The position numbers and the translations under genes were made by a program. Below are positions 1 to 64,000 of a stretch of 64,000 nucleotides of DNA, piece after piece. Each line of letters opens with the position of its first letter. Positions within the stretch are counted from its first letter, which is position 1. The stretch spans positions 6,342,501 through 6,406,500 of the forward strand of contig NZ_CP088285.1 in assembly GCF_011516645.4 (NCBI RefSeq), written 5' to 3'. The DNA comes from Bradyrhizobium septentrionale (GTDB taxonomy: Bacteria > Pseudomonadota > Alphaproteobacteria > Rhizobiales > Xanthobacteraceae). Under the pieces are notes generated by a model that saw only the letters and a list, made by a program, of their open reading frames with translations, did no database searches and was not told the origin of the DNA.

Positions 1-555
1 CGCGAGATCGGCGCCGAATTCCGTCAGCCGGCCGCGGCGCATCGGATCGGTCGAGGACCCGACCACGAGCTTGGCACCCTTCAGTTTTGCAATTTGCATC
101 GCCATCAGGCCGACGCCGGAGCTCGCGCCCTGGATCAGCACGGTCTGGCCCGCCTGCAGCGCGCCGTTGGTAATGACCGCGTTGTGCATGGTGGCGAGCG
201 CCACGGGCAGGGTGGCGGCCTCGTCGAAATTCATGTTCGAGGGGCTGCGGAACAGCCTGCCGTGATCGGCGAGCGTGTACTCGGCGAACGCCGCGCCGCC
301 GGAGCCCATGATCTTGTCGCCGACCTTGACGCCCTTGGCATCGGGGCCGAGCTCGGCGACCTCGCCGGCCCATTCCATGCCGAGCACGGTGCCGACGCCG
401 CCGGCCGCGCCATGGACGTGGCCCTTGGTCATGCCGAGGTCGGCGCGATTCAGCCCGCAGGCGTGGACTTTCACCAGCACCTGGGTGCCCTTCGGCACGG
501 GTTTTGCGACGTCTGATATCTCGGGGCCGTTGGCGCCGTACACATAGGCTTTCAT
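1..555 (-). CDS. Zinc-binding-dehydrogenase/quinone oxidoreductase family protein (partial)
   Basis: The first 185 residues of a medium-chain dehydrogenase/reductase of the quinone-oxidoreductase type; the C-terminus lies beyond the left edge. The ATG is at 555 and the frame stays open to base 1. It starts MKAYVYGANGPEISDVAKP, followed by the GroES-like fold (VKVHACGLNRADL, GMEWAGEVAELG) and the beginning of the Rossmann NAD(P)H site (LIQGASSGVGLMAMQIAK). The cysteine/histidine zinc ligands of true alcohol dehydrogenases are not seen, which fits an NAD(P)H:quinone or enone reductase. The neighbouring minus-strand gene is a nitronate monooxygenase, separated by a dispersed repeat. The substrate cannot be inferred. 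Confidence 0.85.
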   Translation of the reverse strand, partial: MKAYVYGANGPEISDVAKPVPKGTQVLVKVHACGLNRADLGMTKGHVHGAAGGVGTVLGMEWAGEVAELGPDAKGVKVGDKIMGSGGAAFAEYTLADHGRLFRSPSNMNFDEAATLPVALATMHNAVITNGALQAGQTVLIQGASSGVGLMAMQIAKLKGAKLVVGSSTDPMRRGRLTEFGADLA

Positions 556-588
556 GGGATTGTTCCTGGCTTGCGTGAGATTAATTCC

Positions 589-692
589 GTCATCCTGGGG
601 AGCCGCGAAGCGGCGTCTCGAAGGATGCACGGCCCGGCCGGTGACCGTCGACCCTTCGAGACGGCCGCTGCGCGGCCTCCTCAGGGTGACGG
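589..692. repeat. Dispersed intergenic repeat, family R3 (copy 1)
   Basis: A palindromic element with the pattern CATCCTGGGGAGC...GTCTCGAAGGATG...CCCTTCGAGAC...CTCAGGGTGACGG. A second copy with the same inner sequence (TCTCGAAGGATGCACGGCCC) lies at about 60213-60344. Elements of this kind are frequent in Bradyrhizobium intergenic regions (general knowledge). It fills the gap between the quinone-oxidoreductase start and the nitronate monooxygenase 3' end. Confidence 0.75.
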
Positions 693-730
693 ATTACGCA
701 AGCCGGGCCGCAACTCATTCTACTCGATGC

Positions 731-1906
<1,176 letters not shown>

Positions 1907-1946
1907 TCAATTGCCCAGGCGCTGCTGATCGAACACGCAGCGCCTC

Positions 1947-2046
1947 GAGCTATTTCCGTTCCGATTGAATCGGAACCGAGCTCTCGATTTTTTTTGACGC
2001 GTTTTCTTCACGCGAACCGGTATCCACTTCGCTCGAAAACCCTCTG
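1947..2046. repeat. Dispersed intergenic repeat, family R1 (copy 1)
   Basis: The left half is an inverted repeat around TTCCGATTGAATCGGAA. The right half is the conserved module GCGTTTTCTTCACGCGAACC followed by CCACTTCGCTCGAAAAC. The same element recurs at about 5919-6024, 35567-35670 and, in shortened form, 4269-4308 and 62235-62290. All copies are intergenic. Confidence 0.85.
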
Positions 2047-2074
2047 TTGAGAGCGACGACAACGGAGATGCGCG

Positions 2075-2509
2075 TTACGCCGGCACAGACTGTTTCATCG
2101 ACGCGGCGGTTTCCTCGTCGAACGCGGCTGCGATGTCGCGCATGCTGACGACGCCGATCAGGCTGTAATTGTCGATCACCGGCACGTGGCGGATGTGGTG
2201 CTTGGTCATGAGATGACGGATGTGCTCGAGCGTGTCGCTCGAGGTGCACGACACCAGCTGCTGCACCGAGACGAACTGCGACACCTTCATGCTGGCGCCG
2301 GCTGCGCCGTGCTCGGCGACCGCGCGCACCACGTCGCGCTCGGTGAACATGCCGACGGCGGTGTTGCCTTCGGTGCGAACGACATCCTTGACCACCAGCG
2401 CGCTGATATTGCTGGCGCGCATCAATTGCGCGGCGATCGCGACCGTCTCGTTCATGCGAACCGTGGCGACGCGAGGGGTTTTCTTGCACAGGATATCTCC
2501 GACTTGCAT
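2075..2509 (-). CDS. CBS-domain protein
   Basis: A 144-residue soluble protein made of two CBS motifs. The first covers about residues 1-65 (VGDILCKKTPRVATVRMNET ... GMFTERDVVRAVAEHG), the second about residues 75-135 (SVQQLVSCTSSDTLEHIRHL ... VPVIDNYSLIGVVSMRDIAA). Such a CBS pair usually binds adenine nucleotides and acts as an energy sensor. A near-perfect AAGGAGG lies 6 bases before the ATG. The promoter contains a perfect TGGTAT-N5-ATACCA operator (2543-2559) between its -35 and -10 elements. This suggests, by inference, that it belongs to the GntR-controlled oxalate regulon and may sense its energy state. Confidence 0.9.
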   Translation of the reverse strand: MQVGDILCKKTPRVATVRMNETVAIAAQLMRASNISALVVKDVVRTEGNTAVGMFTERDVVRAVAEHGAAGASMKVSQFVSVQQLVSCTSSDTLEHIRHLMTKHHIRHVPVIDNYSLIGVVSMRDIAAAFDEETAASMKQSVPA

Positions 2510-2542
2510 GGCAACCTCCTTGGGTTATCGTTGACAGGATTC

Positions 2543-2559
2543 TGGTATACAAAATACCA
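2543..2559 (-). promoter_or_regulatory. GntR-type operator, site A (CBS gene promoter)
   Basis: Perfect palindrome TGGTAT-ACAAA-ATACCA. On the minus strand it starts 2 bp after a TTGACA hexamer; 17 bp downstream of that hexamer lies CAGAAT. A repressor bound here would cover the promoter of the CBS gene. The spacing is the same as at sites B to G. Confidence 0.75.
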
Positions 2560-2682
2560 AATGTCAACGTGGCCACGGCAGAAATCTATCACCGGGAATT
2601 CACTGAAATAGGCAGGGTCGCTGACATTTCGGACGATTTTGAGCCGGTGCAGCGACCGGACCTTCTACCGACCCAAGTCGAT

Positions 2683-2699
2683 TGGTATCTGGCATGCCT
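2683..2699. promoter_or_regulatory. GntR-type operator-like sequence, site B
   Basis: TGGTAT-CTGGC-ATGCCT, one mismatch from the consensus. It lies between the transporter terminator (2709-2739) and the CBS promoter, about 175 bp from the nearest start, so it may be an auxiliary site or a chance match. Confidence 0.35.
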
Positions 2700-2708
2700 G
2701 GCCGCGCC

Positions 2709-2739
2709 TAAAGAAAGAGGCGCACCGAGGTGCGCCTCT
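2709..2739 (-). terminator. Rho-independent terminator of the first OxlT-like gene
   Basis: Perfect 10-bp stem AGAGGCGCAC / GTGCGCCTCT with a 4-base loop, followed on the minus strand by TTTCTTT. It lies 66 bp after the transporter stop codon. Confidence 0.85.
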
Positions 2740-2766
2740 GTCAGTTCGGGAGGAAGTCTCGAAATC

Positions 2767-2803
2767 AGGCCGTCTCGTCAGGCCGTCTCGTCAGGCGGTC
2801 TCG
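2767..2803. repeat. 13-bp tandem repeat abutting a stop codon
   Basis: AGGCCGTCTCGTC occurs twice in tandem (2767-2779, 2780-2792), followed by a third partial copy AGGCGGTCTCG. The array ends directly at the transporter stop codon (2805-2807), so its copy number does not affect the protein. Confidence 0.7.
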
Positions 2804-2804
2804 A

Positions 2805-4121
2805 TCAAGCGGTCTTGGCGCTCGTTGCGGTTTCGGTTGCGGCGGCAGCCTCGTTGCCGTTGATGAAGGCGCGGCGCATCGGCTTGATCACGAACAGCGC
2901 CATCAGCGCCGCGGTGGCATTGAGCGCGACCGCGATCACGAACACCGCCTGCCAACCATAGCTGGCGGCGACGATGCTGGCGGCCGGCACCAGCAGCGCG
3001 GCGGTGCCCTTTGCCGTGTACAGCATGCCGTTGTTGGTGGTCGCGAACTTCGAGCCGAAGGTGTCGCCGCAGGTCGCCGGGAACAGCGAGTAGATCTCGC
3101 CGAACACGCCGAAATAGACCGCGGTTGCCAGCACGAACACCAGCGGGTTGTGGCCCCAGGTGGAGAGCGTCAGCAGCATCAGCGCGCCGGTACCGAACGC
3201 GATGAACATGGTGTGCTCGCGGCCGATATTGTCGGAGACCCAGCCGAAGAACGGCCGTCCGAAGCCGTCGAAGATGCGGTCGAGTGAGATCGCAAAGGTC
3301 AGTGCCGCCATCTGGAAGCCGGCGAGCGTCACCGGCGTGTTGGCGATCTTGTAATCGTGCGCGATCGGCGCGATCTGCGCCGCCGCCATCAGGCCGCCGG
3401 AGGCGACCATCACGAACACCAGATACATCACCCAGAAGATCGGGCTGCGCAGCACCTGCGGCGGCGTGAAGTCGATCTTGGTCTGCGGCAGATTGAGCTG
3501 CTTCTTCTTCGGCGGGATCGTGACCGCAGGCTTCTGGATGAAGAAGGCGAGCAGGAACACGATCAGGCCTTGACCGATGCCGAAATCGAAGAACGCTGTC
3601 TGATAGCCGCTCGAGGCGATCATGTTGGCGATCGGCACCACGGTCAGCGCCGCGCCGGCGCCGAACCCTGCGGCCGTTGCGCCCGCGGCAAGGCCGCGGC
3701 GGTCGGGAAACCATTTCAGCGCATTGCCGACGCAGGTGCCGTACACCGAGCCGGCGCCGATGCCGCCGATCACCGCCGCGGCGTAGAGCGCGGTGAGTGA
3801 ATCAGCGTACGAGTTCAGCACCCAGGACAGCGTGATCATGACGCCGCCGAACATGATGACGATCCGCGGGCCGTATTTGTCGACGAACCAGGCCTCGACC
3901 GGCACCAGCCAGGTCTCGGTCACCACGAAGATCGTGAAGGCGAACTGGATCGCCGCGCGGCCCCAATGATGCGTGCCGTCGATCGGGTCGACGAACAGCG
4001 TCCAGCCGTATTGCAGGTTCGCGATCATCGCCATGCAGACGATGCCCATGACGAGCTGCAGCCAGCGGAAGCCACTGGACGAAGGTTGATCTTGTGTGAC
4101 GGCAGTATTGCTGGAAACCAT
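2805..4121 (-). CDS. OxlT-like MFS transporter (oxalate/formate antiporter family), copy 1
   Basis: A 438-residue 12-helix major facilitator of the oxalate:formate antiporter family (OxlT itself is 418 residues). Family motifs include YGWTLFV in TM1, DKYGPR in loop 2-3, GIGAGSVYGTCVGNALKWFPDRRGLAAG, and LYTAKG in TM11. R289 (FGRP) and K371 (LYTAKG) are 82 residues apart, matching the Arg272/Lys355 oxalate-binding pair of OxlT; that equivalence is inferred. The ATG at 4121 follows GGGAGG. An in-frame ATG 165 bp upstream is rejected because it lies within a repeat. Operator site C is 80 bp upstream. Sequence and regulon membership support a role in importing oxalate or a related dicarboxylate. 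Confidence 0.88.
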   Translation of the reverse strand: MVSSNTAVTQDQPSSSGFRWLQLVMGIVCMAMIANLQYGWTLFVDPIDGTHHWGRAAIQFAFTIFVVTETWLVPVEAWFVDKYGPRIVIMFGGVMITLSWVLNSYADSLTALYAAAVIGGIGAGSVYGTCVGNALKWFPDRRGLAAGATAAGFGAGAALTVVPIANMIASSGYQTAFFDFGIGQGLIVFLLAFFIQKPAVTIPPKKKQLNLPQTKIDFTPPQVLRSPIFWVMYLVFVMVASGGLMAAAQIAPIAHDYKIANTPVTLAGFQMAALTFAISLDRIFDGFGRPFFGWVSDNIGREHTMFIAFGTGALMLLTLSTWGHNPLVFVLATAVYFGVFGEIYSLFPATCGDTFGSKFATTNNGMLYTAKGTAALLVPAASIVAASYGWQAVFVIAVALNATAALMALFVIKPMRRAFINGNEAAAATETATSAKTA

Positions 4122-4200
4122 CAAGTCCTCCCGAGCGCGCTGGTCTTGTGACCGAGTGTCGCAATTATTGTGGCGTATCGTCGCAAGCGCCGCTGGAAGT

Positions 4201-4217
4201 TGGTATACTATATTCCA
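4201..4217 (-). promoter_or_regulatory. GntR-type operator, site C (first OxlT-like promoter)
   Basis: TGGTAT-ACTAT-ATTCCA, one mismatch from the consensus, 80 bp upstream of the start at 4121. Confidence 0.65.
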
Positions 4218-4268
4218 GAAAGCAAGCCCATCTTTCTGCTGCGTCGCAGCAAATCTGGCAGACGAAGC

Positions 4269-4308
4269 GCCGGAACCGGGGTCCATTTCGCTCGAAAACC
4301 GCTCTGGA
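4269..4308. repeat. R1 repeat fragment
   Basis: Partial R1 copy (GGAACCGGGGTCCATTTCGC then TCGAAAACCGCTCT) between the two transporter genes. Confidence 0.6.
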
Positions 4309-4313
4309 AGAAA

Positions 4314-4342
4314 TGAAAACGCCCGGCTTTTGGCCGGGCGCT
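4314..4342 (-). terminator. Terminator of the second OxlT-like gene
   Basis: Stem GCCCGGC-TTTTG-GCCGGGC (4321-4339), followed on the minus strand by GTTTTCATTT. It lies 30 bp beyond the stop codon at 4369. Confidence 0.8.
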
Positions 4343-4368
4343 TTCGTCAGCAGGAGTGAGGTCGTTGT

Positions 4369-5661
4369 TCAGGCCATAGCCGATTTCGCGACCACGATCT
4401 TTCGCCACGGTTTGAGCAGGGCGATCGCGAGCAGCGAGGCGAGGATGTTGGCGCCTGCCGCGATGATGAACACGCTGTCCCAACTGCCCGACGACTGCTG
4501 CATGTAGTTCGCGATCGGCACCAGCAGCGCCGCGGTGCCTTTCGCGGTGTAGAGCAGCCCCGCATTGGTAGTGGCGAACTTGCTGCCGAACGTGTCGGTG
4601 CAGGTCGAGGGGAACAGCGAGTAGATCTCGCCCCAGGCAAAGAACACGAAGCCCGAGAGCAGCACGAACCACACCGGATCGTGTCCCCAGAGGTAGAGCA
4701 TCCAGATGCCGAAACCTTCCATGCCGAAGGCGATGAACATCGTGTTCTCGCGGCCGATCATGTCGGAGATCCAGCCGAAGAACGGACGCGTCAGGCCGTT
4801 GAGGACGCGGTCGATGGTCGCCGCGAAGGTCACGGCCGTCATCGTCACCGCCATCAGCGTCACCGGCACGCTGTCGACCTTCCAGTCGACCGCGATCGGC
4901 TTCAGGTTCGCCGTCACCATCAACCCGCCGGCGCCGACGATCACGAACATGAAGTACATCAGCCAGAAAATCGGCTGCCGCAGCACTTCGGTCGGCTGAT
5001 AGTTGCGCCGGGTCTGGATGATGTTGGCATTGGCCACGACCGCCGGCACCTGTCCGGCCTTCGGCGCCAGCAGGAAGAAGGAGAGCAGCACGATGATGAT
5101 GCCCTGGCCGAGACCGAAATAGAGGAAGGTGGTCTGGAAGCCGGAGTCCTTGATCATCGCCTGGATCGGCGCGACCGTGAGCGCCGAGCCCGCGCCGAAG
5201 CCGGCGGCGGTGATGCCGGCGGCAAGTCCGCGCTTGTCGGGAAACCATTTCAGCGCATTGCCGACGCAGGTGCCGTAGACACCGCCGGCGCCGATGCCGG
5301 CGACGATCATGCCGAGATAGTAGCCGTTCAGCGTGGTCGCCTGCGCGTTGATCGCCCATCCGATCGCGCAGAGGATGCCGCCGACCAGGACGACGATGCG
5401 CGGACCGTATTTATCGACGAACCAGCCCTCGACCGGCACCAGCCAGGTCTCGAACAGCACAAAGAGCGTAAAGGCCCACTGGATCGATGCGCGATCCCAT
5501 CCAAACTTCTTCTGGATGTCGGGGACGAAGAACGTCCACCCGTATTGATAGTTTGCGATCATCACCATCGCGGCGACGCCGATCGCGAGTTGCGTCCAAC
5601 GATATGTGTCGCTGACACGCGCGGCCGCCGGGGCCGCAGTTGCCTGAACCATGTCCGCCAA
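4369..5661 (-). CDS. OxlT-like MFS transporter (oxalate/formate antiporter family), copy 2
   Basis: A 430-residue paralogue of the neighbouring transporter, with the same order of motifs: YGWTFFVPDIQ, DKYGPRIVVLVGG, GIGAGGVYGTCVGNALKWFP, TRPFFGWISDMIGREN and LLYTAKG. The start is probably a TTG at 5661, because GGAGG lies 5 bases before it; an ATG three codons downstream (5652) would be 14 bases away. Operator site D is 53 bp upstream. Each transporter has its own promoter and terminator, so they are expressed separately. The pair may differ in substrate (oxalate versus another C2-C3 dicarboxylate) or affinity; the sequence cannot tell. Confidence 0.88.
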   Translation of the reverse strand: MADMVQATAAPAAARVSDTYRWTQLAIGVAAMVMIANYQYGWTFFVPDIQKKFGWDRASIQWAFTLFVLFETWLVPVEGWFVDKYGPRIVVLVGGILCAIGWAINAQATTLNGYYLGMIVAGIGAGGVYGTCVGNALKWFPDKRGLAAGITAAGFGAGSALTVAPIQAMIKDSGFQTTFLYFGLGQGIIIVLLSFFLLAPKAGQVPAVVANANIIQTRRNYQPTEVLRQPIFWLMYFMFVIVGAGGLMVTANLKPIAVDWKVDSVPVTLMAVTMTAVTFAATIDRVLNGLTRPFFGWISDMIGRENTMFIAFGMEGFGIWMLYLWGHDPVWFVLLSGFVFFAWGEIYSLFPSTCTDTFGSKFATTNAGLLYTAKGTAALLVPIANYMQQSSGSWDSVFIIAAGANILASLLAIALLKPWRKIVVAKSAMA

Positions 5662-5713
5662 TTGATCCTCCCAGTGCGCCCTTGTCGTTGCTTATGGCGC
5701 GCGACCGGCATCT

Positions 5714-5730
5714 TGGTATCTGATATGCCA
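5714..5730 (-). promoter_or_regulatory. GntR-type operator, site D (second OxlT-like promoter)
   Basis: Consensus match TGGTAT-CTGAT-ATGCCA. On the minus strand TTGAAC lies 2 bp before it and CAAGAT follows 17 bp after TTGAAC, so the operator fills the spacer of the promoter. Confidence 0.72.
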
Positions 5731-5811
5731 AGGTTCAAGCTGTCGCAGCGGTAACGCGCGCTTTTGCCGCACAGGACTCAGTGGGCATCGCGGAACAGTA
5801 ATTCAGCGCGC

Positions 5812-5845
5812 AAAGAAAATGGCCCCGAAAATCGGGGCCATTGGT
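5812..5845 (-). terminator. Probable terminator of the 45-residue protein gene
   Basis: Stem GGCCCCGA/TCGGGGCC with an AAA loop, extended by ATs, followed on the minus strand by ATTTTCTTT. It is 175 bp beyond the stop codon at 6021, with an R1 repeat between. Confidence 0.65.
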
Positions 5846-5918
5846 CGAAGGTTTAATGTCGGGTCGGGTTTCGCGACGAAAGCCGCATCCGGTGGAGAGC
5901 GCCGGAAAACCCTTGCCT

Positions 5919-6024
5919 AGAGCATTTTTCGGTTCTGATTGAATCAGAACCGAAGCTCTAGATTCTTGTTTTGACGCGTTTTCTTCACGCGAACCGGTGT
6001 CCACTTCGCTCGAAAACGCTCTAG
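5919..6024. repeat. Dispersed intergenic repeat, family R1 (copy 2)
   Basis: Full-length R1: inverted repeat CGGTTCTGATTGAATCAGAACCG, then GCGTTTTCTTCACGCGAACC and CCACTTCGCTCGAAAACGC. It runs up to the 3' end of the small gene at 6021. Confidence 0.88.
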
Positions 6025-6158
6025 AGGCCGAAGCGCGGCAGATCGCCGTTTCGGTTGGAGATCTCCGCGCTCTTCATCAGCAGGCGGTCGATCGAGGCCA
6101 GCAGGCGGGCGAACAGGGTGGAGGAGGGCGCGAGCGCGAAAGCGGTGGTCTTGGACAT
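6021..6158 (-). CDS. 45-residue protein in the oxalate regulon, function unknown
   Basis: Encodes a small basic protein (MSKTTAFALAPSSTLFARLL at the start, RNGDLPRFGL at the end) with a short amphipathic helix in the middle. I do not recognise it; the size and RNGDxPR ending recall short alphaproteobacterial proteins of the DUF1127 kind, but this is only a resemblance. It is likely real: AAAGGGG lies 6 bases before the ATG, and the upstream region has a recognisable promoter (TTGTGC-17-TAATTT) with operator site E inside. The regulatory link to oxalate transporters is its most informative property. Confidence 0.6.
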   Translation of the reverse strand: MSKTTAFALAPSSTLFARLLASIDRLLMKSAEISNRNGDLPRFGL

Positions 6159-6216
6159 TGGTGTCCCCTTTGGCTGGAAGCCAGCAACGGGCCGGCTCAT
6201 CATCTGCAGCCAAATT

Positions 6217-6233
6217 ATGTATACCAGATGCCA
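6217..6233 (-). promoter_or_regulatory. GntR-type operator, site E (small-protein promoter)
   Basis: ATGTAT-ACCAG-ATGCCA: one perfect half-site and one half with two mismatches, 5-bp spacer as in the other sites. On the minus strand it sits between TTGTGC and TAATTT (17-bp spacing), 59 bp before the start at 6158. Confidence 0.5.
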
Positions 6234-6346
6234 GGCACAACGGGCTTGTTTGCATAGCAGCATTCACGACTGTGCAATGCAGCAAAACCGGCTGGTTGGC
6301 ATCCCAGATTGAGGGGGGGCGCGGATAGAATCCGGACCCCTAAGGG

Positions 6347-6819
6347 TCAGAATCTCCAGCCAAAACTTGCCTTTACCGAGTGATCCTGCACCCGGTCGGC
6401 GAGCTGGCCGACATAGGCGATGCCGAGGCTGGCCAGCGGCGTGATCTTGAGGTCGAGCCCGCCTTCGACCAGCGCCGCGTTGCGGGCCAGCGGCACGCCG
6501 GCCACGCTAAAACTGGTTCCAAGGTTCTGGAACCCAAGCGCCGCCGTCGGGGTCACGTCACCGAAGGCGTACTGCCAGGCCACCGAGGCGCGCGCGGCGC
6601 CAGCTGCATGCCGCCCGTCAGGGCGAAGCTCGGGGCGATGCGCGCGCCGAGGGTGGAGTAGCCGACATCTTCGCTGGTGCCGGCGCCGCGCAGTGCGGCC
6701 GCACCGGTGCCGCCGGTCTCGGCAAAACTGTCGGTGTCGAGGTGGGCCCAGGCGAGGCCGGCGAACGGCTCGAGCGCGGTGCGGCCGAGCGACAGCCCAT
6801 AGCCGATCTCGCCGAACAT
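6347..6819 (-). pseudogene. Autotransporter beta-barrel fragment (truncated and frameshifted)
   Basis: The remains of the C-terminal translocator domain of a type V autotransporter. The first part reads FGEIGYGLSLGRTALEPFAG ... GARIAPSFALTGGMQLAPR. After a shift in the CG-run near 6588-6600 the other frame continues AWQYAFGDVTPTAALGFQ ... VKASFGWRF, ending in the aromatic residue typical of outer-membrane barrels. Removing two bases of the CG-run restores PRASVAWQYAFG. The passenger domain and signal peptide are missing; at the 5' side the barrel is joined directly to a LuxR fragment on the other strand. Confidence 0.75.
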
Positions 6820-6837
6820 TTGCGCCGTGGTCGCGTC

Positions 6838-7058
6838 AGCCGCGCCAGATCGAGGTGGCGTCGTGGATCGCCCAGGGCAAGTCGAACGAGGAGATCGCGG
6901 GCATCCTCGGCGTCGGGCTCGATGCCGTGAAGGCGCACGTCAAGGCGATCAACAGCAAGATCGATTCCGACAGCCGGCGTGCCGCGATCGTCATCGCCCA
7001 CACCACGCCGCCATTCGCCGATCTGCCGCCGCTGTGGAAGCTCGGGCTGGAGGGCTGA
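6838..7058 (+). pseudogene. LuxR/GerE-type HTH regulator fragment
   Basis: Only the C-terminal DNA-binding part is left: RQIEVASWIAQGKSNEEIAG, ILGVGLDAVKAHVKAINSKI, then about 30 residues to a stop. This is the classic GerE helix-turn-helix. No start codon or receiver/sensor domain precedes it; the upstream bases belong to the reversed autotransporter fragment. It is an inactive remnant unless expressed as a fusion. Confidence 0.7.
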
Positions 7059-7195
7059 AGACCGGCAAGGCCAAGGCGATGCGCTTCTCGACTCTGTCGG
7101 CGATCTGCCGCGAGCTGGACTGCCCACCGGGGGATATTCTGGAATATGTGCCGGGCGATGAGGGCGGCGATACTGAGAACGGTGAGGGTGGCTGA
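7048..7195 (+). pseudogene. XRE-type (HTH_26) regulator fragment
   Basis: The C-terminal third of a small Cro/C1-type repressor: LKTGKAKAMRFSTLSAICRE then LDCPPGDILEYVPGDE and a stop. The first helices (usually RLDRLMAERK...) are missing because the sequence joins the LuxR fragment at about 7050. Two unrelated regulators truncated at the same junction point to a deletion. Confidence 0.65.
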
Positions 7196-7360
7196 TCCGA
7201 TGCGCGATTGACCGAAATCGCTCGGGCTTCATTCAAAATTGAGCATTCGGCGAATTGCTGGTTGACGAAATTCGCTGATGCAACCTATTTGCGGCGTGGC
7301 TGCCGATATTCGGACGCGTGCGGCCAAGATTCGTGATCTTGTTACAGCCGCCAGCAACCT

Positions 7361-8548
7361 ATGCGCGGAAGCAACGTGCCAGATCAAGCGCCTGTTTCGG
7401 GGCACCGCAATCCGCGCGCGCTCCTGTCTCGCGAAGTGACGATCTATTTGGTCGTCCAGTTCGTGCTGACGTGCGTAGCATTTATTCCCGGCGCGATTAC
7501 CGTGGGGATATTGCTGTTCATCGTGCCCGGCTCGGTGCTCATCGTGTCCGTCACGCTGCTCGTCTATTCGATCGCCCTGCTGCCCGCTTATCTGATCAAT
7601 CGACACCTTGGAAAGCGCTGGCTCGCAGCGGGCGTGGCGTTCCTCGGCCTGGCCGCCGTTGCGCTGCTGCCCCACTTCATCGACGGATACCTGCTGCACC
7701 GTCTCGTCGCGTCGGACGTCTCGTATCCGCAGAGCTCATTTCAGCCGCGATCTTTCGAGCTGCCGTATCAGGATAGGGACATGTCCTGGACGAATTGGCG
7801 GGGACAACCATTGATCAAGCCGCCGCCGCCATGCGCTGATCTTTGCCAGCAATTGCTGTTCGAGGGCAATGTCGATCAGGTTTTTGTCCACGGTGACTCG
7901 AGCGGGGATCCATTGGCGAATGGCACAATCGTGATCACGGGAGCCAAGGCTTATCGCCTGGTCAGTGACGGATCGAAGCATACGTTCCGTCCGGCTGACC
8001 TAAGCCACGACAGTTCGGCTCAGGAAATTCCAGTTGAGCAGGCGCTGAACCCGACCAAGTTCTTCAAGCCGAGGTGGCGGCGGTTTCGCCTCCAACAGCA
8101 ACAAGGCTCGTGCCCCGCGACCCCCAGCATCGTCAAACTCTCACAGGAGGGACGATGCCTGATCGAGGACGTTGTCGACAGCGCCGATGCCGACGTCGTC
8201 TTGTCGATCTCCGATCCTGTCCCTGTACGCAAAGATAACGGTCCGAGCGATCCGTGTGAGGTCCTTCCCTATCGCGGGATTCAGGATGGACCCACGACAG
8301 TGACCATCGCGGAGCGGCATGAGGGCAAGTTGATCCCGGTCGAGATCAAGACAACGTTGGTGGCGCGATACGCGACACTTCCGTTCTACTTCAGCGTAAG
8401 GCCGGCAGGCCAACTCAACCTGTGTCTGGGCGTCGCGAGCGATCCGTTTCCGCGCAGCCACGCCGACCCGTATGAGATGATCAGCCGTCGCTATGGCTTG
8501 GCGATCGCGCGGGCAGAGGGTTCAGACCGGCCGCCACGATCGCGCTGA
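7361..8548 (+). CDS. Membrane protein of unknown function
   Basis: 395 residues. Three to four hydrophobic segments lie between about residues 25 and 115 (VTIYLVVQFVLTCVAFIPGA, GILLFIVPGSVLIVSVTLLV, WLAAGVAFLGLAAVALLPHF). A soluble domain of about 270 residues follows, with several cysteine pairs (CADLCQQ, GSCPATP, GRCLIED, SDPCEV), perhaps a periplasmic domain with disulfides. I recognise no family. The ATG at 7361 has no clear ribosome site; a GTG at 7376 after GGAAG is an alternative. Base composition is a little less GC-rich than in neighbouring metabolic genes. It stands alone between gene remnants and a sensor kinase. Confidence 0.7.
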   Translation: MRGSNVPDQAPVSGHRNPRALLSREVTIYLVVQFVLTCVAFIPGAITVGILLFIVPGSVLIVSVTLLVYSIALLPAYLINRHLGKRWLAAGVAFLGLAAVALLPHFIDGYLLHRLVASDVSYPQSSFQPRSFELPYQDRDMSWTNWRGQPLIKPPPPCADLCQQLLFEGNVDQVFVHGDSSGDPLANGTIVITGAKAYRLVSDGSKHTFRPADLSHDSSAQEIPVEQALNPTKFFKPRWRRFRLQQQQGSCPATPSIVKLSQEGRCLIEDVVDSADADVVLSISDPVPVRKDNGPSDPCEVLPYRGIQDGPTTVTIAERHEGKLIPVEIKTTLVARYATLPFYFSVRPAGQLNLCLGVASDPFPRSHADPYEMISRRYGLAIARAEGSDRPPRSR

Positions 8549-9049
8549 CACCCTCCACCAAGCCATCGGAAATATCCGACCGAGAGCGCGCTCCCGTCAT
8601 CCAAACAAGAATGGCCGCGGTTGCCCGCGGGCATTTGTCGATCTGATCGAGTGCTACGATTACTCGGCGGCCTGCTTGGGTGTTCTGGTTTGTCGCCCTG
8701 GTTTGGAGTTCCGCCGCGCCTCGTAAATCACGGCTGTGGTTTGCCCCTTTTGCCCGGACAAGATGCAGATGGCGCTAAGGTCCGCTTCTGACCCGAAGCG
8801 GTCAATAAAGCGGCAGCGAGAGTTCTTGCGCCAACAGGGAAAATGATCGCTGATGGTCTCGCCGACAGGCGGCGGGATCGGGCCGATTCGTATTCCGGAG
8901 GGCGCCGTGCCTAGTGTACCATCGCTGTTAGGTCAATGGTGCTGCCCGATGGCCGCTGGTTCGGGGCGCCTCTCTACGCACGATCGTGCGGCCATGTTTT
9001 GGTCAAAACTGCATCCGCATTCTTGAGATGCCCACTGCAAAGGCTCGCG
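8549..9049. other. Intergenic region with hairpin and terminal-codon remnant
   Basis: Contains a stem-loop at 8611-8634 (ATGGCCGCGG / CCGCGGGCAT) that copies the frc terminator at 16211-16238. Next to it, on the minus strand, is an open frame at 8660-8932 without ATG/GTG near its 5' end that finishes PKQAAE-stop. About 90 codons are open (SDHFPCWRKNSRCRFIDRFG, then SEADLSAICILSGQKGQTTA). It could be a broken gene or repeat-derived sequence. The rest shows nothing I can name. Confidence 0.4.
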
Positions 9050-11653
9050 ATGGAAAGGGCAGGGTTCGCCAAGGCCAAGATTTTCGCTTTTGGCGACGCG
9101 CGGAGCGTTGCCGCCTACGCGGCCGAAATCCTGATCATTGCCGCGATTTATGGTGGCCTTGCCGAATCCGCGCGGTTGGTTCCGGCGATCAATCCAACCG
9201 CGACACCGCTATGGCCACCAACCGGGCTTGCGCTCGCGCTGGTCCTGCTGCGCGGCTACCGGATCTGGCCCGCGATCCTGGTGGGGGCCGTTTCTCCCTG
9301 CCTCATGGCCGACCGATCGCTCCTGGAGTTTGGCGCCGCCGGGATCGGCAGCCTGCTTGCTGCATTTGCCGGGACATGGCTGATTGGCCGCTGGTCGAAC
9401 GGTAGCCAGACGTTTGCCACATCGTCGGGTGTCGCAAAGTTTGCGATCATTTGCTTTGCGCCGACCACGATCATCAGCTCAACCATCGCCTTGGCCGGTG
9501 TCACGCTCGCCAACGAATCGAGCTTGTCCGATTCCGTCGTCGCCGGGTTGACCTGGTGGCTTGCGGACGCTGCTGCGGCCCCGGTGATTGCTCCTGTCAT
9601 CGTGCTCTGGGCGACGATGCCCTTACGCATTTTTTCCAAATGGAACTTGTTGGCATCGATCACGGTCGCTGCCCTCGCGGGTATCATCGGGCTCGTTGCT
9701 TACAGCCCGCTCATCGGGAGCGACCTCGTCAGCAACGACCTCGAGGTGTTGCTGCCGCATCGGAGCCTTCTGGGCTTTCTGGTCTTACTCCCCTTGATCT
9801 GGGCCGGCCTGCGCGGCGGTCGATGCACCGTGGCGACGGCCGCGCTGATTTTCATCGGAGTGGCCGTGTGGGGATTCTCGGTGGGGAATGATCCATTTCC
9901 GAAAATGGATCCGAATGGAGCGCTGCTATCCTTGCTCATGCTTTCGATCAGCGTATCGGCGCCGCCGCTTGCCTTGGCCGCGGCAATCGCGACGCACCAG
10001 ACCAGGGAAGCCCATTTGCTTTCTGTCCAGGACCAACTGAACGGTCAACTTGAACGGAAAGCCTTGGCGCTCGACAACATCAGACGGCACTTCCAAACCC
10101 TTATCGAAGGCGTTGTCGACTATGCAATTTTTGCGCTTGATAGAGAAGGACATGTGACGAGCTGGAATAGCACCGCTCAAAAGATCACCGGTTACACCTC
10201 GGAAGAAATCGTAGGCAAGCACTTCGGGATATTTTATCGGCCGGATGAACGCCGCGCGGGTTCGCCGACACACGCGCTGGAGTCGGCAATCGAAGGAGGC
10301 AAGTACGACGTAGAGGGTTGGCGTATCAGAAAGAATGGTACGCCGTTTTTCATCACCGGCTCGGTCTCTTCGAGCCGTGATGACGCAGGAAATCTGATCG
10401 GTTTCATCAGTATCCTGCGCGACGCGACGGAGCGACGCGACGCCGAGGAGAAGCTGGTCCAGGCGCGCGAACAGCTCGCGATGTCCCAGAAAATGGAGGC
10501 AATCGGCAAGCTGACTGGCGGGATTGCCCATGACTTCAACAATCTGTTGATGATCATCGGAGGCAGCGCCCAGATATTTCAACGCCTGCTTGATCCAAAA
10601 CTGCCAAAAGCGATCGAAGCCATACAAACCGCAGCCAAACGCGGCGAAAGTCTCACGCGCCAATTGTTGACATTCTCCCGTCACCAGCATCTCAGCCCGA
10701 CGGTCGTTGATCTCAATGCGTCCATCAAGAACATGCGGACCATGATCGAGAGCTCGCTGCGCGGCAACATCGTGTACAACGAGAACGTTGGTGACGGTGT
10801 TGCGCCGGTCAAGGTGGACCTCGCCGAGCTGGAACTTGCGATCGTCAACATCGCCGTCAATGCGCGAGACGCAATGACAAGCGGCGGCACGTTCACGTTA
10901 TCCGTCCACGCGGTGATCGCAGATCAGGACACCGGCGGCGATCGCCGTGGCAAGGCCTTCTTTGCGATAACACTGGGCGACACGGGCACCGGTATTCCGC
11001 CGAATCTTCTGTCCAAGATGTTCGATCCATTCTTCACGACCAAAGAGGTCGGCAAGGGGACCGGGCTCGGTTTGTCTCAGGTTTATGGTTTTGCGCACCA
11101 GGCGGGCGGAACGGTGACGGCAGACAGCAAGGTTGGACAGGGAACAACGATCACAATCTATTTGCCGTCCTGCGCAGACGAGCAGATCACCAGCAAAGAG
11201 CTCGCCGCTGCCCGGGCAAGGCCAAGGCAGCCGCAGCGGCAGACGGTTCTCGTTGTCGACGATAGCCCCGAAGTGGCGGATGTGACATCCTCGCTGTTCG
11301 AGCATCTGGGTTATGAAACCATCTATCGAGATTCAGCCGAAGCGGCATTGAAATTGCTCGATACCGGTACAAAGATCGATCTCGTCTTCAGCGATATCGT
11401 GATGCCAGGGACCATCGATGGCGTCGGGCTCGCGAGAGAAGTTCGGTCGCGATATCCCGGTTTGCCGATAGCCCTTACGACCGGTTACAGCGATGCCGCA
11501 AAAGCAGCTCCGCCAAGCCTGAGAATACTCCGCAAGCCGTTCGATACCGAGGCACTGAGAGATTTTATCCAGGATCTTGCGCCGCCGAGATCAGCGCGAT
11601 CATCCGGCATACCCTTGGCGTCAGGCACGACTGACGCCGTGCGCAGAAGTTGA
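9050..11653 (+). CDS. MASE1-PAS hybrid sensor histidine kinase with receiver domain
   Basis: 867 residues. The N-terminal MASE1 sensor has about eight membrane helices up to residue 300, with the signature [24 protein letters not shown] domain covers about 345-460 ([20 protein letters not shown] ... [14 protein letters not shown]). HisKA has phospho-acceptor H494 in [11 protein letters not shown]; HATPase_c has [15 protein letters not shown] and [14 protein letters not shown]-terminal receiver begins [13 protein letters not shown], with phospho-acceptor D782 in FSDIVMPG. The ATG at 9050 follows AAAGG and directly precedes the MASE1 region; the frame is open for 38 codons further upstream. No output protein is adjacent, so the partner is unknown. 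Proximity to nap suggests but does not show a respiratory role. Confidence 0.9.
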
Positions 11654-11735
11654 CCGGTCGCAGCATCGCCGATCCCGCCGCGATCGATCGGAGTGAGCGG
11701 CTGTCCTGAATTCAATTTCGCTTCGCACCCCAAAA

Positions 11736-11770
11736 CAAAAAGGCCGCCGGAAACCGGCGGCCTTTGAAAT
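11736..11770. terminator. Bidirectional terminator
   Basis: Perfect 10-bp stem AGGCCGCCGG-AAA-CCGGCGGCCT (11741-11763) flanked by A/T runs on both sides. It ends the kinase transcript on the plus strand. On the minus strand it follows a short remnant at 11792-11830 that reads [14 protein letters not shown], the same last codons as frc. Confidence 0.8.
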
Positions 11771-11888
11771 TTTGCTCCGTGAGAAGGTCGGCTTACTCCG
11801 CCGCCTGCTTGCGCGGCGGATCGAGCGCGAGGGATCATCGCGACGGTGGCCAAGATGTGTTCGCTGCGCGAGGCCGTTGTGCCGTTCA

Positions 11889-11902
11889 TTGATCTGAATC
11901 AA
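11889..11902 (+). promoter_or_regulatory. FixK/FNR box upstream of napE
   Basis: Perfect TTGAT-CTGA-ATCAA, the consensus site for FNR/FixK-type regulators, 82 bp before the napE ATG. In Bradyrhizobium, napEDABC is a known FixK2 target induced at low oxygen, so the site fits its context. Confidence 0.88.
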
Positions 11903-11983
11903 CGGTCGGCGGACCGTCGCGGGTTAAGTTGACGTCCAAGGCAGCGGCCCGGATGCCGTCCCCCAACGTCCCAAGTGAGAGAC

Positions 11984-12175
11984 ATGATCATGGTGGTCGC
12001 AGACGGCGACGCAGGTGCGCGGCGTCGCCAAACCCGGATGGAAATCTTCGCTTTCCTGTTCCTGACCGCCATCCTGATGCCGGGGCTCGCGGTCGCGACG
12101 GTGGGGTCATACGGACTGGCGGTCTGGATCTACCAAATGGTAGCCGGCCCTCCCGGTCCGCCGCCGCCGCATTGA
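11984..12175 (+). CDS. napE: Periplasmic nitrate reductase, NapE component
   Basis: A 63-residue single-span membrane protein with the typical helix MEIFAFLFLTAILMPGLAVA, then VGSYGLAVWIYQMVAGPPGP. It is the first gene of napEDABC, 17 bp before napD. Its function is not well defined even in studied organisms. A GTG at 11975 and an ATG at 11990 are possible alternative starts; GTGAGAG serves as ribosome site for the ATG chosen. Confidence 0.85.
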   Translation: MIMVVADGDAGARRRQTRMEIFAFLFLTAILMPGLAVATVGSYGLAVWIYQMVAGPPGPPPPH

Positions 12176-12192
12176 CAGGGAGAGACATCGTT

Positions 12193-12507
12193 GTGCTCAA
12201 GACCGCGATCAATCGCCGTACGCTGATCACCGGCCGCGCCTTGACGGCGGAGCGCGTCGTGGCGCCACCCGGCGGCGAGATCGCCAGCATCTTGGTCCAG
12301 GCCCGGCCCGAGCGCCTTGATGCGGTCGAGGCCGACATCCTCGCCCTTTCCGGCTGCGAGATTTTTGGCCGCGACCCCAGAGGCAAGCTCGTCGTGGTGG
12401 TCGACGCACCCAATGCTGGTGCGCTCGGCGCGACGCTGAACATGATCGCTCTGTTACCGCACGTCCATTCCGCCTCGCTCGTGTTTCACGCCATCGACGT
12501 CTGCTGA
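12193..12507 (+). CDS. napD: NapD, chaperone for NapA maturation
   Basis: 104 residues, the usual size of NapD. NapD binds the twin-arginine signal of NapA and delays export until the molybdenum cofactor is inserted. Visible features are the ferredoxin-like core GEIASILVQARPERLDAVEA and the segment GCEIFGRDPRGKLVVVVDAP. The start is a GTG at 12193, 10 bases after GGGAG; no ATG is in frame near it. It lies between napE and napA with short gaps. Confidence 0.88.
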   Translation: MLKTAINRRTLITGRALTAERVVAPPGGEIASILVQARPERLDAVEADILALSGCEIFGRDPRGKLVVVVDAPNAGALGATLNMIALLPHVHSASLVFHAIDVC

Positions 12508-12528
12508 AATGCGCCGGGGAGACCAGCC

Positions 12529-15042
12529 ATGACCGAAATCAAGATCGACCGTCGCCAGATGCTGAAGCTGGAGGCCGCCGCGATCGCCGCCGCGGCCGGT
12601 GGAATGCCGGTTGCGTCGGTCGCAGCAAACCTCGTCACCGAACGCGATGCCAGCGAACTCGACTGGAACAAGGCTCCTTGCCGCTTCTGTGGCACCGGCT
12701 GCAGCGTCATGGTGGCAACCAAGGACAATCGCGTCGTTGCCACCCACGGCGATATCAAGGCCGAGGTCAATCGCGGCCTCAACTGCGTGAAGGGGTACTT
12801 CCTCTCCAAGATCATGTACGGCCACGATCGCCTGACGCAGCCGATGTTGCGCAAGACCGACGGCAAGTACGACAAGAACGGAGACTTCACTCCGGTCTCC
12901 TGGGACGAAGCGTTCGCCGTCATGGCCGAGAAGTTCAAGGCGGCGCTGAAGCAGCGCGGGCCGAGCGGCATCGGCATGTTCGGCTCCGGCCAATGGACGA
13001 TCTGGGAGGGCTATGCGGCTTCAAAACTGTTCAAGGCCGGCTTCCGCTCCAACAACATCGATCCCAACGCGCGCCACTGCATGGCCTCCGCCGTGGTCGG
13101 CATGATGCGTACCTTCGGCATGGACGAGCCGGCCGGCTGCTACGACGACATCGAGGCCACCGATGCCTTCGTGTTGTGGGGCTCCAACATGGCGGAGATG
13201 CACCCGATCCTGTGGACGCGGGTGACCGACCGCCGGCTGTCGGCGGCGCATGTGCGGGTCGCCGTGCTCTCGACCTTCGAGCACCGCTCGTTCGACCTCG
13301 CCGACATCGGGATCGTATTCACGCCGCACTCCGATCTCTACATCCTCAATGCGATCGCCAATCACATCATCAAGACCGGGCGCGTGAACAAGGATTTCGT
13401 CGCGGCGCATACCGTGTTCAAACGTGGCCAGACCGACATCGGCTACGGCCTGAGGCCAGAGCATCCGCTGCAGAAGAAGGCGACGGGCGCGGCCAAGGCC
13501 AACGATGCAACCGATATGACTTACGACGACTACGTCAAATTCCTCACCGACTACACGCTGGAAAAGGCGGCGATGATGTCGGGTGTGCCGCTCAATCGTC
13601 TGGAGGCGCTGGCCGAGCTCTACGCCGATCCGAAGACCAAGGTCGTCAGCTTCTGGACCATGGGTTTTAACCAGCACACCCGCGGCGTCTGGTGCAACAA
13701 TCTGGTCTACAATCTTCACCTTCTGACCGGGAAGATATCGGAGCCCGGCAACAGTCCGTTTTCGCTGACCGGCCAACCCTCGGCCTGCGGCACCGCACGC
13801 GAGGTGGGTACCTTCTCGCATCGGCTCCCGGCTGACATGGTCGTCACCAACAAGGCGCATCGCGACAACGCGGAGGAGATCTGGAAGCTCCCGGAAGGCA
13901 CGATTCCCGACAAGCCGGGCTATCACGCGGTGTTGCAAAGCCGGATGCTGAAGGACGGTCTGCTCAACGCCTACTGGGTGCAGGTCAACAACAATTTGCA
14001 GGCCGGTCCCAACATCAACGAGGAAACCTATCCGGGCTTCCGCAACCCCGACAATTTCATCGTGGTTTCGGAAGTCTATCCGACCGTCACTGCGCTCGGC
14101 GCCGACCTGATCTTGCCGACCGCGATGTGGGTGGAAAAGGAAGGCGCCTACGGCAATGCCGAGCGGCGCACCCAGTTCTGGCACCAGCTCGTCACCGCGC
14201 CGGGCGAGTCGCGTTCCGACCTCTGGCAGCTGATGGAGTTTTCCAAGCGCTTCAAGATCGAGGAGGTCTGGCCGGAAGAGTTGCTGGCGAAGAAGCCGGA
14301 GTATCGCGGCAAGACGGTGTTCGATGTGCTCTATCGCAACGGCCAGGTCGACAGGTTTCCGGTCTCCGACATCGCGCCGGGCTACGCTAACGATGAGGCC
14401 AAGGCGTTTGGCTTCTATGTCCAGAAAGGGCTGTTCGAGGAATACGCAAGCTTCGGCCGCGGCCACGGCCACGATCTCGCGCCGTTCGATGCCTATCACG
14501 GCGAGCGCGGACTGCGCTGGCCCGTCGTGAACGGCAAGGAGACCAAGTGGCGGTTCCGCGAAGGCTCAGATCCGTACGTCGGGCAGGGCAGAGGCGTGCA
14601 GTTCTATGGTTTTGCGGATGGCAAGGCGCGCATCTTTGCGCTTCCCTACGAACCGCCGGCGGAAGCGCCTGACAGCGAATACCCCTTGTGGCTCTCAACT
14701 GGCCGCGTGCTGGAGCATTGGCACTCCGGCACCATGACCCGCCGCGTGCCCGAACTCTATCGCGCGTTTCCTGAGGCCGTCTGTTTCATGCATCCGGATG
14801 ATGCGCAGGAGGCCAAGCTACGACGCGGCGACGAGGTCAAGGTGATCTCTCGCCGCGGCTTTATCCGGGCGCGGCTGGAGACTCGTGGCCGCGACCGGCC
14901 GCCGCGGGGCCTGGTGTTCGTGCCCTGGTTCGATGAGTCGAAGCTGATCAACAAGGTGACGCTCGACGCCACCGATCCGCTCTCGCTGCAGACCGACTTC
15001 AAGAAATGCGCGGTGCGTATCGAGAAGGTGCTGCCCTCATGA
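12529..15042 (+). CDS. napA: Periplasmic nitrate reductase catalytic subunit NapA
   Basis: 837 residues, normal for NapA. It reduces nitrate to nitrite in the periplasm using Mo-bis-MGD and one [4Fe-4S] cluster. The Tat signal is RRQMLK at residues 8-13 followed by an alanine-rich stretch; it deviates from RRxFLK by having Met at the fifth position. Cluster ligands are C51, C54, C58 and C86 (CRFCGTGC ... NCVKG). The molybdenum ligand is C184 in [12 protein letters not shown]. The stop overlaps the napB start (ATGA), consistent with translational coupling. Confidence 0.96.
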
Positions 15043-15509
15043 TCAGGAACCTGCGCATCGTCCTGCTCGTCCTGGCGATCGGGGCCGGCACCGGTACGTT
15101 GGCAGCGCAATCGCTGAATTCCGGGCTGCGCGGGCCGACGCCGCTCGATAATGAAGGCCCGGCTCCGCCAATGATGCCGACGCGCAACACGTCCGAGAGG
15201 GAGATCAGGAACTATCCCGAGCAGCCGCCCGTGATCCCGCATTCGATCGACGGCTACCAGATCGATCTGAACAGCAACAAATGCCTGTCCTGTCATGCGC
15301 GCGCCCGCACGGGCGAGTCGCAGGCGCCGATGGTCTCGATTACCCATTTCATGGACCGCGACGGCCAGTTCCTTGCGTCGATCTCGCCGCGCCGGTTTTT
15401 CTGCACCGAATGTCACGTACCGCAGAGCGTGAGCAACCCGCCCGTCAGCAACGACTTCGTCGACATCGACACCATGCTGAGCCGCGCGGCTCCGGGCGGC
15501 CGTCGATGA
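15039..15509 (+). CDS. napB: NapB, periplasmic diheme cytochrome c
   Basis: 156 residues with an N-terminal signal peptide ([20 protein letters not shown]) and two CxxCH heme sites, at residues 82-86 (CLSCH) and 122-126 (CTECH). It passes electrons from NapC to NapA. The ATG at 15039 overlaps the napA stop by 4 bases, which decides the start; the frame is open for 11 more codons upstream. Confidence 0.95.
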
Positions 15510-16144
15510 GCGCAACCGATTCGCAAACCTCGAAAGATGGTGTCCTCCGACGCGCATGGGCCTTCGCGCGCGAGCTGTGGGGTGTGCTGGTGCGGCCGAG
15601 CGCGGTGTTCGGGCTCGGTGTACTGGTGATCGCGGGCTTCGTCGCCGGCGTTATTTTCTGGGGCGGCTTCAATACCGCGCTCGAATTGACCAACACCGAA
15701 AAATTCTGCACCGGCTGCCACGAGATGCGCGAAAATCTGTTTGCAGAGCTGAAGTCGACCATCCATTTCTCCAATCGCTCCGGCGTTCGCGCCACCTGCC
15801 CGGACTGTCACGTTCCGCATAACTGGACCGACAAGATCGCGCGCAAGATGCAGGCCTCGAAGGAGGTCTGGGGCCATTTGTTCGGTGTCATCGGCACCCG
15901 CGACAAGTTCGCCGACAAGCGGCTCGAGCTCGCGCTGCATGAGTGGGCCCGTTTCAAGGCCAACGATTCGCTCGAATGCCGCAACTGTCACAGCGCGGAA
16001 TCAATGGATATCACCAAGCAGTCCCCCCGGGCGTCGGTGGCGCACCAGCGCTTCCTGTTTACCGGAGAGAAGACCTGCATCGATTGCCACAAGGGCATTG
16101 CACATCACTTGCCCGACATGCGTGGGGTTGCGGGCTGGCAGTGA
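15506..16144 (+). CDS. napC: NapC, membrane-anchored tetraheme cytochrome c (quinol dehydrogenase)
   Basis: 212 residues of the NapC/NirT family. One N-terminal membrane helix (about residues 30-53) precedes four CxxCH motifs at 68-72, 98-102, 158-162 and 191-195. It oxidises membrane quinol and feeds NapB/NapA. The ATG at 15506 overlaps the napB stop. No napF, napG or napH is present, as usual for this napEDABC type. Confidence 0.95.
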
Positions 16145-16204
16145 ACGCCGGCTTCGCCGGGGACCCCAATGTCCCCATCGATTGGAGGAGCCGACGACCA
16201 CCAC

Positions 16205-16244
16205 AAACAAAAATGGCCGCGGTTGCCCGCGGCCATTTGTCGTT
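16205..16244 (-). terminator. Terminator of the frc (gntR-oxc-frc) transcript
   Basis: Perfect 12-bp stem AAATGGCCGCGG-TTGC-CCGCGGCCATTT (16211-16238), followed on the minus strand by TGTTTGTGG. It lies in the 117-bp gap where nap and frc converge. A near copy is at 8611-8634. Confidence 0.82.
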
Positions 16245-16261
16245 TGATCTGAGTGCAGCCG

Positions 16262-17539
16262 TTACTCCGCCGCCTGCTTGCGCGGCGGATCGAGTGCGCC
16301 GGAATCGTGGATCTCGGCGACCTGGTGGTCGGAGAAGCCGAGCACCTCGCGCAGGATCTCGTCGGTGTGCTCGCCGAGCAGCGGCGAACGCGCGACATCG
16401 CTCGGCGAATCCGACAGCTTGATCGGGTTGCCGACCGAGATGTACTTGCCGCGGGTCGGATGATCGACCTCGACCACGGTGCCGGTCGCGCGCAGCGACT
16501 GGTCTTCCGCGATCTCCTTCATCGACAGGATCGGGCCGCAGGGGATGTCGTCCTTGTTGAGGATCTCCATCGCCTCGAATTTTGTCTTCGTCATCGTCCA
16601 CTGTTCGATGCGACCGAAGATCTCGTTCAGGCGGGGTAGGCGGGCCGGCGGCTTGGCGTAGTTCGGATCGGTCTTCCAGGTCGGCTCGCCGATCACGTCG
16701 CAGATCTTCTCCCAGACCGGGGCCTGGGTGATGAAGTAGATGTAGGCGTTCGGGTCGGTCTCCCAGCCCTTGCACTTCAGGATGCGGCCGGGCTGGCCGC
16801 CGCCGGAATCGTTGCCGGCGCGTGGCACGGCGTCGCCGAACGGAATGCCTTCGCCGAACTGGCTGTATTCCTTCAGCGGGCCGTGGGCGAGGCGCTGCTG
16901 GTCGCGCAGCTTGACGCGGGCGAGATTGAGCACGCCGTCCTGCATCGCCGCGGTGACGCGCTGGCCCTGGCCGGAATGGGTGCGCTGATAGAGCGCGGTG
17001 ACGATGCCGAGCGCGAGATGCAAGCCGGTGCCGGAGTCGCCGATCTGCGCGCCGGTGACCAGCGGCAGGCCGTCGCGGAAGCCGGTGGTCGAGGCGGCGC
17101 CGCCGGTGCACTGCGCGACGTTCTCGTAGACCTTGCAGTCCTCATACGGGCCGGGGCCAAAACCCTTGATCGAGGCGACGATCATCTTCGGGTTGATGGC
17201 GTGGATCTTCTCCCAGGGGAAGCCCATGCGATCGAGCACGCCGGGGCCGAAATTCTCGACCAGCACGTCGCAACTCTTGATCAGCGCGGTCAGCACTTCC
17301 TTGCCCTTCGGGTTCTTGGTGTCGAGCGTGATCGAGCGCTTGTTGTGGTTCAGCATGGTGAAATACAGGCTGTCCACGTTCGGAATGTCCTGCAGCTGGC
17401 CGCGCGTGATGTCGCCGACGCCGGGACGCTCGACCTTGATCACGTCGGCGCCGAACCAGGCCAGCAACTGCGTGCAGGTCGGACCCGACTGGACGTGGGT
17501 GAAATCGAGAATGCGAACGCCCTTGAGCGCCTTGGTCAT
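16262..17539 (-). CDS. frc: Formyl-CoA:oxalate CoA-transferase
   Basis: 425 residues (Oxalobacter Frc has 428), CaiB/BaiF class III CoA-transferase. It moves CoA from formyl-CoA to oxalate. Aspartate D168 in [14 protein letters not shown] matches the catalytic Asp169 of Frc, and the GGGQPG loop at residues 246-251 is the flexible glycine loop of true Frc enzymes. GGAG lies 9 bases before the ATG. It is downstream of oxc with a 65-bp gap and no own operator, so it is probably transcribed from the gntR promoter. It ends in DPPRKQAAE, a tail repeated in vestigial form at 8660 and 11792. Confidence 0.95.
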
Positions 17540-17604
17540 ATCGTTTGCTCCGTGTACTCTGGTCTACCCCTGCACCCGCAGGGAAAATGGGTTGAAGGGG
17601 TGGC

Positions 17605-19335
17605 TTACTTTTTCTTCAGAACGCTCTGCGGATTGAGGTTGCCGATGCGGCCGCTCTCCGAGCCCGCTGCCGGATCGATCACCGCGTTGATCAGCGTCGG
17701 CTTGCCGGAATCCAGCGCCGCATTGACCGCGCGCTTCAGCTCGTCGGGGGAGGTGGCGTTGACGCCGACGCCGCCGAACGCTTCCATCATCTTGTCGTAG
17801 CGCGAGCCCTTGACGAACACGGTGGTCGCCGGATCGTCGCCGGCAACGTTGACGTCGGTGCCACGATAGATGCCGTCATTATTGAAGATCACGATGCAGA
17901 TCGGCAGCTTGTAGCGGCAGATGGTCTCGACCTCCATGCCCGAGAAACCAAACGCGCTGTCGCCTTCGACCGCGAGCACGGGCAGGCCGGTCTCGACCGC
18001 AGCCGCGATCGAATAGCCCATGCCGATGCCCATCACGCCCCAGGTGCCGACGTCGAGCCGCTTGCGCGGCTTGTGCATGTCGACGACGCCGCGGGCGAGG
18101 TCGAGCGTGTTGGCGCCTTCGTTGACGAAGATGGTGTCCGGACGTTCCGCGATGATGGCGCGCAGCGCGCCGAGCGCACCGTGATAATCCATCGGCGAGG
18201 CGTTGCTCATCAGCTTCGGCGCCATCTTGGCGACGTTGTCGTCACGCTTCTTCGCCACCGTGGCGAGCCAGTCGCTCGGCGCGGCCGACCAGTTCGCACC
18301 CATCGCGTCGAGGAACGCGGACACGCAGGAGCCGATATCGCCGACCACGGGGGCGACGATCTCGACGTTGGAATCCATTTCCTTCGGCTCGATATCGACC
18401 TGGATGAACTTCTTCGGGGCCTCGCCCCAGGTCTTGCCCTTGCCGTGCGAGAGCAGCCAGTTGAGGCGGGCGCCGATCAGCATCACGACGTCGGCGTCCT
18501 TCAGCACGGTCGAGCGCGCAGCACCTGCGCATTGCGGATGCAGATCGGGCAGCAGGCCCTTGGCCATGCTCATCGGCAGGAACGGCACGCCGCTCTTCTC
18601 GACGAAATTCTTGATCGCCTCGTCGGCCTGCGCGTAGGCCGCGCCCTTGCCGAGGATGATCAGCGGACGCTTTGCGCTCTTAAGCACGTCGAGCGCGCGC
18701 TTGACGGATGACGGGGAGGGGATCTGCTCCGGCGCCGCGTCGATCACCTTGACCAGCGATTTCTGGCCGGCGTCGGCGTTCATCACCTGCGAGAACAGTT
18801 TTGCGGGCAGGTCGAGATAGACGCCGCCCGGGCGGCCCGACACCGCGGCGCGGATCGCGCGCGCGAGCCCAATGCCGATGTCCTGGGCGTGCAGCACGCG
18901 GAACGCCGCCTTGCACAGCGGTTTGGCGATCGCGAGCTGGTCCATCTCCTCATAGTCGCCCTGCTGCAGGTCGACGATCTCGCGCTCGGAGGAGCCGGAG
19001 ACCAGGATCATCGGGAAGCAGTTGGTGGTGGCGTGGGCGAGCGCCGTGAGGCCGTTGAGGAAGCCGGGTGCCGATACCGTGAGGCAGACGCCGGGACGCT
19101 TGGTCAGGAAGCCGGCGATCGATGCCGCATAGCCGGCGTTCTGCTCGTGGCGGAACGAGAGCACGCGAATGCCCGCCGCCTGGGCCATGCGGCCCAGGTC
19201 CGTGATCGGGATACCCGGCACACCATAGACGGTGTCGATGCCGTTGAGCTTGAGCGCATCGATGACGAGATGGAAGCCATCGGTCAGCTCTTGCTCGGTG
19301 CCCGGTGCCTCGGACTTCGTAGCGGTATTCAGCAT
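17605..19335 (-). CDS. oxc: Oxalyl-CoA decarboxylase
   Basis: 576 residues, thiamine-diphosphate enzyme that turns oxalyl-CoA into formyl-CoA and CO2. The catalytic glutamate is in [16 protein letters not shown]; the ThDP/Mg motif is [13 protein letters not shown] ... FNNDGIYRG, with the Oxc-type YRG active-site turn. The ATG at 19335 is 9 bases from GGGAG; the ATG two codons upstream (19341) is only 3 bases away, so the shorter form is preferred. It lies between gntR and frc on the same strand. Confidence 0.95.
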
Positions 19336-19425
19336 CGGCATCGTCTCCCTGGTCGTTCTTGTTCGGACGATCTGAATGTCGTCTGAAGCGTGTGTGAACT
19401 CTAAGTCTTAGGTGAACAGTTCTCT

Positions 19426-20157
19426 CTACGTGAATAGCTCTTGGCCGTGCGCCTCGACATAGGCGGCAAGGCCAAGCGTGTGATCGCGGGCGCGCTTTTC
19501 CGCGAGTTCGGTGTCGCGCGCCTCAAGTGCCTCGATGATCCCGAGATGCTCGGGCAGCGAGGTCGCGGTACGGTCCTTGCGGCCGATCGTGAGCTGGCGA
19601 TAGCCGCGCACATGCAGCAGCAGGTCATTGGTGAGGTCGACCAGCACAGGTGATTCCGACAGCGAGATCAGCGCCTGGTGGAAGGCGATGTTGGCCTTGG
19701 AATATTCCTCGACGTGATCCTGCGGCAGGCGATCGTCGCTGAAATCCTTGAAGAAGTCGCGCAGCGACGAGATGTCCTTCTTGCGCGCGGTGGTCGTGAT
19801 CAGGCGCGCCGCCATGCTCTCCAGCGCCGCCCAGGCGCGGATCATGTCGACGATCTCCGCCTTGGTGCGGCGGACCACCACGATGCCGCGGCGCGGCACG
19901 GTCTTCACGAAGCCGTCCTGCTCGAGCATCGCGATCGCTTCGCGGATCGGCGTGCGACTGACGCCGAGACGCTCGGACAATGCGCGTTCGTCGAGCATCA
20001 CCGGCTCCGGCGTCGCGTAGATGTCCATCTTCAGGATCGCTTCCTTCAAGGCCTCATAGGCCTTGTTCTTGAAGCTGGTCTCCGGCGCGATCCGGACGAT
20101 GGCGATATCTGTGTCAGCCATGTTGGGTGACGCCTTGGTCTGTTTCGGTTCTGGCAC
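19426..20157 (-). CDS. GntR/FadR-family (FCD) regulator, probable repressor of oxalate genes
   Basis: 243 residues. The winged helix-turn-helix covers about residues 30-95 (DERALSERLGVSRTPIREAI ... DGFVKTVPRRGIVVV). The FCD ligand domain follows to the end, with candidate metal ligands in NIAFHQALI, LPEHLGII and RARDHTLGLAA. The start is a GTG at 20157, supported by GAGGAGG 9 bases upstream; an ATG 12 codons later is possible. It is first in gntR-oxc-frc and divergent from the CoA-ligase gene, with operators F and G between. The same palindrome precedes the transporter genes, so it is the best candidate for the protein that binds all of them (inference). The ligand is likely oxalate or an oxalate-derived CoA ester. 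Confidence 0.9.
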   Translation of the reverse strand: MPEPKQTKASPNMADTDIAIVRIAPETSFKNKAYEALKEAILKMDIYATPEPVMLDERALSERLGVSRTPIREAIAMLEQDGFVKTVPRRGIVVVRRTKAEIVDMIRAWAALESMAARLITTTARKKDISSLRDFFKDFSDDRLPQDHVEEYSKANIAFHQALISLSESPVLVDLTNDLLLHVRGYRQLTIGRKDRTATSLPEHLGIIEALEARDTELAEKRARDHTLGLAAYVEAHGQELFT

Positions 20158-20213
20158 GACTCGTCTCCTCCTCTTGGAGACGTCTTCTTAGCAGAAGAAA
20201 TACCCTAGATTTT

Positions 20214-20230
20214 TGGCATGCCAAATACCA
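20214..20230 (-). promoter_or_regulatory. GntR-type operator, site F (gntR-oxc-frc promoter)
   Basis: TGGCAT-GCCAA-ATACCA, exact consensus match. On the minus strand TTGACA lies 3 bp before it, so the operator overlaps the promoter spacer, 57 bp upstream of the gntR start. It implies autoregulation. Confidence 0.78.
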
Positions 20231-20295
20231 GGATGTCAAGCTGCCTATATTTTTCGATATTTTTCGACATCAAGCGACCTTGACAATTACGTTTT

Positions 20296-20312
20296 TGGCA
20301 TACCAAATGCCA
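20296..20312 (+). promoter_or_regulatory. GntR-type operator, site G (CoA-ligase promoter)
   Basis: TGGCAT-ACCAA-ATGCCA, exact consensus match, 26 bp before the ATG at 20338. TTGACA lies at 20280-20285, with the operator just downstream. Confidence 0.78.
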
Positions 20313-20337
20313 CGAAATCTGTCCCAGGAGGAAGCCA

Positions 20338-22467
20338 ATGTCAAATTCTAAGGATGCGGTCCGCAAAATTCTCGATGCGGTCAAGGCCGACAAGCGCACG
20401 AGTCTCACCGCGCCCGAAGGCAAGGTGGTGTGCGATGCCTACGGCATTCCGGTGCCGAAGGAGGGCGTTGCCAAGTCGGCGGCCGAGGCCGCCCGGATCG
20501 CTTCCGACATGGGCTTCCCGGTCGTGATGAAGATCGTCTCGCCCGACATCCTCCACAAGACCGAGGCGGGCGGCGTGGTGGTTGGCGTCAAGACCGCGGC
20601 GGACGCCGAGAAGAGCTACGAGACCATTCTCGCCAACGCCAAGAAATACAAGGCCGATGCCAAGATCGACGGCATCCAGGTCCAGCAGATGCTGGGCGGC
20701 GGCACCGAGGTGATCGTCGGCTCGATCACCGACGGCTCGTTCGGCAAGCTGGTCGCCTTCGGCCTCGGCGGCGTGCTGGTCGAAATCCTCAAGGACATCA
20801 CCTTCCGCCTCGCGCCCGCGACCAAGGACGATGCGCTGTCGATGCTCGACGGCATCCAGGCCCATGAGATGCTGAAGGGCGTGCGCGGCGGTGAGCCGGT
20901 CAATCGCGAGGCCCTCGCCGACGTCATCGTCAAGGTGTCGCAGCTGGTCAGCGATTTCCCCGAAATCGTCGAGCTCGACCTCAATCCGGTGTTCGCCACC
21001 AGCAAGAACGCGATCGCGGCCGACGTCCGCATCGTCGTCGACTTCGACTACAAGCCGCGCCCGGCGCCGCGTCCGACCGAGGAGATCGTCGCGGCGATGA
21101 GCCGCATCATGCAGCCGCAGGGCGTGGCCGTGATCGGCGCCTCCGCCGAGGACGGCAAGATCGGCAACTCGGTGATGAAGAACCTCATCAACGGCGGCTA
21201 CAAGGGCGATATCTATCCGATCCACCCCAAGGCCGAGGAAATTCTCGGCTACAAGGCCTACAAGAGCGTCAAGGACGTCCCCGGCGTGATCGACACGGCG
21301 GTGTTCGCGATCCCCGCGAAATTCGTTGCCGGCGCGCTCGCCGAATGCGGCGAGAAGAAGATCCCCGGCGCGGTGCTGATTCCCTCGGGCTTTGCCGAAG
21401 CCGGGGCGCCCGAGCTGCAGGCCGAGATCGTCGAGGTCGGCAAGAAGTACAATATCCGCCTGATGGGGCCGAACATCTACGGCTTCTACTATACCCCGGC
21501 CAATCTGTGCGCGACGTTCTGCACCGCCTATGACGTCAAGGGCCACGCCGCGCTGTCGTCGCAGTCGGGCGGCATCGGCATGGCGATCATCGGCTTCTCG
21601 CGGTCGGCCAAGATGGGCGTGTCGGCGATCGTCGGCCTCGGCAACAAGTCGGATATCGACGAGGACGATCTGCTCGCCTTCTTCGAGCAGGATCCCAACA
21701 CCAATCTGATCGCGCAGCACTGCGAGGACCTGAAGGACGGCCGCGCCTTCGCCGAAGCCGCCAAGCGCGTCTCCAAGAAGAAGCCGGTGGTCGTGCTCAA
21801 GGCCGGCCGCACCTCGGCCGGCGCCAAGGCTGCCTCGTCGCACACCGGCGCACTTGCCGGCAACGACAAGATCTACGAGGACGTGTTCAAGCAGTCCGGC
21901 GTGATCCGGGCCCGCAGCCTGCGGCAGCTGCTGGAATTCGCCCGCGGCGTGCCGGTGCTGCCGACGCCGAAGGGCGAGAACGTGCTGATCATCACCGGCG
22001 CCGGCGGCTCCGGCGTGCTGCTCTCCGACTCCGTGGTCGACAACGGCCTGTCGCTGATGCAGATGCCGCCGGATCTCGATGCCGCTTTCCGCAAGTTCAT
22101 CCCGCCGTTCGGCGCGGCCGGAAATCCTGTGGATATCACCGGCGGCGAGCCGCCGATCACCTATGTCAACACGGTGAAGCTCGGCCTCTCGGATGAGCGC
22201 ATCCACGCGCTGATCCTCGGCTACTGGCACACCATCGTGACGCCGCCGATGGTGTTCGCGCGCAACATGGTCGAGGTGAAGAAGGAGATGGAGGCGAAGG
22301 GCTTCGTCAAGCCGATCGTCGCCTCGCTCGCCGGCGACGTCGAGGTCGAGGAAGCCGCCGAATATCTCTACCAGAACGGCATTCCGGCCTACGCCTATTC
22401 GACCGAGCTGCCGGTCGAGGTGCTGGGCGCCAAGTACAAGTGGGCGCGCGGCGCGGGCCTGCTCTGA
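20338..22467 (+). CDS. NDP-forming acyl-CoA synthetase, candidate oxalate-CoA ligase
   Basis: 709 residues of the acetyl-CoA synthetase (ADP-forming)/Pat superfamily with beta-alpha domain order. The ATP-grasp domain is at about 1-235 (FPVVMKIVSPDILHKTEAGG ... VELDLNPV), the CoA-binding Rossmann domain at about 250-345 (VAVIGASAEDGKIGNSVMKN), then two succinyl-CoA-ligase-like domains. H502 in SSHTGALAG is the phospho-histidine of the family. AGGAGG lies 7 bases before the ATG. It is divergent from gntR-oxc-frc and shares operator sites, so it probably activates oxalate to oxalyl-CoA to prime the Frc/Oxc cycle. That substrate is inferred. Confidence 0.88.
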   Translation: MSNSKDAVRKILDAVKADKRTSLTAPEGKVVCDAYGIPVPKEGVAKSAAEAARIASDMGFPVVMKIVSPDILHKTEAGGVVVGVKTAADAEKSYETILANAKKYKADAKIDGIQVQQMLGGGTEVIVGSITDGSFGKLVAFGLGGVLVEILKDITFRLAPATKDDALSMLDGIQAHEMLKGVRGGEPVNREALADVIVKVSQLVSDFPEIVELDLNPVFATSKNAIAADVRIVVDFDYKPRPAPRPTEEIVAAMSRIMQPQGVAVIGASAEDGKIGNSVMKNLINGGYKGDIYPIHPKAEEILGYKAYKSVKDVPGVIDTAVFAIPAKFVAGALAECGEKKIPGAVLIPSGFAEAGAPELQAEIVEVGKKYNIRLMGPNIYGFYYTPANLCATFCTAYDVKGHAALSSQSGGIGMAIIGFSRSAKMGVSAIVGLGNKSDIDEDDLLAFFEQDPNTNLIAQHCEDLKDGRAFAEAAKRVSKKKPVVVLKAGRTSAGAKAASSHTGALAGNDKIYEDVFKQSGVIRARSLRQLLEFARGVPVLPTPKGENVLIITGAGGSGVLLSDSVVDNGLSLMQMPPDLDAAFRKFIPPFGAAGNPVDITGGEPPITYVNTVKLGLSDERIHALILGYWHTIVTPPMVFARNMVEVKKEMEAKGFVKPIVASLAGDVEVEEAAEYLYQNGIPAYAYSTELPVEVLGAKYKWARGAGLL

Positions 22468-22490
22468 TCGTCTGATCCATCGAAGACCAC

Positions 22491-22527
22491 AGGCCGCCTC
22501 GGACATCGTCCGGGGCGGCCTTTTTAT
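22491..22527 (+). terminator. Terminator of the CoA-ligase gene
   Basis: Stem AGGCCGCC / GGCGGCCT with further pairing CGGAC/GTCCG in the loop, followed by TTTTATT. It lies 24 bp after the stop codon. Confidence 0.88.
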
Positions 22528-22918
22528 TGAGTCACCCCGTCTGAGCCTTGCCGCCGAGGTGAGCGGGAAAGCGCGGCATCGGCCCGATCGTTGATGCTGG
22601 CCTGTTTTATCCCCTAGTGGCCTAGTTTGATTTTTGGAGTGGCCTGTTTTGAATTAACCGAACGGCAACCAAGGCTTGGCCGTTGTTCTCGGTAGGACTA
22701 CTGGATCGCGCACCGGATGTTCTGGCCTTAGCAATCCTTATGGTCCGCCAAGTGTTCTCTCCCACGATCTAGATCGAAGGGCCTAGTCCTGATCCCAGGG
22801 TTCTCCGTGGGTGAACGGAGCTCCAGCAAGCCAAGGCGCTGCTATCGTCCCCCATAGCATTCCAAATGGAATAAGCCCGCCATCGCAGGGGTTGAAAGCT
22901 GAGGGAGGTCGAGCAGCC
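22528..22918. other. Intergenic region with insertion-sequence-end-like repeats
   Basis: No gene seen. At about 22588-22660 the motif TGGCCTGTTTT / TGGCCTAGTTT / TGGCCTGTTTT occurs three times at spacings of 20-30 bp. Multiple short TGGCC-T direct repeats of this kind are known from the termini of IS21-type elements, so this may be the end of a lost element. No transposase fragment is recognisable. Confidence 0.35.
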
Positions 22919-23221
22919 ATGGAAAGTGAAAGCACGCCTTCAACGGGTGAAACCGCGTGGGAAGCGTTGACATTTGATGAGCCGGTCAACGTCGCGCTAG
23001 CCATATGGGCCGCGCTATTGGTGGCCCACGTCGTTGCAGCGTCGGTGTATTATTGGCGGGAGCAGCGAAGCCCGGAATGGTTGGCCGCTCTTGCGATTGT
23101 GGCCTACTGGCCGATCTTGGTGCTGATCACATGCCTAGGTCTTGCTTTTAAGCACCTGATCCGACCGCTGATCCGGCTAATCAAGCAGTTTAGGCGGCGG
23201 TCCGAGGCCGCCCATGAGTAG
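22919..23221 (+). CDS. Small membrane protein of unknown function
   Basis: 100 residues with two membrane segments (about 24-44, VALAIWAALLVAHVVAASVY; about 53-75, WLAALAIVAYWPILVLITCL) and a basic C-terminus (RLIKQFRRRSE). GGGAGG lies 10 bases before the ATG at 22919, which is preferred over the upstream in-frame ATG at 22811. No family recognised; it sits alone near insertion-sequence-like repeats. Confidence 0.6.
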   Translation: MESESTPSTGETAWEALTFDEPVNVALAIWAALLVAHVVAASVYYWREQRSPEWLAALAIVAYWPILVLITCLGLAFKHLIRPLIRLIKQFRRRSEAAHE

Positions 23222-23252
23222 GGCGCCTCAGTTGGCGGCCTCTTTCCGTTTG

Positions 23253-23522
23253 TTAGTAAGACTGCGCGGGAGTTATTCCAAGCAATTGATGGGCTTTCTC
23301 CGGCGTCATATGAGCGATCTGATCGTCATCGAAGCCCTTCTGCCGTAGCGCTTCCTTTTGAGCCTGCGTAATCATGAAGGGCACTTGCGCGCTCTGTTCT
23401 TTTTTCTCCCAAGGCATCGGCGCTGGGGTCATCATCCACAGTGGCCTATTCATGCCAGCACCCGGTCGTTCGAAAACCAGCCCAGGCTTCCTGCTCCGTC
23501 TTGCGCGGGTTCCGCGCGCCAT
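23253..23522 (-). CDS. Small protein with C-terminal helix-turn motif, function unknown
   Basis: 89 residues from the ATG at 23522. The N-terminus is basic (ARGTRARRSRKPG), the middle is Pro/Met-rich, and the end (MITQAQKEALRQKGFDDDQI, AHMTPEKAHQLLGI) looks like a short UBA-like three-helix motif found in rhizobial hypothetical and primase-related proteins. Start and reality are uncertain; a TTG at 23552 would add 10 residues. Confidence 0.45.
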   Translation of the reverse strand: MARGTRARRSRKPGLVFERPGAGMNRPLWMMTPAPMPWEKKEQSAQVPFMITQAQKEALRQKGFDDDQIAHMTPEKAHQLLGITPAQSY

Positions 23523-23620
23523 CCCTTTTCCCGATCGCGTTCGGCCCAGCAAGGCAGCTTGCCTTTCGCATCTGATGTGCTACTGATATGTTAGATGAGG
23601 GATGATGGAGGGGAGCCGCG

Positions 23621-24418
23621 ATGGAGTTGGCTGCAACAGGGATGACCGACCGCCAGCGCAAATATCGCGCGACCTATCGCGAGCGCGTGGTGGGCTGGTA
23701 CAATGGCTGGCTGCACGTCGTGCTGATCTACACGATCGGCTTCACGGCGCTGTACGTCTACCTGGCCAATGTGCACGACGTGAAGTGGTGGGAATACCTC
23801 ACTATTCCGGCGGTCTTCCTGATTGCAAACTTCTTCGAATGGGCGGTGCATCGCTTCGTCATGCACCGGCCGTCGAACGTGCCGCTGCTGCGCGCGATCT
23901 ACAGCCGCCACACGCTGATGCACCATCAGTTCTTCACCGAGGAGGAAATGCGCTTTGCCGATCATCACGACTGGCGCGTCACCTTCTTCCCGCCTTATGC
24001 GCTGGTGGTGTTCACCCTGATGTCGATCCCGCCGGCGATCGTCGCCGGTCTCGTGATCTCGGCGAATATCGGTTGGCTGCTGATCACCACGACCACGTCG
24101 ATGTACCTGATCTACGAATTCATGCACTTCTGCTGCCACGTCGAGGAAAATGCCTTCGTGCGCAACATGCCGTTCGTCAACACCATCCGCCGGCATCATA
24201 CCGCCCATCACAACCAGTCGATCATGATGGAGCGGAACATGAACCTGACCTTCCCGGTGATGGATTGCCTGTTGGGCACCTCCGATCTCAATCGCGGCCT
24301 GCTCGGCCACATCTTCAACGGCTACAGCACGCGTTACGTGAAGACCGACATGCGACGGACGGCGAGGACGCCGCGGGTCGTGGTGAAGGAGCAATCGGTG
24401 CCGCATGCCGCAGCTTGA
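23621..24418 (+). CDS. Fatty acid hydroxylase/sterol desaturase family protein
   Basis: 265 residues, integral membrane di-iron protein. The eight-histidine signature is visible as HRFVMH (about residue 78), HTLMHH (about 97) and HHTAHH (about 192), with the extra HFCCH near 168. Members hydroxylate or desaturate membrane lipids, carotenoids or sterols; the substrate here is unknown. GGAGGGGAG lies just before the ATG. Its end overlaps the next gene by 14 bp, and two small membrane proteins follow, so the three are probably co-expressed. Confidence 0.85.
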   Translation: MELAATGMTDRQRKYRATYRERVVGWYNGWLHVVLIYTIGFTALYVYLANVHDVKWWEYLTIPAVFLIANFFEWAVHRFVMHRPSNVPLLRAIYSRHTLMHHQFFTEEEMRFADHHDWRVTFFPPYALVVFTLMSIPPAIVAGLVISANIGWLLITTTTSMYLIYEFMHFCCHVEENAFVRNMPFVNTIRRHHTAHHNQSIMMERNMNLTFPVMDCLLGTSDLNRGLLGHIFNGYSTRYVKTDMRRTARTPRVVVKEQSVPHAAA

Positions 24419-24782
24419 ACCAAATCTCGTAGGCCTCGCCTGGTTCGGCCTGCTGTGGAGCGTGTGCTGTATCGGCTTCCTGCAGCTGGCCGGGATGTAT
24501 CCGCTGCGTGGACGCGCCGTTCTGCCGGTGACGGTGACGACGATATTGTGGGTGATGTTGCTCGCCGGCACGCTGGCATTCGCCCTGGTCGAGCTGCGCT
24601 GGACCACGGTCGTTGTCGTGGGCGGTGTGTTGTTCCTGTTCCTGCCCGGGCTGTTTCAGGCGCTGCCGGAATGGTGGCGCGACGGACGGGCGGGATTGCG
24701 CCTGTCCTGCTGCGCCATGATTGCGGCGCTTGCGCTGCTCGTCGGCGTGGCTGCACCGTCTTTTCACATCTGGATGACCTGA
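24405..24782 (+). CDS. Four-helix membrane protein of unknown function
   Basis: 125 residues, nearly all hydrophobic, with about four membrane segments (LAWFGLLWSVCCIGFLQLAG, VTVTTILWVMLLAGTLAFAL, TVVVVGGVLFLFLPGLFQAL, AMIAALALLVGVAAPSFHIW). It overlaps the preceding hydroxylase gene by 14 bp, which argues for translational coupling. No family recognised. Confidence 0.65.
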   Translation: MPQLEPNLVGLAWFGLLWSVCCIGFLQLAGMYPLRGRAVLPVTVTTILWVMLLAGTLAFALVELRWTTVVVVGGVLFLFLPGLFQALPEWWRDGRAGLRLSCCAMIAALALLVGVAAPSFHIWMT

Positions 24783-24794
24783 AGGGAGGTCTCG

Positions 24795-24992
24795 ATGCCA
24801 AGCCACATCAAGCTCATGCTGTCGCTGGCGTGCCTTGCCACGGCGGCCTGCGGATACTTTTTCATGGTCTATCTGGGACAGCGGGGACCGAGCTACGCCG
24901 TTGCTTTCCTCGGCGTGTTTGCCACGGTCGCGATGTGGATATTCCCCGAGGTCGTCAAGAAGGACCTCACGATGCGTCCGCCAAGATCCTGA
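24795..24992 (+). CDS. Small two-helix membrane protein of unknown function
   Basis: 65 residues with two membrane helices (LMLSLACLATAACGYFFMVY and YAVAFLGVFATVAMWIFPEV). GGGAGG lies 6 bases before the ATG, 12 bp after the previous gene. Probably the third member of the 23621-24992 operon. Confidence 0.6.
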   Translation: MPSHIKLMLSLACLATAACGYFFMVYLGQRGPSYAVAFLGVFATVAMWIFPEVVKKDLTMRPPRS

Positions 24993-25032
24993 CAGGGATC
25001 CTGATATGATGCGGCAGCACAGGGAGGATCCG

Positions 25033-25821
25033 ATGGCGAGCTATACCGGGGACCGCACCATCGACGGCATTTCCGTGCTGGTCGACGGCGCGCCGCTGTC
25101 ACAGCATTACGACCAGCTTCGGCTCACCGAACACGGTTTTGAATGGAGCTATGAGGGGCCGGAGCCGGCACAACTGGCCTTCGCGCTGCTCTATGATCAT
25201 CTGCACGACGCCGCAGCGGCGAAGGCGCTGCACGAAGCGTTCATGCAGCGCGTCGTCGCCAATTTCGACAATGAGTGGGAACTTTCCTCCGCCGATCTCG
25301 ACGAGGCGGTCGCGGCGCTGCGGTCCGGGCGGACCCGGCTCGCCGGCGCCGGTGCGATCATCGCGGTCGACCTCGATGATGCAAAGCTTGCGCTGGCGCG
25401 GCAGCTCGGCGCGACGCACGCCGTCAACGCGGCGCGCGAGGACCCGGTCCAGTTCGCAAAGCAGGCGACGCGCGGGCGGGGTGCTGACGTCATCCTCGAG
25501 GCGGCGGGCCATCCGCTGGCGTTTCGGCAGACCGCGGAGGCGGTGCGGCCGGGGGGTGAGGTGATCTGGCTCGGCAAGATCGACGTCACGCAAGACGTGA
25601 GTTTCCGCTGGGGAGCGTTGATGGGCGAGAAGCGATTTCGCCGCTCGAGCTACGGCGGCGCGCGGCCACGGCGCGACTTCCCTTTGCTGGCGCAGGCCTA
25701 TCTCGACGGCAGGCTCAAGCTCGACGAACTGATCACCGGCCGCTGCACCCTCGACGGCATCAATGATAGCTTCGAGGCGTTGCGGCGCGGGCGGTCGATC
25801 CGCACGGTGGTCGAGTTCTAG
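25033..25821 (+). CDS. Chimera: DUF6166 domain joined to C-terminal half of a zinc-type alcohol dehydrogenase
   Basis: 262 residues in one frame. Residues 1-97 resemble a DUF6166 protein (YTGDRTIDGISVLVDGAPLS ... GFEWSYEGPEPAQLAFALL). From about residue 101 it becomes the NAD-binding and C-terminal part of a medium-chain alcohol dehydrogenase (RLAGAGAIIAVDLDDAKLAL, GRGADVILEAAGHPLAFRQT, LITGRCTLDGINDSFEAL). The catalytic zinc domain and the GxGxxG turn are missing, so dehydrogenase activity is impossible in the usual sense. The likely origin is an in-frame deletion at about 25324-25341 that fused two genes. GGAGG lies 5 bases before the ATG, so the DUF6166 part may still be made. Confidence 0.7.
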   Translation: MASYTGDRTIDGISVLVDGAPLSQHYDQLRLTEHGFEWSYEGPEPAQLAFALLYDHLHDAAAAKALHEAFMQRVVANFDNEWELSSADLDEAVAALRSGRTRLAGAGAIIAVDLDDAKLALARQLGATHAVNAAREDPVQFAKQATRGRGADVILEAAGHPLAFRQTAEAVRPGGEVIWLGKIDVTQDVSFRWGALMGEKRFRRSSYGGARPRRDFPLLAQAYLDGRLKLDELITGRCTLDGINDSFEALRRGRSIRTVVEF

Positions 25822-25928
25822 AGCATGATCCGGAAAAGTGGAATCCGGTTTTCCGAACAGATCATGCTCAAACAAAGAGATGAGATCATGATGCGATTCG
25901 ATGTAATCGCATCATGATCTAAAGCTCT
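25821..25928. repeat. Dispersed palindromic repeat, family R2 (copy 1)
   Basis: Two nested palindromes: GAGCATGATCCGGAAAAGTG ... CCGGTTTTCCGAACAGATCA..GCTC, and GATCATGATGCGATT ... AATCGCATCATGATC. A second copy, with its second half more diverged, is at 50231-50322. This resembles rhizobial intergenic mosaic elements (RIME-like), a comparison from memory. Confidence 0.82.
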
Positions 25929-26692
25929 CACAGCGTCGAACGCGCAAAGCTTTCGATGTAGTCGATCAGGCTGTCGGACGCCGCGCCAGCGGCGTCGACG
26001 TGGCGCTCGGCGACGGCTTCGGCGACATCGGCATGCAGCCGCGCCGCGAGCGGCAGGTCGGCGGCTTCCTTGTAATGCTGGTACCAGAACCGGCGCGACA
26101 GGCCATGCATCAGGCCCATGGCGCGGGTCGCGAACTCGTTGCGTGATGCCGCGGAGATCAGTGTGTTGAACTGGTGATCCAGCCGCATGAACAGCAGATC
26201 GTCGGATTTTTCCGCCGCGCGCCGCATGCCGGCGGCGATCTCGGAAAACTGCGCGCGCTGCTCGCTGGTGGCGCGCTCGGCGGCGCCGCGCGCCATCAGC
26301 CGTTCCAGCTCGCGCCGGACCTCGAGCAGGCGGAGCTGGGCCCGCAGGTCGATCTCGGACACCAGCACGCCGCGACGGGCCAGGATGTTGACGAGGCCGT
26401 CGCGCGACAGCCGCTGCAACGCCTCGCGGATCGGGGTACGGCCGATGTCGAGCCGCTTGGCGAGCACGAGCTCGGAGAGCGCGGTGCCGGGCGGCAGTTG
26501 CAGGGTCACGATCAGCTCTTCCAGCTCGGCATAGGCGCGATCGGTGAGGGTGACATCGCCTTGCGGGAGTGGGGCCTGCGCGGCAGCGCGCGGCTTACCG
26601 GCGGCGGACGATTGCCGCGCCGGCCGGCGGCTCCCTGCTGCGCGCGCGCGCACCGTGCTGGATCGCTTGTTCGAATCGGCCATCGGGGTCAC
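25928..26692 (-). CDS. GntR-family (FCD) transcriptional regulator
   Basis: About 254 residues. A long basic, low-complexity N-terminus (about 45 residues, rich in R/A/P) precedes the winged helix (AELEELIVTLQLPPGTALSE ... LAKRLDIGRTPIREALQRLS). An FCD-type ligand domain follows (LDHQFNTLISAASRNEFATR, HADVAEAVAERHVD). The start may be GTG at 26692 or ATG at 26683; neither has a clear ribosome site. It lies 107 bp downstream of the MFS gene on the same strand and probably controls it. Confidence 0.82.
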   Translation of the reverse strand: MTPMADSNKRSSTVRARAAGSRRPARQSSAAGKPRAAAQAPLPQGDVTLTDRAYAELEELIVTLQLPPGTALSELVLAKRLDIGRTPIREALQRLSRDGLVNILARRGVLVSEIDLRAQLRLLEVRRELERLMARGAAERATSEQRAQFSEIAAGMRRAAEKSDDLLFMRLDHQFNTLISAASRNEFATRAMGLMHGLSRRFWYQHYKEAADLPLAARLHADVAEAVAERHVDAAGAASDSLIDYIESFARSTL

Positions 26693-26799
26693 GCGTGCTG
26701 GTGTACAGCAGATATCTCACACGCCCCGATGGCACTGACAAGGCCAGTCGATCAGCGCGACGCCGAATCCGGCCGCATGCGGCGAACAGCAGCGCATCA

Positions 26800-28212
26800 T
26801 CAGTGCGAAATGCTCTCCAGCGTCCGGCCGCGGGTTTCTTCGCCGAGCAACAGCACCGCCAGCGCCGCCACCACGAACGCGCCGGCGCCCAGTGCGAACA
26901 CGCCGCTCTGTCCCGCCGCAGGCAGGATCACGCCGATCACATAAGGGCCGATCAGTGAGCCGATTCGGCCGACCGCGGAGGCAAAACCGGTTCCGGTGGC
27001 GCGGACATGGGTCGGGTACAGTTCAGGCGTATAGGCGTAGAGCGCCGACCACATGCCGAACAGGAAGAACTGCATGCAGAGGCCGGCAATGATGAGCTGG
27101 GTCTGGTCCGCCGCCGAGCCGTAGAAGTGGCAGGCGATCGCGCCGCAGAGCAGGTTCATCACCAGCGTCGCCTTTCGGCCCCAGGATTCGACGAGCCACG
27201 CCGAGACCAGGAAGCCGGGGATGCCCGCGAGCGAGATCAGGATCGTGTAGAACACCGATTTGGTAATCGGGAATCCCTTGGCCTGCAGCAACGCGCCGAG
27301 CCACGTGGTCAGACCGTAGAAGCCGAGCAGCGCGAAGAACCACAAGGTCCACAACATCGTGGTCCGCTTGGCGTAGATGCCTGAAAACAGCGTCCTCAGG
27401 CCCGTCACTTCGGACGCGGGAGCGGCGGCCTGGCGCACGACCGGCGGCAGTTCCTTGCTGCCGAGACGATCGCGGACCCTGCTTTCGATCTTGCGCACCG
27501 TCGCTTCGGCCCGCTCGGAATAGCCGTGGGACGCGAGCCAGCGCGGCGATTCCGGAACGTAGCGTCGCACCACCAGCACGAAGACGGCCGGGATCGCCTG
27601 CAGGATGAAGACCCAGCGCCAGTCGGCGGCCTGCAGCACGAAGTAGGTCAAGAGGCCCGACGCGATGAAGCCGAGCGGCCAAAACCCTTCGAGGAAGGCG
27701 ATGTAGCGGCCGCGGTTCTTGGCCGGCATGATCTCCGAGACCATCGACTGCGCGACCGGAAACTCCATGCCCATTCCGAAGCCGAGCAGCAGGCGGGATG
27801 CGCCGAGCGCGGTCGCCGTCGTGGAAAGACCGCAGCACAGGCTGCCCAATCCCCAGAAGATCATGCTGACCTGGAACACGCGGGCGCGGCCGAAACGGTC
27901 GGCAAGCAGGCCGGCGGACGCAGCGCCTACGAACATGCCGAGGAAGCTCATGCTGGACAGCAGCCCGGCTTCCGCCGTCGAGAGGCCGAAGGTCTGGCGG
28001 ATCGAGCCGAGCACGAAGGTCAGCGCGGCCAGGTCCATGCTGTCGAAGAACCATGCGGTTGCGATGATTCCGAAGATCCAGCGCTGATAGGAGGTCAGCG
28101 GCAGACGCTCGAGCCGTGCCGCGATGTCGGCGACCTGCTGCGCTTGCGCGGTGCGCGCGACGGCGGCCGGAGCTCGGCTTCCGGCCGATGCGGTGACGTC
28201 GGCAATGGTCAT
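26800..28212 (-). CDS. MFS transporter, aromatic-acid/sugar-porter type
   Basis: 470 residues, 12 predicted helices. Motifs are LADRFGRARVF in loop 2-3, PVAQSMVSEIMPAKNRGRYI, PESPRWLASHG (central loop) and ELYPTHVRATGTGFASAVGR. The D-S-M-D motif (WFFDSMDLAALT) in TM1 is typical of the aromatic acid:H+ symporter subgroup that includes 4-hydroxybenzoate transporters, but the substrate is not determined. GGGGAGGA lies 7 bases before the ATG at 28212; the frame is open 75 codons further upstream without support. An FCD-type regulator follows on the same strand. Confidence 0.85.
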   Translation of the reverse strand: MTIADVTASAGSRAPAAVARTAQAQQVADIAARLERLPLTSYQRWIFGIIATAWFFDSMDLAALTFVLGSIRQTFGLSTAEAGLLSSMSFLGMFVGAASAGLLADRFGRARVFQVSMIFWGLGSLCCGLSTTATALGASRLLLGFGMGMEFPVAQSMVSEIMPAKNRGRYIAFLEGFWPLGFIASGLLTYFVLQAADWRWVFILQAIPAVFVLVVRRYVPESPRWLASHGYSERAEATVRKIESRVRDRLGSKELPPVVRQAAAPASEVTGLRTLFSGIYAKRTTMLWTLWFFALLGFYGLTTWLGALLQAKGFPITKSVFYTILISLAGIPGFLVSAWLVESWGRKATLVMNLLCGAIACHFYGSAADQTQLIIAGLCMQFFLFGMWSALYAYTPELYPTHVRATGTGFASAVGRIGSLIGPYVIGVILPAAGQSGVFALGAGAFVVAALAVLLLGEETRGRTLESISH

Positions 28213-28265
28213 TGCTGTCCTCCCCAGCTGGACGTTGCGGGGCTCTTGTCGGCCCTTCCATAAAA

Positions 28266-28293
28266 TGTCACACGGATAGCAGTGATATGTCAA
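28266..28293 (-). promoter_or_regulatory. Probable promoter/operator of the MFS gene
   Basis: On the minus strand TTGACA (28288-28293) starts an AT-rich stretch TTGACATATCAC ... GTGTGACAT. The arms TATCAC and GTGTGA are imperfectly symmetric. It could bind the GntR protein encoded at 25928-26692. Low certainty. Confidence 0.3.
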
Positions 28294-28578
28294 TTGATGA
28301 TCAGTGCGGAATTGGCGGTGCGAACCCGGCTGCGGCGCCAGATGCGGCCGCGGACAAATCGGCGCACGGTGCGGGCCTGCTCGGCTCTGGTCGACAATCG
28401 GTGCCGCTTGGGAGGTCCTCCGGAGCGGCATCGCCACCCGGTTAACGGCATCCGAGAAATCGGGGGCTACCAGATAATCCGGCTTTAACGGGGAGCCGAT
28501 TAAACGTCTCGTGGTTGCACGCGCGCGATACCCCGGCAGGTATCCGATGGCGGGTCCGGAGGAGGCGTTTTCCCTACC

Positions 28579-28986
28579 ATGTCAATTCAGCTTGATTCGG
28601 ATTTTGAAAGCGACGATCGCGCGAGGGCGCAGATCGACGCGGCGGTGAGCCATCTGCTCAGGGACGCGACCGGCGTGGCGCGCGACCATGCCGTCGAGGC
28701 CATCGTCGAACTGGTTCGCGATATCGCAAGCCGGCCGCCCGGTCTCGACATGGCATCGCGGCAGCCGCCCCTGAGCGGCGTCGCCTACAAGGATTATGTG
28801 ATCGATGCCTACCGGCGCGATGTCGATCGCTGGCGCGCCACCATCCGCCGGTCGAACGGCAAGAAGATCCGGATCGCCTTTCCGCCCTCGGTGCGCGACG
28901 ACGCAACGACGACGGCGGATGCGATCACCGCGGAGAAGGCCATCGAGTTCGCCCGCCGGGCGATCGACATGGGCGAAGTGATCTGA
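28579..28986 (+). CDS. Hypothetical protein
   Basis: 135 residues, soluble and mostly helical (DDRARAQIDAAVSHLLRDAT, ARDHAVEAIVELVRDIASRP, SGVAYKDYVIDAYRRDVDRW). No signal peptide or membrane span. GGAGG lies about 14 bases before the ATG, rather far. I do not recognise a family. It precedes the NYN-domain gene by 156 bp on the same strand. Confidence 0.6.
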   Translation: MSIQLDSDFESDDRARAQIDAAVSHLLRDATGVARDHAVEAIVELVRDIASRPPGLDMASRQPPLSGVAYKDYVIDAYRRDVDRWRATIRRSNGKKIRIAFPPSVRDDATTTADAITAEKAIEFARRAIDMGEVI

Positions 28987-29142
28987 TCCGCACCGCCTGA
29001 AGGCTGCCGTCGCCGCGAAAATCCACTCGACGGCCACGAAGCCTATGCTTGGGACGCGCGATGTGCTCCGATGCGGCGGCCGCGCCGGTTCCGCTGCCGT
29101 TTGCGGAGACGTCGATCCATCGCTTCCCAGCCGAGAAAAGCC

Positions 29143-29925
29143 ATGCCTTCCGAACTGCGTTCGCCCCGACTCGCCGTCCTGATCGACGCCGACAATGCAT
29201 CTGCAAGGATCGCCGACGCGCTGTTCGAGGAGATCGCCAAGATCGGCGAGGCCAGCGTTCGCCGCATCTACGGCGACTTCTCCAATCCGAGGTCCAAGGG
29301 TTGGGCCGACGTGTTGTCCAAGCACGCCATCATCCCCCAGCAGCAGTTCGCCTATACGACCGGAAAGAATGCGTCCGACATCACCCTGGTGATCGACGCC
29401 ATGGACCTGCTGCACAGCGGCCGGTTCGATGGATTTTGCCTGGTGTCCTCAGACAGCGATTTCACCCGTCTGGCCGCCCGCATCCGCGAGCATGGCATCG
29501 ACGTGTTCGGATTCGGCGAGCAGAAGACGCCGGAGAGTTTTCGGCAGGCCTGCCGCAGGTTCGTCTATACCGAGAATTTGCGCGGCGGGGTGACGAGCAA
29601 TCAGGATGCGGCCGTGCGTGCCCAGCCGTTGCAGCCGCCTGACGCCGCGACGCCCATCCTCAAGAAGGTCATCGGCCAGATGGCGAGCGAGGACGGCTGG
29701 GTGACGCTTGGCGAGGTCGGACGGCAGCTCGCCAATCTGGCATCCGATTTCGATCAGAGGACCTACGGCTTCCGCACCCTGGGCGAGCTGGTGCGCAGGA
29801 CAAACGCTTTCGAGATCGAGTCCAAGGGTGGGACGATGCGAATCCGCGTCAAGCCGGCGGCTGCACCGCCGCCAAGATCGCCAAGACCGCCAAGACGGCG
29901 AGCGCCGCGAAAACCTGCGGAGTGA
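29143..29925 (+). CDS. NYN-domain (PIN-like) nuclease family protein with OST-HTH/LOTUS domain
   Basis: 260 residues. The NYN domain covers residues 8-145, with the acidic metal-binding residues in LIDADNAS, NASDITLVIDAMDLL and CLVSSDSDFTRLA. A winged-helix OST-HTH (LOTUS) domain covers about 172-240 (PILKKVIGQMASEDGWVTLG, RQLANLASDFDQRTYGFRTL). The tail is rich in Pro and Arg. Such proteins are predicted RNases that use the LOTUS domain to bind RNA; the target here is unknown. The ATG at 29143 is chosen over upstream in-frame codons because the NYN fold begins right after it. Confidence 0.85.
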   Translation: MPSELRSPRLAVLIDADNASARIADALFEEIAKIGEASVRRIYGDFSNPRSKGWADVLSKHAIIPQQQFAYTTGKNASDITLVIDAMDLLHSGRFDGFCLVSSDSDFTRLAARIREHGIDVFGFGEQKTPESFRQACRRFVYTENLRGGVTSNQDAAVRAQPLQPPDAATPILKKVIGQMASEDGWVTLGEVGRQLANLASDFDQRTYGFRTLGELVRRTNAFEIESKGGTMRIRVKPAAAPPPRSPRPPRRRAPRKPAE

Positions 29926-29972
29926 GCGGCGCGCGCCCGCTGTGGTCCGCTTCAATCTGAACCGATCATGAA

Positions 29973-30008
29973 TGCCGCTTCGGACATCTCCGAAGCGGCA
30001 CTTTCATG
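29973..30008 (+). terminator. Terminator of the NYN-domain gene
   Basis: Perfect 12-bp stem TGCCGCTTCGGA-CATC-TCCGAAGCGGCA (29973-30000), followed by CTTTCATG. 47 bp after the stop codon. Confidence 0.75.
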
Positions 30009-30130
30009 TGCGCTGGAACTGAAGGGAATTGCACGCGGAACCGGAGTCTGCGCGCAAGTTGCGCTGTTGGAACTGGAACGTTCTCACTGCTCGCGATGTT
30101 GAGGGGCAGCTCACATCTCGGAGGAGAAGA

Positions 30131-30523
30131 ATGATGAACAAGCGTTTTGCCGTTTCCCTTGTCGCTGCTGCGTCGCTGCTTGCGTCCGGTTCGGCCTTCG
30201 CGCAGTCCACGACTGCAGCGGGCGCCGCGAATGGTGCGCGGACCGGTGGTGAAATCGCAGGTCCCGTCGGCGAGATAGTCGGCGGCACGGTTGGAGCTGC
30301 GGTCGGTGCCGGCCTCGAGATTCCGAATGCGGTGATCGGATCGATCCCGCGCGGCGAGCCGTCGGTGGTGGTGCGCGAACGCGTCGTGGTCGGCGAGCCG
30401 CTGCCGGATACAGTCGTGCTGCACCCCGTGCCGCGCTACGCCGAATATCACTATGCGATCGTCAACGATCACCGCGTGATCGTGGATTCCCGGACCCGCA
30501 GGGTGGTGAGGGTCATCGACTGA
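30131..30523 (+). CDS. Secreted DUF1236-type protein
   Basis: 130 residues: signal peptide (RFAVSLVAAASLLASGSAFA), a glycine/alanine-rich segment (GEIAGPVGEIVGGTVGAAVG) and a C-terminal DUF1236-like region (YAEYHYAIVNDHRVIVDSRT, RRVVRVID). Exported proteins of this family are abundant in Bradyrhizobium, with unknown function. GGAGG lies 6 bases before the ATG at 30131; a second ATG follows immediately. Confidence 0.8.
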   Translation: MMNKRFAVSLVAAASLLASGSAFAQSTTAAGAANGARTGGEIAGPVGEIVGGTVGAAVGAGLEIPNAVIGSIPRGEPSVVVRERVVVGEPLPDTVVLHPVPRYAEYHYAIVNDHRVIVDSRTRRVVRVID

Positions 30524-30550
30524 TCGCGCCGGGATTTCTGACTGTCGACA

Positions 30551-30585
30551 TCCTCGCGGGCACATCGCCCGCGGGGATTCGTTTG
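30551..30585 (+). terminator. Possible terminator of the DUF1236 gene
   Basis: Stem CGCGGGC-ACATC-GCCCGCG (30555-30573), followed by GGGATTCGTTT. The poor T tract makes this tentative. Confidence 0.4.
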
Positions 30586-30717
30586 ATCCCATGAATACCC
30601 GCATGGCACAGGCCCGCTTTTTACATGCACCGAGCGGTTGGCCTGACGGCCTGATCCCCTAGACTGTCTCCAACGAGCGGGCGCGGCCAGCGTCCGCCAA
30701 GAGCAGGGGATGGAACC

Positions 30718-31779
30718 ATGGGTCGGAAGATCGCGATCGTCGGCGCGGGTGCGGTCGGCGGCTACGCCGGTGCGCATATGGTGCAGGCGGGTGAGGACGT
30801 CACCTTCATCGATCCCTGGCCCGAACATGTCGAGCACATGCGAAAGCACGGACTGCGGGTTACGCACGCGATGGACGTCGCGGAGTTCACGGTGCCGGTG
30901 CGCGCGCTGCACGTCACCGACGCGCAGCAACTGGCGAAGCAAAAGCCGGTCGACATCGCCTTCGTCTGCATGAAGTCGTACGACACGGCCTGGGCGACGA
31001 TGCTGATCCGGCAATATCTGGCGGCGGATGGTTACGTGGTGTCGCTGCAGAACTGCATGAACGAGGAGACCATCGCCGGCATTGTCGGCTGGGGCAAGAC
31101 GCTCGGCTGCATCGCCAGCAGCATCACCGTCAATCTGCCCGAGCCCGGCCATATTCACCGCGGCGCCGGCAAGGGCGGGGCTGCGCACACCGTGTTTCGC
31201 GCCGGTGAGGTGCATGGCCGCATCACCGCGCGGGCCGAAGAGGTTTGCCGTCTCGTCGGCTATTCCGACAGCGCCAAAGCGACCTCCAATCTCTGGGGCG
31301 AGCGCTGGTCCAAGCTCGTCGCCAATGTGATGGGCAACGGGCTGTCGGCCTGCACCGGCCTGCCGGGCGGCGAGGTGCTGCAGAGCGAACCGCTGCGCCG
31401 CTTTTCAACCCGGCTCGGCAGCGAGGCGATCCGGGTCGGCCAGGCCCAGGGCTATCAGCTGGAAGAAATCCTGCATCTGTCGCCAGAGATCATCGCGCGG
31501 GCCGGCGAGGGCGACGAGGCCGCGACGCGCGCCTGCGACGAGCAGCGCTTCAAGGATGCCAAGCGCACATCATCGGCGCAGCGCCCCTCGATGGGCCAGG
31601 ACATGCAGAAGGGCCGCCGCACCGAGATCGAATTCCTGAACGGCCTCGTGGTGCGCGAAGGCGAGAAGCTCGGCATCGCCTGCAACGCCAACGCCGCGCT
31701 GACCGACATCGTCAAGCGCGTCGAACGCGGCGAGCTCGCGCCGGACCCGCGGCACATCACGGAGCTGCGGATGAATTGA
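30718..31779 (+). CDS. 2-dehydropantoate 2-reductase (ketopantoate reductase) family protein
   Basis: 353 residues, longer than typical PanE (about 300). The NADP Rossmann motif KIAIVGAGAVGGYAGAHM is at residues 4-21. The conserved lysine of the family is in CMKSYDT, and NLWGERWSKLVANVMGNGLS is the C-terminal domain signature. Many relatives reduce 2-oxoacids other than ketopantoate, and no pan genes are nearby, so the substrate is uncertain. AGGGGATGG precedes the ATG. Confidence 0.82.
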   Translation: MGRKIAIVGAGAVGGYAGAHMVQAGEDVTFIDPWPEHVEHMRKHGLRVTHAMDVAEFTVPVRALHVTDAQQLAKQKPVDIAFVCMKSYDTAWATMLIRQYLAADGYVVSLQNCMNEETIAGIVGWGKTLGCIASSITVNLPEPGHIHRGAGKGGAAHTVFRAGEVHGRITARAEEVCRLVGYSDSAKATSNLWGERWSKLVANVMGNGLSACTGLPGGEVLQSEPLRRFSTRLGSEAIRVGQAQGYQLEEILHLSPEIIARAGEGDEAATRACDEQRFKDAKRTSSAQRPSMGQDMQKGRRTEIEFLNGLVVREGEKLGIACNANAALTDIVKRVERGELAPDPRHITELRMN

Positions 31780-32020
31780 TTCGGAGGCTTCTCGCCTGCA
31801 AAGGAGGAATCACTTTTGGACTGGCGGGTTGCCGAAAGGTGCGGATGGCACGTCCGATCCCGACTCTGCCGCTCAGGATAACGATGGATTCCCCGCCTCC
31901 TCGTGCAGTTCCGCAGGGGCAGCTTAGCCCTCTTGTCATCATGCGTGACAAGCAAAATCAACAAGATATAAGGAATATTTACCGTAAGCAGTCAGGGTCG
32001 CTTCCCGCGAGGAGCAACAC

Positions 32021-32860
32021 ATGGGTGAAACGTCGATCGAGTGGACAGAGTCGACTTGGAATCCGATCGTCGGATGCTCCATCGCTACGCCCGGCTGCAC
32101 CAATTGCTACGCCATGCGGATGGCTGCTCGGATCGAAGCAATGGGCACGGCACCGCACTATGACGGCACAACCAAGCGCGTGAAGGGAAGGGCGGTTTGG
32201 ACCGGGAAACTATCCTTAGCATCTGACGATTTGATTTCGGCTCCGCTGCGCCGCCGGCGACCGACCACATACTTTGTCAATTCGATGGGTGATCTTTTTC
32301 ATGAAGACTGCCCGGATGCGTGGATCGATCGGGTGTTTGGTGTCATGGGTGAGGCCAACCACCACATCTTTCAAGTGCTGACCAAGCGCGCGCAGCGACT
32401 GCATGACTACCTCACCGCGCGTCGGCCAAAGCCACTTCCCAACGTTTGGCTCGGTGTGTCGACGGAGCGCCAGAAGGAAGCAGACGAGCGCATTCCCTTG
32501 CTGCTCACGGCGCCCGCCTCGGTGCGATTTATCTCAGCTGAACCGCTGCTTGGTCCTCTAGATATCCGCGGTTACGTACGTGGTCGCGAGGACCATCGCA
32601 TCAACACGGGCCGCGCCGCCGACAGGCGCGCTGGTGCATGCGTCGGCTGGCGGCCGCCGCTCGATTGGGTAATTGTCGGAGGCGAAAGCGGACCCGGAGC
32701 TCGGCCGATAGATCCAGCCTGGGTGGAATCACTTCGAGTCCAATGTGACGGTTCGGATGCCGCGTTTTTCTTCAAGCAATGGGGTGGAAAGAATAAGAAG
32801 GCGGCCGGCCGGCTACTTCATGGTCGGACCTATGATGATATGCCGCTTGGGATCCAGTAG
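32021..32860 (+). CDS. DUF5131 (phage Gp37/Gp68-like) protein with three-cysteine motif
   Basis: 279 residues. The start ETSIEWTESTWNPIVGC is the family signature, followed by the three cysteines C19, C26 and C29 (CX6CX2C), which suggest an iron-sulfur site related to radical-SAM proteins. Later motifs are VNSMGDLFHED, VLTKRAQRL, VWLGVSTERQ, RFISAEPLLG and VIVGGESGPGARP. GAGGAG precedes the ATG. Its end overlaps the end of the TcmP gene on the other strand by 48 bp. TcmP (three-Cys-motif partner) proteins are known to occur beside such genes, but no reaction is established. Base composition is visibly less GC-rich than in flanking genes, suggesting transfer. Confidence 0.85.
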   Translation: MGETSIEWTESTWNPIVGCSIATPGCTNCYAMRMAARIEAMGTAPHYDGTTKRVKGRAVWTGKLSLASDDLISAPLRRRRPTTYFVNSMGDLFHEDCPDAWIDRVFGVMGEANHHIFQVLTKRAQRLHDYLTARRPKPLPNVWLGVSTERQKEADERIPLLLTAPASVRFISAEPLLGPLDIRGYVRGREDHRINTGRAADRRAGACVGWRPPLDWVIVGGESGPGARPIDPAWVESLRVQCDGSDAAFFFKQWGGKNKKAAGRLLHGRTYDDMPLGIQ

Positions 32861-33715
32861 ATGGCTTCCGATACGCGTTGCCAAGCCGATTGCGCCAGTC
32901 GCCCGGTTCGATATGCAAAGAAACAGCGAAAACATCTGAGGATGTTTGTCAACCGGTAGGGCTAGCGGCTTTAGCACATGTGCGAAAACCTCTGAGAGCC
33001 GTTTTTGGACATATTGCTCGAGCCCGCTCGGGTCTAACTCGCGACGCCGCTCAGGAATACCGCCGAACATGTCAGCTTCACCGGTGATGGGATAAAGTTC
33101 TTCTTCCCATGTCGACGAGCCAAACATCCGAGTGAGGGCGGCTCGTTTGGCATCGTCAATATCCACTAAACGGCGCGTTGCTTGTCTGTAGAGGCCAGCC
33201 AGTGGAAACAGAAACCAGACGTCGATGGCTTGTGTTGATGCTAACGCTTCAAGGGTCGACCACTCGACTTCCATTCCATAAGGATCGAGAAAGACTACCG
33301 CTCGCTTGTCGTGCCATCGATTGGCAGCAACCAACCTCTTCAATGCATCGTTAGCGTCATCCTCAGCGACCACGATGGATCGCTGTAAGTGCTTTGCGGC
33401 TAGATCGCGAAGAGCGGAGGCGTAATTTGGATTGCGTTCAACGAACATCAGAAAGTCGAAGCGTGGGCTGACGCCGAGCGCTATCTGCGCAGACCCGCGC
33501 CGATGTTCAACAACTTCCTCGACCGGTTCCTCAACCAGATCTGCGCCGCGGCGGTCCGTTCGCACGGTCCGACTTCCTGTGCCGGCGAAAGCGTCGATAT
33601 ACCAAAGGTGCTTGAAATTGGGGCGAAGCGCAGTCGTATACGCCTTCAAGTATCCTTCAACGATCGATAGCTTGATCTCGGTGTGCTGGCCGCCAAATTC
33701 GTGATCGACGGTCAT
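32813..33715 (-). CDS. tcmP: Three-Cys-motif partner protein TcmP
   Basis: 300 residues. The N-terminus HTEIKLSIVEGYLKAYTTAL is typical of the TIGR04474-type family. An AdoMet-methyltransferase-like core follows, with YIDAFAGTGS (motif I, about residues 39-48) and VFLDPYGMEVEW (motif IV-like, about 140-151). It pairs tail to tail with the DUF5131 gene (48-bp overlap) and lies 6 bp after a membrane-protein gene on its own strand, probably in one operon. The function of the pair is unknown; a modification involving SAM is plausible from both folds. Confidence 0.85.
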   Translation of the reverse strand: MTVDHEFGGQHTEIKLSIVEGYLKAYTTALRPNFKHLWYIDAFAGTGSRTVRTDRRGADLVEEPVEEVVEHRRGSAQIALGVSPRFDFLMFVERNPNYASALRDLAAKHLQRSIVVAEDDANDALKRLVAANRWHDKRAVVFLDPYGMEVEWSTLEALASTQAIDVWFLFPLAGLYRQATRRLVDIDDAKRAALTRMFGSSTWEEELYPITGEADMFGGIPERRRELDPSGLEQYVQKRLSEVFAHVLKPLALPVDKHPQMFSLFLCISNRATGAIGLATRIGSHLLDPKRHIIIGPTMK

Positions 33716-33721
33716 TATTAC

Positions 33722-34183
33722 TCAATCCTTCGTAAAGCCAGCACAAAGCCAGCCAACAAGCCAAAAGAAGGCAAAGGCTAAGGTCGCGCCGCCGACGCTG
33801 AGCAGCGCGCCGAAATAGATCGGCTCGATCATCATTTCCATCGGAGCCGGCATCTGGGTTCCGTAAGTACGCGCGTCGTTGATGCTCATTGAGAAGCGAC
33901 TCCCCATACAACCTGAGGAGATCAAATCGACGCTCGATGCGTCGTAAGTTAGTGTCTTCAATGGCTCATTCCGCTGAATCTTTCCCACGACGCAGGATGC
34001 TTGCCCGTAGCGATTTTCGGCGTTCCTCTGAGCATCAATGGCAATGAAAAACGAGGTGCCTAGACCGGTTAGAAGGATGAGGCCACCAACAGCAAGGCCG
34101 ATACGCTTGAACCCTCGGATAAAGCGGGCACCTCCCGTCAAAGGAGCAGATTGGCGCCCGTATGGCTGCAATCCATTAGTCAT
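33722..34183 (-). CDS. Membrane protein upstream of tcmP, function unknown
   Basis: 153 residues with two membrane helices, about residues 29-50 (IGLAVGGLILLTGLGTSFFI) and 123-150 (IYFGALLSVGGATLAFAFFW). A periplasmic or luminal loop between them carries two cysteines (ASCVVGK, SSGCMGS). The stop codon is 6 bp before the tcmP start, so the two genes are very likely co-transcribed. I recognise no family. GC content is low, as in the rest of the island. Confidence 0.6.
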   Translation of the reverse strand: MTNGLQPYGRQSAPLTGGARFIRGFKRIGLAVGGLILLTGLGTSFFIAIDAQRNAENRYGQASCVVGKIQRNEPLKTLTYDASSVDLISSGCMGSRFSMSINDARTYGTQMPAPMEMMIEPIYFGALLSVGGATLAFAFFWLVGWLCAGFTKD

Positions 34184-34380
34184 CTGAAACTCACTTGAGG
34201 TCTTCTGAAACCTCGATCTTAGCTGCAGTGAAGCCGCACAAGATCGCCCGCGGCGAATGCAGCGTTGAACAATTTGATCATTGAAAAGCCCCAGCTTTGC
34301 GGCGAGCTAACCGCAACTAGAGCGCGAGAGCAAGTATACTTTAGCGAGTGCGTGGCGACTTGATTGCTTGCTTTGCCGCC

Positions 34381-34983
34381 CTACAGCAGCTGCCTCACCC
34401 CCATGCCGTTCATGAAGCGCTCGCGGATCTGCACGGGGTCGCGGCGAGTGGTGCCGGTGCCTGGCTTGTCGTCGATGCGGACGCCGATCAGCGACGGGCC
34501 TGAGGCCTGTTTCGACTGCTCGATCAGGCGCTCGAAATCGTCCTCGTCGGCGGCCCAGGAGCTGTTGGCAAGGCCGCTGGCGAGCGCGAGCGCGACGATG
34601 TCGGCATGGCCGGCGGCAGGGGTCGGCTGCGCGCCCGTGATCTGGTAGATGCCGTTGTCCATCACGACCATCGTCAAGTTCTTCGGCGCCAGCGTTGCGA
34701 TCGTGGAGAGGCAGCCGAGCTGCATCAACAGCGATCCGTCGCCTTCCAGCGCAAACACCCGCCGCTTCGGCTGCGCCAGCGCGACGCCGAGCGCGATCGG
34801 GAACGCAAGTCCCATGCTGCCCAGCATGTAAAAGTTCTGCGGGCGGTGGCCGGCGGCCCACAGGTCGAAATTGGTGTTGCCGATGCCGCCGATCACGGCC
34901 TCGTCCTTCAGTTTGGCGACGAGGCGCTGGGTGAGGTCGAAGCGGTTCATCACCTTGGTGTTGCGCGCGTGGGTGTTGGTCAT
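34381..34983 (-). CDS. Thiamine-diphosphate decarboxylase, C-terminal (PP) subunit; sulfopyruvate/phosphonopyruvate decarboxylase-like
   Basis: 200 residues comprising a ThDP-binding PP domain. The motif GDGSLLMQLGCLSTIATLAP ... MDNGIYQITG is the GDG-N cofactor site (about residues 81-118), and NFYMLGSMGLAFPIALGVAL is typical of the ComE/phosphonopyruvate decarboxylase group. The partner PYR subunit is encoded 8 bp upstream on the same strand. Together they resemble two-subunit sulfopyruvate decarboxylase. The neighbours include no obvious sulfonate genes, so the real 2-oxoacid substrate is open. Confidence 0.82.
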   Translation of the reverse strand: MTNTHARNTKVMNRFDLTQRLVAKLKDEAVIGGIGNTNFDLWAAGHRPQNFYMLGSMGLAFPIALGVALAQPKRRVFALEGDGSLLMQLGCLSTIATLAPKNLTMVVMDNGIYQITGAQPTPAAGHADIVALALASGLANSSWAADEDDFERLIEQSKQASGPSLIGVRIDDKPGTGTTRRDPVQIRERFMNGMGVRQLL

Positions 34984-34991
34984 GGCTGATC

Positions 34992-35540
34992 TCACTTGTC
35001 GAAGGTTTTGCCGCCGGTCAACAGCGGCGAGAGGATCAGCGCCACCGGCGCCTGGGTGGCGACGGCCTGCTTGATCGAGCGGTCGGCGATGAATTCGAGC
35101 TCGTCGAGCCGGGTGATGGTGTGATGTTCCATCGCAAGCGAATCCAAGACCGGGCGCATGGTGCGGCAGACCAGCGCCTGGCCGTAATTGAACTCGCCGA
35201 GCGTGCCGCGCTCGGAGACGAACATGATCAGCGGGATCTGGTAGGGCACCGCGAGCGAGGCCAGCACGTTGGCGAGCGTCGCAAAGCCCGAGGTCTGCAT
35301 CAGCACCGCGCCGCGCATGCCCGCCATCCAGGCGCCGGAGACGATGCCGACGGCCTCTTCCTCGCGCGCGGTCGGAAACGTCGTGAAATAGGGATCGGCG
35401 TGCAGGTTCTTGATCAGCGTGGTCAGCACCCGGTCGGGCACATAGGGCACCAGCTTGATCTCGTTCCGCTTCAGCGTCTGCAGCACGATGCCGTGCCAGG
35501 TAGCCTTGTCCTGAGGCGAGGCTTGTTCCGCGGCCGCCAT
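34992..35540 (-). CDS. Thiamine-diphosphate decarboxylase, N-terminal (PYR) subunit; sulfopyruvate decarboxylase-like
   Basis: 182 residues, a PYR domain. The catalytic glutamate is in TFPTAREEEAVGIVSGAWMA; MQTSGFATLANVLASLAVPY follows, as in ComD and phosphonopyruvate decarboxylase. GGGAGAACAGG precedes the ATG. The PP subunit starts 8 bp after its stop, so both are made from one message. Function as for the partner subunit. Confidence 0.82.
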   Translation of the reverse strand: MAAAEQASPQDKATWHGIVLQTLKRNEIKLVPYVPDRVLTTLIKNLHADPYFTTFPTAREEEAVGIVSGAWMAGMRGAVLMQTSGFATLANVLASLAVPYQIPLIMFVSERGTLGEFNYGQALVCRTMRPVLDSLAMEHHTITRLDELEFIADRSIKQAVATQAPVALILSPLLTGGKTFDK

Positions 35541-35566
35541 CCTGTTCTCCCTGCTCGCGCGACACC

Positions 35567-35670
35567 GGAGCCGTTTCCGTTCCGATTGGATCGGAACGGG
35601 GCTCCAGCTCTTTTGCTTGACGCGTTTTCTTCACGCGAACCGGAATCCACTTCGCTCGAAAACGCTCTAG
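35567..35670. repeat. Dispersed intergenic repeat, family R1 (copy 3)
   Basis: Full R1 element: TTCCGTTCCGATTGGATCGGAACGG, then GCGTTTTCTTCACGCGAACC and CCACTTCGCTCGAAAACGC. It lies between the divergent PYR-subunit and TctC-type genes. Confidence 0.88.
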
Positions 35671-35828
35671 CTGTCGCTTGTGACACGCAACTTGACGCGG
35701 TGCATGCGATTGTCAACATGCCGCGGCCGCAACGCGATCTGCGGAATTCGGTCATCCCAGCGCCGAACCAACGTGCGATAGAGGCTTAACGATAAAGGGA
35801 CGGAACGATAAAGGGACGGGAGGCGTCG

Positions 35829-36794
35829 ATGGCCGGATGGGTCTGGCGGACCGCCATTGCGGCAGCGGCCATGGTGATGGCCGGCTTTGCGTCCGCGCAG
35901 CCGTTCCCGGCCAAGGCCGTTCACATTCTCGTCCCATATCCGCCCGGCGGCGGCGTCGATGTGCTGACGCGGACGCTGGCCGAAGCGGTGTCGAAGACCT
36001 GGACGCAGTCGATCGTGGTCGAGAACCGGCCCGGCGCCGGCGGGGTGATCGCCTCGCAGGCGATCGCGACCTCCGCGCCCGATGGCTACAATCTGATCAT
36101 GGTGGCGAGCGGCCACGCCACCAATCCGTTCCTTTATCCAAAGCTGCCCTACGACACGTTCAAGGACTTTTCGCCGATCTCGCTCTTGGCGTCATCGCCG
36201 AACGTGCTGCTGGTGCGCGCGGACTCGCCGTTCAAATCGGTCGGCGACGTGATCGCCGCGGCGAAGGCAAAGCCCGGCAGTCTTTCTTTCGCCCATGCCG
36301 GCAACGGCACCTCGACCCAACTTGCCGGCGAGCTGCTCAAGAGCCTTGCGAAGATCGATCTCAACGCGATCCCCTACAAGGGCGGCGCGCCCGCGATCAA
36401 CGACCTGCTTGGCGGGCAAATTCCGATGTCGTTCAACAACGGGCCGGAATCGGTCGGGCAATTGCAGGCCGGCACGGTTCGCGCGCTGGCGGTGACGACG
36501 GGCTCGCGCGCGCCGTTCCTGCCTGACGTGCCCAGCATGTCGGAGACCGTGCCGGGCTACGACACCGAGGTGTGGTGGGGCCTGATCGGCCCTGGCGGCA
36601 TGCCCGCCGATCTCGTCGCAAAAATCTCGCACGATTTCGTCGCGGCGGTTAACACCGAGGCCGTGAAGGAGCGTCTCGGCAAGCTCGGCGCGATCCCGAT
36701 CGGCTCGACGCCGGAGACATTCGTCGCCAAGATCAGGGCCGACTACGACAAATGGGGGCCGATCATCAAGGCCGCCGGCATGAAAGCGGAGTGA
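35829..36794 (+). CDS. Tripartite tricarboxylate transporter substrate-binding protein (TctC/Bug family)
   Basis: 321 residues with a signal peptide (VWRTAIAAAAMVMAGFASAQ) and the Bug motifs ILVPYPPGGGVDVLTR, VVENRPGAGGVIASQAIA and GGQIPMSFNNGPESVGQL. Such proteins bind carboxylates in the periplasm. No TctA/TctB membrane genes are adjacent, so it may be an orphan receptor. GGAGG lies 5 bases before the ATG. The amidohydrolase gene starts 4 bp after its stop. Confidence 0.88.
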   Translation: MAGWVWRTAIAAAAMVMAGFASAQPFPAKAVHILVPYPPGGGVDVLTRTLAEAVSKTWTQSIVVENRPGAGGVIASQAIATSAPDGYNLIMVASGHATNPFLYPKLPYDTFKDFSPISLLASSPNVLLVRADSPFKSVGDVIAAAKAKPGSLSFAHAGNGTSTQLAGELLKSLAKIDLNAIPYKGGAPAINDLLGGQIPMSFNNGPESVGQLQAGTVRALAVTTGSRAPFLPDVPSMSETVPGYDTEVWWGLIGPGGMPADLVAKISHDFVAAVNTEAVKERLGKLGAIPIGSTPETFVAKIRADYDKWGPIIKAAGMKAE

Positions 36795-36798
36795 GCCG

Positions 36799-37695
36799 AT
36801 GGCTGCGTCAGAGATTCCCGCCTGCCTGCCGCCGCGTCCGGTGACGCCGCCCAGAGAGAAGTTGCCGCCGAAGGCCTGCGATACCCATGCGCATGTGTTC
36901 GGCCCGGCGGACCGCTTTCCCTATGCCACTGATCGCAGCTACACGCCGCCGGACGCGCCGCTCGCGACCTATCTCGGCATGCTCGATGCGCTCGGTTTCA
37001 GCCGCGGCGTGCTGGTGCAGGGCAGCGCGCACGGCCACGACAATTCGGCGATGCTGGACGCGTTGCAGCGCGAGCCGGCGCGGCTGCGCGGCGTCGCGGT
37101 GGCCGATGCCGATGTCGCGGCGGGCACGCTGCGGCAATGGCATGTGCTCGGCGTCCGCGGCCTACGCTTCAACCATTTGTTCCGCGCCGGCCAGTTGCAC
37201 TATCGCGGCGGCATTCCGCTCGGCGTCGCCGAGACGCACGCGGCTGTGATGGCCGAGCTCGGCTGGCATCTGCAACTCTGGATCGATGTGAAGGACTTGC
37301 CCGACACGATCCCGACGCTGAAGGCGCTCGGGCTGCCGGTCGTGGTCGATCACATGGGCCGCACCGATGCTGCCGCCGGCATCAACACCGAAGGCTTCCA
37401 GAGCCTGCTGCGCGCGGTCGGAGAGGGCTGGTGCTGGGCCAAGCTGTCCGGCGCGCATCGCCTGAGCCAGCGAGCGCCTGATTATCCGGATGCGCGGCCG
37501 TTCCACGAGGCGCTGGTCGCGGCCAACTCCGAGCGGCTGGTGTGGGGCGGTGACTGGCCGCATCCGCGGGTCGAGGGCGAGATGCCCGACGCCGGCCATC
37601 TGCTGACGCTGTTCCAGGAGTGGACGCCGGAAGCGACGACCCGGCACCGCATCCTCGTCGACAATCCCGCAAAACTCTATGGCTTCCCAAACTGA
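36799..37695 (+). CDS. Amidohydrolase, 2-pyrone-4,6-dicarboxylate lactonase-like
   Basis: 298 residues, TIM-barrel amidohydrolase of the COG3618 group. Motifs are ACDTHAHVFGP (H28, H30), VVVDHMGRTDAA and VWGGDWPHPRVEG (catalytic Asp). Relatives hydrolyse lactones such as 2-pyrone-4,6-dicarboxylate or 4-sulfomuconolactone. It is 4 bp downstream of the binding-protein gene and 15 bp upstream of a hydroxyacid dehydrogenase, so the three are an operon. The lactone or amide substrate is not known. Confidence 0.82.
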   Translation: MAASEIPACLPPRPVTPPREKLPPKACDTHAHVFGPADRFPYATDRSYTPPDAPLATYLGMLDALGFSRGVLVQGSAHGHDNSAMLDALQREPARLRGVAVADADVAAGTLRQWHVLGVRGLRFNHLFRAGQLHYRGGIPLGVAETHAAVMAELGWHLQLWIDVKDLPDTIPTLKALGLPVVVDHMGRTDAAAGINTEGFQSLLRAVGEGWCWAKLSGAHRLSQRAPDYPDARPFHEALVAANSERLVWGGDWPHPRVEGEMPDAGHLLTLFQEWTPEATTRHRILVDNPAKLYGFPN

Positions 37696-37710
37696 GAGCT
37701 GTCCGAAGAC

Positions 37711-38760
37711 ATGACCGTCAACAACAAGCGCGTGTTCTACGTCAAATACCTCGCCCACGAGATCTATGTCGACATCCTGAAGAAGCGGCCGGATGTGCGG
37801 CTCGATCGTTTGGAGAACGAGACGCCGGAGGCGACGTTCGCGCCTGTCCTCGCCGACGCGCATGCCTATCAGATCGGCGCGGCCCGCGACGAGCTGGCGC
37901 CGCACTTCCATGCCCATGCCGAGCTGTTGAAGCGCGCGCCGAACCTTTTGATCGTGTCGTCGAACGGCGCCGGGTTCGATCCCGTCGACGTCGATGCCTG
38001 CACGGCGGCGGGCGTGCTGGTGGTCAATCAGTCCGGCGGCAATGCCAATTCGGTCGCCGAGCACGCGCTCGGCATGATGCTGACGCTGTCGAAACGGATC
38101 ATCCAGTCCGACCGCCGGCTGCGCCGCGAGGCCAACGTCAACCGCAACGACCTGATCGGCAACGAGCTGAAGGAGAAGACCGTCGGCATCGTCGGCCTCG
38201 GCAATGTCGGCCGCCGCATCGCCGAGCTGTGCAAGGGCCTGCTGCACATGAAGGTGATCGCCTACGATCCGTATCTCACGGCGGAGGAGATGGCGAAGCG
38301 GGGCGGGGAGAAGGTCGAGCTCGACGATCTCTTGCGCCGCGCCGATTTCGTCTCGATCTCCTGCCCGCTCGACAAGAACAGCCGCGGCATGATCGGCGCG
38401 CGCCAGTTCGCGCTGATGCAGCCGCACGCCTATTTCGTCACCACCGCGCGCGGCTTCATCCATGACGAGAAGGCGCTTGAGGATGCACTGCGCGACAAAC
38501 GCATTGCCGGCGCCGGCCTCGACGTCTGGGACAAGGAGCCGCCGCCGCCGGATCATCCGCTCTTGCAGTTCGACAATGTGCTGGCAAGCCCGCACACCGC
38601 CGGCGTCACCCGCGAGGCGCGCATGAACATGGGACGGATCGCCGCCGAGCAGATCCTCGACGCACTCGACGGCAAGCGCCCGCCGCGCATCATCAATCCC
38701 GAAGTCTGGCCGGTTTACGCGAAGCGGTTCGAGAAGGCGTTCGGGTTCATGCCGCAGTAG
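37711..38760 (+). CDS. D-2-hydroxyacid dehydrogenase family protein
   Basis: 349 residues. The NAD-binding domain has TVGIVGLGNVGRRIAELCKG. Catalytic residues appear as Arg in VTTARGFIHDEKAL, Glu in LDVWDKEPPP and His in ASPHTAGVTREA. It could act on 2-oxo or 2-hydroxy acids produced by the neighbouring lactonase and decarboxylase. Third gene of the 35829-38760 operon. Confidence 0.85.
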   Translation: MTVNNKRVFYVKYLAHEIYVDILKKRPDVRLDRLENETPEATFAPVLADAHAYQIGAARDELAPHFHAHAELLKRAPNLLIVSSNGAGFDPVDVDACTAAGVLVVNQSGGNANSVAEHALGMMLTLSKRIIQSDRRLRREANVNRNDLIGNELKEKTVGIVGLGNVGRRIAELCKGLLHMKVIAYDPYLTAEEMAKRGGEKVELDDLLRRADFVSISCPLDKNSRGMIGARQFALMQPHAYFVTTARGFIHDEKALEDALRDKRIAGAGLDVWDKEPPPPDHPLLQFDNVLASPHTAGVTREARMNMGRIAAEQILDALDGKRPPRIINPEVWPVYAKRFEKAFGFMPQ

Positions 38761-39027
38761 CAGACGGGAGTGTGGAATATCGTGTGCCTGGGGCGTCGGC
38801 GTCGCATCGTGATGGCCCCGTTAAGCCCGGTACCGGTCATACAGCTCGGCGCAACTGGAACAGGTGAAGTGTGTTCGGCACTCTGTGCAACTGACTAAAC
38901 CTCAAGCTGTGGGTTATTCGCAACGCGCGAGAGCAAACCGCAGGAAGGGGCGCAGTTTCATTGCTGGACGACCAGGACTACTGCACTCTGCGCGCGGGGC
39001 GCTTCGCGGTGACTCCAGGGGAATGCA

Positions 39028-42000
39028 GTGGGAACTTTTGTGGTGCCCGACCAGCACGGCGTGTGCGCGCGACGAACGCTGGCTTGGTTGCGTGCCGGGT
39101 TGCTCGCGACGGTGGCGCTATTCGTGACTGGCCTGCCGGCCGCGGCTCAGGACGCGACCTGGGTTCTCAACCCTACGGAAAGTGGACCCAACCCGGGGAC
39201 GGCCGATTACAACAACGTCGCCAACTGGACACCGGCAACAGTACCGATCGGCACCGCCACATTCGGAGTGACGAACAGCTCAAGCCTGTCGTTTTCGGCG
39301 TCGAGCACCAGCGTCGGTGGCTGGACTTTCAATGCCGGGGCTTCAGCCTATACGTTTACCCTTGGCGAAGTATTCTTCGGTCGGACACTTACGTTCAATG
39401 GCGCCGGCATTGTTATCAACGGTGGCAGCGCAACCATCAACAGCATCACCGACCACGCGCCGTCCGAAATCCAATTCCTCAACGCGAGCACGGCCGGCAG
39501 CGCCACGATCAACAACAGCGGCACGCTCTCGTTCTCCGACAGCAGCTCGGCCGGCAGCGCCACCATCGTCAACGACAGCTTTACCGGCAGCGCAATAGGG
39601 TTCTCCAACACGAGCACGGCTGGCAACGCCGCCATCACCAATAATTGGACTCTCCAGTTCGGCGACAACAGCACGGCCGGCAATGCCAGCATCCGCAACA
39701 ACTTCTTCATGGATTTCTTCAACGCGAGCACGGCGGGTAACGCCAGAATTATCGAGAACGGTTTTCTGGTCTTCCACGACACCAGCACGGCCGGCAACGC
39801 CACCATTACCAATAATGGCGGCAGCGGAATGAGGTTCCGGGATAGCAGCACGGCCGGCAATGCGACGATCATCAACAATTTCGATTTGGCTTTCGTGAAT
39901 TCGAGCACGGCCGGCAACGCCACCATCACGACCAACAGCGGTGGCACGACTTCGATTCAGGACACGGCCAGCGGCGGCACCGCGCGCTTCATCCTGAACG
40001 GGACCGGTGCGCTCGACATTTCGGGCCTCACGACCGGCGGCACCACGGCCGGGTCGATCGAAGGGGGCGGCAACATCCTGCTCGACGCCAATACCCTGAC
40101 GGTCGGCGGCAATGACCTCTCGACGACATTTTCCGGCGTTATCACTCCGGTTTCCGGCGTTTTCAGCGGGACCGGCGGGCTGATCAAGGTTGGCACCGGC
40201 ACGCTGACGCTGACCGGAATCAACACGTATACGGGCGGGACGACCTTTTCATCAGGCACGCTCTCTGTTTCGGGGGATGCCAATCTTGGGGATTTCTCGG
40301 GACGATTGATTTTCGATGGCGGCACGCTGGAGGTCAGCGGCGCCGGCTTTACCTCGTCCCGTGCAGTCCAGATCGGGAGCAACGGAGGGGCGGTGCAGGC
40401 CGACACCGGCTCGCTCGCACTCTCCGGCGTGATCTCGGACTTGGGCGGCGCAACGGGTGCCGTCACCAAGACCGGCAACGGCACGCTGGTGCTGTCAGGG
40501 AACAACACCTACAGCGGCGGCACCATCATCAATGCGGGGATGCTGCAACTGTCCGGCGCCGGTACGCTGGGCGCGACGAGCGGAACGACGACCGTCAATG
40601 GTGGCGGTACGCTCGATCTCGGCGGCACCACGCAGACCCAGGCGGCGTTGGCGCTTGCCGGCGGCACGTTGCAGAACGGCTTGCTCAACGGCGCGATCAG
40701 CTCGACAGGCGGCACGATCGACGGCCTCGGTGGCGCTGCCAGCCTCGACGCGACCGCCGGCACGACGCTCGTGCTCGGCACCAACACCTTTACCGGCGGC
40801 ACGACGGTGACCAATGCGACGCTGACGGTGAACGGCTCGCTCAGCGATCCGACCATCGGGGCCGGCGGCCTGCTCAACGGCACCGGCTCGGTCGGCGATA
40901 CGACGATCCAGAGCGGCGGCGCATTCGCGCCGGGCTCCGGCACGCCGGGCACGTCGATGACGGTGAACGGCAATCTCGCGTTCCAGTCCGGCGCGCTCTA
41001 TCTCGTCGCCGTCAATCCTTCGACCGCATCGTTTGCCAATGTCAGCGGGGCTGCGACGCTCGGCGGCGCCAGCGTCAACGCAACGTTCGCCAACGGCAGT
41101 TACATCTCCAAGCAATACACCATTCTGAGTGCCGGCAGCGTCAGCGGCACCTTCGGCACGCTTACCAACGTCAATCTGCCGGCAAATTTCAGCGACACGC
41201 TGAGCTACGACGCGACTCACGCCTATTTCAATCTGGCGCTGAATTTCACGCCGCCGCCATCCGCTCCGAACTACGGCCGCGGCCTGTCGATCAAGCAGCA
41301 GAACGTTGCCAACACGCTGGTCAATTACTTCAACACCACCGGCGGCATCCCGATGGTCTACGGCACGCTGACGCCATCGGGCCTGACGCAGGCCTCGGGT
41401 GAACTGGCAACCGGCTCGCAGCAGACCACGTTCGATGCCATGAACCTGTTCCTGGGGCTGCTGACCGATCCCTTCATGAACCGGAACGGTGGAGTAGCTT
41501 CGGCGTCGGGCGCGCCGAGCTATGCGGAGGAGGGCGATACAAACGCCTACGCGGCCACAAGAAAGACGAACGCCTACGCGATGTTCACCAAGGCGCCGCC
41601 GATACCGTTTGTGCCGCGCTGGAGCGTCTGGGCGGCGGGCTATGGTGGCTCGCAATCGACCAGCGGCAACGCCGTGGTCGGATCGAACGATACCACCAGC
41701 AGCGTGTACGGCACCGCTGTCGGCGCCGACTATCTGTTCTCGCCGAACACCATTGCGGGTTTTGCGCTGGCCGGTGGCGGCACCAACTTCTCCGTCGTCA
41801 ACAGCGGCAGCGGCCGGTCCGATCTGTTCCAGGCCGGCGCCTATATCCGCCACACCGAAGGTGCGGCCTATGTCACCGCCGCGCTCGCCTATGGCTGGCA
41901 GGACATCACCACCAACCGCACCGTCACGGTCGCCGGCATCGACCAGCTCCGCGCCGAGTTCAATGCCAACACCTATTCCGGCCGCCTCGAAGGCGGCTAT

Positions 42001-42462
42001 CGTTTCGCAGCACCCTGGACCGGCGGCATCGGCATCACGCCCTACGCCGCCGGCCAGTTTACGACCTTCGATCTGCCCGGCTATGCCGAGCAGGCCCTGG
42101 TCGGCTCATCCGCCTTCGCGCTCACTTACGGTGCGAAGAGCGTCACCGATGTCAGAAGCGAACTCGGCATCCGCACGGACAAGTCGTTTGCAATGTCCGA
42201 TGGCGTGCTGACGCTGCGCACCCGGTTCGCCTGGGCGCATGATTATGATCCGGACCGCTCGATCGCCGCGACCTTCCAGGCGCTGCCCGGCGCGAGTTTC
42301 GTCGTCAATGGCGCGGCGCAGGCCTCCGACTCCGTGCTGACCACGGCATCGATCGACATGAAATGGCTGAACGGCTGGTCGGCCGCGGCAACCTTCGAGG
42401 GCGAATTCTCCGACGTCACCTCGTCCTACGCCGGCAAGGGCGTGGTGCGGTACACTTGGTGA
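39028..42462 (+). CDS. Autotransporter (type Va) with 19-residue STAGNA repeats
   Basis: 1144 residues. The start is a GTG at 39028, 6-7 bases after AGGGGA. The signal peptide ends near residue 41 (LLATVALFVTGLPAAAQ). Residues 150-309 hold eight repeats of 19-23 residues with the core F-x-x-x-STAGNATI-x-NN. Autotransporter-associated beta-strand repeats follow (GTGTLTLTGINTYTGGTTFS, GNGTLVLSGNNTYSGGTIIN). The C-terminal barrel covers about 870-1144 and ends in RYTW. The passenger should fold as a beta-helix on the cell surface; its target is unknown. It has no neighbours in the same direction. Confidence 0.9.
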   Translation: MGTFVVPDQHGVCARRTLAWLRAGLLATVALFVTGLPAAAQDATWVLNPTESGPNPGTADYNNVANWTPATVPIGTATFGVTNSSSLSFSASSTSVGGWTFNAGASAYTFTLGEVFFGRTLTFNGAGIVINGGSATINSITDHAPSEIQFLNASTAGSATINNSGTLSFSDSSSAGSATIVNDSFTGSAIGFSNTSTAGNAAITNNWTLQFGDNSTAGNASIRNNFFMDFFNASTAGNARIIENGFLVFHDTSTAGNATITNNGGSGMRFRDSSTAGNATIINNFDLAFVNSSTAGNATITTNSGGTTSIQDTASGGTARFILNGTGALDISGLTTGGTTAGSIEGGGNILLDANTLTVGGNDLSTTFSGVITPVSGVFSGTGGLIKVGTGTLTLTGINTYTGGTTFSSGTLSVSGDANLGDFSGRLIFDGGTLEVSGAGFTSSRAVQIGSNGGAVQADTGSLALSGVISDLGGATGAVTKTGNGTLVLSGNNTYSGGTIINAGMLQLSGAGTLGATSGTTTVNGGGTLDLGGTTQTQAALALAGGTLQNGLLNGAISSTGGTIDGLGGAASLDATAGTTLVLGTNTFTGGTTVTNATLTVNGSLSDPTIGAGGLLNGTGSVGDTTIQSGGAFAPGSGTPGTSMTVNGNLAFQSGALYLVAVNPSTASFANVSGAATLGGASVNATFANGSYISKQYTILSAGSVSGTFGTLTNVNLPANFSDTLSYDATHAYFNLALNFTPPPSAPNYGRGLSIKQQNVANTLVNYFNTTGGIPMVYGTLTPSGLTQASGELATGSQQTTFDAMNLFLGLLTDPFMNRNGGVASASGAPSYAEEGDTNAYAATRKTNAYAMFTKAPPIPFVPRWSVWAAGYGGSQSTSGNAVVGSNDTTSSVYGTAVGADYLFSPNTIAGFALAGGGTNFSVVNSGSGRSDLFQAGAYIRHTEGAAYVTAALAYGWQDITTNRTVTVAGIDQLRAEFNANTYSGRLEGGYRFAAPWTGGIGITPYAAGQFTTFDLPGYAEQALVGSSAFALTYGAKSVTDVRSELGIRTDKSFAMSDGVLTLRTRFAWAHDYDPDRSIAATFQALPGASFVVNGAAQASDSVLTTASIDMKWLNGWSAAATFEGEFSDVTSSYAGKGVVRYTW
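39475..39954 (+). repeat. Coding tandem repeat (about 57 bp unit) in the autotransporter
   Basis: Eight units encoding F-x-x-x-[ST]-[TS]-A-G-[NS]-A-[TASR]-I-x-N, five of exactly 19 codons and three of 21-23. The AGCACGGC(C/T)GGCAA(T/C)GCC segment is nearly invariant at the DNA level, so unit number could change by slippage or recombination. Confidence 0.85.
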
Positions 42463-42879
42463 GCGCCGGTATCCGCGGTGCAGCGTCTCAGAGGGTCGGA
42501 GAATATCTCCTTCGCCGTAACCCGACATGAAGCAATAAACCCACTGTCAAACTGCGGCCGGGCGAAGCGTCCGTTGTTATTTTCCTTGAGATATCGACGG
42601 CTTAGCCAGAAATCGCCATTTTCCTTTTGTGCCCGTCCATTCCGGGCATGGAAGGAAGATGCGTCATGCGACAGGTCCAGTCATACCTCCGTGCAGCTCC
42701 GGCCAGGATCGGCCGCCGCATTGCGCAGATCGTCGCGATCGCTGCTGCCAGCCTGCCGCAGGCCGGCGCGTAAGTTTTCCACCGTGCGCCGCAACCGCGC
42801 GCCGAATTAACTCAACACCGCCTCGTGTCAGTGCTAGCACGTGAACCCCGGGCTCTGCCCCCGCAGCAGGGAGGGTTCC
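42463..42879. other. Intergenic region, possible 35-residue reading frame
   Basis: No clear gene. A short frame at 42666-42773 (MRQVQSYLRAAPARIGRRIA ..., 35 residues, GGAAGG before it) could be a small basic peptide but has no further support. The rest shows nothing I can name. Confidence 0.25.
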
Positions 42880-43095
42880 ATGTCACGCTTCGTCGTTCAT
42901 TTCATGAAGGACGTGCTCGGCGGCAATGGCCGCCAGCGCGAGGTCTGTCAGGGCGCGCTCGAGATCGACGCCTCGAGCGAAGGCCAGGCCACCGAAATGG
43001 CCAAGCTCAAATTCTGTCAGGAGCAGGCGCTGTGCGACTGGTCGCTGCACGCCGACCGCATCCGGATCGAAGCGGCCGACTTGCAAGTGACCTGA
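42880..43095 (+). CDS. Conserved small hypothetical protein
   Basis: 71 residues (MSRFVVHFMKDVLGGNGRQR ... DWSLHADRIRIEAADLQVT). GGGAGGG lies 6 bases before the ATG, which is chosen over the upstream in-frame codon at 42841. Proteins with the RFVVxFMKDVLGxNG start are common in Bradyrhizobium as I recall; no function is known. Confidence 0.65.
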   Translation: MSRFVVHFMKDVLGGNGRQREVCQGALEIDASSEGQATEMAKLKFCQEQALCDWSLHADRIRIEAADLQVT

Positions 43096-43429
43096 CGCTA
43101 GTTTGCGATCAGCGCCGCATTCGCTCTGCGCTCCCTCTCCGCTTGCGGGGGAGGGCAATAGCATATGCGTCTGTTGCTGAAGTCCGCAAATGCCGTATGC
43201 GATAGTCCCTGGGCGAGGGGGGCGTCTGCACGATTTCTGGATAATCGAAGAATACCGCTGAGTTGCCCGTCGAGTCAAGTTGCCGTGTCCGTCGGCAGTC
43301 GCCGGCTACTTTGCATGGGGTTGTTTTCGATATTTTGGCAGGGCACCCCTGCGACGACCTCTCCCGCAAGCGGGAGAGGTGCAGCTGGTCTGCCGCGAGA
43401 CCGGAGCCAAACGCGGCCAAGCTCGTCGC
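43096..43429. other. Intergenic region with palindromes
   Basis: Holds two related hairpins: CCCTCTCCGCTTGCGGGGGAGGG (43133-43155, imperfect) and a perfect 10-bp stem ACCTCTCCCG-CAAG-CGGGAGAGGT (43357-43380). These are dispersed palindromes of the CTCTCCCGC..GCGGGAGAG type rather than terminators, as no T tract follows. No gene seen. Confidence 0.5.
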
Positions 43430-45277
43430 TTATTCTTCCGGCAGGATCCGCACGGCACCCTTGGCCGCGCTGCTCGCGAACGCCGCATAGGCCTTCAGCG
43501 CGGTCGAGACGGCGCGCTTGCGCGGTGCGGCCGGCTTCCACGCAGCTTTGCCCTTGGCTTCCATCGCTGCGCGGCGGCGCTTCAGCTCGGCGTCGTCGAC
43601 CCTGAGATTGACCTTGCGGTTCGGAATGTCGAACTCGATGATGTCGCCTTCCTCGACCAGGCCGATCAGGCCGCCCTCGGCGGCTTCCGGCGAGACGTGG
43701 CCGATCGACAAGCCCGACGATCCGCCGGAGAAGCGGCCGTCGGTGATCAGCGCGCAGGCCTTTCCGAGTCCCTTCGACTTCAGATAGCTGGTCGGATAGA
43801 GCATCTCCTGCATGCCCGGGCCGCCGCGCGGCCCCTCATAGCGGATCAGCACGACATCGCCGGCCTTGACCTTGTTGGTGAGGATGGCGTCGACCGACGC
43901 GTCCTGGCTCTCGAAGATGCGGGCCGGACCGGAGAACTTCAGGATGCTCTCGTCGACGCCGGCGGTCTTCACGATGCAGCCATCTTCCGCCAGATTGCCG
44001 AACAGCACGGCGAGACCGCCATCCCTGGAATAGGCGTGCTCGGCGTTGCGGATGACACCCTTGGCGCGGTCCAGATCGACCTCGTCGAAGCGGCGGTCCT
44101 GGCTGAAGGCTTCCTGGGTCGGCACGCCGCCCGGCGCGGCGCGGTAGAAATTGCGCACCTTGTCGCTGCTGGTTCGCACCACGTCCCAGCGGTTCAGCGC
44201 GTCGTCGAGCGTCGCGGCATGCACGGTCGGGCCGTCGGTGGTGAGCAGCCTGGCGCGGTCGAGCTCGCCGAGGATCGCCATGATGCCGCCGGCGTGATGC
44301 ACGTCCTCCATGTGGACGTCCTGCACCGAGGGTGCGACCTTGCACAGCACCGGCACCTTGCGCGACAGACGATCGATGTCGGTCATCGTGAACGGCACCT
44401 CGCCCTCGCGCGCGGCGGCGAGCAGATGCAGCACGGTGTTGGTCGAGCCGCCCATCGCGATGTCGAGCGTCATCGCGTTCTCGAACGACTTGAAGTTCGC
44501 GATATTGCGCGGCAGCACCTTGGCATCGTCCTGCTCGTAATAGCGGCGGGCGAGATCGACGATCAGATGGCCGGCCTCGACGAACAGGCTCTTGCGGTCG
44601 GCATGGGTCGCCAGCACCGAGCCGTTGCCGGGCAGCGCGAGGCCGAGCGCCTCGGTCAGGCAGTTCATCGAGTTCGCGGTGAACATGCCGGAGCAGGAGC
44701 CGCAGGTCGGGCAGGCCGAGCGCTCGATCACCTCGACCTCTTCGTCCGACACGTTGGAGTCGGCGGCCGCCACCATCGCGTCGATCAGGTCGACCGCGCG
44801 CTTCTTGCCCTTGAGCAGGATCTTGCCCGACTCCATCGGGCCGCCCGAGACGAACACGGTCGGGATGTTGAGGCGCAGCGTCGCCATCAGCATGCCGGGC
44901 GTGATCTTGTCGCAGTTCGAGATGCAGACCATCGCGTCGGCGCAATGCGCGTTGACCATGTATTCGACGCTGTCGGCGATCAGCTCGCGCGAGGGCAGGC
45001 TGTAGAGCATGCCGTCATGGCCCATCGCAATGCCGTCATCGACCGCGATGGTGTTGAACTCCTTGGCGACGCCGCCGGCCTTCTCGATCTCGCGCGCGAC
45101 GAGCTGGCCGAGATTCTGCAGATGGACGTGTCCCGGCACGAACTGGGTGAAGGAATTGACCACCGCGATGATCGGCTTGCCGAAATCCTCGTTCTTCATG
45201 CCGGTGGCGCGCCAGAGGCCGCGAGCACCCGCCATGTTGCGGCCGTGGGTGGTTGTGCGGGAGCGATAGGCGGGCAT
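43430..45277 (-). CDS. ilvD: Dihydroxy-acid dehydratase
   Basis: 615 residues, normal for the long IlvD type. It dehydrates 2,3-dihydroxy-isovalerate and -methylvalerate in isoleucine/valine synthesis. Fe-S cluster cysteines are in [12 protein letters not shown] (C118, C122) and [19 protein letters not shown]; the Mg site is [17 protein letters not shown] lies 7 bases before the ATG. Monocistronic. Confidence 0.96.
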
Positions 45278-45515
45278 CGTAAATCCTTCTCAAATCCTTG
45301 GGCTACGGGCGCTTTTTTTAGGGGAGATGGGGCCCCTTATGCCCGCCCAAGCCTGCGGATTCAAGCGCGGAACCGCATGGCAGAACCCCGCTATTCGGGC
45401 GATCCCGGGTGGCCGCTTGATCTCGGCCGGTGCGGTGCATTAGGTGGACGGACCGGGAAGCCGGACGGACGGCAAGAAACGACCAACAAGAAACAACGAA
45501 AAAAGGGAGAGACGC

Positions 45516-46073
45516 GTGGCAAGGCTGCCCCTGATTGATCCGGAGACGACCGGCGGAGACATCCGCGCCGCGTTCGACCGCATGCCGGTCAAGCTCAACA
45601 TCTTCCGCATGATGGCCCATGCCGAGGCCAATGCGATTCCCGTGATGCGGCTCGGCAATTCGATCCTGCACAAGCAGAAGCTGTCGGCGGTCAACCGCGA
45701 GCTTCTGATCCTGCAGGCCGCGCAGCTCGAGGGCGGCGCCTATGAGTGGCGGCAGCACGTGCCGATCGCGCTCGGCGTCGGCGTGACGCAGGCGCAGATC
45801 GATGCCGTGGAGCGCGGCAATTACGACGATGCTGCACTTGATGCGGCCGAGCGTGCGCTGCTCGGCTTCGGCCGCGAGGTGGTCGAGAAGGTGCGCGTCA
45901 GCGATGCCGCCTTTGCCGCTGTGCGCAAACACTTCAGCGACCAGGAAATCGTCGAGGCGATCGTCGCGCTCGGCTTCTACATGATGATGGCGCGGCTGAC
46001 CGAGGCGACCGAGACCGATCTCGATCCGGCCGCCGGCATGGCTGTCTACGAAGGCGGCAAGAAGCGGAGCTGA
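45516..46073 (+). CDS. Carboxymuconolactone decarboxylase (CMD) family protein
   Basis: 185 residues from a GTG at 45516, with GGGAGA 5 bases upstream. The CMD fold is visible in KLNIFRMMAHAEANAIPVMR, VNRELLILQAAQLEGGAYEW and IVEAIVALGFYMMMARLTEA. The CxxC of AhpD-type peroxidases is missing (EGGAYEW replaces the cysteine region), so it is not a thiol peroxidase. It is 4 bp upstream of an SDR gene, so the two probably act on one pathway. Confidence 0.8.
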   Translation: MARLPLIDPETTGGDIRAAFDRMPVKLNIFRMMAHAEANAIPVMRLGNSILHKQKLSAVNRELLILQAAQLEGGAYEWRQHVPIALGVGVTQAQIDAVERGNYDDAALDAAERALLGFGREVVEKVRVSDAAFAAVRKHFSDQEIVEAIVALGFYMMMARLTEATETDLDPAAGMAVYEGGKKRS

Positions 46074-46077
46074 TGAG

Positions 46078-46929
46078 ATGTCGGAGACGTCGCAAGACTC
46101 TAAGCCGGAGCGCTATGTTCGTCCCCTGAGCGCGGAATCGTCGGGCACCGCGCCGGGCAGGGGGCGGCTCAACGGCCGCCGCATCCTGGTGGTCGGCGGC
46201 GGCCAGCGCGTGTTCGATGCCGTGACCGATCCGATCGGCAACGGCCGCGCCATGAGCCTGCTGTTCGCGCGCGAGGGTGCGCATGTCGCGGTCGCCGACA
46301 TCAACCGCGCCTCCGCCGAGGATACGGTCGCGCGCATTGCTGATGACGGCGGCCGCGCGTTCGCGATCGCTGCCGACGTCACCAGGGAGGCCGATGTCAT
46401 CGGGATGATCGACGAGGCGCACCACACGATGGGTGGGCTCGACGGCATGGTGCTGAACATCGGCACCTTCGGCAAGACCGGGCTCGACAATGTCAGCGCC
46501 GAGGAGTGGAACAGGATCTACGACGTCAATGTCCGCGGCCCGATGCTGTGCTGCCGCGCTGCCTTGCCGAAATTCGCGGACGGCGGCGCGATCGTCTTCA
46601 TCTCCTCGATCGCGGCGCTGAAGGCGGGATCGCAGATGGCGGTCTATGATTCATCCAAGGCCGCGCTCGGCGGCCTGATGCGCAACATCGCCCACACCGG
46701 CGCGCGGCGCGGCATCCGCGCCAATCTGGTCTATCCCGGGCTGGTCGACACCCCGAACGGCCGCGAGGCCGGCGCCGGCCGGCCATCGCGCGGCAAGGGG
46801 CATGTCCCGTTCGGCCGCCAGGCGACGGCATGGGAGATCGCCTACGCCGTGCTGTTCTTCATGTCGGATGAAAGCGTCTACGTCACCGCGCAGACGCTGG
46901 CGGTAGACAGCGGGCTGAGCGGGCTTTAG
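46078..46929 (+). CDS. Short-chain dehydrogenase/reductase with unusual cofactor loop
   Basis: 283 residues. The SDR core has the catalytic serine/tyrosine/lysine in IVFISSIAALKAGSQMAVYD then SSK. The cofactor loop RILVVGGGQRVFDAVTDPIG NGRA carries an insertion of about 8 residues between the first glycines and the GxG end, where classic members have TGxxxGIG. It has a 30-residue N-terminal extension. It starts 4 bp after the CMD gene. Confidence 0.82.
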   Translation: MSETSQDSKPERYVRPLSAESSGTAPGRGRLNGRRILVVGGGQRVFDAVTDPIGNGRAMSLLFAREGAHVAVADINRASAEDTVARIADDGGRAFAIAADVTREADVIGMIDEAHHTMGGLDGMVLNIGTFGKTGLDNVSAEEWNRIYDVNVRGPMLCCRAALPKFADGGAIVFISSIAALKAGSQMAVYDSSKAALGGLMRNIAHTGARRGIRANLVYPGLVDTPNGREAGAGRPSRGKGHVPFGRQATAWEIAYAVLFFMSDESVYVTAQTLAVDSGLSGL

Positions 46930-46947
46930 CGGTGTGCAGTGTGGCCG

Positions 46948-47941
46948 CTATTCCGCGGCAATACTGGTCGGCACCGGGATGCCGACCCTGGGGCGCGTTT
47001 TGGCCGCGCGCCGGTTCTTCTTGCTGAAACGGCTGCCGGCCAGCAGCGAAGCGGCGGCGCGCAGTTGCTCGCGCAGCCATTGATTGGTGGTGTCGCCCTC
47101 GGCGGTGGCATGCCAGTAGAGATAATTGACGTGCGGGCTGATCGGGAACGGGCAGGGGAAGCACTGCAACAGCCCGGGATCCTCCAGCACGGAGGCCGCG
47201 CTTTCCGACGCCGTCAGCAGCATGTTGCTGCGGCTCACGACATGGCAGGCGGTCGCGAAATTCTGGCAGGTCAGGCGAACGGTACGCGTCAGGCCGAGGC
47301 GCTGGAACTGGAAGTCCTCGAACGACAAGCCGCTGCGCCGCGACGTCACGCAGACATGCTCCATGCGCAGATACGCCTTTGTCGAGCCTTGTGCCGAGTT
47401 CGGGATGGCTGCGCCGCGCGAACACCGCGATATGTTCGGTCAGGATCTGCTCGCGCCGCACCTCCGTCGAGAGCGGCAGCAGCGTATCGATCGCGACATC
47501 CAGCGTGCCCGCGGCAAGCTCGCGCTCCAGATTGTTGCGCTCGCTGCGCACGGTCGCAATCTCGACCAGCGGCGCCACCGTGCTGATCCGGTTGATCAGC
47601 GCGCTCAGCATTGGCGCCTCGAGATTGTTGCGCAGGCCGATCACGAACCGCTTCGGCGTCTTCGCCGGATCGAAGCGGTGGGTGTGGGTCAGCGTCGTCT
47701 CCAGGCCGTTGAGCGCCTGGCGCACCGTGGTGATGATCTGGCGTGCCAGCGGCGTCGGCGTCATCACGTGGTTGCGGCGCACGAACAGCGGATCGTTGAA
47801 CATCGCGCGCAGCCGGCTCAGCGCATGGCTCACCGCGGGCTGTGTCAGATTGAGGCGGAAGCAGGCCCGGCTGACGCCGCCCTCGGAATAGATCGCGTCG
47901 AACACGACGAACAGGTTCAGGTCGACGTCGCGTACATGCAT
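46948..47941 (-). pseudogene. LysR-family regulator, interrupted by a single-base frameshift
   Basis: The N-terminal frame from the ATG at 47941 gives a normal LysR HTH (DLNLFVVFDAIYSEGGVSRA, LTQPAVSHALSRLRAMFNDP) and half the ligand domain up to HPELGTRLDK. The rest (AYLRMEHVCVTSRRSGLSFE ... RVGIPVPTSIAAE) is in another frame. Removing one base from the run at 47378-47380 joins them as LDKAYLRMEH and restores a protein of about 330 residues. It may be a true mutation or a sequence error. It is divergent from the ABC-transporter operon and is the likely regulator of it. Confidence 0.8.
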
Positions 47942-48032
47942 GGAAATGATCTACCCGTATCCGTCGAATGCATTTGACGAATACTAGTCGGCACTCTTAA
48001 AGTCTCAAGCAAAATAATACCTGGAGGAAACG

Positions 48033-49058
48033 ATGAGCGTGCAATCGCCATCGCGCGGCGTTGCTGTCCCTGCGGCATCATCTCGCTCGGGCACAATGTT
48101 CGCAAAGCCGAGCCAGGAGCAGATCGTGCTCCTGATCACGTTCGCGCTTCTGATCGTGTTCGGTCTGACGCTGAACGGCTTTGCCACCGTCTCCAACCTC
48201 CTGAATCTGTTGCGGAGTATCTCCATCCTCGGCGTGCTCGGCCTCGGCATGGGGCTGATCGTGATCAGCCGCGGCATCGACCTCTCCGAGGTCGCGATCA
48301 TGGCGGGTTCCTGGGCGATCGCCTTGATCGAGATGCAGAACGGCATGCCTGTTTTCACGGCAGTGCTGCTGGCGCTGGCGATCGCGGTGCTGATCGGCGT
48401 CGTCAACGGCGTGATGGTCGCCTTCGTCGAGGCGCCGGCGCTGTTCGTGACGCTGGCGGCGGGCTTCGTGATCTATGGCCTTGCGTTCTGGATCGCGCCG
48501 GCCTGGGTGGTCTATGCGCCGAAGGATGCGCCGGGCCTGATGTATCTCGGCGCCGGACGGCTGTTCGGCATCCCGGTTCCGATCCTGGTGTTTGCGGTCT
48601 GCGCGATCGCGATGCACCTGTTCCTGTCGCGCACCTCGATCGGCCGCTTCATCTATGCGCAGGGCGACAATCCGGAGGCAGCGCGGCTGACCGGCGTCCC
48701 GCTGCGGCCGCTGATCGTGCTCGAGCACGTGCTGGTTGCACTGCTTGCCTGGATTGCAGGCCTGGTCTGGGTCGGCACCACAGGCAGCATGCAGATGGCG
48801 ATCACCCAGGGCACCATGATCTTCGACGTCGTGCTGGTCGTCGTGATCGGCGGCATCAGCCTGATCGGCGGCCGCGGCAGCGTGTTCAGCGTCGTGGTCG
48901 GCTGCGTCCTGATCGGCACGCTGCTCAATGCCTTCACCATCATGGACGTCAACAGCGAGGTGCAAAACATCGTCAAGGGCGTGGTGCTGCTGGCCGCCAT
49001 CGTGCTCGACAACTGGCTGCATCCCCGTGACGAGGAGACCGCGCGGCAAGGCGACTAG
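48033..49058 (+). CDS. Sugar-type ABC transporter permease (RbsC family)
   Basis: 341 residues, about ten membrane helices. Family features are GLGMGLIVISRGIDLSEVAI (normally GGIDLSVG), GVVNGVMVAFVEAPALFVTL and VVIGGISLIGGRGSVFSVVV. GGAGGAAACG precedes the ATG. It is first in the operon permease - binding protein - permease/propeller - propeller - ATPase. Despite the ribose-type family, the aromatic catabolic genes downstream suggest a different ligand. Confidence 0.9.
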   Translation: MSVQSPSRGVAVPAASSRSGTMFAKPSQEQIVLLITFALLIVFGLTLNGFATVSNLLNLLRSISILGVLGLGMGLIVISRGIDLSEVAIMAGSWAIALIEMQNGMPVFTAVLLALAIAVLIGVVNGVMVAFVEAPALFVTLAAGFVIYGLAFWIAPAWVVYAPKDAPGLMYLGAGRLFGIPVPILVFAVCAIAMHLFLSRTSIGRFIYAQGDNPEAARLTGVPLRPLIVLEHVLVALLAWIAGLVWVGTTGSMQMAITQGTMIFDVVLVVVIGGISLIGGRGSVFSVVVGCVLIGTLLNAFTIMDVNSEVQNIVKGVVLLAAIVLDNWLHPRDEETARQGD

Positions 49059-49155
49059 AAGAAGGCGACTGAAACAAGACGACTGGGCGCGCCCCTCGCG
49101 CCAATCAATCAGAACAATTCCCAATCAATCAAAAGAATTTTGTGTGGAGGAGACG

Positions 49156-50178
49156 ATGAAGACGACCAAGTTCTGGACGATCCTGCTCGCCGGCGCGACG
49201 CTGGCCGCGATGCCGTTTGCCGCATCCGCGCAGGAGGAAGGCACCAAGACCGCGCGCGAGCTGCGCGCCGTCTACGACAAGGCGCTGCAGGGCAAGACGA
49301 TCGCCTATCTGCCGATCGCGCTCGGCGTGCCGCTGTCCGACGAATGGGGCCGGGTGGTGCAGGAAGAGGCCGAGTGGCGCGGCATGAAATACGTCGTGCG
49401 TGATCCCAACAACAATCCGTCGGCGATGCAGCAGGCGCTGACCGCGCTGGTCGACCAGAAGCCCGACGTGCTGATCGTGCAGAATCCAAGCGTCACGCTG
49501 TTGATGAAGGACCTGAAGCGCGCCGAAAGCCAAGGCACGCATGTGATCCAGATCAACATGTCCTCGAACTACAAGTCCGGCGCCTTTGTCGGTGCCGACT
49601 GGCGCGAGATCGGCAAGATGCTCGCCAGCGAAACTGTGAAGGCCTGCGGCACCGGCTCCGGCAAGTCGGGCAAGGTCCAGATCGTGCAGGGCGAACTGAC
49701 CGCAGCCGCCAGCGTCGACCAGGTCGGCGGCATCATGGAGGTCTTGAACAAGGATCCCAACATCAAGGTGGTTTCGAACCAGGCCGCCAACTGGGACGCC
49801 AACACCGCGCTGAATGTCACCGCAACCGTGATCCAGCAGCATCCTGACCTGTGCGCCTCGATCGGCTTCTGGGGCATCATGGAGTCGGGCGCCGCGCAGG
49901 CGATCCGCAACGCCGGCAAGATCGACGATGTGAAAGTGTTCGCCTCGGGCGAGGGCTCGCAGCTCGATTGCGATCAGGTCAATTCGGGCAATTTCTACAA
50001 GTTCCTGAGCTACAAGGCGACCGAGCAGGGCCATGACCTGATGTTCGCCGCCGAAACCCTCCTGGTATCCGGCGAGAAGCCTGGCGGGCGCAATCTCGTC
50101 TATTACACGCGGCCGATCTGGCTCGATAAGTCCAACGCCTCGGGCGCCAACTGCTTCGCGCTACCCAAGAAGAACTAA
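49156..50178 (+). CDS. Sugar-type ABC transporter substrate-binding protein
   Basis: 340 residues, periplasmic-binding-protein class I (RbsB-like). The signal peptide is KFWTILLAGATLAAMPFAASAQ. The fold shows in IAYLPIALGVPLSDEWGRVV, ALVDQKPDVLIVQNPSVTLL and GFWGIMESGAAQAIRNAGKI. Two to three cysteines in the mature part may form a disulfide. GGAGGAGACG lies before the ATG. A strong stem-loop follows its stop, as often found after highly expressed binding-protein genes. Confidence 0.9.
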   Translation: MKTTKFWTILLAGATLAAMPFAASAQEEGTKTARELRAVYDKALQGKTIAYLPIALGVPLSDEWGRVVQEEAEWRGMKYVVRDPNNNPSAMQQALTALVDQKPDVLIVQNPSVTLLMKDLKRAESQGTHVIQINMSSNYKSGAFVGADWREIGKMLASETVKACGTGSGKSGKVQIVQGELTAAASVDQVGGIMEVLNKDPNIKVVSNQAANWDANTALNVTATVIQQHPDLCASIGFWGIMESGAAQAIRNAGKIDDVKVFASGEGSQLDCDQVNSGNFYKFLSYKATEQGHDLMFAAETLLVSGEKPGGRNLVYYTRPIWLDKSNASGANCFALPKKN

Positions 50179-50189
50179 CAAGGCGCGAG

Positions 50190-50224
50190 ACAGCCGGCGC
50201 GGGGGGCATTCCCGCGCCGGCTGT
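50190..50224 (+). terminator. Strong intercistronic stem-loop after the binding-protein gene
   Basis: Perfect 14-bp stem ACAGCCGGCGCGGG / CCCGCGCCGGCTGT with a 7-base loop. No T tract follows, so it is more likely an mRNA-stabilising or attenuating structure than a full terminator; it would favour the binding protein over the downstream genes. Confidence 0.65.
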
Positions 50225-50230
50225 ATCACA

Positions 50231-50322
50231 AGCATGATCCGGAAAAGTGGAAGCCGGTTTTCCGAAAGATCATGCTCAATAAGAGAACGAGATCACGATG
50301 GGAGTTCTCACATCATGATCGA
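50231..50322. repeat. Dispersed palindromic repeat, family R2 (copy 2)
   Basis: AGCATGATCCGGAAAAGTGG ... CCGGTTTTCCGAAAGATCATGCT, then GAGATCACGATG ... CATCATGATC. Same element as at 25821-25928. Confidence 0.82.
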
Positions 50323-50337
50323 GGGAGTGCTTTGACG

Positions 50338-52701
50338 ATGTCGATGGCTGTCGATTCCTTTGCCGCATCGGTGCGGCGGTTCTCACCCCGGCTCTTGCTG
50401 TCCGAGCTGTTGCTCAAGCAGTGGTTCGAGCCGGTGGTTCCCTTCACCGTGATGATCGGGTTGTGGACCTATTTCGCGCTCACCATTCCCGACTACGCCT
50501 CGGTGCAGAACTCGGTCTCGCTGCTGCGGCTGTTCGCCGAGTTCGGCTTCGTTGCGCTCGCGATGGGCTTCTGCCTGGTCACCGGCGGCATCGATCTTTC
50601 GGTCGGCGCGATCTTCGCGCTGTGCAATTTCGCGGCGCTGTATTTCCTGCTGGTGCGCGAATGGCCGGTTGGGCTGGCCATTCCGGCGACGCTGCTGGTC
50701 GGCGCGCTGCTCGGCAGCATCAACGGTTTCCTGATCGGCTTCCTCAAGACGCGGCCGTTCCTGACCACACTGGTGACGCTGATCATCCTGCGCGCCTCGG
50801 TCAATCTGCTCAACACCAGCTATGCCCAAGTGTTCGCGACCAATTCGGTCGAGAGCGACGCCTGGGACTTCGTCGGCGGCGGCAGCGTGCTCGGCATTCC
50901 CATCAACGCCGCGACGCTGTTCGTGGTGCTCTTGATCTGCCACATCTTCCTGTCGCGCTCGCGCTATGGCTGGCATCTCACCGCGATCGGCGCCAGCCGC
51001 AAGGCGGCGCGCCACGCCGGCATCCGTGTCCGCCTGATGCTGTTCATGACCTATGTGCTGTCGGGCACGCTGTGTGCGGCGAGCGGCATCTTCTACGCAG
51101 CACGCCAGGCCTCGACGGATTCCACCACCGGCGTCGGCTGGGAATTCCAGGCGCTCACCGCCGTGGTGCTCGGCGGCGTGTCGCTGGCCGGCGGCAAGGG
51201 CACGGTGTGGCGGGCGATGATCGGTGCGCTGATCATCTTCCTGCTGATCAACGGCCTCGTGCGGATGGGCATCCCCGGCTACGTCACCTCGGCGGTAACC
51301 GGCATGATCCTGCTCGCCGCCGTCGGTATCGACGTCAAATGGTCGAAGAATCGCGGCAAGGCGATCCAGAAGATCTATGTCAATCCGGCGTTCGTGCCGC
51401 TGGCCTCGGCGCCGGCGGTGCAGCCCGGCGCGACCTCGCCCTACGCACAGAACGACCGGCTGATCAACGCCCAGGCGATCGGCGTCGATCAGGTCGAGGG
51501 GCCGGAGGACGTCATCCTCGACCGCCAGGGCCGGCTCTACGGCTCGACCCGCGACGGCAACGTGATCCGCTTCTCCGGGCCCGACTTCAAGACCCGCGAG
51601 GTGTTCGCCCATATCGGCGGGCGGCCGCTCGGCATGCAGTTCGATCGCGACGAGAACCTGATCGTCGCGGTCGCCGGCATGGGGGTCTACGGCGTCGCGC
51701 CCGATGGCGGCATCTTCAAGGTCACCGACGAGACCAACCGCACCTGGTACAAGCTGAACGACGATTCCCGGCTGCGGATGGCCGACGATCTCGACATCGC
51801 GCCCGACGGCAAGATCTATTTCAGCGACTGCACCACGCGCTACGAGATGACCACCAACACCCTCGACATCCTCGAGGGCCGGCCGAATGGCCGCGTGGTC
51901 TGCTACGACCCGGCGACCAAGACCACGCGCACCGTGATTAACCACTTCTATTTCCCGAACGGGATCTGCGTCTCGCATGACGGCAAGTCGATCCTGATTG
52001 CGTCGACCTCGCTGTGCAAGGTGTTCCGCCACTGGGTCGATGGGCCGAACAAGGGCAAGACCGAAGTGCTGATGGACGAGCTGCCGGGCAACCCCGACAA
52101 CATCAACCGTGCGTCCGATGGCACCTACTGGCTGGCTTTGGTCGGCATCCGCACGCCGACCTTCGACCTCGCCGCGCGAAAACCCGGCTTCCGCTTACGC
52201 ATGGTCAAGCAGGTGCCGACCGACGAGTGGCTGGCGCCGGCGCTCAACCATGGCTGCGTGCTGAAGTTCAACGAGCAGGGCGAAGCGCTGGAATCGTGGT
52301 GGGACCCGACCGGCATCTCGCATTCGACGTTGACCTCGATGCGCGAGCACGAGGGTTATCTCTATCTCGGCGGGCTCGAGAACAACCGGATCGGCCGCAT
52401 CAAGCTCGACGGCGTCGACGACAGCTGGACCGGCTACGACGCGTATTGGGGCGCAAAAGCAGGGTGGCGAAATAATGGGATTTTTCGATCATCTGCTGCG
52501 CGATATCAGAAGCGTCATCGACCGCGACGGCGGCCAGAACGCGATCCCGCCGCTCGACGGCGCGATGAGCCCGAACGATCGGCTCGACACAGCCACACCG
52601 ATTGGCGAGCCGCTGCCCGGCATCGACGACGTCATCGCGGCCGGCGACGGCGCGGTCTATGTCTCCGCCGGACGGCAGGTGGTCAAGCTCAGCGGCAATG
52701 A
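50338..52701 (+). CDS. ABC permease (RbsC type) fused to an SMP-30/strictosidine-synthase-like beta-propeller
   Basis: Residues 1-330 are an RbsC-like permease (GFCLVTGGIDLSVGAIFALC, GSINGFLIGFLKTRPFLTTL, AVVLGGVSLAGGKGTVWRAM). Residues about 375-700 are a six-bladed propeller like SMP-30/APMAP lactonases (GVDQVEGPEDVILDRQGRLY, ADDLDIAPDGKIYFSDCTTR, FYFPNGICVSHDGKSILIAS, PGNPDNINRASDGTYWLAL). RbsC proteins keep both ends inside, so the propeller should be cytoplasmic. The last 80 or so residues are Arg-rich and are the out-of-frame reading of the next gene. Adding one G to GGGG at 52448-52451 would end the protein as WGRKSRVAK with a stop at 52475, overlapping the next ATG. The true end is therefore probably 52475. 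Confidence 0.8.
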   Translation: MSMAVDSFAASVRRFSPRLLLSELLLKQWFEPVVPFTVMIGLWTYFALTIPDYASVQNSVSLLRLFAEFGFVALAMGFCLVTGGIDLSVGAIFALCNFAALYFLLVREWPVGLAIPATLLVGALLGSINGFLIGFLKTRPFLTTLVTLIILRASVNLLNTSYAQVFATNSVESDAWDFVGGGSVLGIPINAATLFVVLLICHIFLSRSRYGWHLTAIGASRKAARHAGIRVRLMLFMTYVLSGTLCAASGIFYAARQASTDSTTGVGWEFQALTAVVLGGVSLAGGKGTVWRAMIGALIIFLLINGLVRMGIPGYVTSAVTGMILLAAVGIDVKWSKNRGKAIQKIYVNPAFVPLASAPAVQPGATSPYAQNDRLINAQAIGVDQVEGPEDVILDRQGRLYGSTRDGNVIRFSGPDFKTREVFAHIGGRPLGMQFDRDENLIVAVAGMGVYGVAPDGGIFKVTDETNRTWYKLNDDSRLRMADDLDIAPDGKIYFSDCTTRYEMTTNTLDILEGRPNGRVVCYDPATKTTRTVINHFYFPNGICVSHDGKSILIASTSLCKVFRHWVDGPNKGKTEVLMDELPGNPDNINRASDGTYWLALVGIRTPTFDLAARKPGFRLRMVKQVPTDEWLAPALNHGCVLKFNEQGEALESWWDPTGISHSTLTSMREHEGYLYLGGLENNRIGRIKLDGVDDSWTGYDAYWGAKAGWRNNGIFRSSAARYQKRHRPRRRPERDPAARRRDEPERSARHSHTDWRAAARHRRRHRGRRRRGLCLRRTAGGQAQRQ

Positions 52702-53596
52702 TCTCTCGACCCGCACGGTCGTTGCCGAATTCGAGGACGATGCCGGCGGGCTCGCATTGCATCCGGACGGCCGCCTGCTGGTCTGCGTCGCGGGCAGGGG
52801 GCTTGCTGCGATCGATCCCGCAAAGCCGGATCCGCGCTGGCTGGAAGCTGCCGGCGGCAGCGCGCTCACGGGGCTGTTGTCGGTCACGGCGGCGCCCGAT
52901 GGCCGCATCTATGCCGTCGAAGGCAGCGCCGGCCGCCGCCCAGGCGAGTGGCGGCATGATTTGATGGAGAAGCGCACCAATGGCCGCCTCGTCTGCTGCG
53001 GCGCCGGCCTCGACAATCCGCAGGTGCTGCTGCGCGATCTCGCCTATCCCTTTGGCGTCAGCGTTTCGGACGACGGCAAGAGCCTGTGGCTCACCGAGAG
53101 CGGGGCGCATCGGCTCAGCCGCTTCGCGCTTGCCGGCAACGCCCTTGGCGCCCGGGAGATTGTCGCCGCCAACATGGCGGGCTATCCGGCGCGGCTGCAT
53201 CCGGACGGCCATGGCGGGCTGCTGCTCGGCGTCTTCGCGCGCCGTACCCATTTGATCGAGTTCGTGCTCAAGGAAGACGATTTCCGCGAGGAGATGATGG
53301 CGACGATGCCGCCGGATTACTGGGTGGCGCCGGCGCTCACCGGCGGCAGCGATTGCCTGGAGCCGATGCAGATCGGTAGCGTCAAGGCACTCGGCATCCA
53401 GAAGCCGTGGGCGCCGCCGCGGTCCTATGGCCTGCTGCTGCATCTCGATGCCGACGGCGAGGCGACCGACAGCCTGCACAGCCGTGCTGGCCGCCGCTTC
53501 CACGGCATCACCGCCGCTTGCGCCACGCCCTCGGGCGTCGTGATCGCCGCGCGCGGCGCCGGACGGCTGCTGCGCTACACCGGAGAGTTGCGATGA
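52475..53596 (+). CDS. Second SMP-30/gluconolactonase-like beta-propeller protein
   Basis: 373 residues without signal peptide. Propeller motifs include GDGAVYVSAGRQVVKLSGND, ALHPDGRLLVCVAGRGLAAI, YPFGVSVSDDGKSLWLTESG and GITAACATPSGVVIAARGAG. The region YPARLHPDGHGGLLLGVFAR is like plant strictosidine-synthase relatives. It lies between the permease fusion and the ATPase, whose ATG overlaps its stop. It may hydrolyse a lactone or ester entering by the transporter (inference). Confidence 0.82.
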   Translation: MGFFDHLLRDIRSVIDRDGGQNAIPPLDGAMSPNDRLDTATPIGEPLPGIDDVIAAGDGAVYVSAGRQVVKLSGNDLSTRTVVAEFEDDAGGLALHPDGRLLVCVAGRGLAAIDPAKPDPRWLEAAGGSALTGLLSVTAAPDGRIYAVEGSAGRRPGEWRHDLMEKRTNGRLVCCGAGLDNPQVLLRDLAYPFGVSVSDDGKSLWLTESGAHRLSRFALAGNALGAREIVAANMAGYPARLHPDGHGGLLLGVFARRTHLIEFVLKEDDFREEMMATMPPDYWVAPALTGGSDCLEPMQIGSVKALGIQKPWAPPRSYGLLLHLDADGEATDSLHSRAGRRFHGITAACATPSGVVIAARGAGRLLRYTGELR

Positions 53597-55143
53597 ATGA
53601 CGGCGTGATGCAGGCGACAACCAGCGCCAAGACAGCGGATGCGTCCGCGACCCGCGAGCCGGTGCTGCGGATCACCAGCGGCTCGAAAATCTATGGCGGC
53701 GTTCATGCCATCGAGGGCGTCAATTTCGATCTCTATCCCGGTGAGGTCCATGCGCTGGTCGGCGAGAACGGCGCCGGCAAGTCGACGCTGTGCAAGGCGA
53801 TCGCGGGCGCGATCAATCTCACCTCCGGCGACTATCTGCTCGACGGCAAGCCTGCCAATTTCGAGCAGCCGCGCGACGCGCTCGATGCCGGCATCTGCAT
53901 GGTCTATCAGGAGACCAGCCTGGTGCCGACCATGACGGCGGCGCAGAACATCGAGCTCGGCAACGAGAAGCTGCTGACGCGTTTCCGCACCCTGAACATC
54001 CAGGCCCAGCAGCTGCTGCAGTCGCTCAACTTCCACGTCGATCCGGCAACGCCGGTGGCGCTGCTCGGCACCGCCAAGAAGCAGATGGTGGAGATCGCGC
54101 GCGCGATCTACAACAAGGCGCGCATCATCATCTTCGACGAGCCGACCGCGTCGCTGACGCCGGAAGAAATCGTCCACTTCTTCCATCTGGTGCGCGACCT
54201 GCGCGCCCGCGGCGTCTCGATCATCTACATCTCGCATGCGCTGGAGGAATCGCTCCAGATCGCCGACCGCATCACCGTGCTGCGTGACGGCAAACTGGTA
54301 ATCACGGCGCCCGCCAAGCAGCTAACCCGCGACGCGCTGGTGCAGCACATGGTCGGGCGCGAGGTGGCGCAGGCGGTCTACGGCCGCAAGGAGAAGACCC
54401 ATCAGCGCCGCGAGAAGGTGCTGACGGTCGAGAACGTCACCATGGGCATGGCGGTCAAGAACATGTCGTTCTCGGTCTATGCCGGCGAGGTGGTCGGCAT
54501 TGCCGGCCTGATCGGCTCCGGCCGCACCGAGATCGCAAAAATCATCTACGGCGCGCTGAAGCGCAATCTGGTCAATGGCGGCACCATCCGGCTGCGCGGC
54601 AAGCCGATCCGCTACCGCGTGCCGCGGCAGGCGATCAATGACGGCATCGCCTACATCACCGAGGACCGCAAGGCCAACGGCTTCTTCGAGACCATGGTGG
54701 TCGACGACAACGTCTATATCGGCAGCCTTGCCACACGGAAGGGCTGGAGCTTCCTGCTGGCGCGCGCCAGGCGCAGCAAGCTCGCCAATTACTGGGTCGA
54801 GCGGCTCAAGATCAGCGCGCTGCAACGCAAGGCGCGGATCGTCGAGCTGTCCGGCGGCAACCAGCAGAAGGTGGTGCTGGCCAAGACGCTGGTGCAGGAG
54901 CCCTCGATCATCTTCTTCGACGAGCCGACGCGCGGCGTCGATGTCGGCACTATCCCGCACATTCATGGCGAAATCCGCCGTCTCGCCGACGAAGGCAAGG
55001 CGGTGGTGGTGATCTCGTCATATCTGCCGGAGATCCTCGCGGTGTCCGACCGCATCCTGGTCGCCCGCACCGGCCGCATCGCCGCCGAATTCGACGCCGC
55101 CGACGCGACGCAGGACAAGATCCTTTACGCGGCGGTGCATTGA
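53593..55143 (+). CDS. Sugar-type ABC transporter ATP-binding protein (RbsA/MglA-like)
   Basis: 516 residues with two ATPase domains. Domain 1 has Walker A GENGAGKST, Walker B IIIFDEPTAS and a degenerate signature (LLGTAKKQ). Domain 2 has the usual degenerate Walker A (GLIGSGRTE), an intact signature LSGGNQQKV and Walker B IIFFDEPTRGVD. The ATG overlaps the preceding stop by 4 bases. Last gene of the transporter operon. Confidence 0.92.
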   Translation: MNDGVMQATTSAKTADASATREPVLRITSGSKIYGGVHAIEGVNFDLYPGEVHALVGENGAGKSTLCKAIAGAINLTSGDYLLDGKPANFEQPRDALDAGICMVYQETSLVPTMTAAQNIELGNEKLLTRFRTLNIQAQQLLQSLNFHVDPATPVALLGTAKKQMVEIARAIYNKARIIIFDEPTASLTPEEIVHFFHLVRDLRARGVSIIYISHALEESLQIADRITVLRDGKLVITAPAKQLTRDALVQHMVGREVAQAVYGRKEKTHQRREKVLTVENVTMGMAVKNMSFSVYAGEVVGIAGLIGSGRTEIAKIIYGALKRNLVNGGTIRLRGKPIRYRVPRQAINDGIAYITEDRKANGFFETMVVDDNVYIGSLATRKGWSFLLARARRSKLANYWVERLKISALQRKARIVELSGGNQQKVVLAKTLVQEPSIIFFDEPTRGVDVGTIPHIHGEIRRLADEGKAVVVISSYLPEILAVSDRILVARTGRIAAEFDAADATQDKILYAAVH

Positions 55144-55762
55144 GGTCGTCATCGCAGGTGAGGTGAGCACGCTTCTCAGGCTCCCTCCCCGCGCAACCGG
55201 GGTTTACCCCGGTTGCGCATCGTAAATTTTCGCAAGTCGGGCAAGCCCGACTTGCGTTGGGGGAGGGTTGGGGTGCGGGGTGGCCCCCGGGCGAACTGAT
55301 TGACGGGAGCACGTCCTCACAATCCCGCTCTCTTTTTATTGCGGTGTCGAATACGGAGAGCGCACGTCGTGCGGCACCCCTCTCCCTAACCATCTCCCAG
55401 AAGGGGAGAGGGAACCCTTCCGCCGGTGCTTCCCTTACATGCGCTGCGATCGGCACTCCGGCTTTCTCTGCGCCTTCTGTTCCCGGAGCGACGAAACGAG
55501 ACGCAAATCTCGGGCGCATCGCGCCGCGAGAATGCCGATACATGCTTGCCGGCGGCGCCACATTTCGATGTCGTCTCGGGCAAGCCAACGGGTCGGCGCG
55601 AAGCGCCGCCCGATGACAGGCTCCGCGCGACCCGGGACCCATAACCACCGATGGCGATTGTGGTGCGACGCTGGGGCCTCAGCTCATTCCAACAGCGCGG
55701 TCCTGTGGTTATGGGTCCCTGCTTTCGCAGGGACGACGGCTGTGGGACGGCAGCATCCGCCC
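55144..55762. repeat. Intergenic cluster of palindromic repeats
   Basis: No gene supported; the open frames here are composed of repeats. Structures: GCGCAACCGGGG-TTTA-CCCCGGTTGCGC (55191-55218), CGCAAGTCGGGC-AA-GCCCGACTTGCG (55231-55256), a CTCTCCC...GGGAGAG hairpin near 55380-55410, and a long inverted repeat with 14-base arms GGACCCATAACCAC (55635-55648) and GTGGTTATGGGTCC (55705-55718). The first two may end the transporter transcript. Confidence 0.7.
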
Positions 55763-55792
55763 TTGACAATTATTTTAAGTATAAAATAATAT
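55763..55792 (+). promoter_or_regulatory. Promoter with AT-rich palindromic operator before the aryl-CoA monooxygenase gene
   Basis: TTGACA (55763-55768), 18 bp, TAATAT (55787-55792). The spacer holds the perfect 9-bp inverted repeat ATTATTTTA-AGTA-TAAAATAAT (55769-55790). The start codon is 59 bp downstream. This layout fits repression by a MarR- or TetR-like dimer; the MarR gene at 63755 is the nearest candidate. Confidence 0.7.
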
Positions 55793-55850
55793 CCAGCGTC
55801 GGCTCGCTGGAGAAGTGCCTCCAGCCCGCCGAAGCCAACGGGAGAACGCC

Positions 55851-58166
55851 ATGCGCATCGTTTGCATTGGAGGCGGGCCGGCCGGGCTCTACTTCGGCAT
55901 CCTGATGAAGATGCTTGATCCCGCGCACGTCATTTCCGTGGTCGAGCGCAACCGGCCCTACGACACCTTCGGGTTCGGCGTGGTGTTCTCGGATGCGACC
56001 ATGGACAACATGCGCAAATGGGACCCGGTCACGGCTGACACGATCGAGCAGGCGTTCAACCATTGGGACGATATCGAGGTCCTGATCAAGGGCCGGCGGA
56101 TGCGCACCACCGGCCACGGCTTCGTCGGCATCGGCCGCAAGCGGCTGCTCAACATCCTGCAGGCGCGCGCCGAGGAGCTCGGCGTCGAGCTGATCTTCGA
56201 GCGCGAGGTCAATTCCGATCTTGAGTTTCCCGACGCCGATCTGATTGTGGCGTGCGACGGCGTCAACTCAAAGGTCCGCACCAAATACACGGAGACCTTC
56301 CAGCCCGACATGCTGATGCGGCCGAACCGCTATATCTGGCTCGGCACCGTCAGGCCGTTCGACGCCTTCACCTTCGACTTCCGCAAGACCGAGCACGGCT
56401 GGTTCCAGGCGCACATCTACAAGTTCGAGGAGGGCGCAGCGACCTTCATCGTCGAGACCACGGAGGAGGCATATCTCGCCCACCGCCTCGACAAGATGGA
56501 GCAGGGCGACTCCATCGCGTTCTGCGAAAACGTGTTCGCCGAGATCCTCGAGGGGCACCATCTGGTCTCCAACGCGCGGCATCTGCGCGGCTCGGCCTGG
56601 CTGTCGTTCCCGCGGCTGATCTGCGGCAAATGGACCGCATTCAACGGCAACAGCCATGTCGTGCTGATGGGCGATGCCGCCCACACCGCGCATTTCGCGA
56701 TCGGCTCGGGAACCAAGCTCGCGCTGGAAGACGCGATCGAGCTCACCAACCAGTTCAAGAACCACGGCGCTGCCAGGGAGAGCATTCCGGCGGTGCTGAA
56801 GGCGTACGAGGAGCTGCGCCGGGTCGATGTGGCACGGATCCAGAATGCCGCGCGCAACGCGATGGAATGGTTCGAGGTGGTCGGCTCGCGCTATGCCGAC
56901 ACGCTGGAGCCGGAGCAGTTCATGTATTCGCTGCTGACCCGCTCGCAGCGCATCAGCCACGAGAACTTAAGGCTGCGCGACAAGACATGGCTCGAAGGTT
57001 ATGAGCGCTGGTTCGCGGAGCGGAGCGGCGTGCCCGCCACCAACGACCGCGTCACGCCGCCGATGCTGACGCCGTTCCAGATTCGCGGCCTGTCGCTCAC
57101 CAACCGGATCATCGTCTCGCCGATGGCGATGTATTCGGCCGAGGAGGGCGTGCCAAACGACTTCCATCTGGTGCATTTCGGCTCCCGCGCGCTCGGCGGC
57201 GCGGGCCTGTTGTTCACCGAGATGACCTGCGTCTCGCCGGAGGCGCGGATCACCCCGGGCTGCTGCGGGCTGTGGAACGACGAACAGGCGGCGGCTTACA
57301 AGCGCATCGTCGACTTCGTGCATCGCAATTCGGGGGCCAAGATCGGCATCCAGCTCGGCCATGCCGGCCGCAAGGGCTCGACCCGGGTTGCTTGGGAGGG
57401 CATGGACGAGCCGCTGCCTGACCACAACTGGCCGCTGGTGTCGGCTTCCTCAGTGCCTTATCTGCCCGACGGCCAGGTGCCGGAGCCGATGAGCCGCGCC
57501 GAGATGGACGAGGTCCGCGAGCAGTTCGTCGCGGCGGCGAGGCGCGCCGCCGGCGCCGGCTTCGACATTCTGGAGCTGCACTGCGCCCACGGCTATCTGC
57601 TGTCGAGCTTCCTCTCGCCGCTGACCAACCGCCGCACCGACGGCTACGGCGGATCGATCGAGAACCGCGCGCGTTATCCGCTGGAGCTGTTCCGCGCCAT
57701 CCGCGCGGTGTGGCCGGAGGACAAGCCGATGTCGGTCCGCCTGTCTTGTCACGATTGGGCCGAGGGCGGCAACACGCCCGAGGATGCGCTCGAATTCGCA
57801 AAACTGTTCAAAGCGGCCGGCGCCGATCTGATCGATTGTTCGTCGGGCCAGGTCTGGGCCGACGACCATCCTATCTATGGCCGGCTGTACCAGACGCCGT
57901 TCGCCGACAAGATCCGCAACGAGGTCGGCATCGCCACCATCGCGGTCGGTGCGATCTCGGAAGCGGACCATGCCAATTCGATCATCGCCGCCGGCCGCGC
58001 CGATCTCTGTGCCATTGCGCGGCCGCATCTCGCCGATCCGGCCTGGACGCTGCATGAGGCCGCCAAGATCGGCGTCAAGCAGATCGCGTGGCCGAAGCAG
58101 TACGTGTCGGGCAAGTCGCAATATGAGGCCAATCTCGAGCGCGCATCCGCAGGAGTGAAGCCATGA
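55851..58166 (+). CDS. Bifunctional aryl-CoA monooxygenase/reductase (2-aminobenzoyl-CoA or salicylyl-CoA type)
   Basis: 771 residues in two parts. Residues 1-400 are a group A flavin monooxygenase ([50 protein letters not shown]). Residues 403-771 are an old-yellow-enzyme-type flavin reductase ([64 protein letters not shown]). This architecture is that of 2-aminobenzoyl-CoA monooxygenase/reductase from Azoarcus and of salicylyl-CoA 5-hydroxylase. GGGAG precedes the ATG; the stop overlaps the next start. No aryl-CoA ligase is in the window, so the substrate (anthraniloyl- or salicylyl-CoA) is open. Confidence 0.9.
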
Positions 58167-58942
58167 CCCGGTTCTGGCCCAATGCGCATGCGCTGGTCAC
58201 CGGTGCCGGTTCCGGCATCGGCGCCGCAACAGCGGTCGCGCTCGCAACAGCCGGCGTGCGCGTCAGCATCGCCGGGCGCCGCATCGACGCGCTGAAGGCG
58301 ACGGCGGCGTTGCTCGGCAAGAACACCGGCGCTGTTGTTGCGATCGACGTGACCGATGAAGCGGCGGTCACCAAGGGGGTCGCGCAGATCGAGACCGAGG
58401 CTGATACGATCGATATTCTCGTCAACAATGCCGGCAAGGCCTCCAGCGCTCCGTTCGACAAGACGAGCGCGACGCTGTGGGCCGACATGCTGGCGAGCAA
58501 TCTCTCCAGCGTGTTCCTGGTGACGCATGCAGTGCTGCCCGCCATGGCGCAGCGCGGCCGCGGCCGCGTGATCAACGTGGCCTCGACTGCCGGGCTGACC
58601 GGCTATGCCTATGTCTCCGCCTATGTCGCGGCCAAGCACGGCGTCGTCGGCCTCACGCGCTCGCTGGCGCTGGAATATGCCCGGCGCGGCGTCACCGTGA
58701 ATGCGGTCTGCCCTGGCTACACCGATACGCCGCTGGTGGCGGATGCCGCCGCGAATATCGTCGCCAAGACCGGCCGCAGCGAGCAGGAGGCGCGCGCTGC
58801 GCTGGCCAAAGTCAATCCGATGCAGCGGCTGGTCACGCCGGAGGAGGTCGCCGATACCATCCTCTGGCTGGCGTCCGAGGCTGCATCGTCAATCAACGGA
58901 CAAGCCGTGGCGGTCGCCGGCGGCGAAGTCCTTACCGGGTGA
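58163..58942 (+). CDS. SDR family oxidoreductase (3-hydroxyacyl-CoA dehydrogenase-like)
   Basis: 259 residues. The cofactor motif is [18 protein letters not shown] at the N-terminus, NNAGKASS follows, and catalytic Ser/Tyr/Lys are in [20 protein letters not shown] then K. The ATG overlaps the stop of the monooxygenase gene (ATGA). In this operon it likely oxidises or reduces an alicyclic hydroxyacyl-CoA produced from the ring. Confidence 0.88.
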
Positions 58943-58953
58943 AGGAACACATC

Positions 58954-59793
58954 ATGTCCGAGATGAAAGCAAAGCTCCGTCCGTTCAAGGATTATCCCGC
59001 CAAGCATTTCCGCTGGTCGACCGATGCGAGCGGTCGTGTCGCCACCATCACGCTGAACCGGCCGGACAAGAAGAACCCGCTGACCTTCGAGTCCTACGAG
59101 GAGCTGCGCGACCTCTTCACCAATCTCAAATATGCCTCCGATGTCCGCGCCATCGTGCTGACAGGCGCCGAGGGCAATTTCTGCTCCGGCGGCGACGTGT
59201 TCGAGATCATCGAGCCGTTGACGCGGATGACGATGCCGGACCTGCTCGCCTTCACCCGGATGACCGGCGAGGTGGTGCGGGCGATGCGCAAATGCCCCCA
59301 GATCATCGTTGCCGCGATCGACGGCATCTGCGCCGGCGCCGGCGCCATGCTGGCGCTGGCGTCCGACCTGCGGCTGGCGACGCCGCAGGCCAAGACCGCA
59401 TTCCTGTTCACCCGGGTCGGCCTGGCCGGCGCCGACATGGGCGCGTGCGGATTGCTTCCGCGTGTGATCGGGCAGGGCCATGCTGCCGATCTGCTCTACA
59501 CCGGCCGGGCGATGAGCGCCGAGGAAGGTTTCACGTGGGGCTTTCACAATCGCCTGGTGCCGCCGGCGGAGCTTGCCGGCGCCGCGCACGAACTGGCGCG
59601 CTCGCTCGCCGATGGACCGTGGTTCGCGCATGGCGTGACGAAGACGATGTTCAACCAGGAATGGGCGATGGGCGTCGACGAGATGATCGAGTCGGAAGCG
59701 CAGGCGCAGGCGATCTGCATGGTGACCGGTGATTTCCGCCGCGCCTTCGAGGCCTTCGCCGCCAAGCAGAAACCCGCCTTCGAGGGCAATTGA
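58954..59793 (+). CDS. Enoyl-CoA hydratase/isomerase family protein
   Basis: 279 residues, crotonase fold. The oxyanion-hole segments are [17 protein letters not shown] and [40 protein letters not shown] follows. The acidic residues at the active site are not both where a classical hydratase has them, so hydrolase or ring-opening activity is also possible. GAAGGAA lies before the ATG, 11 bp after the SDR gene. Confidence 0.88.
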
Positions 59794-59794
59794 G

Positions 59795-60190
59795 ATGATC
59801 GAGATCCTGCAACCGGACGGATGGGCGAAGCCGATCGGCTACGCCAACGGCATGGCCGCGCACGGCAAGCAGATATTCATCGCCGGCCAGATCGGCTGGA
59901 ACGGGCAATGCGTGTTCGAGACCGACGATCTGGTGGCGCAGATCGCCCAGACCCTGCGCAACATCGTTGCGGTCGCCGCCGCCGGCGGGGCCGGGCCCGA
60001 GCACATTGTGTCGATGACCTGGTACCTCGTCGACCGCAAGGAATATTCGGCGCGGCTGAAGGAGATCGGCGTGGTCTATCGCGACGTCATCGGCCGGTAT
60101 TTTCCGGCGATGACCGCGATCCAGGTCGCCGGCCTGATCGAGGACCGCGCCAAGGTGGAGATCCAGGCGATCGCGGTGGTGCCGGATTGA
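59795..60190 (+). CDS. Rid-family (YjgF/UK114) protein lacking the RidA arginine
   Basis: 131 residues, with the family features ANGMAAHGKQIFIAGQIGWN, VAAAGGAGPEHIVSMTWYLV and KVEIQAIAVV. RidA enamine/imine deaminases need an arginine at the position of E. coli R105 (FPARS); here the segment reads YFPAMTAIQVAGL, with Met instead. It therefore belongs with the non-archetypal Rid groups, often found in catabolic operons. It begins 1 bp after the hydratase stop. Confidence 0.85.
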   Translation: MIEILQPDGWAKPIGYANGMAAHGKQIFIAGQIGWNGQCVFETDDLVAQIAQTLRNIVAVAAAGGAGPEHIVSMTWYLVDRKEYSARLKEIGVVYRDVIGRYFPAMTAIQVAGLIEDRAKVEIQAIAVVPD

Positions 60191-60212
60191 TGGATGAGGG
60201 CCCTTGCTTAAC

Positions 60213-60344
60213 CCGTCATCCTGAGGAGCGCGGAACGCGCGTCTCGAAGGATGCACGGCCCGGCCGGTGGCCGTCGACCCTTCGAGACGCCGCTTCGCGG
60301 CTCCTCCAGCGACAACGGCGAAGCCGTTGCGCGGGGGGTGACGG
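60213..60344. repeat. Dispersed intergenic repeat, family R3 (copy 2)
   Basis: GTCATCCTGAGGAGCGCGGA ... TCTCGAAGGATGCACGGCCC ... CCCTTCGAGACGCCGC ... GGGGTGACGG. Matches 589-692. Downstream, 60345-60502 has a palindrome GGCCGCAA/TTGCGGCC (60414-60435) and the leader of the next gene. Confidence 0.75.
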
Positions 60345-60502
60345 GAATGGATGGGAGCGCGCTGAGCCAATGTTAATCCTAAGGCGAAACAGCGCGGATT
60401 GGCGAAGACTGGCGGCCGCAAACCCGCTTGCGGCCAGACAAGCGGGCGTGCGACCTTAGGCGCAAGGGTAAAAACGTCCTGTTGTGAGTGGAGTAAAGGA
60501 CG

Positions 60503-61744
60503 ATGAAGGCGATTATCGTCGGAGGCGGAATCGGAGGCCTCACCACTGCGCTGATGCTTCGCTCGCGCGGCATCGCTTGCGAGCTGTATGAGCAGTCGGA
60601 GACGATCCGCGAGCTCGGCGTCGGCATCAACACGCTGCCGCATGCGATCCGCGAGCTGGCGGGGCTGGGCCTGCTCGACAAGCTCGACGACGTCGCGATC
60701 CGCACCTTTGAGCTGTTCTATCTGACGCGGCACGGCCAGCAGGTCTGGCACGAGAAACGCGGGCTCGACGCCGGGCACGACGTGCCGCAATTCTCTGTTC
60801 ATCGCGGCCGCCTGCAGGGCGTAATCCATCAGGCCGTGATCGACCGTCTTGGCGCGGATGCGATCCGCACCGGCTGCCGGCTCGGCTCGTTCACGCAGGA
60901 CGAGGGCGGCGTCTCGGCCTATTTCTTCGACCGCGCTGGCAGCCACGTGCACACCGCGCGCGGCGACATTCTGATCGGCGCCGACGGTATCCACTCCAAG
61001 GTGCGCGAGATGCTGTTTCCGGATGAAGGCGGGCCGTGCTGGAACGGGCTGATGCTGTGGCGCGGCGCCACCGATTGGCCGGCCTTCCTGACCGGACGCT
61101 CGATGATCATCGCCGGCGGACTGAACGCCAAGGCCGTGATCTATCCGATCGCGCCGGGCTCGAGCCCGGCGAGCCGGCTCACCAACTGGGCGGTGCTGGT
61201 GCGGATCGGCGACGGCTCTTCGCCGCCGCCGCGCCGCGAGGGCTGGTCCAATCTCGGCCGGCGCGACGAGATGATGCCTTACGTCACTGGTTTCACGATC
61301 CCGCAGGTCGACTTCACCGGCCTGATCAACGCGACGTCGGAGTTCTGGGAGTACCCGTGCTGCGACCGCGATCCGCTGCCGTGCTGGTCGAGCGGACGCG
61401 TCACGCTGCTCGGCGACGCCGCGCATCCGATGTATCCGGTCGGATCTAACGGCGCGTCGCAAGCCATCCTCGATGCGCGCTGTCTTGCCGATATGCTGGC
61501 GCGAGCGGAGCATCCGCGCCAGGCGCTGGCGGCCTATGAGCGGCAGCGGCTGCCGATGACCGCCGATATCGTCGCCTCCAACCGCCGCGGCGGGCCGGAA
61601 GGCGTGATCGACGCCGTCGAGCAGCTCGCGCCGCAGGGCTTCACCGACGTCGACACCATCCTCAATTATGAGGCCCGCGAGGCGATCGTGCGCGGCTATG
61701 CCGCGAAGGCCGGCTTCGCCGCGCGCGTGGTGGCGCGGCAGTAG
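60503..61744 (+). CDS. FAD-dependent monooxygenase (PhzS/3-hydroxybenzoate-hydroxylase-like)
   Basis: 413 residues, group A flavoprotein. Motifs are AIIVGGGIGGLTTALMLRSR (FAD), DILIGADGIHSKVREML (the DG motif) and GRVTLLGDAAHPMYPVGSNG (the GD motif). It hydroxylates an aromatic or heteroaromatic compound using NAD(P)H and O2; the substrate is unknown. A repeat element and about 150 bp separate it from the Rid gene, so it probably has its own promoter. It converges on the cupin gene with a 15-bp gap. Confidence 0.85.
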   Translation: MKAIIVGGGIGGLTTALMLRSRGIACELYEQSETIRELGVGINTLPHAIRELAGLGLLDKLDDVAIRTFELFYLTRHGQQVWHEKRGLDAGHDVPQFSVHRGRLQGVIHQAVIDRLGADAIRTGCRLGSFTQDEGGVSAYFFDRAGSHVHTARGDILIGADGIHSKVREMLFPDEGGPCWNGLMLWRGATDWPAFLTGRSMIIAGGLNAKAVIYPIAPGSSPASRLTNWAVLVRIGDGSSPPPRREGWSNLGRRDEMMPYVTGFTIPQVDFTGLINATSEFWEYPCCDRDPLPCWSSGRVTLLGDAAHPMYPVGSNGASQAILDARCLADMLARAEHPRQALAAYERQRLPMTADIVASNRRGGPEGVIDAVEQLAPQGFTDVDTILNYEAREAIVRGYAAKAGFAARVVARQ

Positions 61745-61759
61745 CGCCTGAGGAGAGAG

Positions 61760-62218
61760 TTACGCCGGAGGCGGCGGCAGGAAGTGGATGTTGTGTTCGG
61801 CGGCGAGCCGCACCACGTCATCCGGGTTCTGTTCCTTCATGTTGTGGATCGCCCAGAACAGGTCGTAGAGCCTTCGCGTCGGCGACACCCAGAACAGCGT
61901 CTTGGCCGGCTGCTGCGACTTGTTGAAGATGCCGTGCGGCTTGCCCATCGGCAGGCGCACCAGATCACCAGGGGTGGCTGACTCGTCGGCGCCGTCGAGC
62001 ATGAAGTCGAGCTTGCCCTCGAGGATATAGAGGTACTCGTCCTGGTCGGGATGGATATGCGGAGGCACGAAGGTGCCCGGCGGGAAGGTGGCGTGCCAGG
62101 AGAACGAATGCTCGGTGCGGCTCTTCGGCACGTAGGTCTGGCCAAGGATGCTCCAGGAAATGCCCTGGATGCCTTCATTGGCGCGGGTGATGCCGGCGAT
62201 CTCGTCTTTCATCGTCAT
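61760..62218 (-). CDS. Cupin-domain protein
   Basis: 152 residues, one cupin barrel. The metal site is seen in PPHIHPDQDEYLYILEGKLD (two His, Glu), with the later His in MGKPHGIFNKS. Related proteins act as dioxygenases or as small-molecule binding proteins in aromatic degradation. GAGGGAAAC precedes the ATG at 62218. It lies downstream of the branched-chain-type binding-protein gene, separated by an R1 fragment. Confidence 0.82.
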   Translation of the reverse strand: MTMKDEIAGITRANEGIQGISWSILGQTYVPKSRTEHSFSWHATFPPGTFVPPHIHPDQDEYLYILEGKLDFMLDGADESATPGDLVRLPMGKPHGIFNKSQQPAKTLFWVSPTRRLYDLFWAIHNMKEQNPDDVVRLAAEHNIHFLPPPPA

Positions 62219-62234
62219 GTTTCCCTCGCTTTGT

Positions 62235-62290
62235 TTGGCGCGTTTTCTTCACGCGAACCGGTGTCCACTTCGCTTGAAAACGCTTTGAGT
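62235..62290. repeat. R1 repeat, right half only (copy 4)
   Basis: GCGTTTTCTTCACGCGAACC ... GTCCACTTCGCTTGAAAACGC; the left inverted repeat of full R1 copies is missing. Confidence 0.75.
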
Positions 62291-62293
62291 GAT

Positions 62294-63460
62294 TCACTTG
62301 GCGGCGCAGTCCTTGGCGTAGCGGTCGCCATAGTTCGAGAACACTTTTTCGACGATCTCGGTCTGGAATTTGCCGTCGGGCCGCTTCGCGACCTTGGTGA
62401 GGTAGAAATCCTGGATCGGATAGCCGTTGGTGTTGAACTTGAAGTTACCGCGCAGCGAGGTGAAGTCGGCCTTCTTCAGCGCCGCCGCGACGGCGTCCTT
62501 GTTGGAGAGGTCGCCCTTCACCGCCTTGACCGCGCTGTCGATCAACAGCGCCGCGTCATAGGCCTGCATGGCGTAGGTGCCGGGCACGCCATTGTAGGCG
62601 GCCTCATAGGCCGTGACGAACTTCTTGCTCCTGACATTGTCGAGGTTGGGCGCCCAGTTCGCGCCGCCGAACATGCCGACGGCGGCGTCCTGCTGCGCGG
62701 GGAGAGTGGATTCGTCGACGGTGAAGGCGGAGAGCACCGGCACGGTGGCGCCGGCCTGCTTGTACTGCTTCACGAGGTTCACGCCCATGCCGCCCGGCAT
62801 GAAGGTGAACAGCGCGTCCGGCTTCAGCGAGGCGATCTTGGAGAGCTCGGGCTGGAAATCCAGCGTGTTCAACGGCGTGTAGGATTCCTCGACGATCTCG
62901 CCCTTGTAATCGAGCTTGAAGCCGGCGACGGAGTCGCGGCCGGCCTGATAGTTCGGCACCAGCAAATAGACCCGCTTGTAGCCGCGGTCCTGCGCCACCT
63001 TGCCGAGGATCTCGTGCACCTGATCGTTCTGGTACGACGTCACATAGAAGAACGGATTGCACTCCTTGCCGGCGTAGCTCGAAGGGCCCGCATTCGGGCT
63101 GATCAGGAAGGTCTTGCTATCGGTGACCGGACGGTGGATCGCCTGCAGGATGTTGGAGAAGATCGGGCCGACCACGAAATCGACCTTGTCGCGCTCGAGC
63201 AGGCCGCGCACCTTGACCACTGCGCCGTCGGGCTTGAGCTCATCATCGGCGTTGACGATCTCGACATCGCGGCCGGCCATCTTGCCGCCGAGGTCCTTGA
63301 TCGCGAGCGCAAAGCCGTCGCGGACCTGCTGGCCGAGCGCTGCGGCCGGTCCCGAGGTCGTCACCAGCACGCCGATCTTGATCTTCTCCTGGGCGGCCGC
63401 CGGGCTGACCGCGATACCCAGCAGCGCCGCCAATCCCGCGAGCTTCGTCAATTGCTTCAT
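62294..63460 (-). CDS. Branched-chain-amino-acid-type ABC transporter substrate-binding protein
   Basis: 388 residues (LivK/Peripla_BP_6 type) with a signal peptide (MKQLTKLAGLAALLGIAVSP AAA). Fold motifs are IKIGVLVTTSGPAAALGQQV, VDFVVGPIFSNILQAI and PDALFTFMPGGMGVNLVKQY. Homologues near aromatic-degradation genes often bind aromatic acids. GGGGGAG lies 5 bases before the ATG at 63460. It is divergent from the MarR gene, with two operator-like repeats between. Confidence 0.9.
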   Translation of the reverse strand: MKQLTKLAGLAALLGIAVSPAAAQEKIKIGVLVTTSGPAAALGQQVRDGFALAIKDLGGKMAGRDVEIVNADDELKPDGAVVKVRGLLERDKVDFVVGPIFSNILQAIHRPVTDSKTFLISPNAGPSSYAGKECNPFFYVTSYQNDQVHEILGKVAQDRGYKRVYLLVPNYQAGRDSVAGFKLDYKGEIVEESYTPLNTLDFQPELSKIASLKPDALFTFMPGGMGVNLVKQYKQAGATVPVLSAFTVDESTLPAQQDAAVGMFGGANWAPNLDNVRSKKFVTAYEAAYNGVPGTYAMQAYDAALLIDSAVKAVKGDLSNKDAVAAALKKADFTSLRGNFKFNTNGYPIQDFYLTKVAKRPDGKFQTEIVEKVFSNYGDRYAKDCAAK

Positions 63461-63610
63461 CTCACTCCCCCAGCCACTGGCTCGATGCCTCGGCTTCAAC
63501 TTGTTTGGCCTCAGCTTAGTCTGACGCGCGCGACCGCTGCAAGCGATGTGGCATCGCGTCAGGGCGATCGTCGCGCACCATGCACGCACCGCACATGCAA
63601 GCGTCGCGCC

Positions 63611-63715
63611 AATTGCTTGAAGTTTAAAGAAATTGCAGGATCGGCACTGATGTAGCACACAAGATTCGCAATTGTCCTTGCGGGACGCCGCGAATTGCTT
63701 GAAGCTCAAAGTAAT
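63611..63715. promoter_or_regulatory. Two MarR-operator-like direct repeats
   Basis: The block AATTGC-CTTGAAG-type sequence occurs twice: AATTGCTTGAAGTTTAAAG at 63611-63629 and AATTGCTTGAAGCTCAAAG at 63693-63711, 82 bp apart. Each contains a pseudo-palindrome of the form CTTnAAnnTTnAAG with 10 of 14 positions symmetric, a common MarR-site shape. They lie between the divergent binding-protein and MarR genes. Confidence 0.55.
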
Positions 63716-63754
63716 CGGTCCGACCGGAACCCGCTGTGGAGGCGCGATCGCCGC

Positions 63755-64000
63755 ATGATCCTCGATTCCGAAACCAAAGCCGTCGAACTGCCCGACGATC
63801 ACGGCACCGAGCTGCGGCTGTGGCTGCGGCTATTGACCTGCACCACGCTGATCGAAGGCGAGGTGCGCAGCCAGCTGCGCGAGAAGTTCGACGTCACGCT
63901 GCCGCGCTTCGATCTGATGGCCCAGCTCGACAAGGTATCCGACGGCATGACGCTGTCGGACCTGTCGAAGCGGATGATGGTGTCCAACGGCAACGTCACC
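63755..64000 (+). CDS. MarR-family transcriptional regulator (partial)
   Basis: The first 82 residues, cut by the right edge. ELRLWLRLLTCTTLIEGEVR then LPRFDLMAQLDKVSDGMTLS and DLSKRMMVSNGNVT is the first part of the MarR winged helix. GGAGG lies 13 bases before the ATG at 63755, rather far. It is divergent from the binding-protein gene and probably represses the aromatic-CoA locus; this is inferred from position and operator-like repeats. Confidence 0.8.
   Translation, partial: MILDSETKAVELPDDHGTELRLWLRLLTCTTLIEGEVRSQLREKFDVTLPRFDLMAQLDKVSDGMTLSDLSKRMMVSNGNVT

Follow-up and report, generated by a model that had tools for sequence, protein, structure and literature searches.

A candidate GntR operator shared by oxalate metabolism genes in Bradyrhizobium

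Operators of the UxuR/ExuR type consist of the palindrome TGGTATACCA. In Bradyrhizobium diazoefficiens, oxalotrophy was reportedly linked to arabinose by Koch et al. in 2014. E. coli NanR is described in PMC8012715 as an FCD-type GntR protein whose operator is (GGTATA)3. Oxalate is an acid common in plants and fungi, and according to PMC4926349 the Frc and Oxc proteins of B. diazoefficiens are expressed in soybean nodules. With arabinose, a source of glyoxylate and oxalate, the B. diazoefficiens proteins listed as rising together in Table 2 of PMC5996035 include Frc, Oxc and Gcl, along with hydroxypyruvate isomerase, tartronate semialdehyde reductase and a NuoF-like protein. Judged by titles and the beginnings of abstracts, the open-access literature yielded no published regulator of this pathway, and no description of a GntR oxalate regulator or of its operator.

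The locus considered here lies in a stretch of 64,000 nucleotides from Bradyrhizobium septentrionale (the window). From sequence comparison, an FCD-type GntR protein encoded at 19426–20157 is very probably the repressor of a complete oxalotrophy regulon, acting through seven predicted operators and reaching further than the initial annotation had proposed. The genes concerned form two blocks.

CBS-domain protein (144 aa): 2075–2509, minus strand; Pfam CBS, 4.1e-23
OxlT1, oxalate/formate antiporter: 2805–4121, minus strand; TIGR04259, 652.6 bits (cut-off 335)
OxlT2, oxalate/formate antiporter: 4369–5661, minus strand; TIGR04259, 649.6 bits (cut-off 335)
45-residue conserved protein: 6021–6158, minus strand; 348 homologs with E <= 0.01
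frc, formyl-CoA transferase: 16262–17539, minus strand; TIGR03253, 752.3 bits (above the NCBIfam equivalog cut-off of 504.2)
oxc, oxalyl-CoA decarboxylase: 17605–19341, minus strand; TIGR03254, 1027.9 bits (above the NCBIfam equivalog cut-off of 739.4)
FCD-type GntR regulator, the proposed binder: 19426–20157, minus strand, GTG start at 20157; Pfam GntR 1.1e-12, FCD 1.1e-21
NDP-forming acyl-CoA ligase: 20338–22467, plus strand; Pfam ATP-grasp_5, CoA_binding, Succ_CoA_lig and Ligase_CoA_2

The 45-residue protein matches no family in Pfam or NCBIfam, and its gene shows the pattern of a coding gene, with 154, 46 and 214 differences at the three codon positions in 16 orthologs. The ligase scores below every NCBIfam cut-off listed and therefore receives no substrate assignment.

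Operator sites and promoter geometry

The initial annotation had listed seven 17-mers of the form TGGYAT-N5-ATRCCA, all of which were recovered at the coordinates claimed.

Operator A: 2543–2559, plus strand; 33 bp ahead of the CBS start codon; on the minus strand, 2 nt past a TTGACA
Operator B: 2683–2699, minus strand; a second site for the CBS gene, lying 173 bp before it and not near a start codon
Operator C: 4201–4217, plus strand; 79 bp upstream of OxlT1
Operator D: 5714–5730, minus strand; 52 bp upstream of OxlT2
Operator E (weak): 6217–6233, plus strand; 58 bp upstream of the 45-residue gene
Operator F: 20214–20230, plus strand; in the gntR promoter (minus strand), 56 bp from the gene and 3 nt after TTGACA
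Operator G: 20296–20312, plus strand; 25 bp ahead of the CoA ligase; overlaps the likely -10 region

The four copies said to be perfect (A, D, F and G) are exact; those at 2683 and 4201 carry one mismatch and that at 6217 carries two. All except operator B lie near start codons, as had been noted. At up to one mismatch the symmetric pattern matches the window six times, always at one of the seven sites, where 0.21 matches are expected, and none of 100 shuffled sequences reaches six. At up to two mismatches there are 13 matches, six of them beyond the seven sites, with 4.45 expected; these extra places deprive the site at 6217 of significance when the symmetric pattern is used alone.

The operator architecture proposed from these copies held in part. 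The two inverted half-sites TGGYAT and ATRCCA are present, 14 bp apart, but the best operators have three half-sites, the third lying midway, 7 bp from each of the others. The refined, asymmetric pattern TGGYATRCCANATRCCA (TGGYATRCCA-N-ATRCCA, three half-sites spaced 7 bp) matches exactly the seven sites at up to two mismatches, with 0.09 expected and no shuffle in 100 reaching seven. This pattern was derived after the sites were seen, so independent support for it comes from other genomes. A genome-wide search, which the initial annotation had suggested, gave 47 matches to the symmetric pattern at up to one mismatch, compared with 13 for a reversed control. Nine sites are exact, four of them within the window. 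Two of the exact symmetric sites lie inside an ORF (845845) and ahead of an ABC binding protein (2388473), and neither matches the refined motif when two mismatches are allowed. A one-mismatch site is also found at an ORF start at 3546100.

A -35-like hexamer stands at a fixed distance from the operator at gntR, CBS, OxlT2 and OxlT1. TTGA starts 8 nt upstream of operator A in all 12 scored CBS promoters and 9 nt upstream of operator F in 30 of 30 genus loci, and either TTGA, TTGT or TTGC starts 8 nt upstream of operator D in 23 of 23. A geometry of repression had been claimed for A, D, E and F; the conserved hexamers beside A, C, D and F support such a geometry, and at E 9 of 15 scored promoters have none. 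At the CoA ligase, this hexamer count scored the distal site and is uninformative on the proximal one. Upstream of the sucC operators described below, TTGC occurs at 12 nt in 22 of 23 cases, and was not counted as a -35 match.

In the absence of inducer, GntR dimers would bind the half-sites TGGYAT and ATRCCA and block RNA polymerase, since the operator occupies the -35/-10 spacer or overlies the -10. Oxalate or a product of oxalate, if present, would cause GntR to release the DNA, and the oxalotrophy set would then be expressed. It is unlikely, although worth weighing, that GntR instead activates, or that it activates or represses depending on the promoter. E. coli GlcC, a member of the FadR subfamily, is described in PMC11323563 as an activator, and 17 of the 20 scored promoters of fdsB (NAD formate dehydrogenase) have no -35-like hexamer directly upstream of the operator. 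Because the hexamer is mostly absent at fdsB and the 45-residue gene, activation or some other geometry may apply at these two. However, the operators at gntR, CBS, OxlT1 and OxlT2 fill the -35/-10 spacer, and that at the ligase would cover the -10, which argues for repression.

Conservation and targets beyond the window

The refined motif has 98 exact copies in 26 genomes of the same genus, and its reversed control has none. When tallied by hand according to neighbour, 52 of these belong to gntR and the CoA ligase, 24 to sucC, 16 to fdsB, 4 to a gcl/CBS cluster and 2 to other genes. In all 30 genus loci, the gntR–ligase intergenic region contains two exact sites, operators F and G, 81–90 bp apart. 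Weaker forms of the motif stand before OxlT2, OxlT1, CBS and the 45-residue gene, and these sites are likewise conserved across relatives. The 17-mer is found with at most one mismatch in 23 of 23 OxlT1 ortholog rows (operator C; five genomes are counted twice) and in 23 of 23 genomes at OxlT2 (operator D). For operator E, at most two mismatches to the refined motif occur in 19 of 19 rows, the window's own locus being included twice. The perfect symmetric 17-mer of operator A lies upstream of 12 of 14 CBS orthologs, and operator B has a weaker counterpart at a similar distance in only three other loci (L158, L167 and L210).

Elsewhere in the same genome, formate dehydrogenase, sucC and a glyoxylate carboligase cluster have exact copies upstream. 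The two blocks of the window had been united into one regulon, and this union agrees with site conservation, the de novo motif and the co-occurrence described below; the regulon extends beyond the window, as targets lie elsewhere too. An exact operator precedes sucC in 24 of the 26 genus genomes. The sucC rows of the ortholog-promoter and -35 scans were recruited by the motif itself and so provide no independent test, which the separate count of 24 does provide. A site at chvE (6425684) was dropped as a regulon member, since it is within one mismatch in only 1 of 23 genomes. At sdhC only 4 of 25 have a 17-mer with no more than one mismatch. The 10-bp TGGYATRCCA was found in 20 of 26 sdhC loci compared with 1 of 23 chvE loci, in scans of whole loci rather than of the promoter alone; one strand sufficed because this sequence is a palindrome.

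Within the window, GntR would thus control the two OxlT antiporters, Frc, Oxc, GntR itself, the CoA ligase, the CBS protein and the 45-residue protein. Outside it, NAD formate dehydrogenase would carry out the last step, sucC (succinyl-CoA ligase) could supply the CoA with which oxalate is primed, and a cluster of gcl, a PanE-like gene and a third OxlT could serve assimilation through glyoxylate. The unexpected member is sucC, and the switch apparently includes the TCA-cycle step that makes succinyl-CoA. A tentative extension, which we consider rather less probable than its opposite, is that an operator internal to mdh-sucC puts the TCA cycle under oxalate control, and that operators with three and with two arms are graded so that uptake precedes burning. 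Succinyl-CoA, perhaps along with what the NDP-forming ligase makes, would prime oxalate to oxalyl-CoA, and for this reason oxalate might raise succinyl-CoA synthetase apart from mdh. The three-half-site operators (gntR/ligase, sucC and many fds) would be held more tightly than the two-arm transporter sites, giving uptake first and burning later. At 10 of the 34 named ortholog loci, including Rhodobacteraceae, Bosea and Granulosicoccus, the GntR cluster also includes genes resembling sucCD; together with the operators before sucC, this makes succinyl-CoA priming of oxalate directly testable. The outcome for the oxalate pathway is a candidate regulator with a precise operator and a set of targets, all open to bench tests in a model soybean symbiont.

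The candidate regulator and its motif

The GntR protein scores 47.8 bits to Pfam GntR (cut-off 27) and 77.9 bits to FCD (cut-off 24.3), placing it in the FCD (FadR) subfamily, and its predicted model resembles FCD regulators by Foldseek. The metal site of FCD domains is formed by conserved Asp/Asn and His residues. Here N156, H160, H182, H204 and H226 are invariant in 20 orthologs, positions taken from the alignment rather than from a solved metal site.

The initial annotation had named this protein as the binder, and conservation, a de novo motif and motif-regulator co-occurrence all favour that assignment. When de novo expectation maximization was run from 40 starts on the upstream regions of 55 divergent gntR orthologs, the best result was TGGTATACCAnATACCA, which matches the refined motif. 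Across 150 genomes of the order, a GntR ortholog is present in 27 of 29 motif-positive and 15 of 121 motif-negative genomes (p = 7e-17), and the reversed control has no matches. The two motif-positive genomes with no GntR match are G130 (92% complete) and G136 (76%). The exact motif is absent from 15 of 42 GntR-positive genomes, and at 7 of the 34 named ortholog loci no site is found within one mismatch; its loss near remote orthologs is likely drift. Exact sites number 24 across these 34 loci, with 10 lying beyond the seven Bradyrhizobium-type loci (L210–L216), and sites at up to one mismatch number 51.

A BhcR/IclR-type regulator encoded beside glyoxylate carboligase is a very improbable binder. 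IclR-family operators can have three half-sites, as for PcaU, which would fit such a protein. Its gene sits next to the gcl clusters that carry operators, is no more than about 4 kb away from gntR in 19 of the 26 genus genomes and is associated with the motif across the order (p = 0.007). However, it is missing from 14 of 29 motif-positive genomes, and the motif occurs in 13 of 21 genomes with GntR and no IclR gene, compared with 1 of 24 with the reverse. Two genus genomes that lack it (G006 and G025) still have three and four exact sites. The IclR protein was rejected as binder on this co-occurrence, as the motif does not follow its gene.

It is scarcely plausible that another FCD-GntR paralog of the same genome is the main binder. 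Related FCD proteins can share similar half-sites, and genome G000 has 19 matches to the GntR protein at E <= 0.001. However, the best paralog among the matches listed is only 32% identical, 46 paralog loci contain no exact site (six at up to one mismatch), and gntR is preceded by its own operators in all 30 loci. The palindromes have a negligible probability of being intergenic repeats or chance matches: two mismatches admit the six other window places and 53 of 2000 random 250-mers of the window, but at up to one mismatch no random piece matches, control matches are absent from both the 26 and the 150 genomes, and the sites are conserved upstream of orthologous genes.

Comparison with known regulators

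The inner 10-bp palindrome TGGYATRCCA is held in common with operators of the UxuR/ExuR type. The present operator differs in its third arm and its targets serve oxalate rather than hexuronate metabolism; the GntR protein scores far below both the UxuR and ExuR models. The closest folds to its predicted model are Brucella GntR 7u5q (Foldseek ranks 1–2), then, from rank 3 onwards, Agrobacterium VanR Atu1419 (6za7, 6z74 and 6za3, with DNA) together with PmiR 7xp1. The Brucella protein and VanR are about 23–28% identical to it, and to our knowledge neither is known as an oxalate regulator.

NanR, as far as its published description goes, is also an FCD-type GntR with several half-sites per operator, and the TGGTAT half-site shares GGTAT with it. 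A 32-residue N-terminal extension confers cooperativity in proteins of the NanR type. In the predicted model here, a poorly ordered stretch ahead of the winged helix is a possible counterpart, with residues 1–25 at pLDDT <50 and the first helix beginning at 29. However, NanR half-sites are direct repeats, while the present ones form an inverted pair with a third arm 7 bp on, an operator that is not of the NanR type. The score to the NanR model is weak (64.9 bits, cut-off 260), with 18% identity.

In Paracoccus, GlcR and BhcR are described in PMC11323563 as a GntR repressor and an IclR regulator acting on C2 acids (glycolate and glyoxylate), a pairing resembling that seen here, although GlcR controls glycolate oxidase. 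The arabinose proteomics of B. diazoefficiens describes proteins rather than this operator, and the accessible text of PMC5996035 does not mention GntR. Its oxalotrophy nevertheless resembles the present system in the frc-oxc and gcl pathway genes, and it belongs to the same genus as the nearest named relatives.

Putative operator sites in the window

The initial annotation gave seven copies of the symmetric 17-mer TGGYAT-N5-ATRCCA, and all of their positions (2543, 2683, 4201, 5714, 6217, 20214 and 20296) were confirmed. Four copies are exact, as had been claimed, two carry one mismatch and that at 6217 carries two. At up to one mismatch the 64-kb window contains 6 matches versus 0.21 expected. 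A third half-site is visible inside the spacer of several copies, giving a refined motif, TGGYATRCCA-N-ATRCCA, that was derived after the sites had been seen. At up to two mismatches it recovers precisely the seven sites (0.09 expected), with no mismatch at 20214 and 20296, one at three of the others and two at the remaining two. The motif is not as frequent in shuffled sequence, as none of 100 shuffles of the window reaches seven matches. The associated genes are:

2075..2509, CBS protein
2805..4121, antiporter OxlT1
4369..5661, antiporter OxlT2
6021..6158, 45-residue protein
16262..17539, frc
17605..19341, oxc
19426..20157 (-), FCD-type GntR regulator, the putative binder
20338..22467 (+), CoA ligase, divergent from gntR

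Pfam and NCBIfam assign the CBS protein, frc (TIGR03253), oxc (TIGR03254) and the GntR protein with its FCD domain. Both oxalate/formate antiporters score ~650 bits against TIGR04259 (cut-off 335), and the CoA ligase is NDP-forming with no substrate assigned. The same searches gave no family for the 45-residue protein, which has 348 homologs at E <= 0.01. Differences among 16 orthologs fall at codon positions 1/2/3 in the ratio 154/46/214, a pattern expected of a real gene. The protein is conserved, with an operator-like site upstream in 19/19 rows. A 29-bp dispersed repeat, GCGAACCGGTNTCCACTTCGCTCGAAAAC, occurs in four copies at up to one mismatch (2012-2040, 5989-6017, 35635-35663 and 62253-62281), the first two of which look intergenic by eye; also by eye, 6360-7200, between the oxlT and nap blocks, resembles decayed remnants of larger genes.

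Conservation and promoter geometry

A GntR ortholog of at least 90% identity is present in 59/60 same-genus genomes, the exception (G035) being 80% complete; in six further loci (L210-L215, five titled Bradyrhizobium and one Bradyrhizobiaceae) it is 93-94% identical. The refined motif occurs exactly 98 times in 26 genus genomes, including the window's own, and its reversed control not once in the same genomes. These sites adjoin gntR/ligase (52, two per genome), sucC (24), fdsB (16) and gcl/CBS (4). The gntR/ligase pair is exact in 30/30 loci, 81-90 bp apart. The other two sites, at none of these four targets, are in close relatives (G004, L119:5564; G010, L118:3473), and the former precedes a gene whose start resembles gamma-glutamyltransferase by eye.

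For a further comparison, orthologs of several target genes were picked by protein without use of the motif. The symmetric 17-mer lies upstream at up to one mismatch for OxlT2 (23/23 genomes), OxlT1 (23/23 rows, five genomes counted twice) and CBS (13/14), and at up to two for fdsB (26/26, of which 16 are exact, 4 carry one mismatch and 6 carry two) and the 45-residue gene (17/17). Of 2000 pieces of 250 bp drawn at random from the window (22-64 kb), none contains it at up to one mismatch and 53 do at two; the refined motif at up to three mismatches is absent from 1500 random 230-bp pieces (22-63 kb). The transporters and CBS retain the outer arms while the middle arm decays; the 45-residue gene retains the middle arm and one outer arm decays. 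This pattern suggests that a site needs at least two inverted arms and works best with three. At sdhC (L290-L315), 20/26 loci carry the 10-bp palindrome TGGYATRCCA with the third arm mostly gone; sdhC may be under weak control of this GntR or under that of another regulator.

Four of the sites (at CBS, OxlT2, the 45-residue gene and gntR) had been said to follow a -35-like hexamer in a geometry of repression. Measured in gene direction, TTGA precedes the operator by 9 nt at gntR (30/30) and by 8 nt at CBS (12/12), TTGA/TTGT/TTGC by 8 nt at OxlT2 (23/23), and TTGC by 8 nt at OxlT1 (22/23 rows). At the CoA ligase the first base of TTGACA lies 16 nt ahead of the operator start, and the operator would cover the -10. 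Protein bound at such operators would block polymerase. The claim holds for gntR, CBS and OxlT2 but is weaker for the 45-residue gene, where 9/15 scored promoters have no such hexamer; nor do 17/20 at fdsB, so repression is less certain at these two genes. Binding, inducer and direction of control are putative, above all at fdsB and sucC.

The putative regulator

The proposal that the FCD-type GntR binds these sites is favoured by three sequence-based tests. Firstly, EM motif discovery upstream of 55 divergent gntR orthologs, with no motif supplied, gave TGGTATACCAnATACCA from the top-scoring of 40 random starts, followed by two shifted registers of related sequence. Secondly, 42 of 150 Rhizobiales genomes encode GntR (E <= 1e-50) and 29 contain the exact motif; 27 have both (Fisher p = 7e-17; p = 1e-14 with the genus excluded; related genomes treated as independent). 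Thirdly, 80 named loci were divided by GntR identity before the motif scan: the 34 ortholog loci (41-94% identity, 0.60 Mb) contain 24 exact sites, 10 of them outside seven Bradyrhizobium-type loci, and 51 at up to one mismatch, against 0 and 6 in 46 paralog FCD-GntR loci (0.79 Mb). Counting against GntR are 15/42 GntR-positive genomes with no exact motif, two motif-positive genomes without GntR and 7/34 ortholog loci without a site at one mismatch.

A much less probable binder is the product of the IclR gene beside gcl, a gene present in 45/150 of these genomes, 15 with the motif (p = 0.007). However, this association falls to p = 0.08 when the genus is excluded (genomes treated as independent in both), and the motif occurs in 13/21 genomes with GntR only but in 1/24 with IclR only (14/21 with both, 1/84 with neither). 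In G004 the IclR gene (L179, G004:C1:3823611-3824471) carries one in-frame TAA.

Extent of the predicted regulon

In the whole genome (10.4 Mb, four contigs) the refined motif has 5 exact matches, 11 at up to one mismatch and 18 at up to two, versus 4 in all for the reversed control. Exact sites outside the window lie:

before the NAD formate dehydrogenase genes fdsB/fdsA
in the mdh-sucC gap, before sucC
between the IclR/glyoxylate carboligase set and a CBS, PanE-like, OxlT set

The idea of one oxalate regulon joining two blocks thus stands in its main points but not in its extent, which is wider. PanE2 of Methylobacterium extorquens, characterised in a published study, is described there as a putative oxalyl-CoA reductase (PMC8411744), and by analogy the PanE-like gene may do the same. 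The targets form one pathway: uptake (OxlT), activation and decarboxylation (Frc, Oxc), formate oxidation (Fds) and glyoxylate assimilation (PanE-like, Gcl). sucC fits this regulon because succinyl-CoA is described as able to replace formyl-CoA as CoA donor to oxalate (PMC12188714). A study of E. coli YfdE reports no detected succinyl-CoA/oxalate activity for YfdE and UctC (PMC3720670), and donor use therefore depends on the enzyme. Genes resembling sucC/sucD (30-87% identity) occur in the GntR cluster of 10/34 named ortholog loci, including Bosea, Jannaschia, Roseovarius and Granulosicoccus. L238 and L240 each have a site ~32-33 bp upstream of where a sucC-like match (35-37% identity) begins, with one mismatch in L238 and none in L240.

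Independent protein data fit the regulon: on arabinose, B. diazoefficiens is reported to raise Frc, Oxc, Gcl, Hyi, tartronate semialdehyde reductase and the NuoF-like blr2316, a candidate FdsB given the NuoF domains of FdsB; sucC and OxlT are absent from Table 2, a selected table (PMC5996035). In five loci (L228:10806-12467, L229:8413-10095, L232:5038-6483, L233:6908-8548, L242:7015-8667) gntR is followed by a ThDP enzyme other than OXC (25-26% identity to it), whose best NCBIfam scores, below cut-off, are to acetolactate synthase and 2-hydroxyacyl-CoA lyase models. A Frc homolog adjoins it in 4/5, the contig ending in the fifth. It is possibly an alternative C2-acyl-CoA lyase under the same control.

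The main points of the initial annotation were right overall; the predicted regulon and operator are new, and the regulator is of a known kind. The structure predicted for GntR has a mean pLDDT of 80.9 (residues 1-25 under 50), and its matches include the FCD regulators 7u5q and VanR Atu1419. NanR is likewise an FCD protein described as acting on several half-sites per operator (GGTATA; PMC8012715), as is proposed here, but its half-sites are direct repeats, whereas those in the present operator are not.
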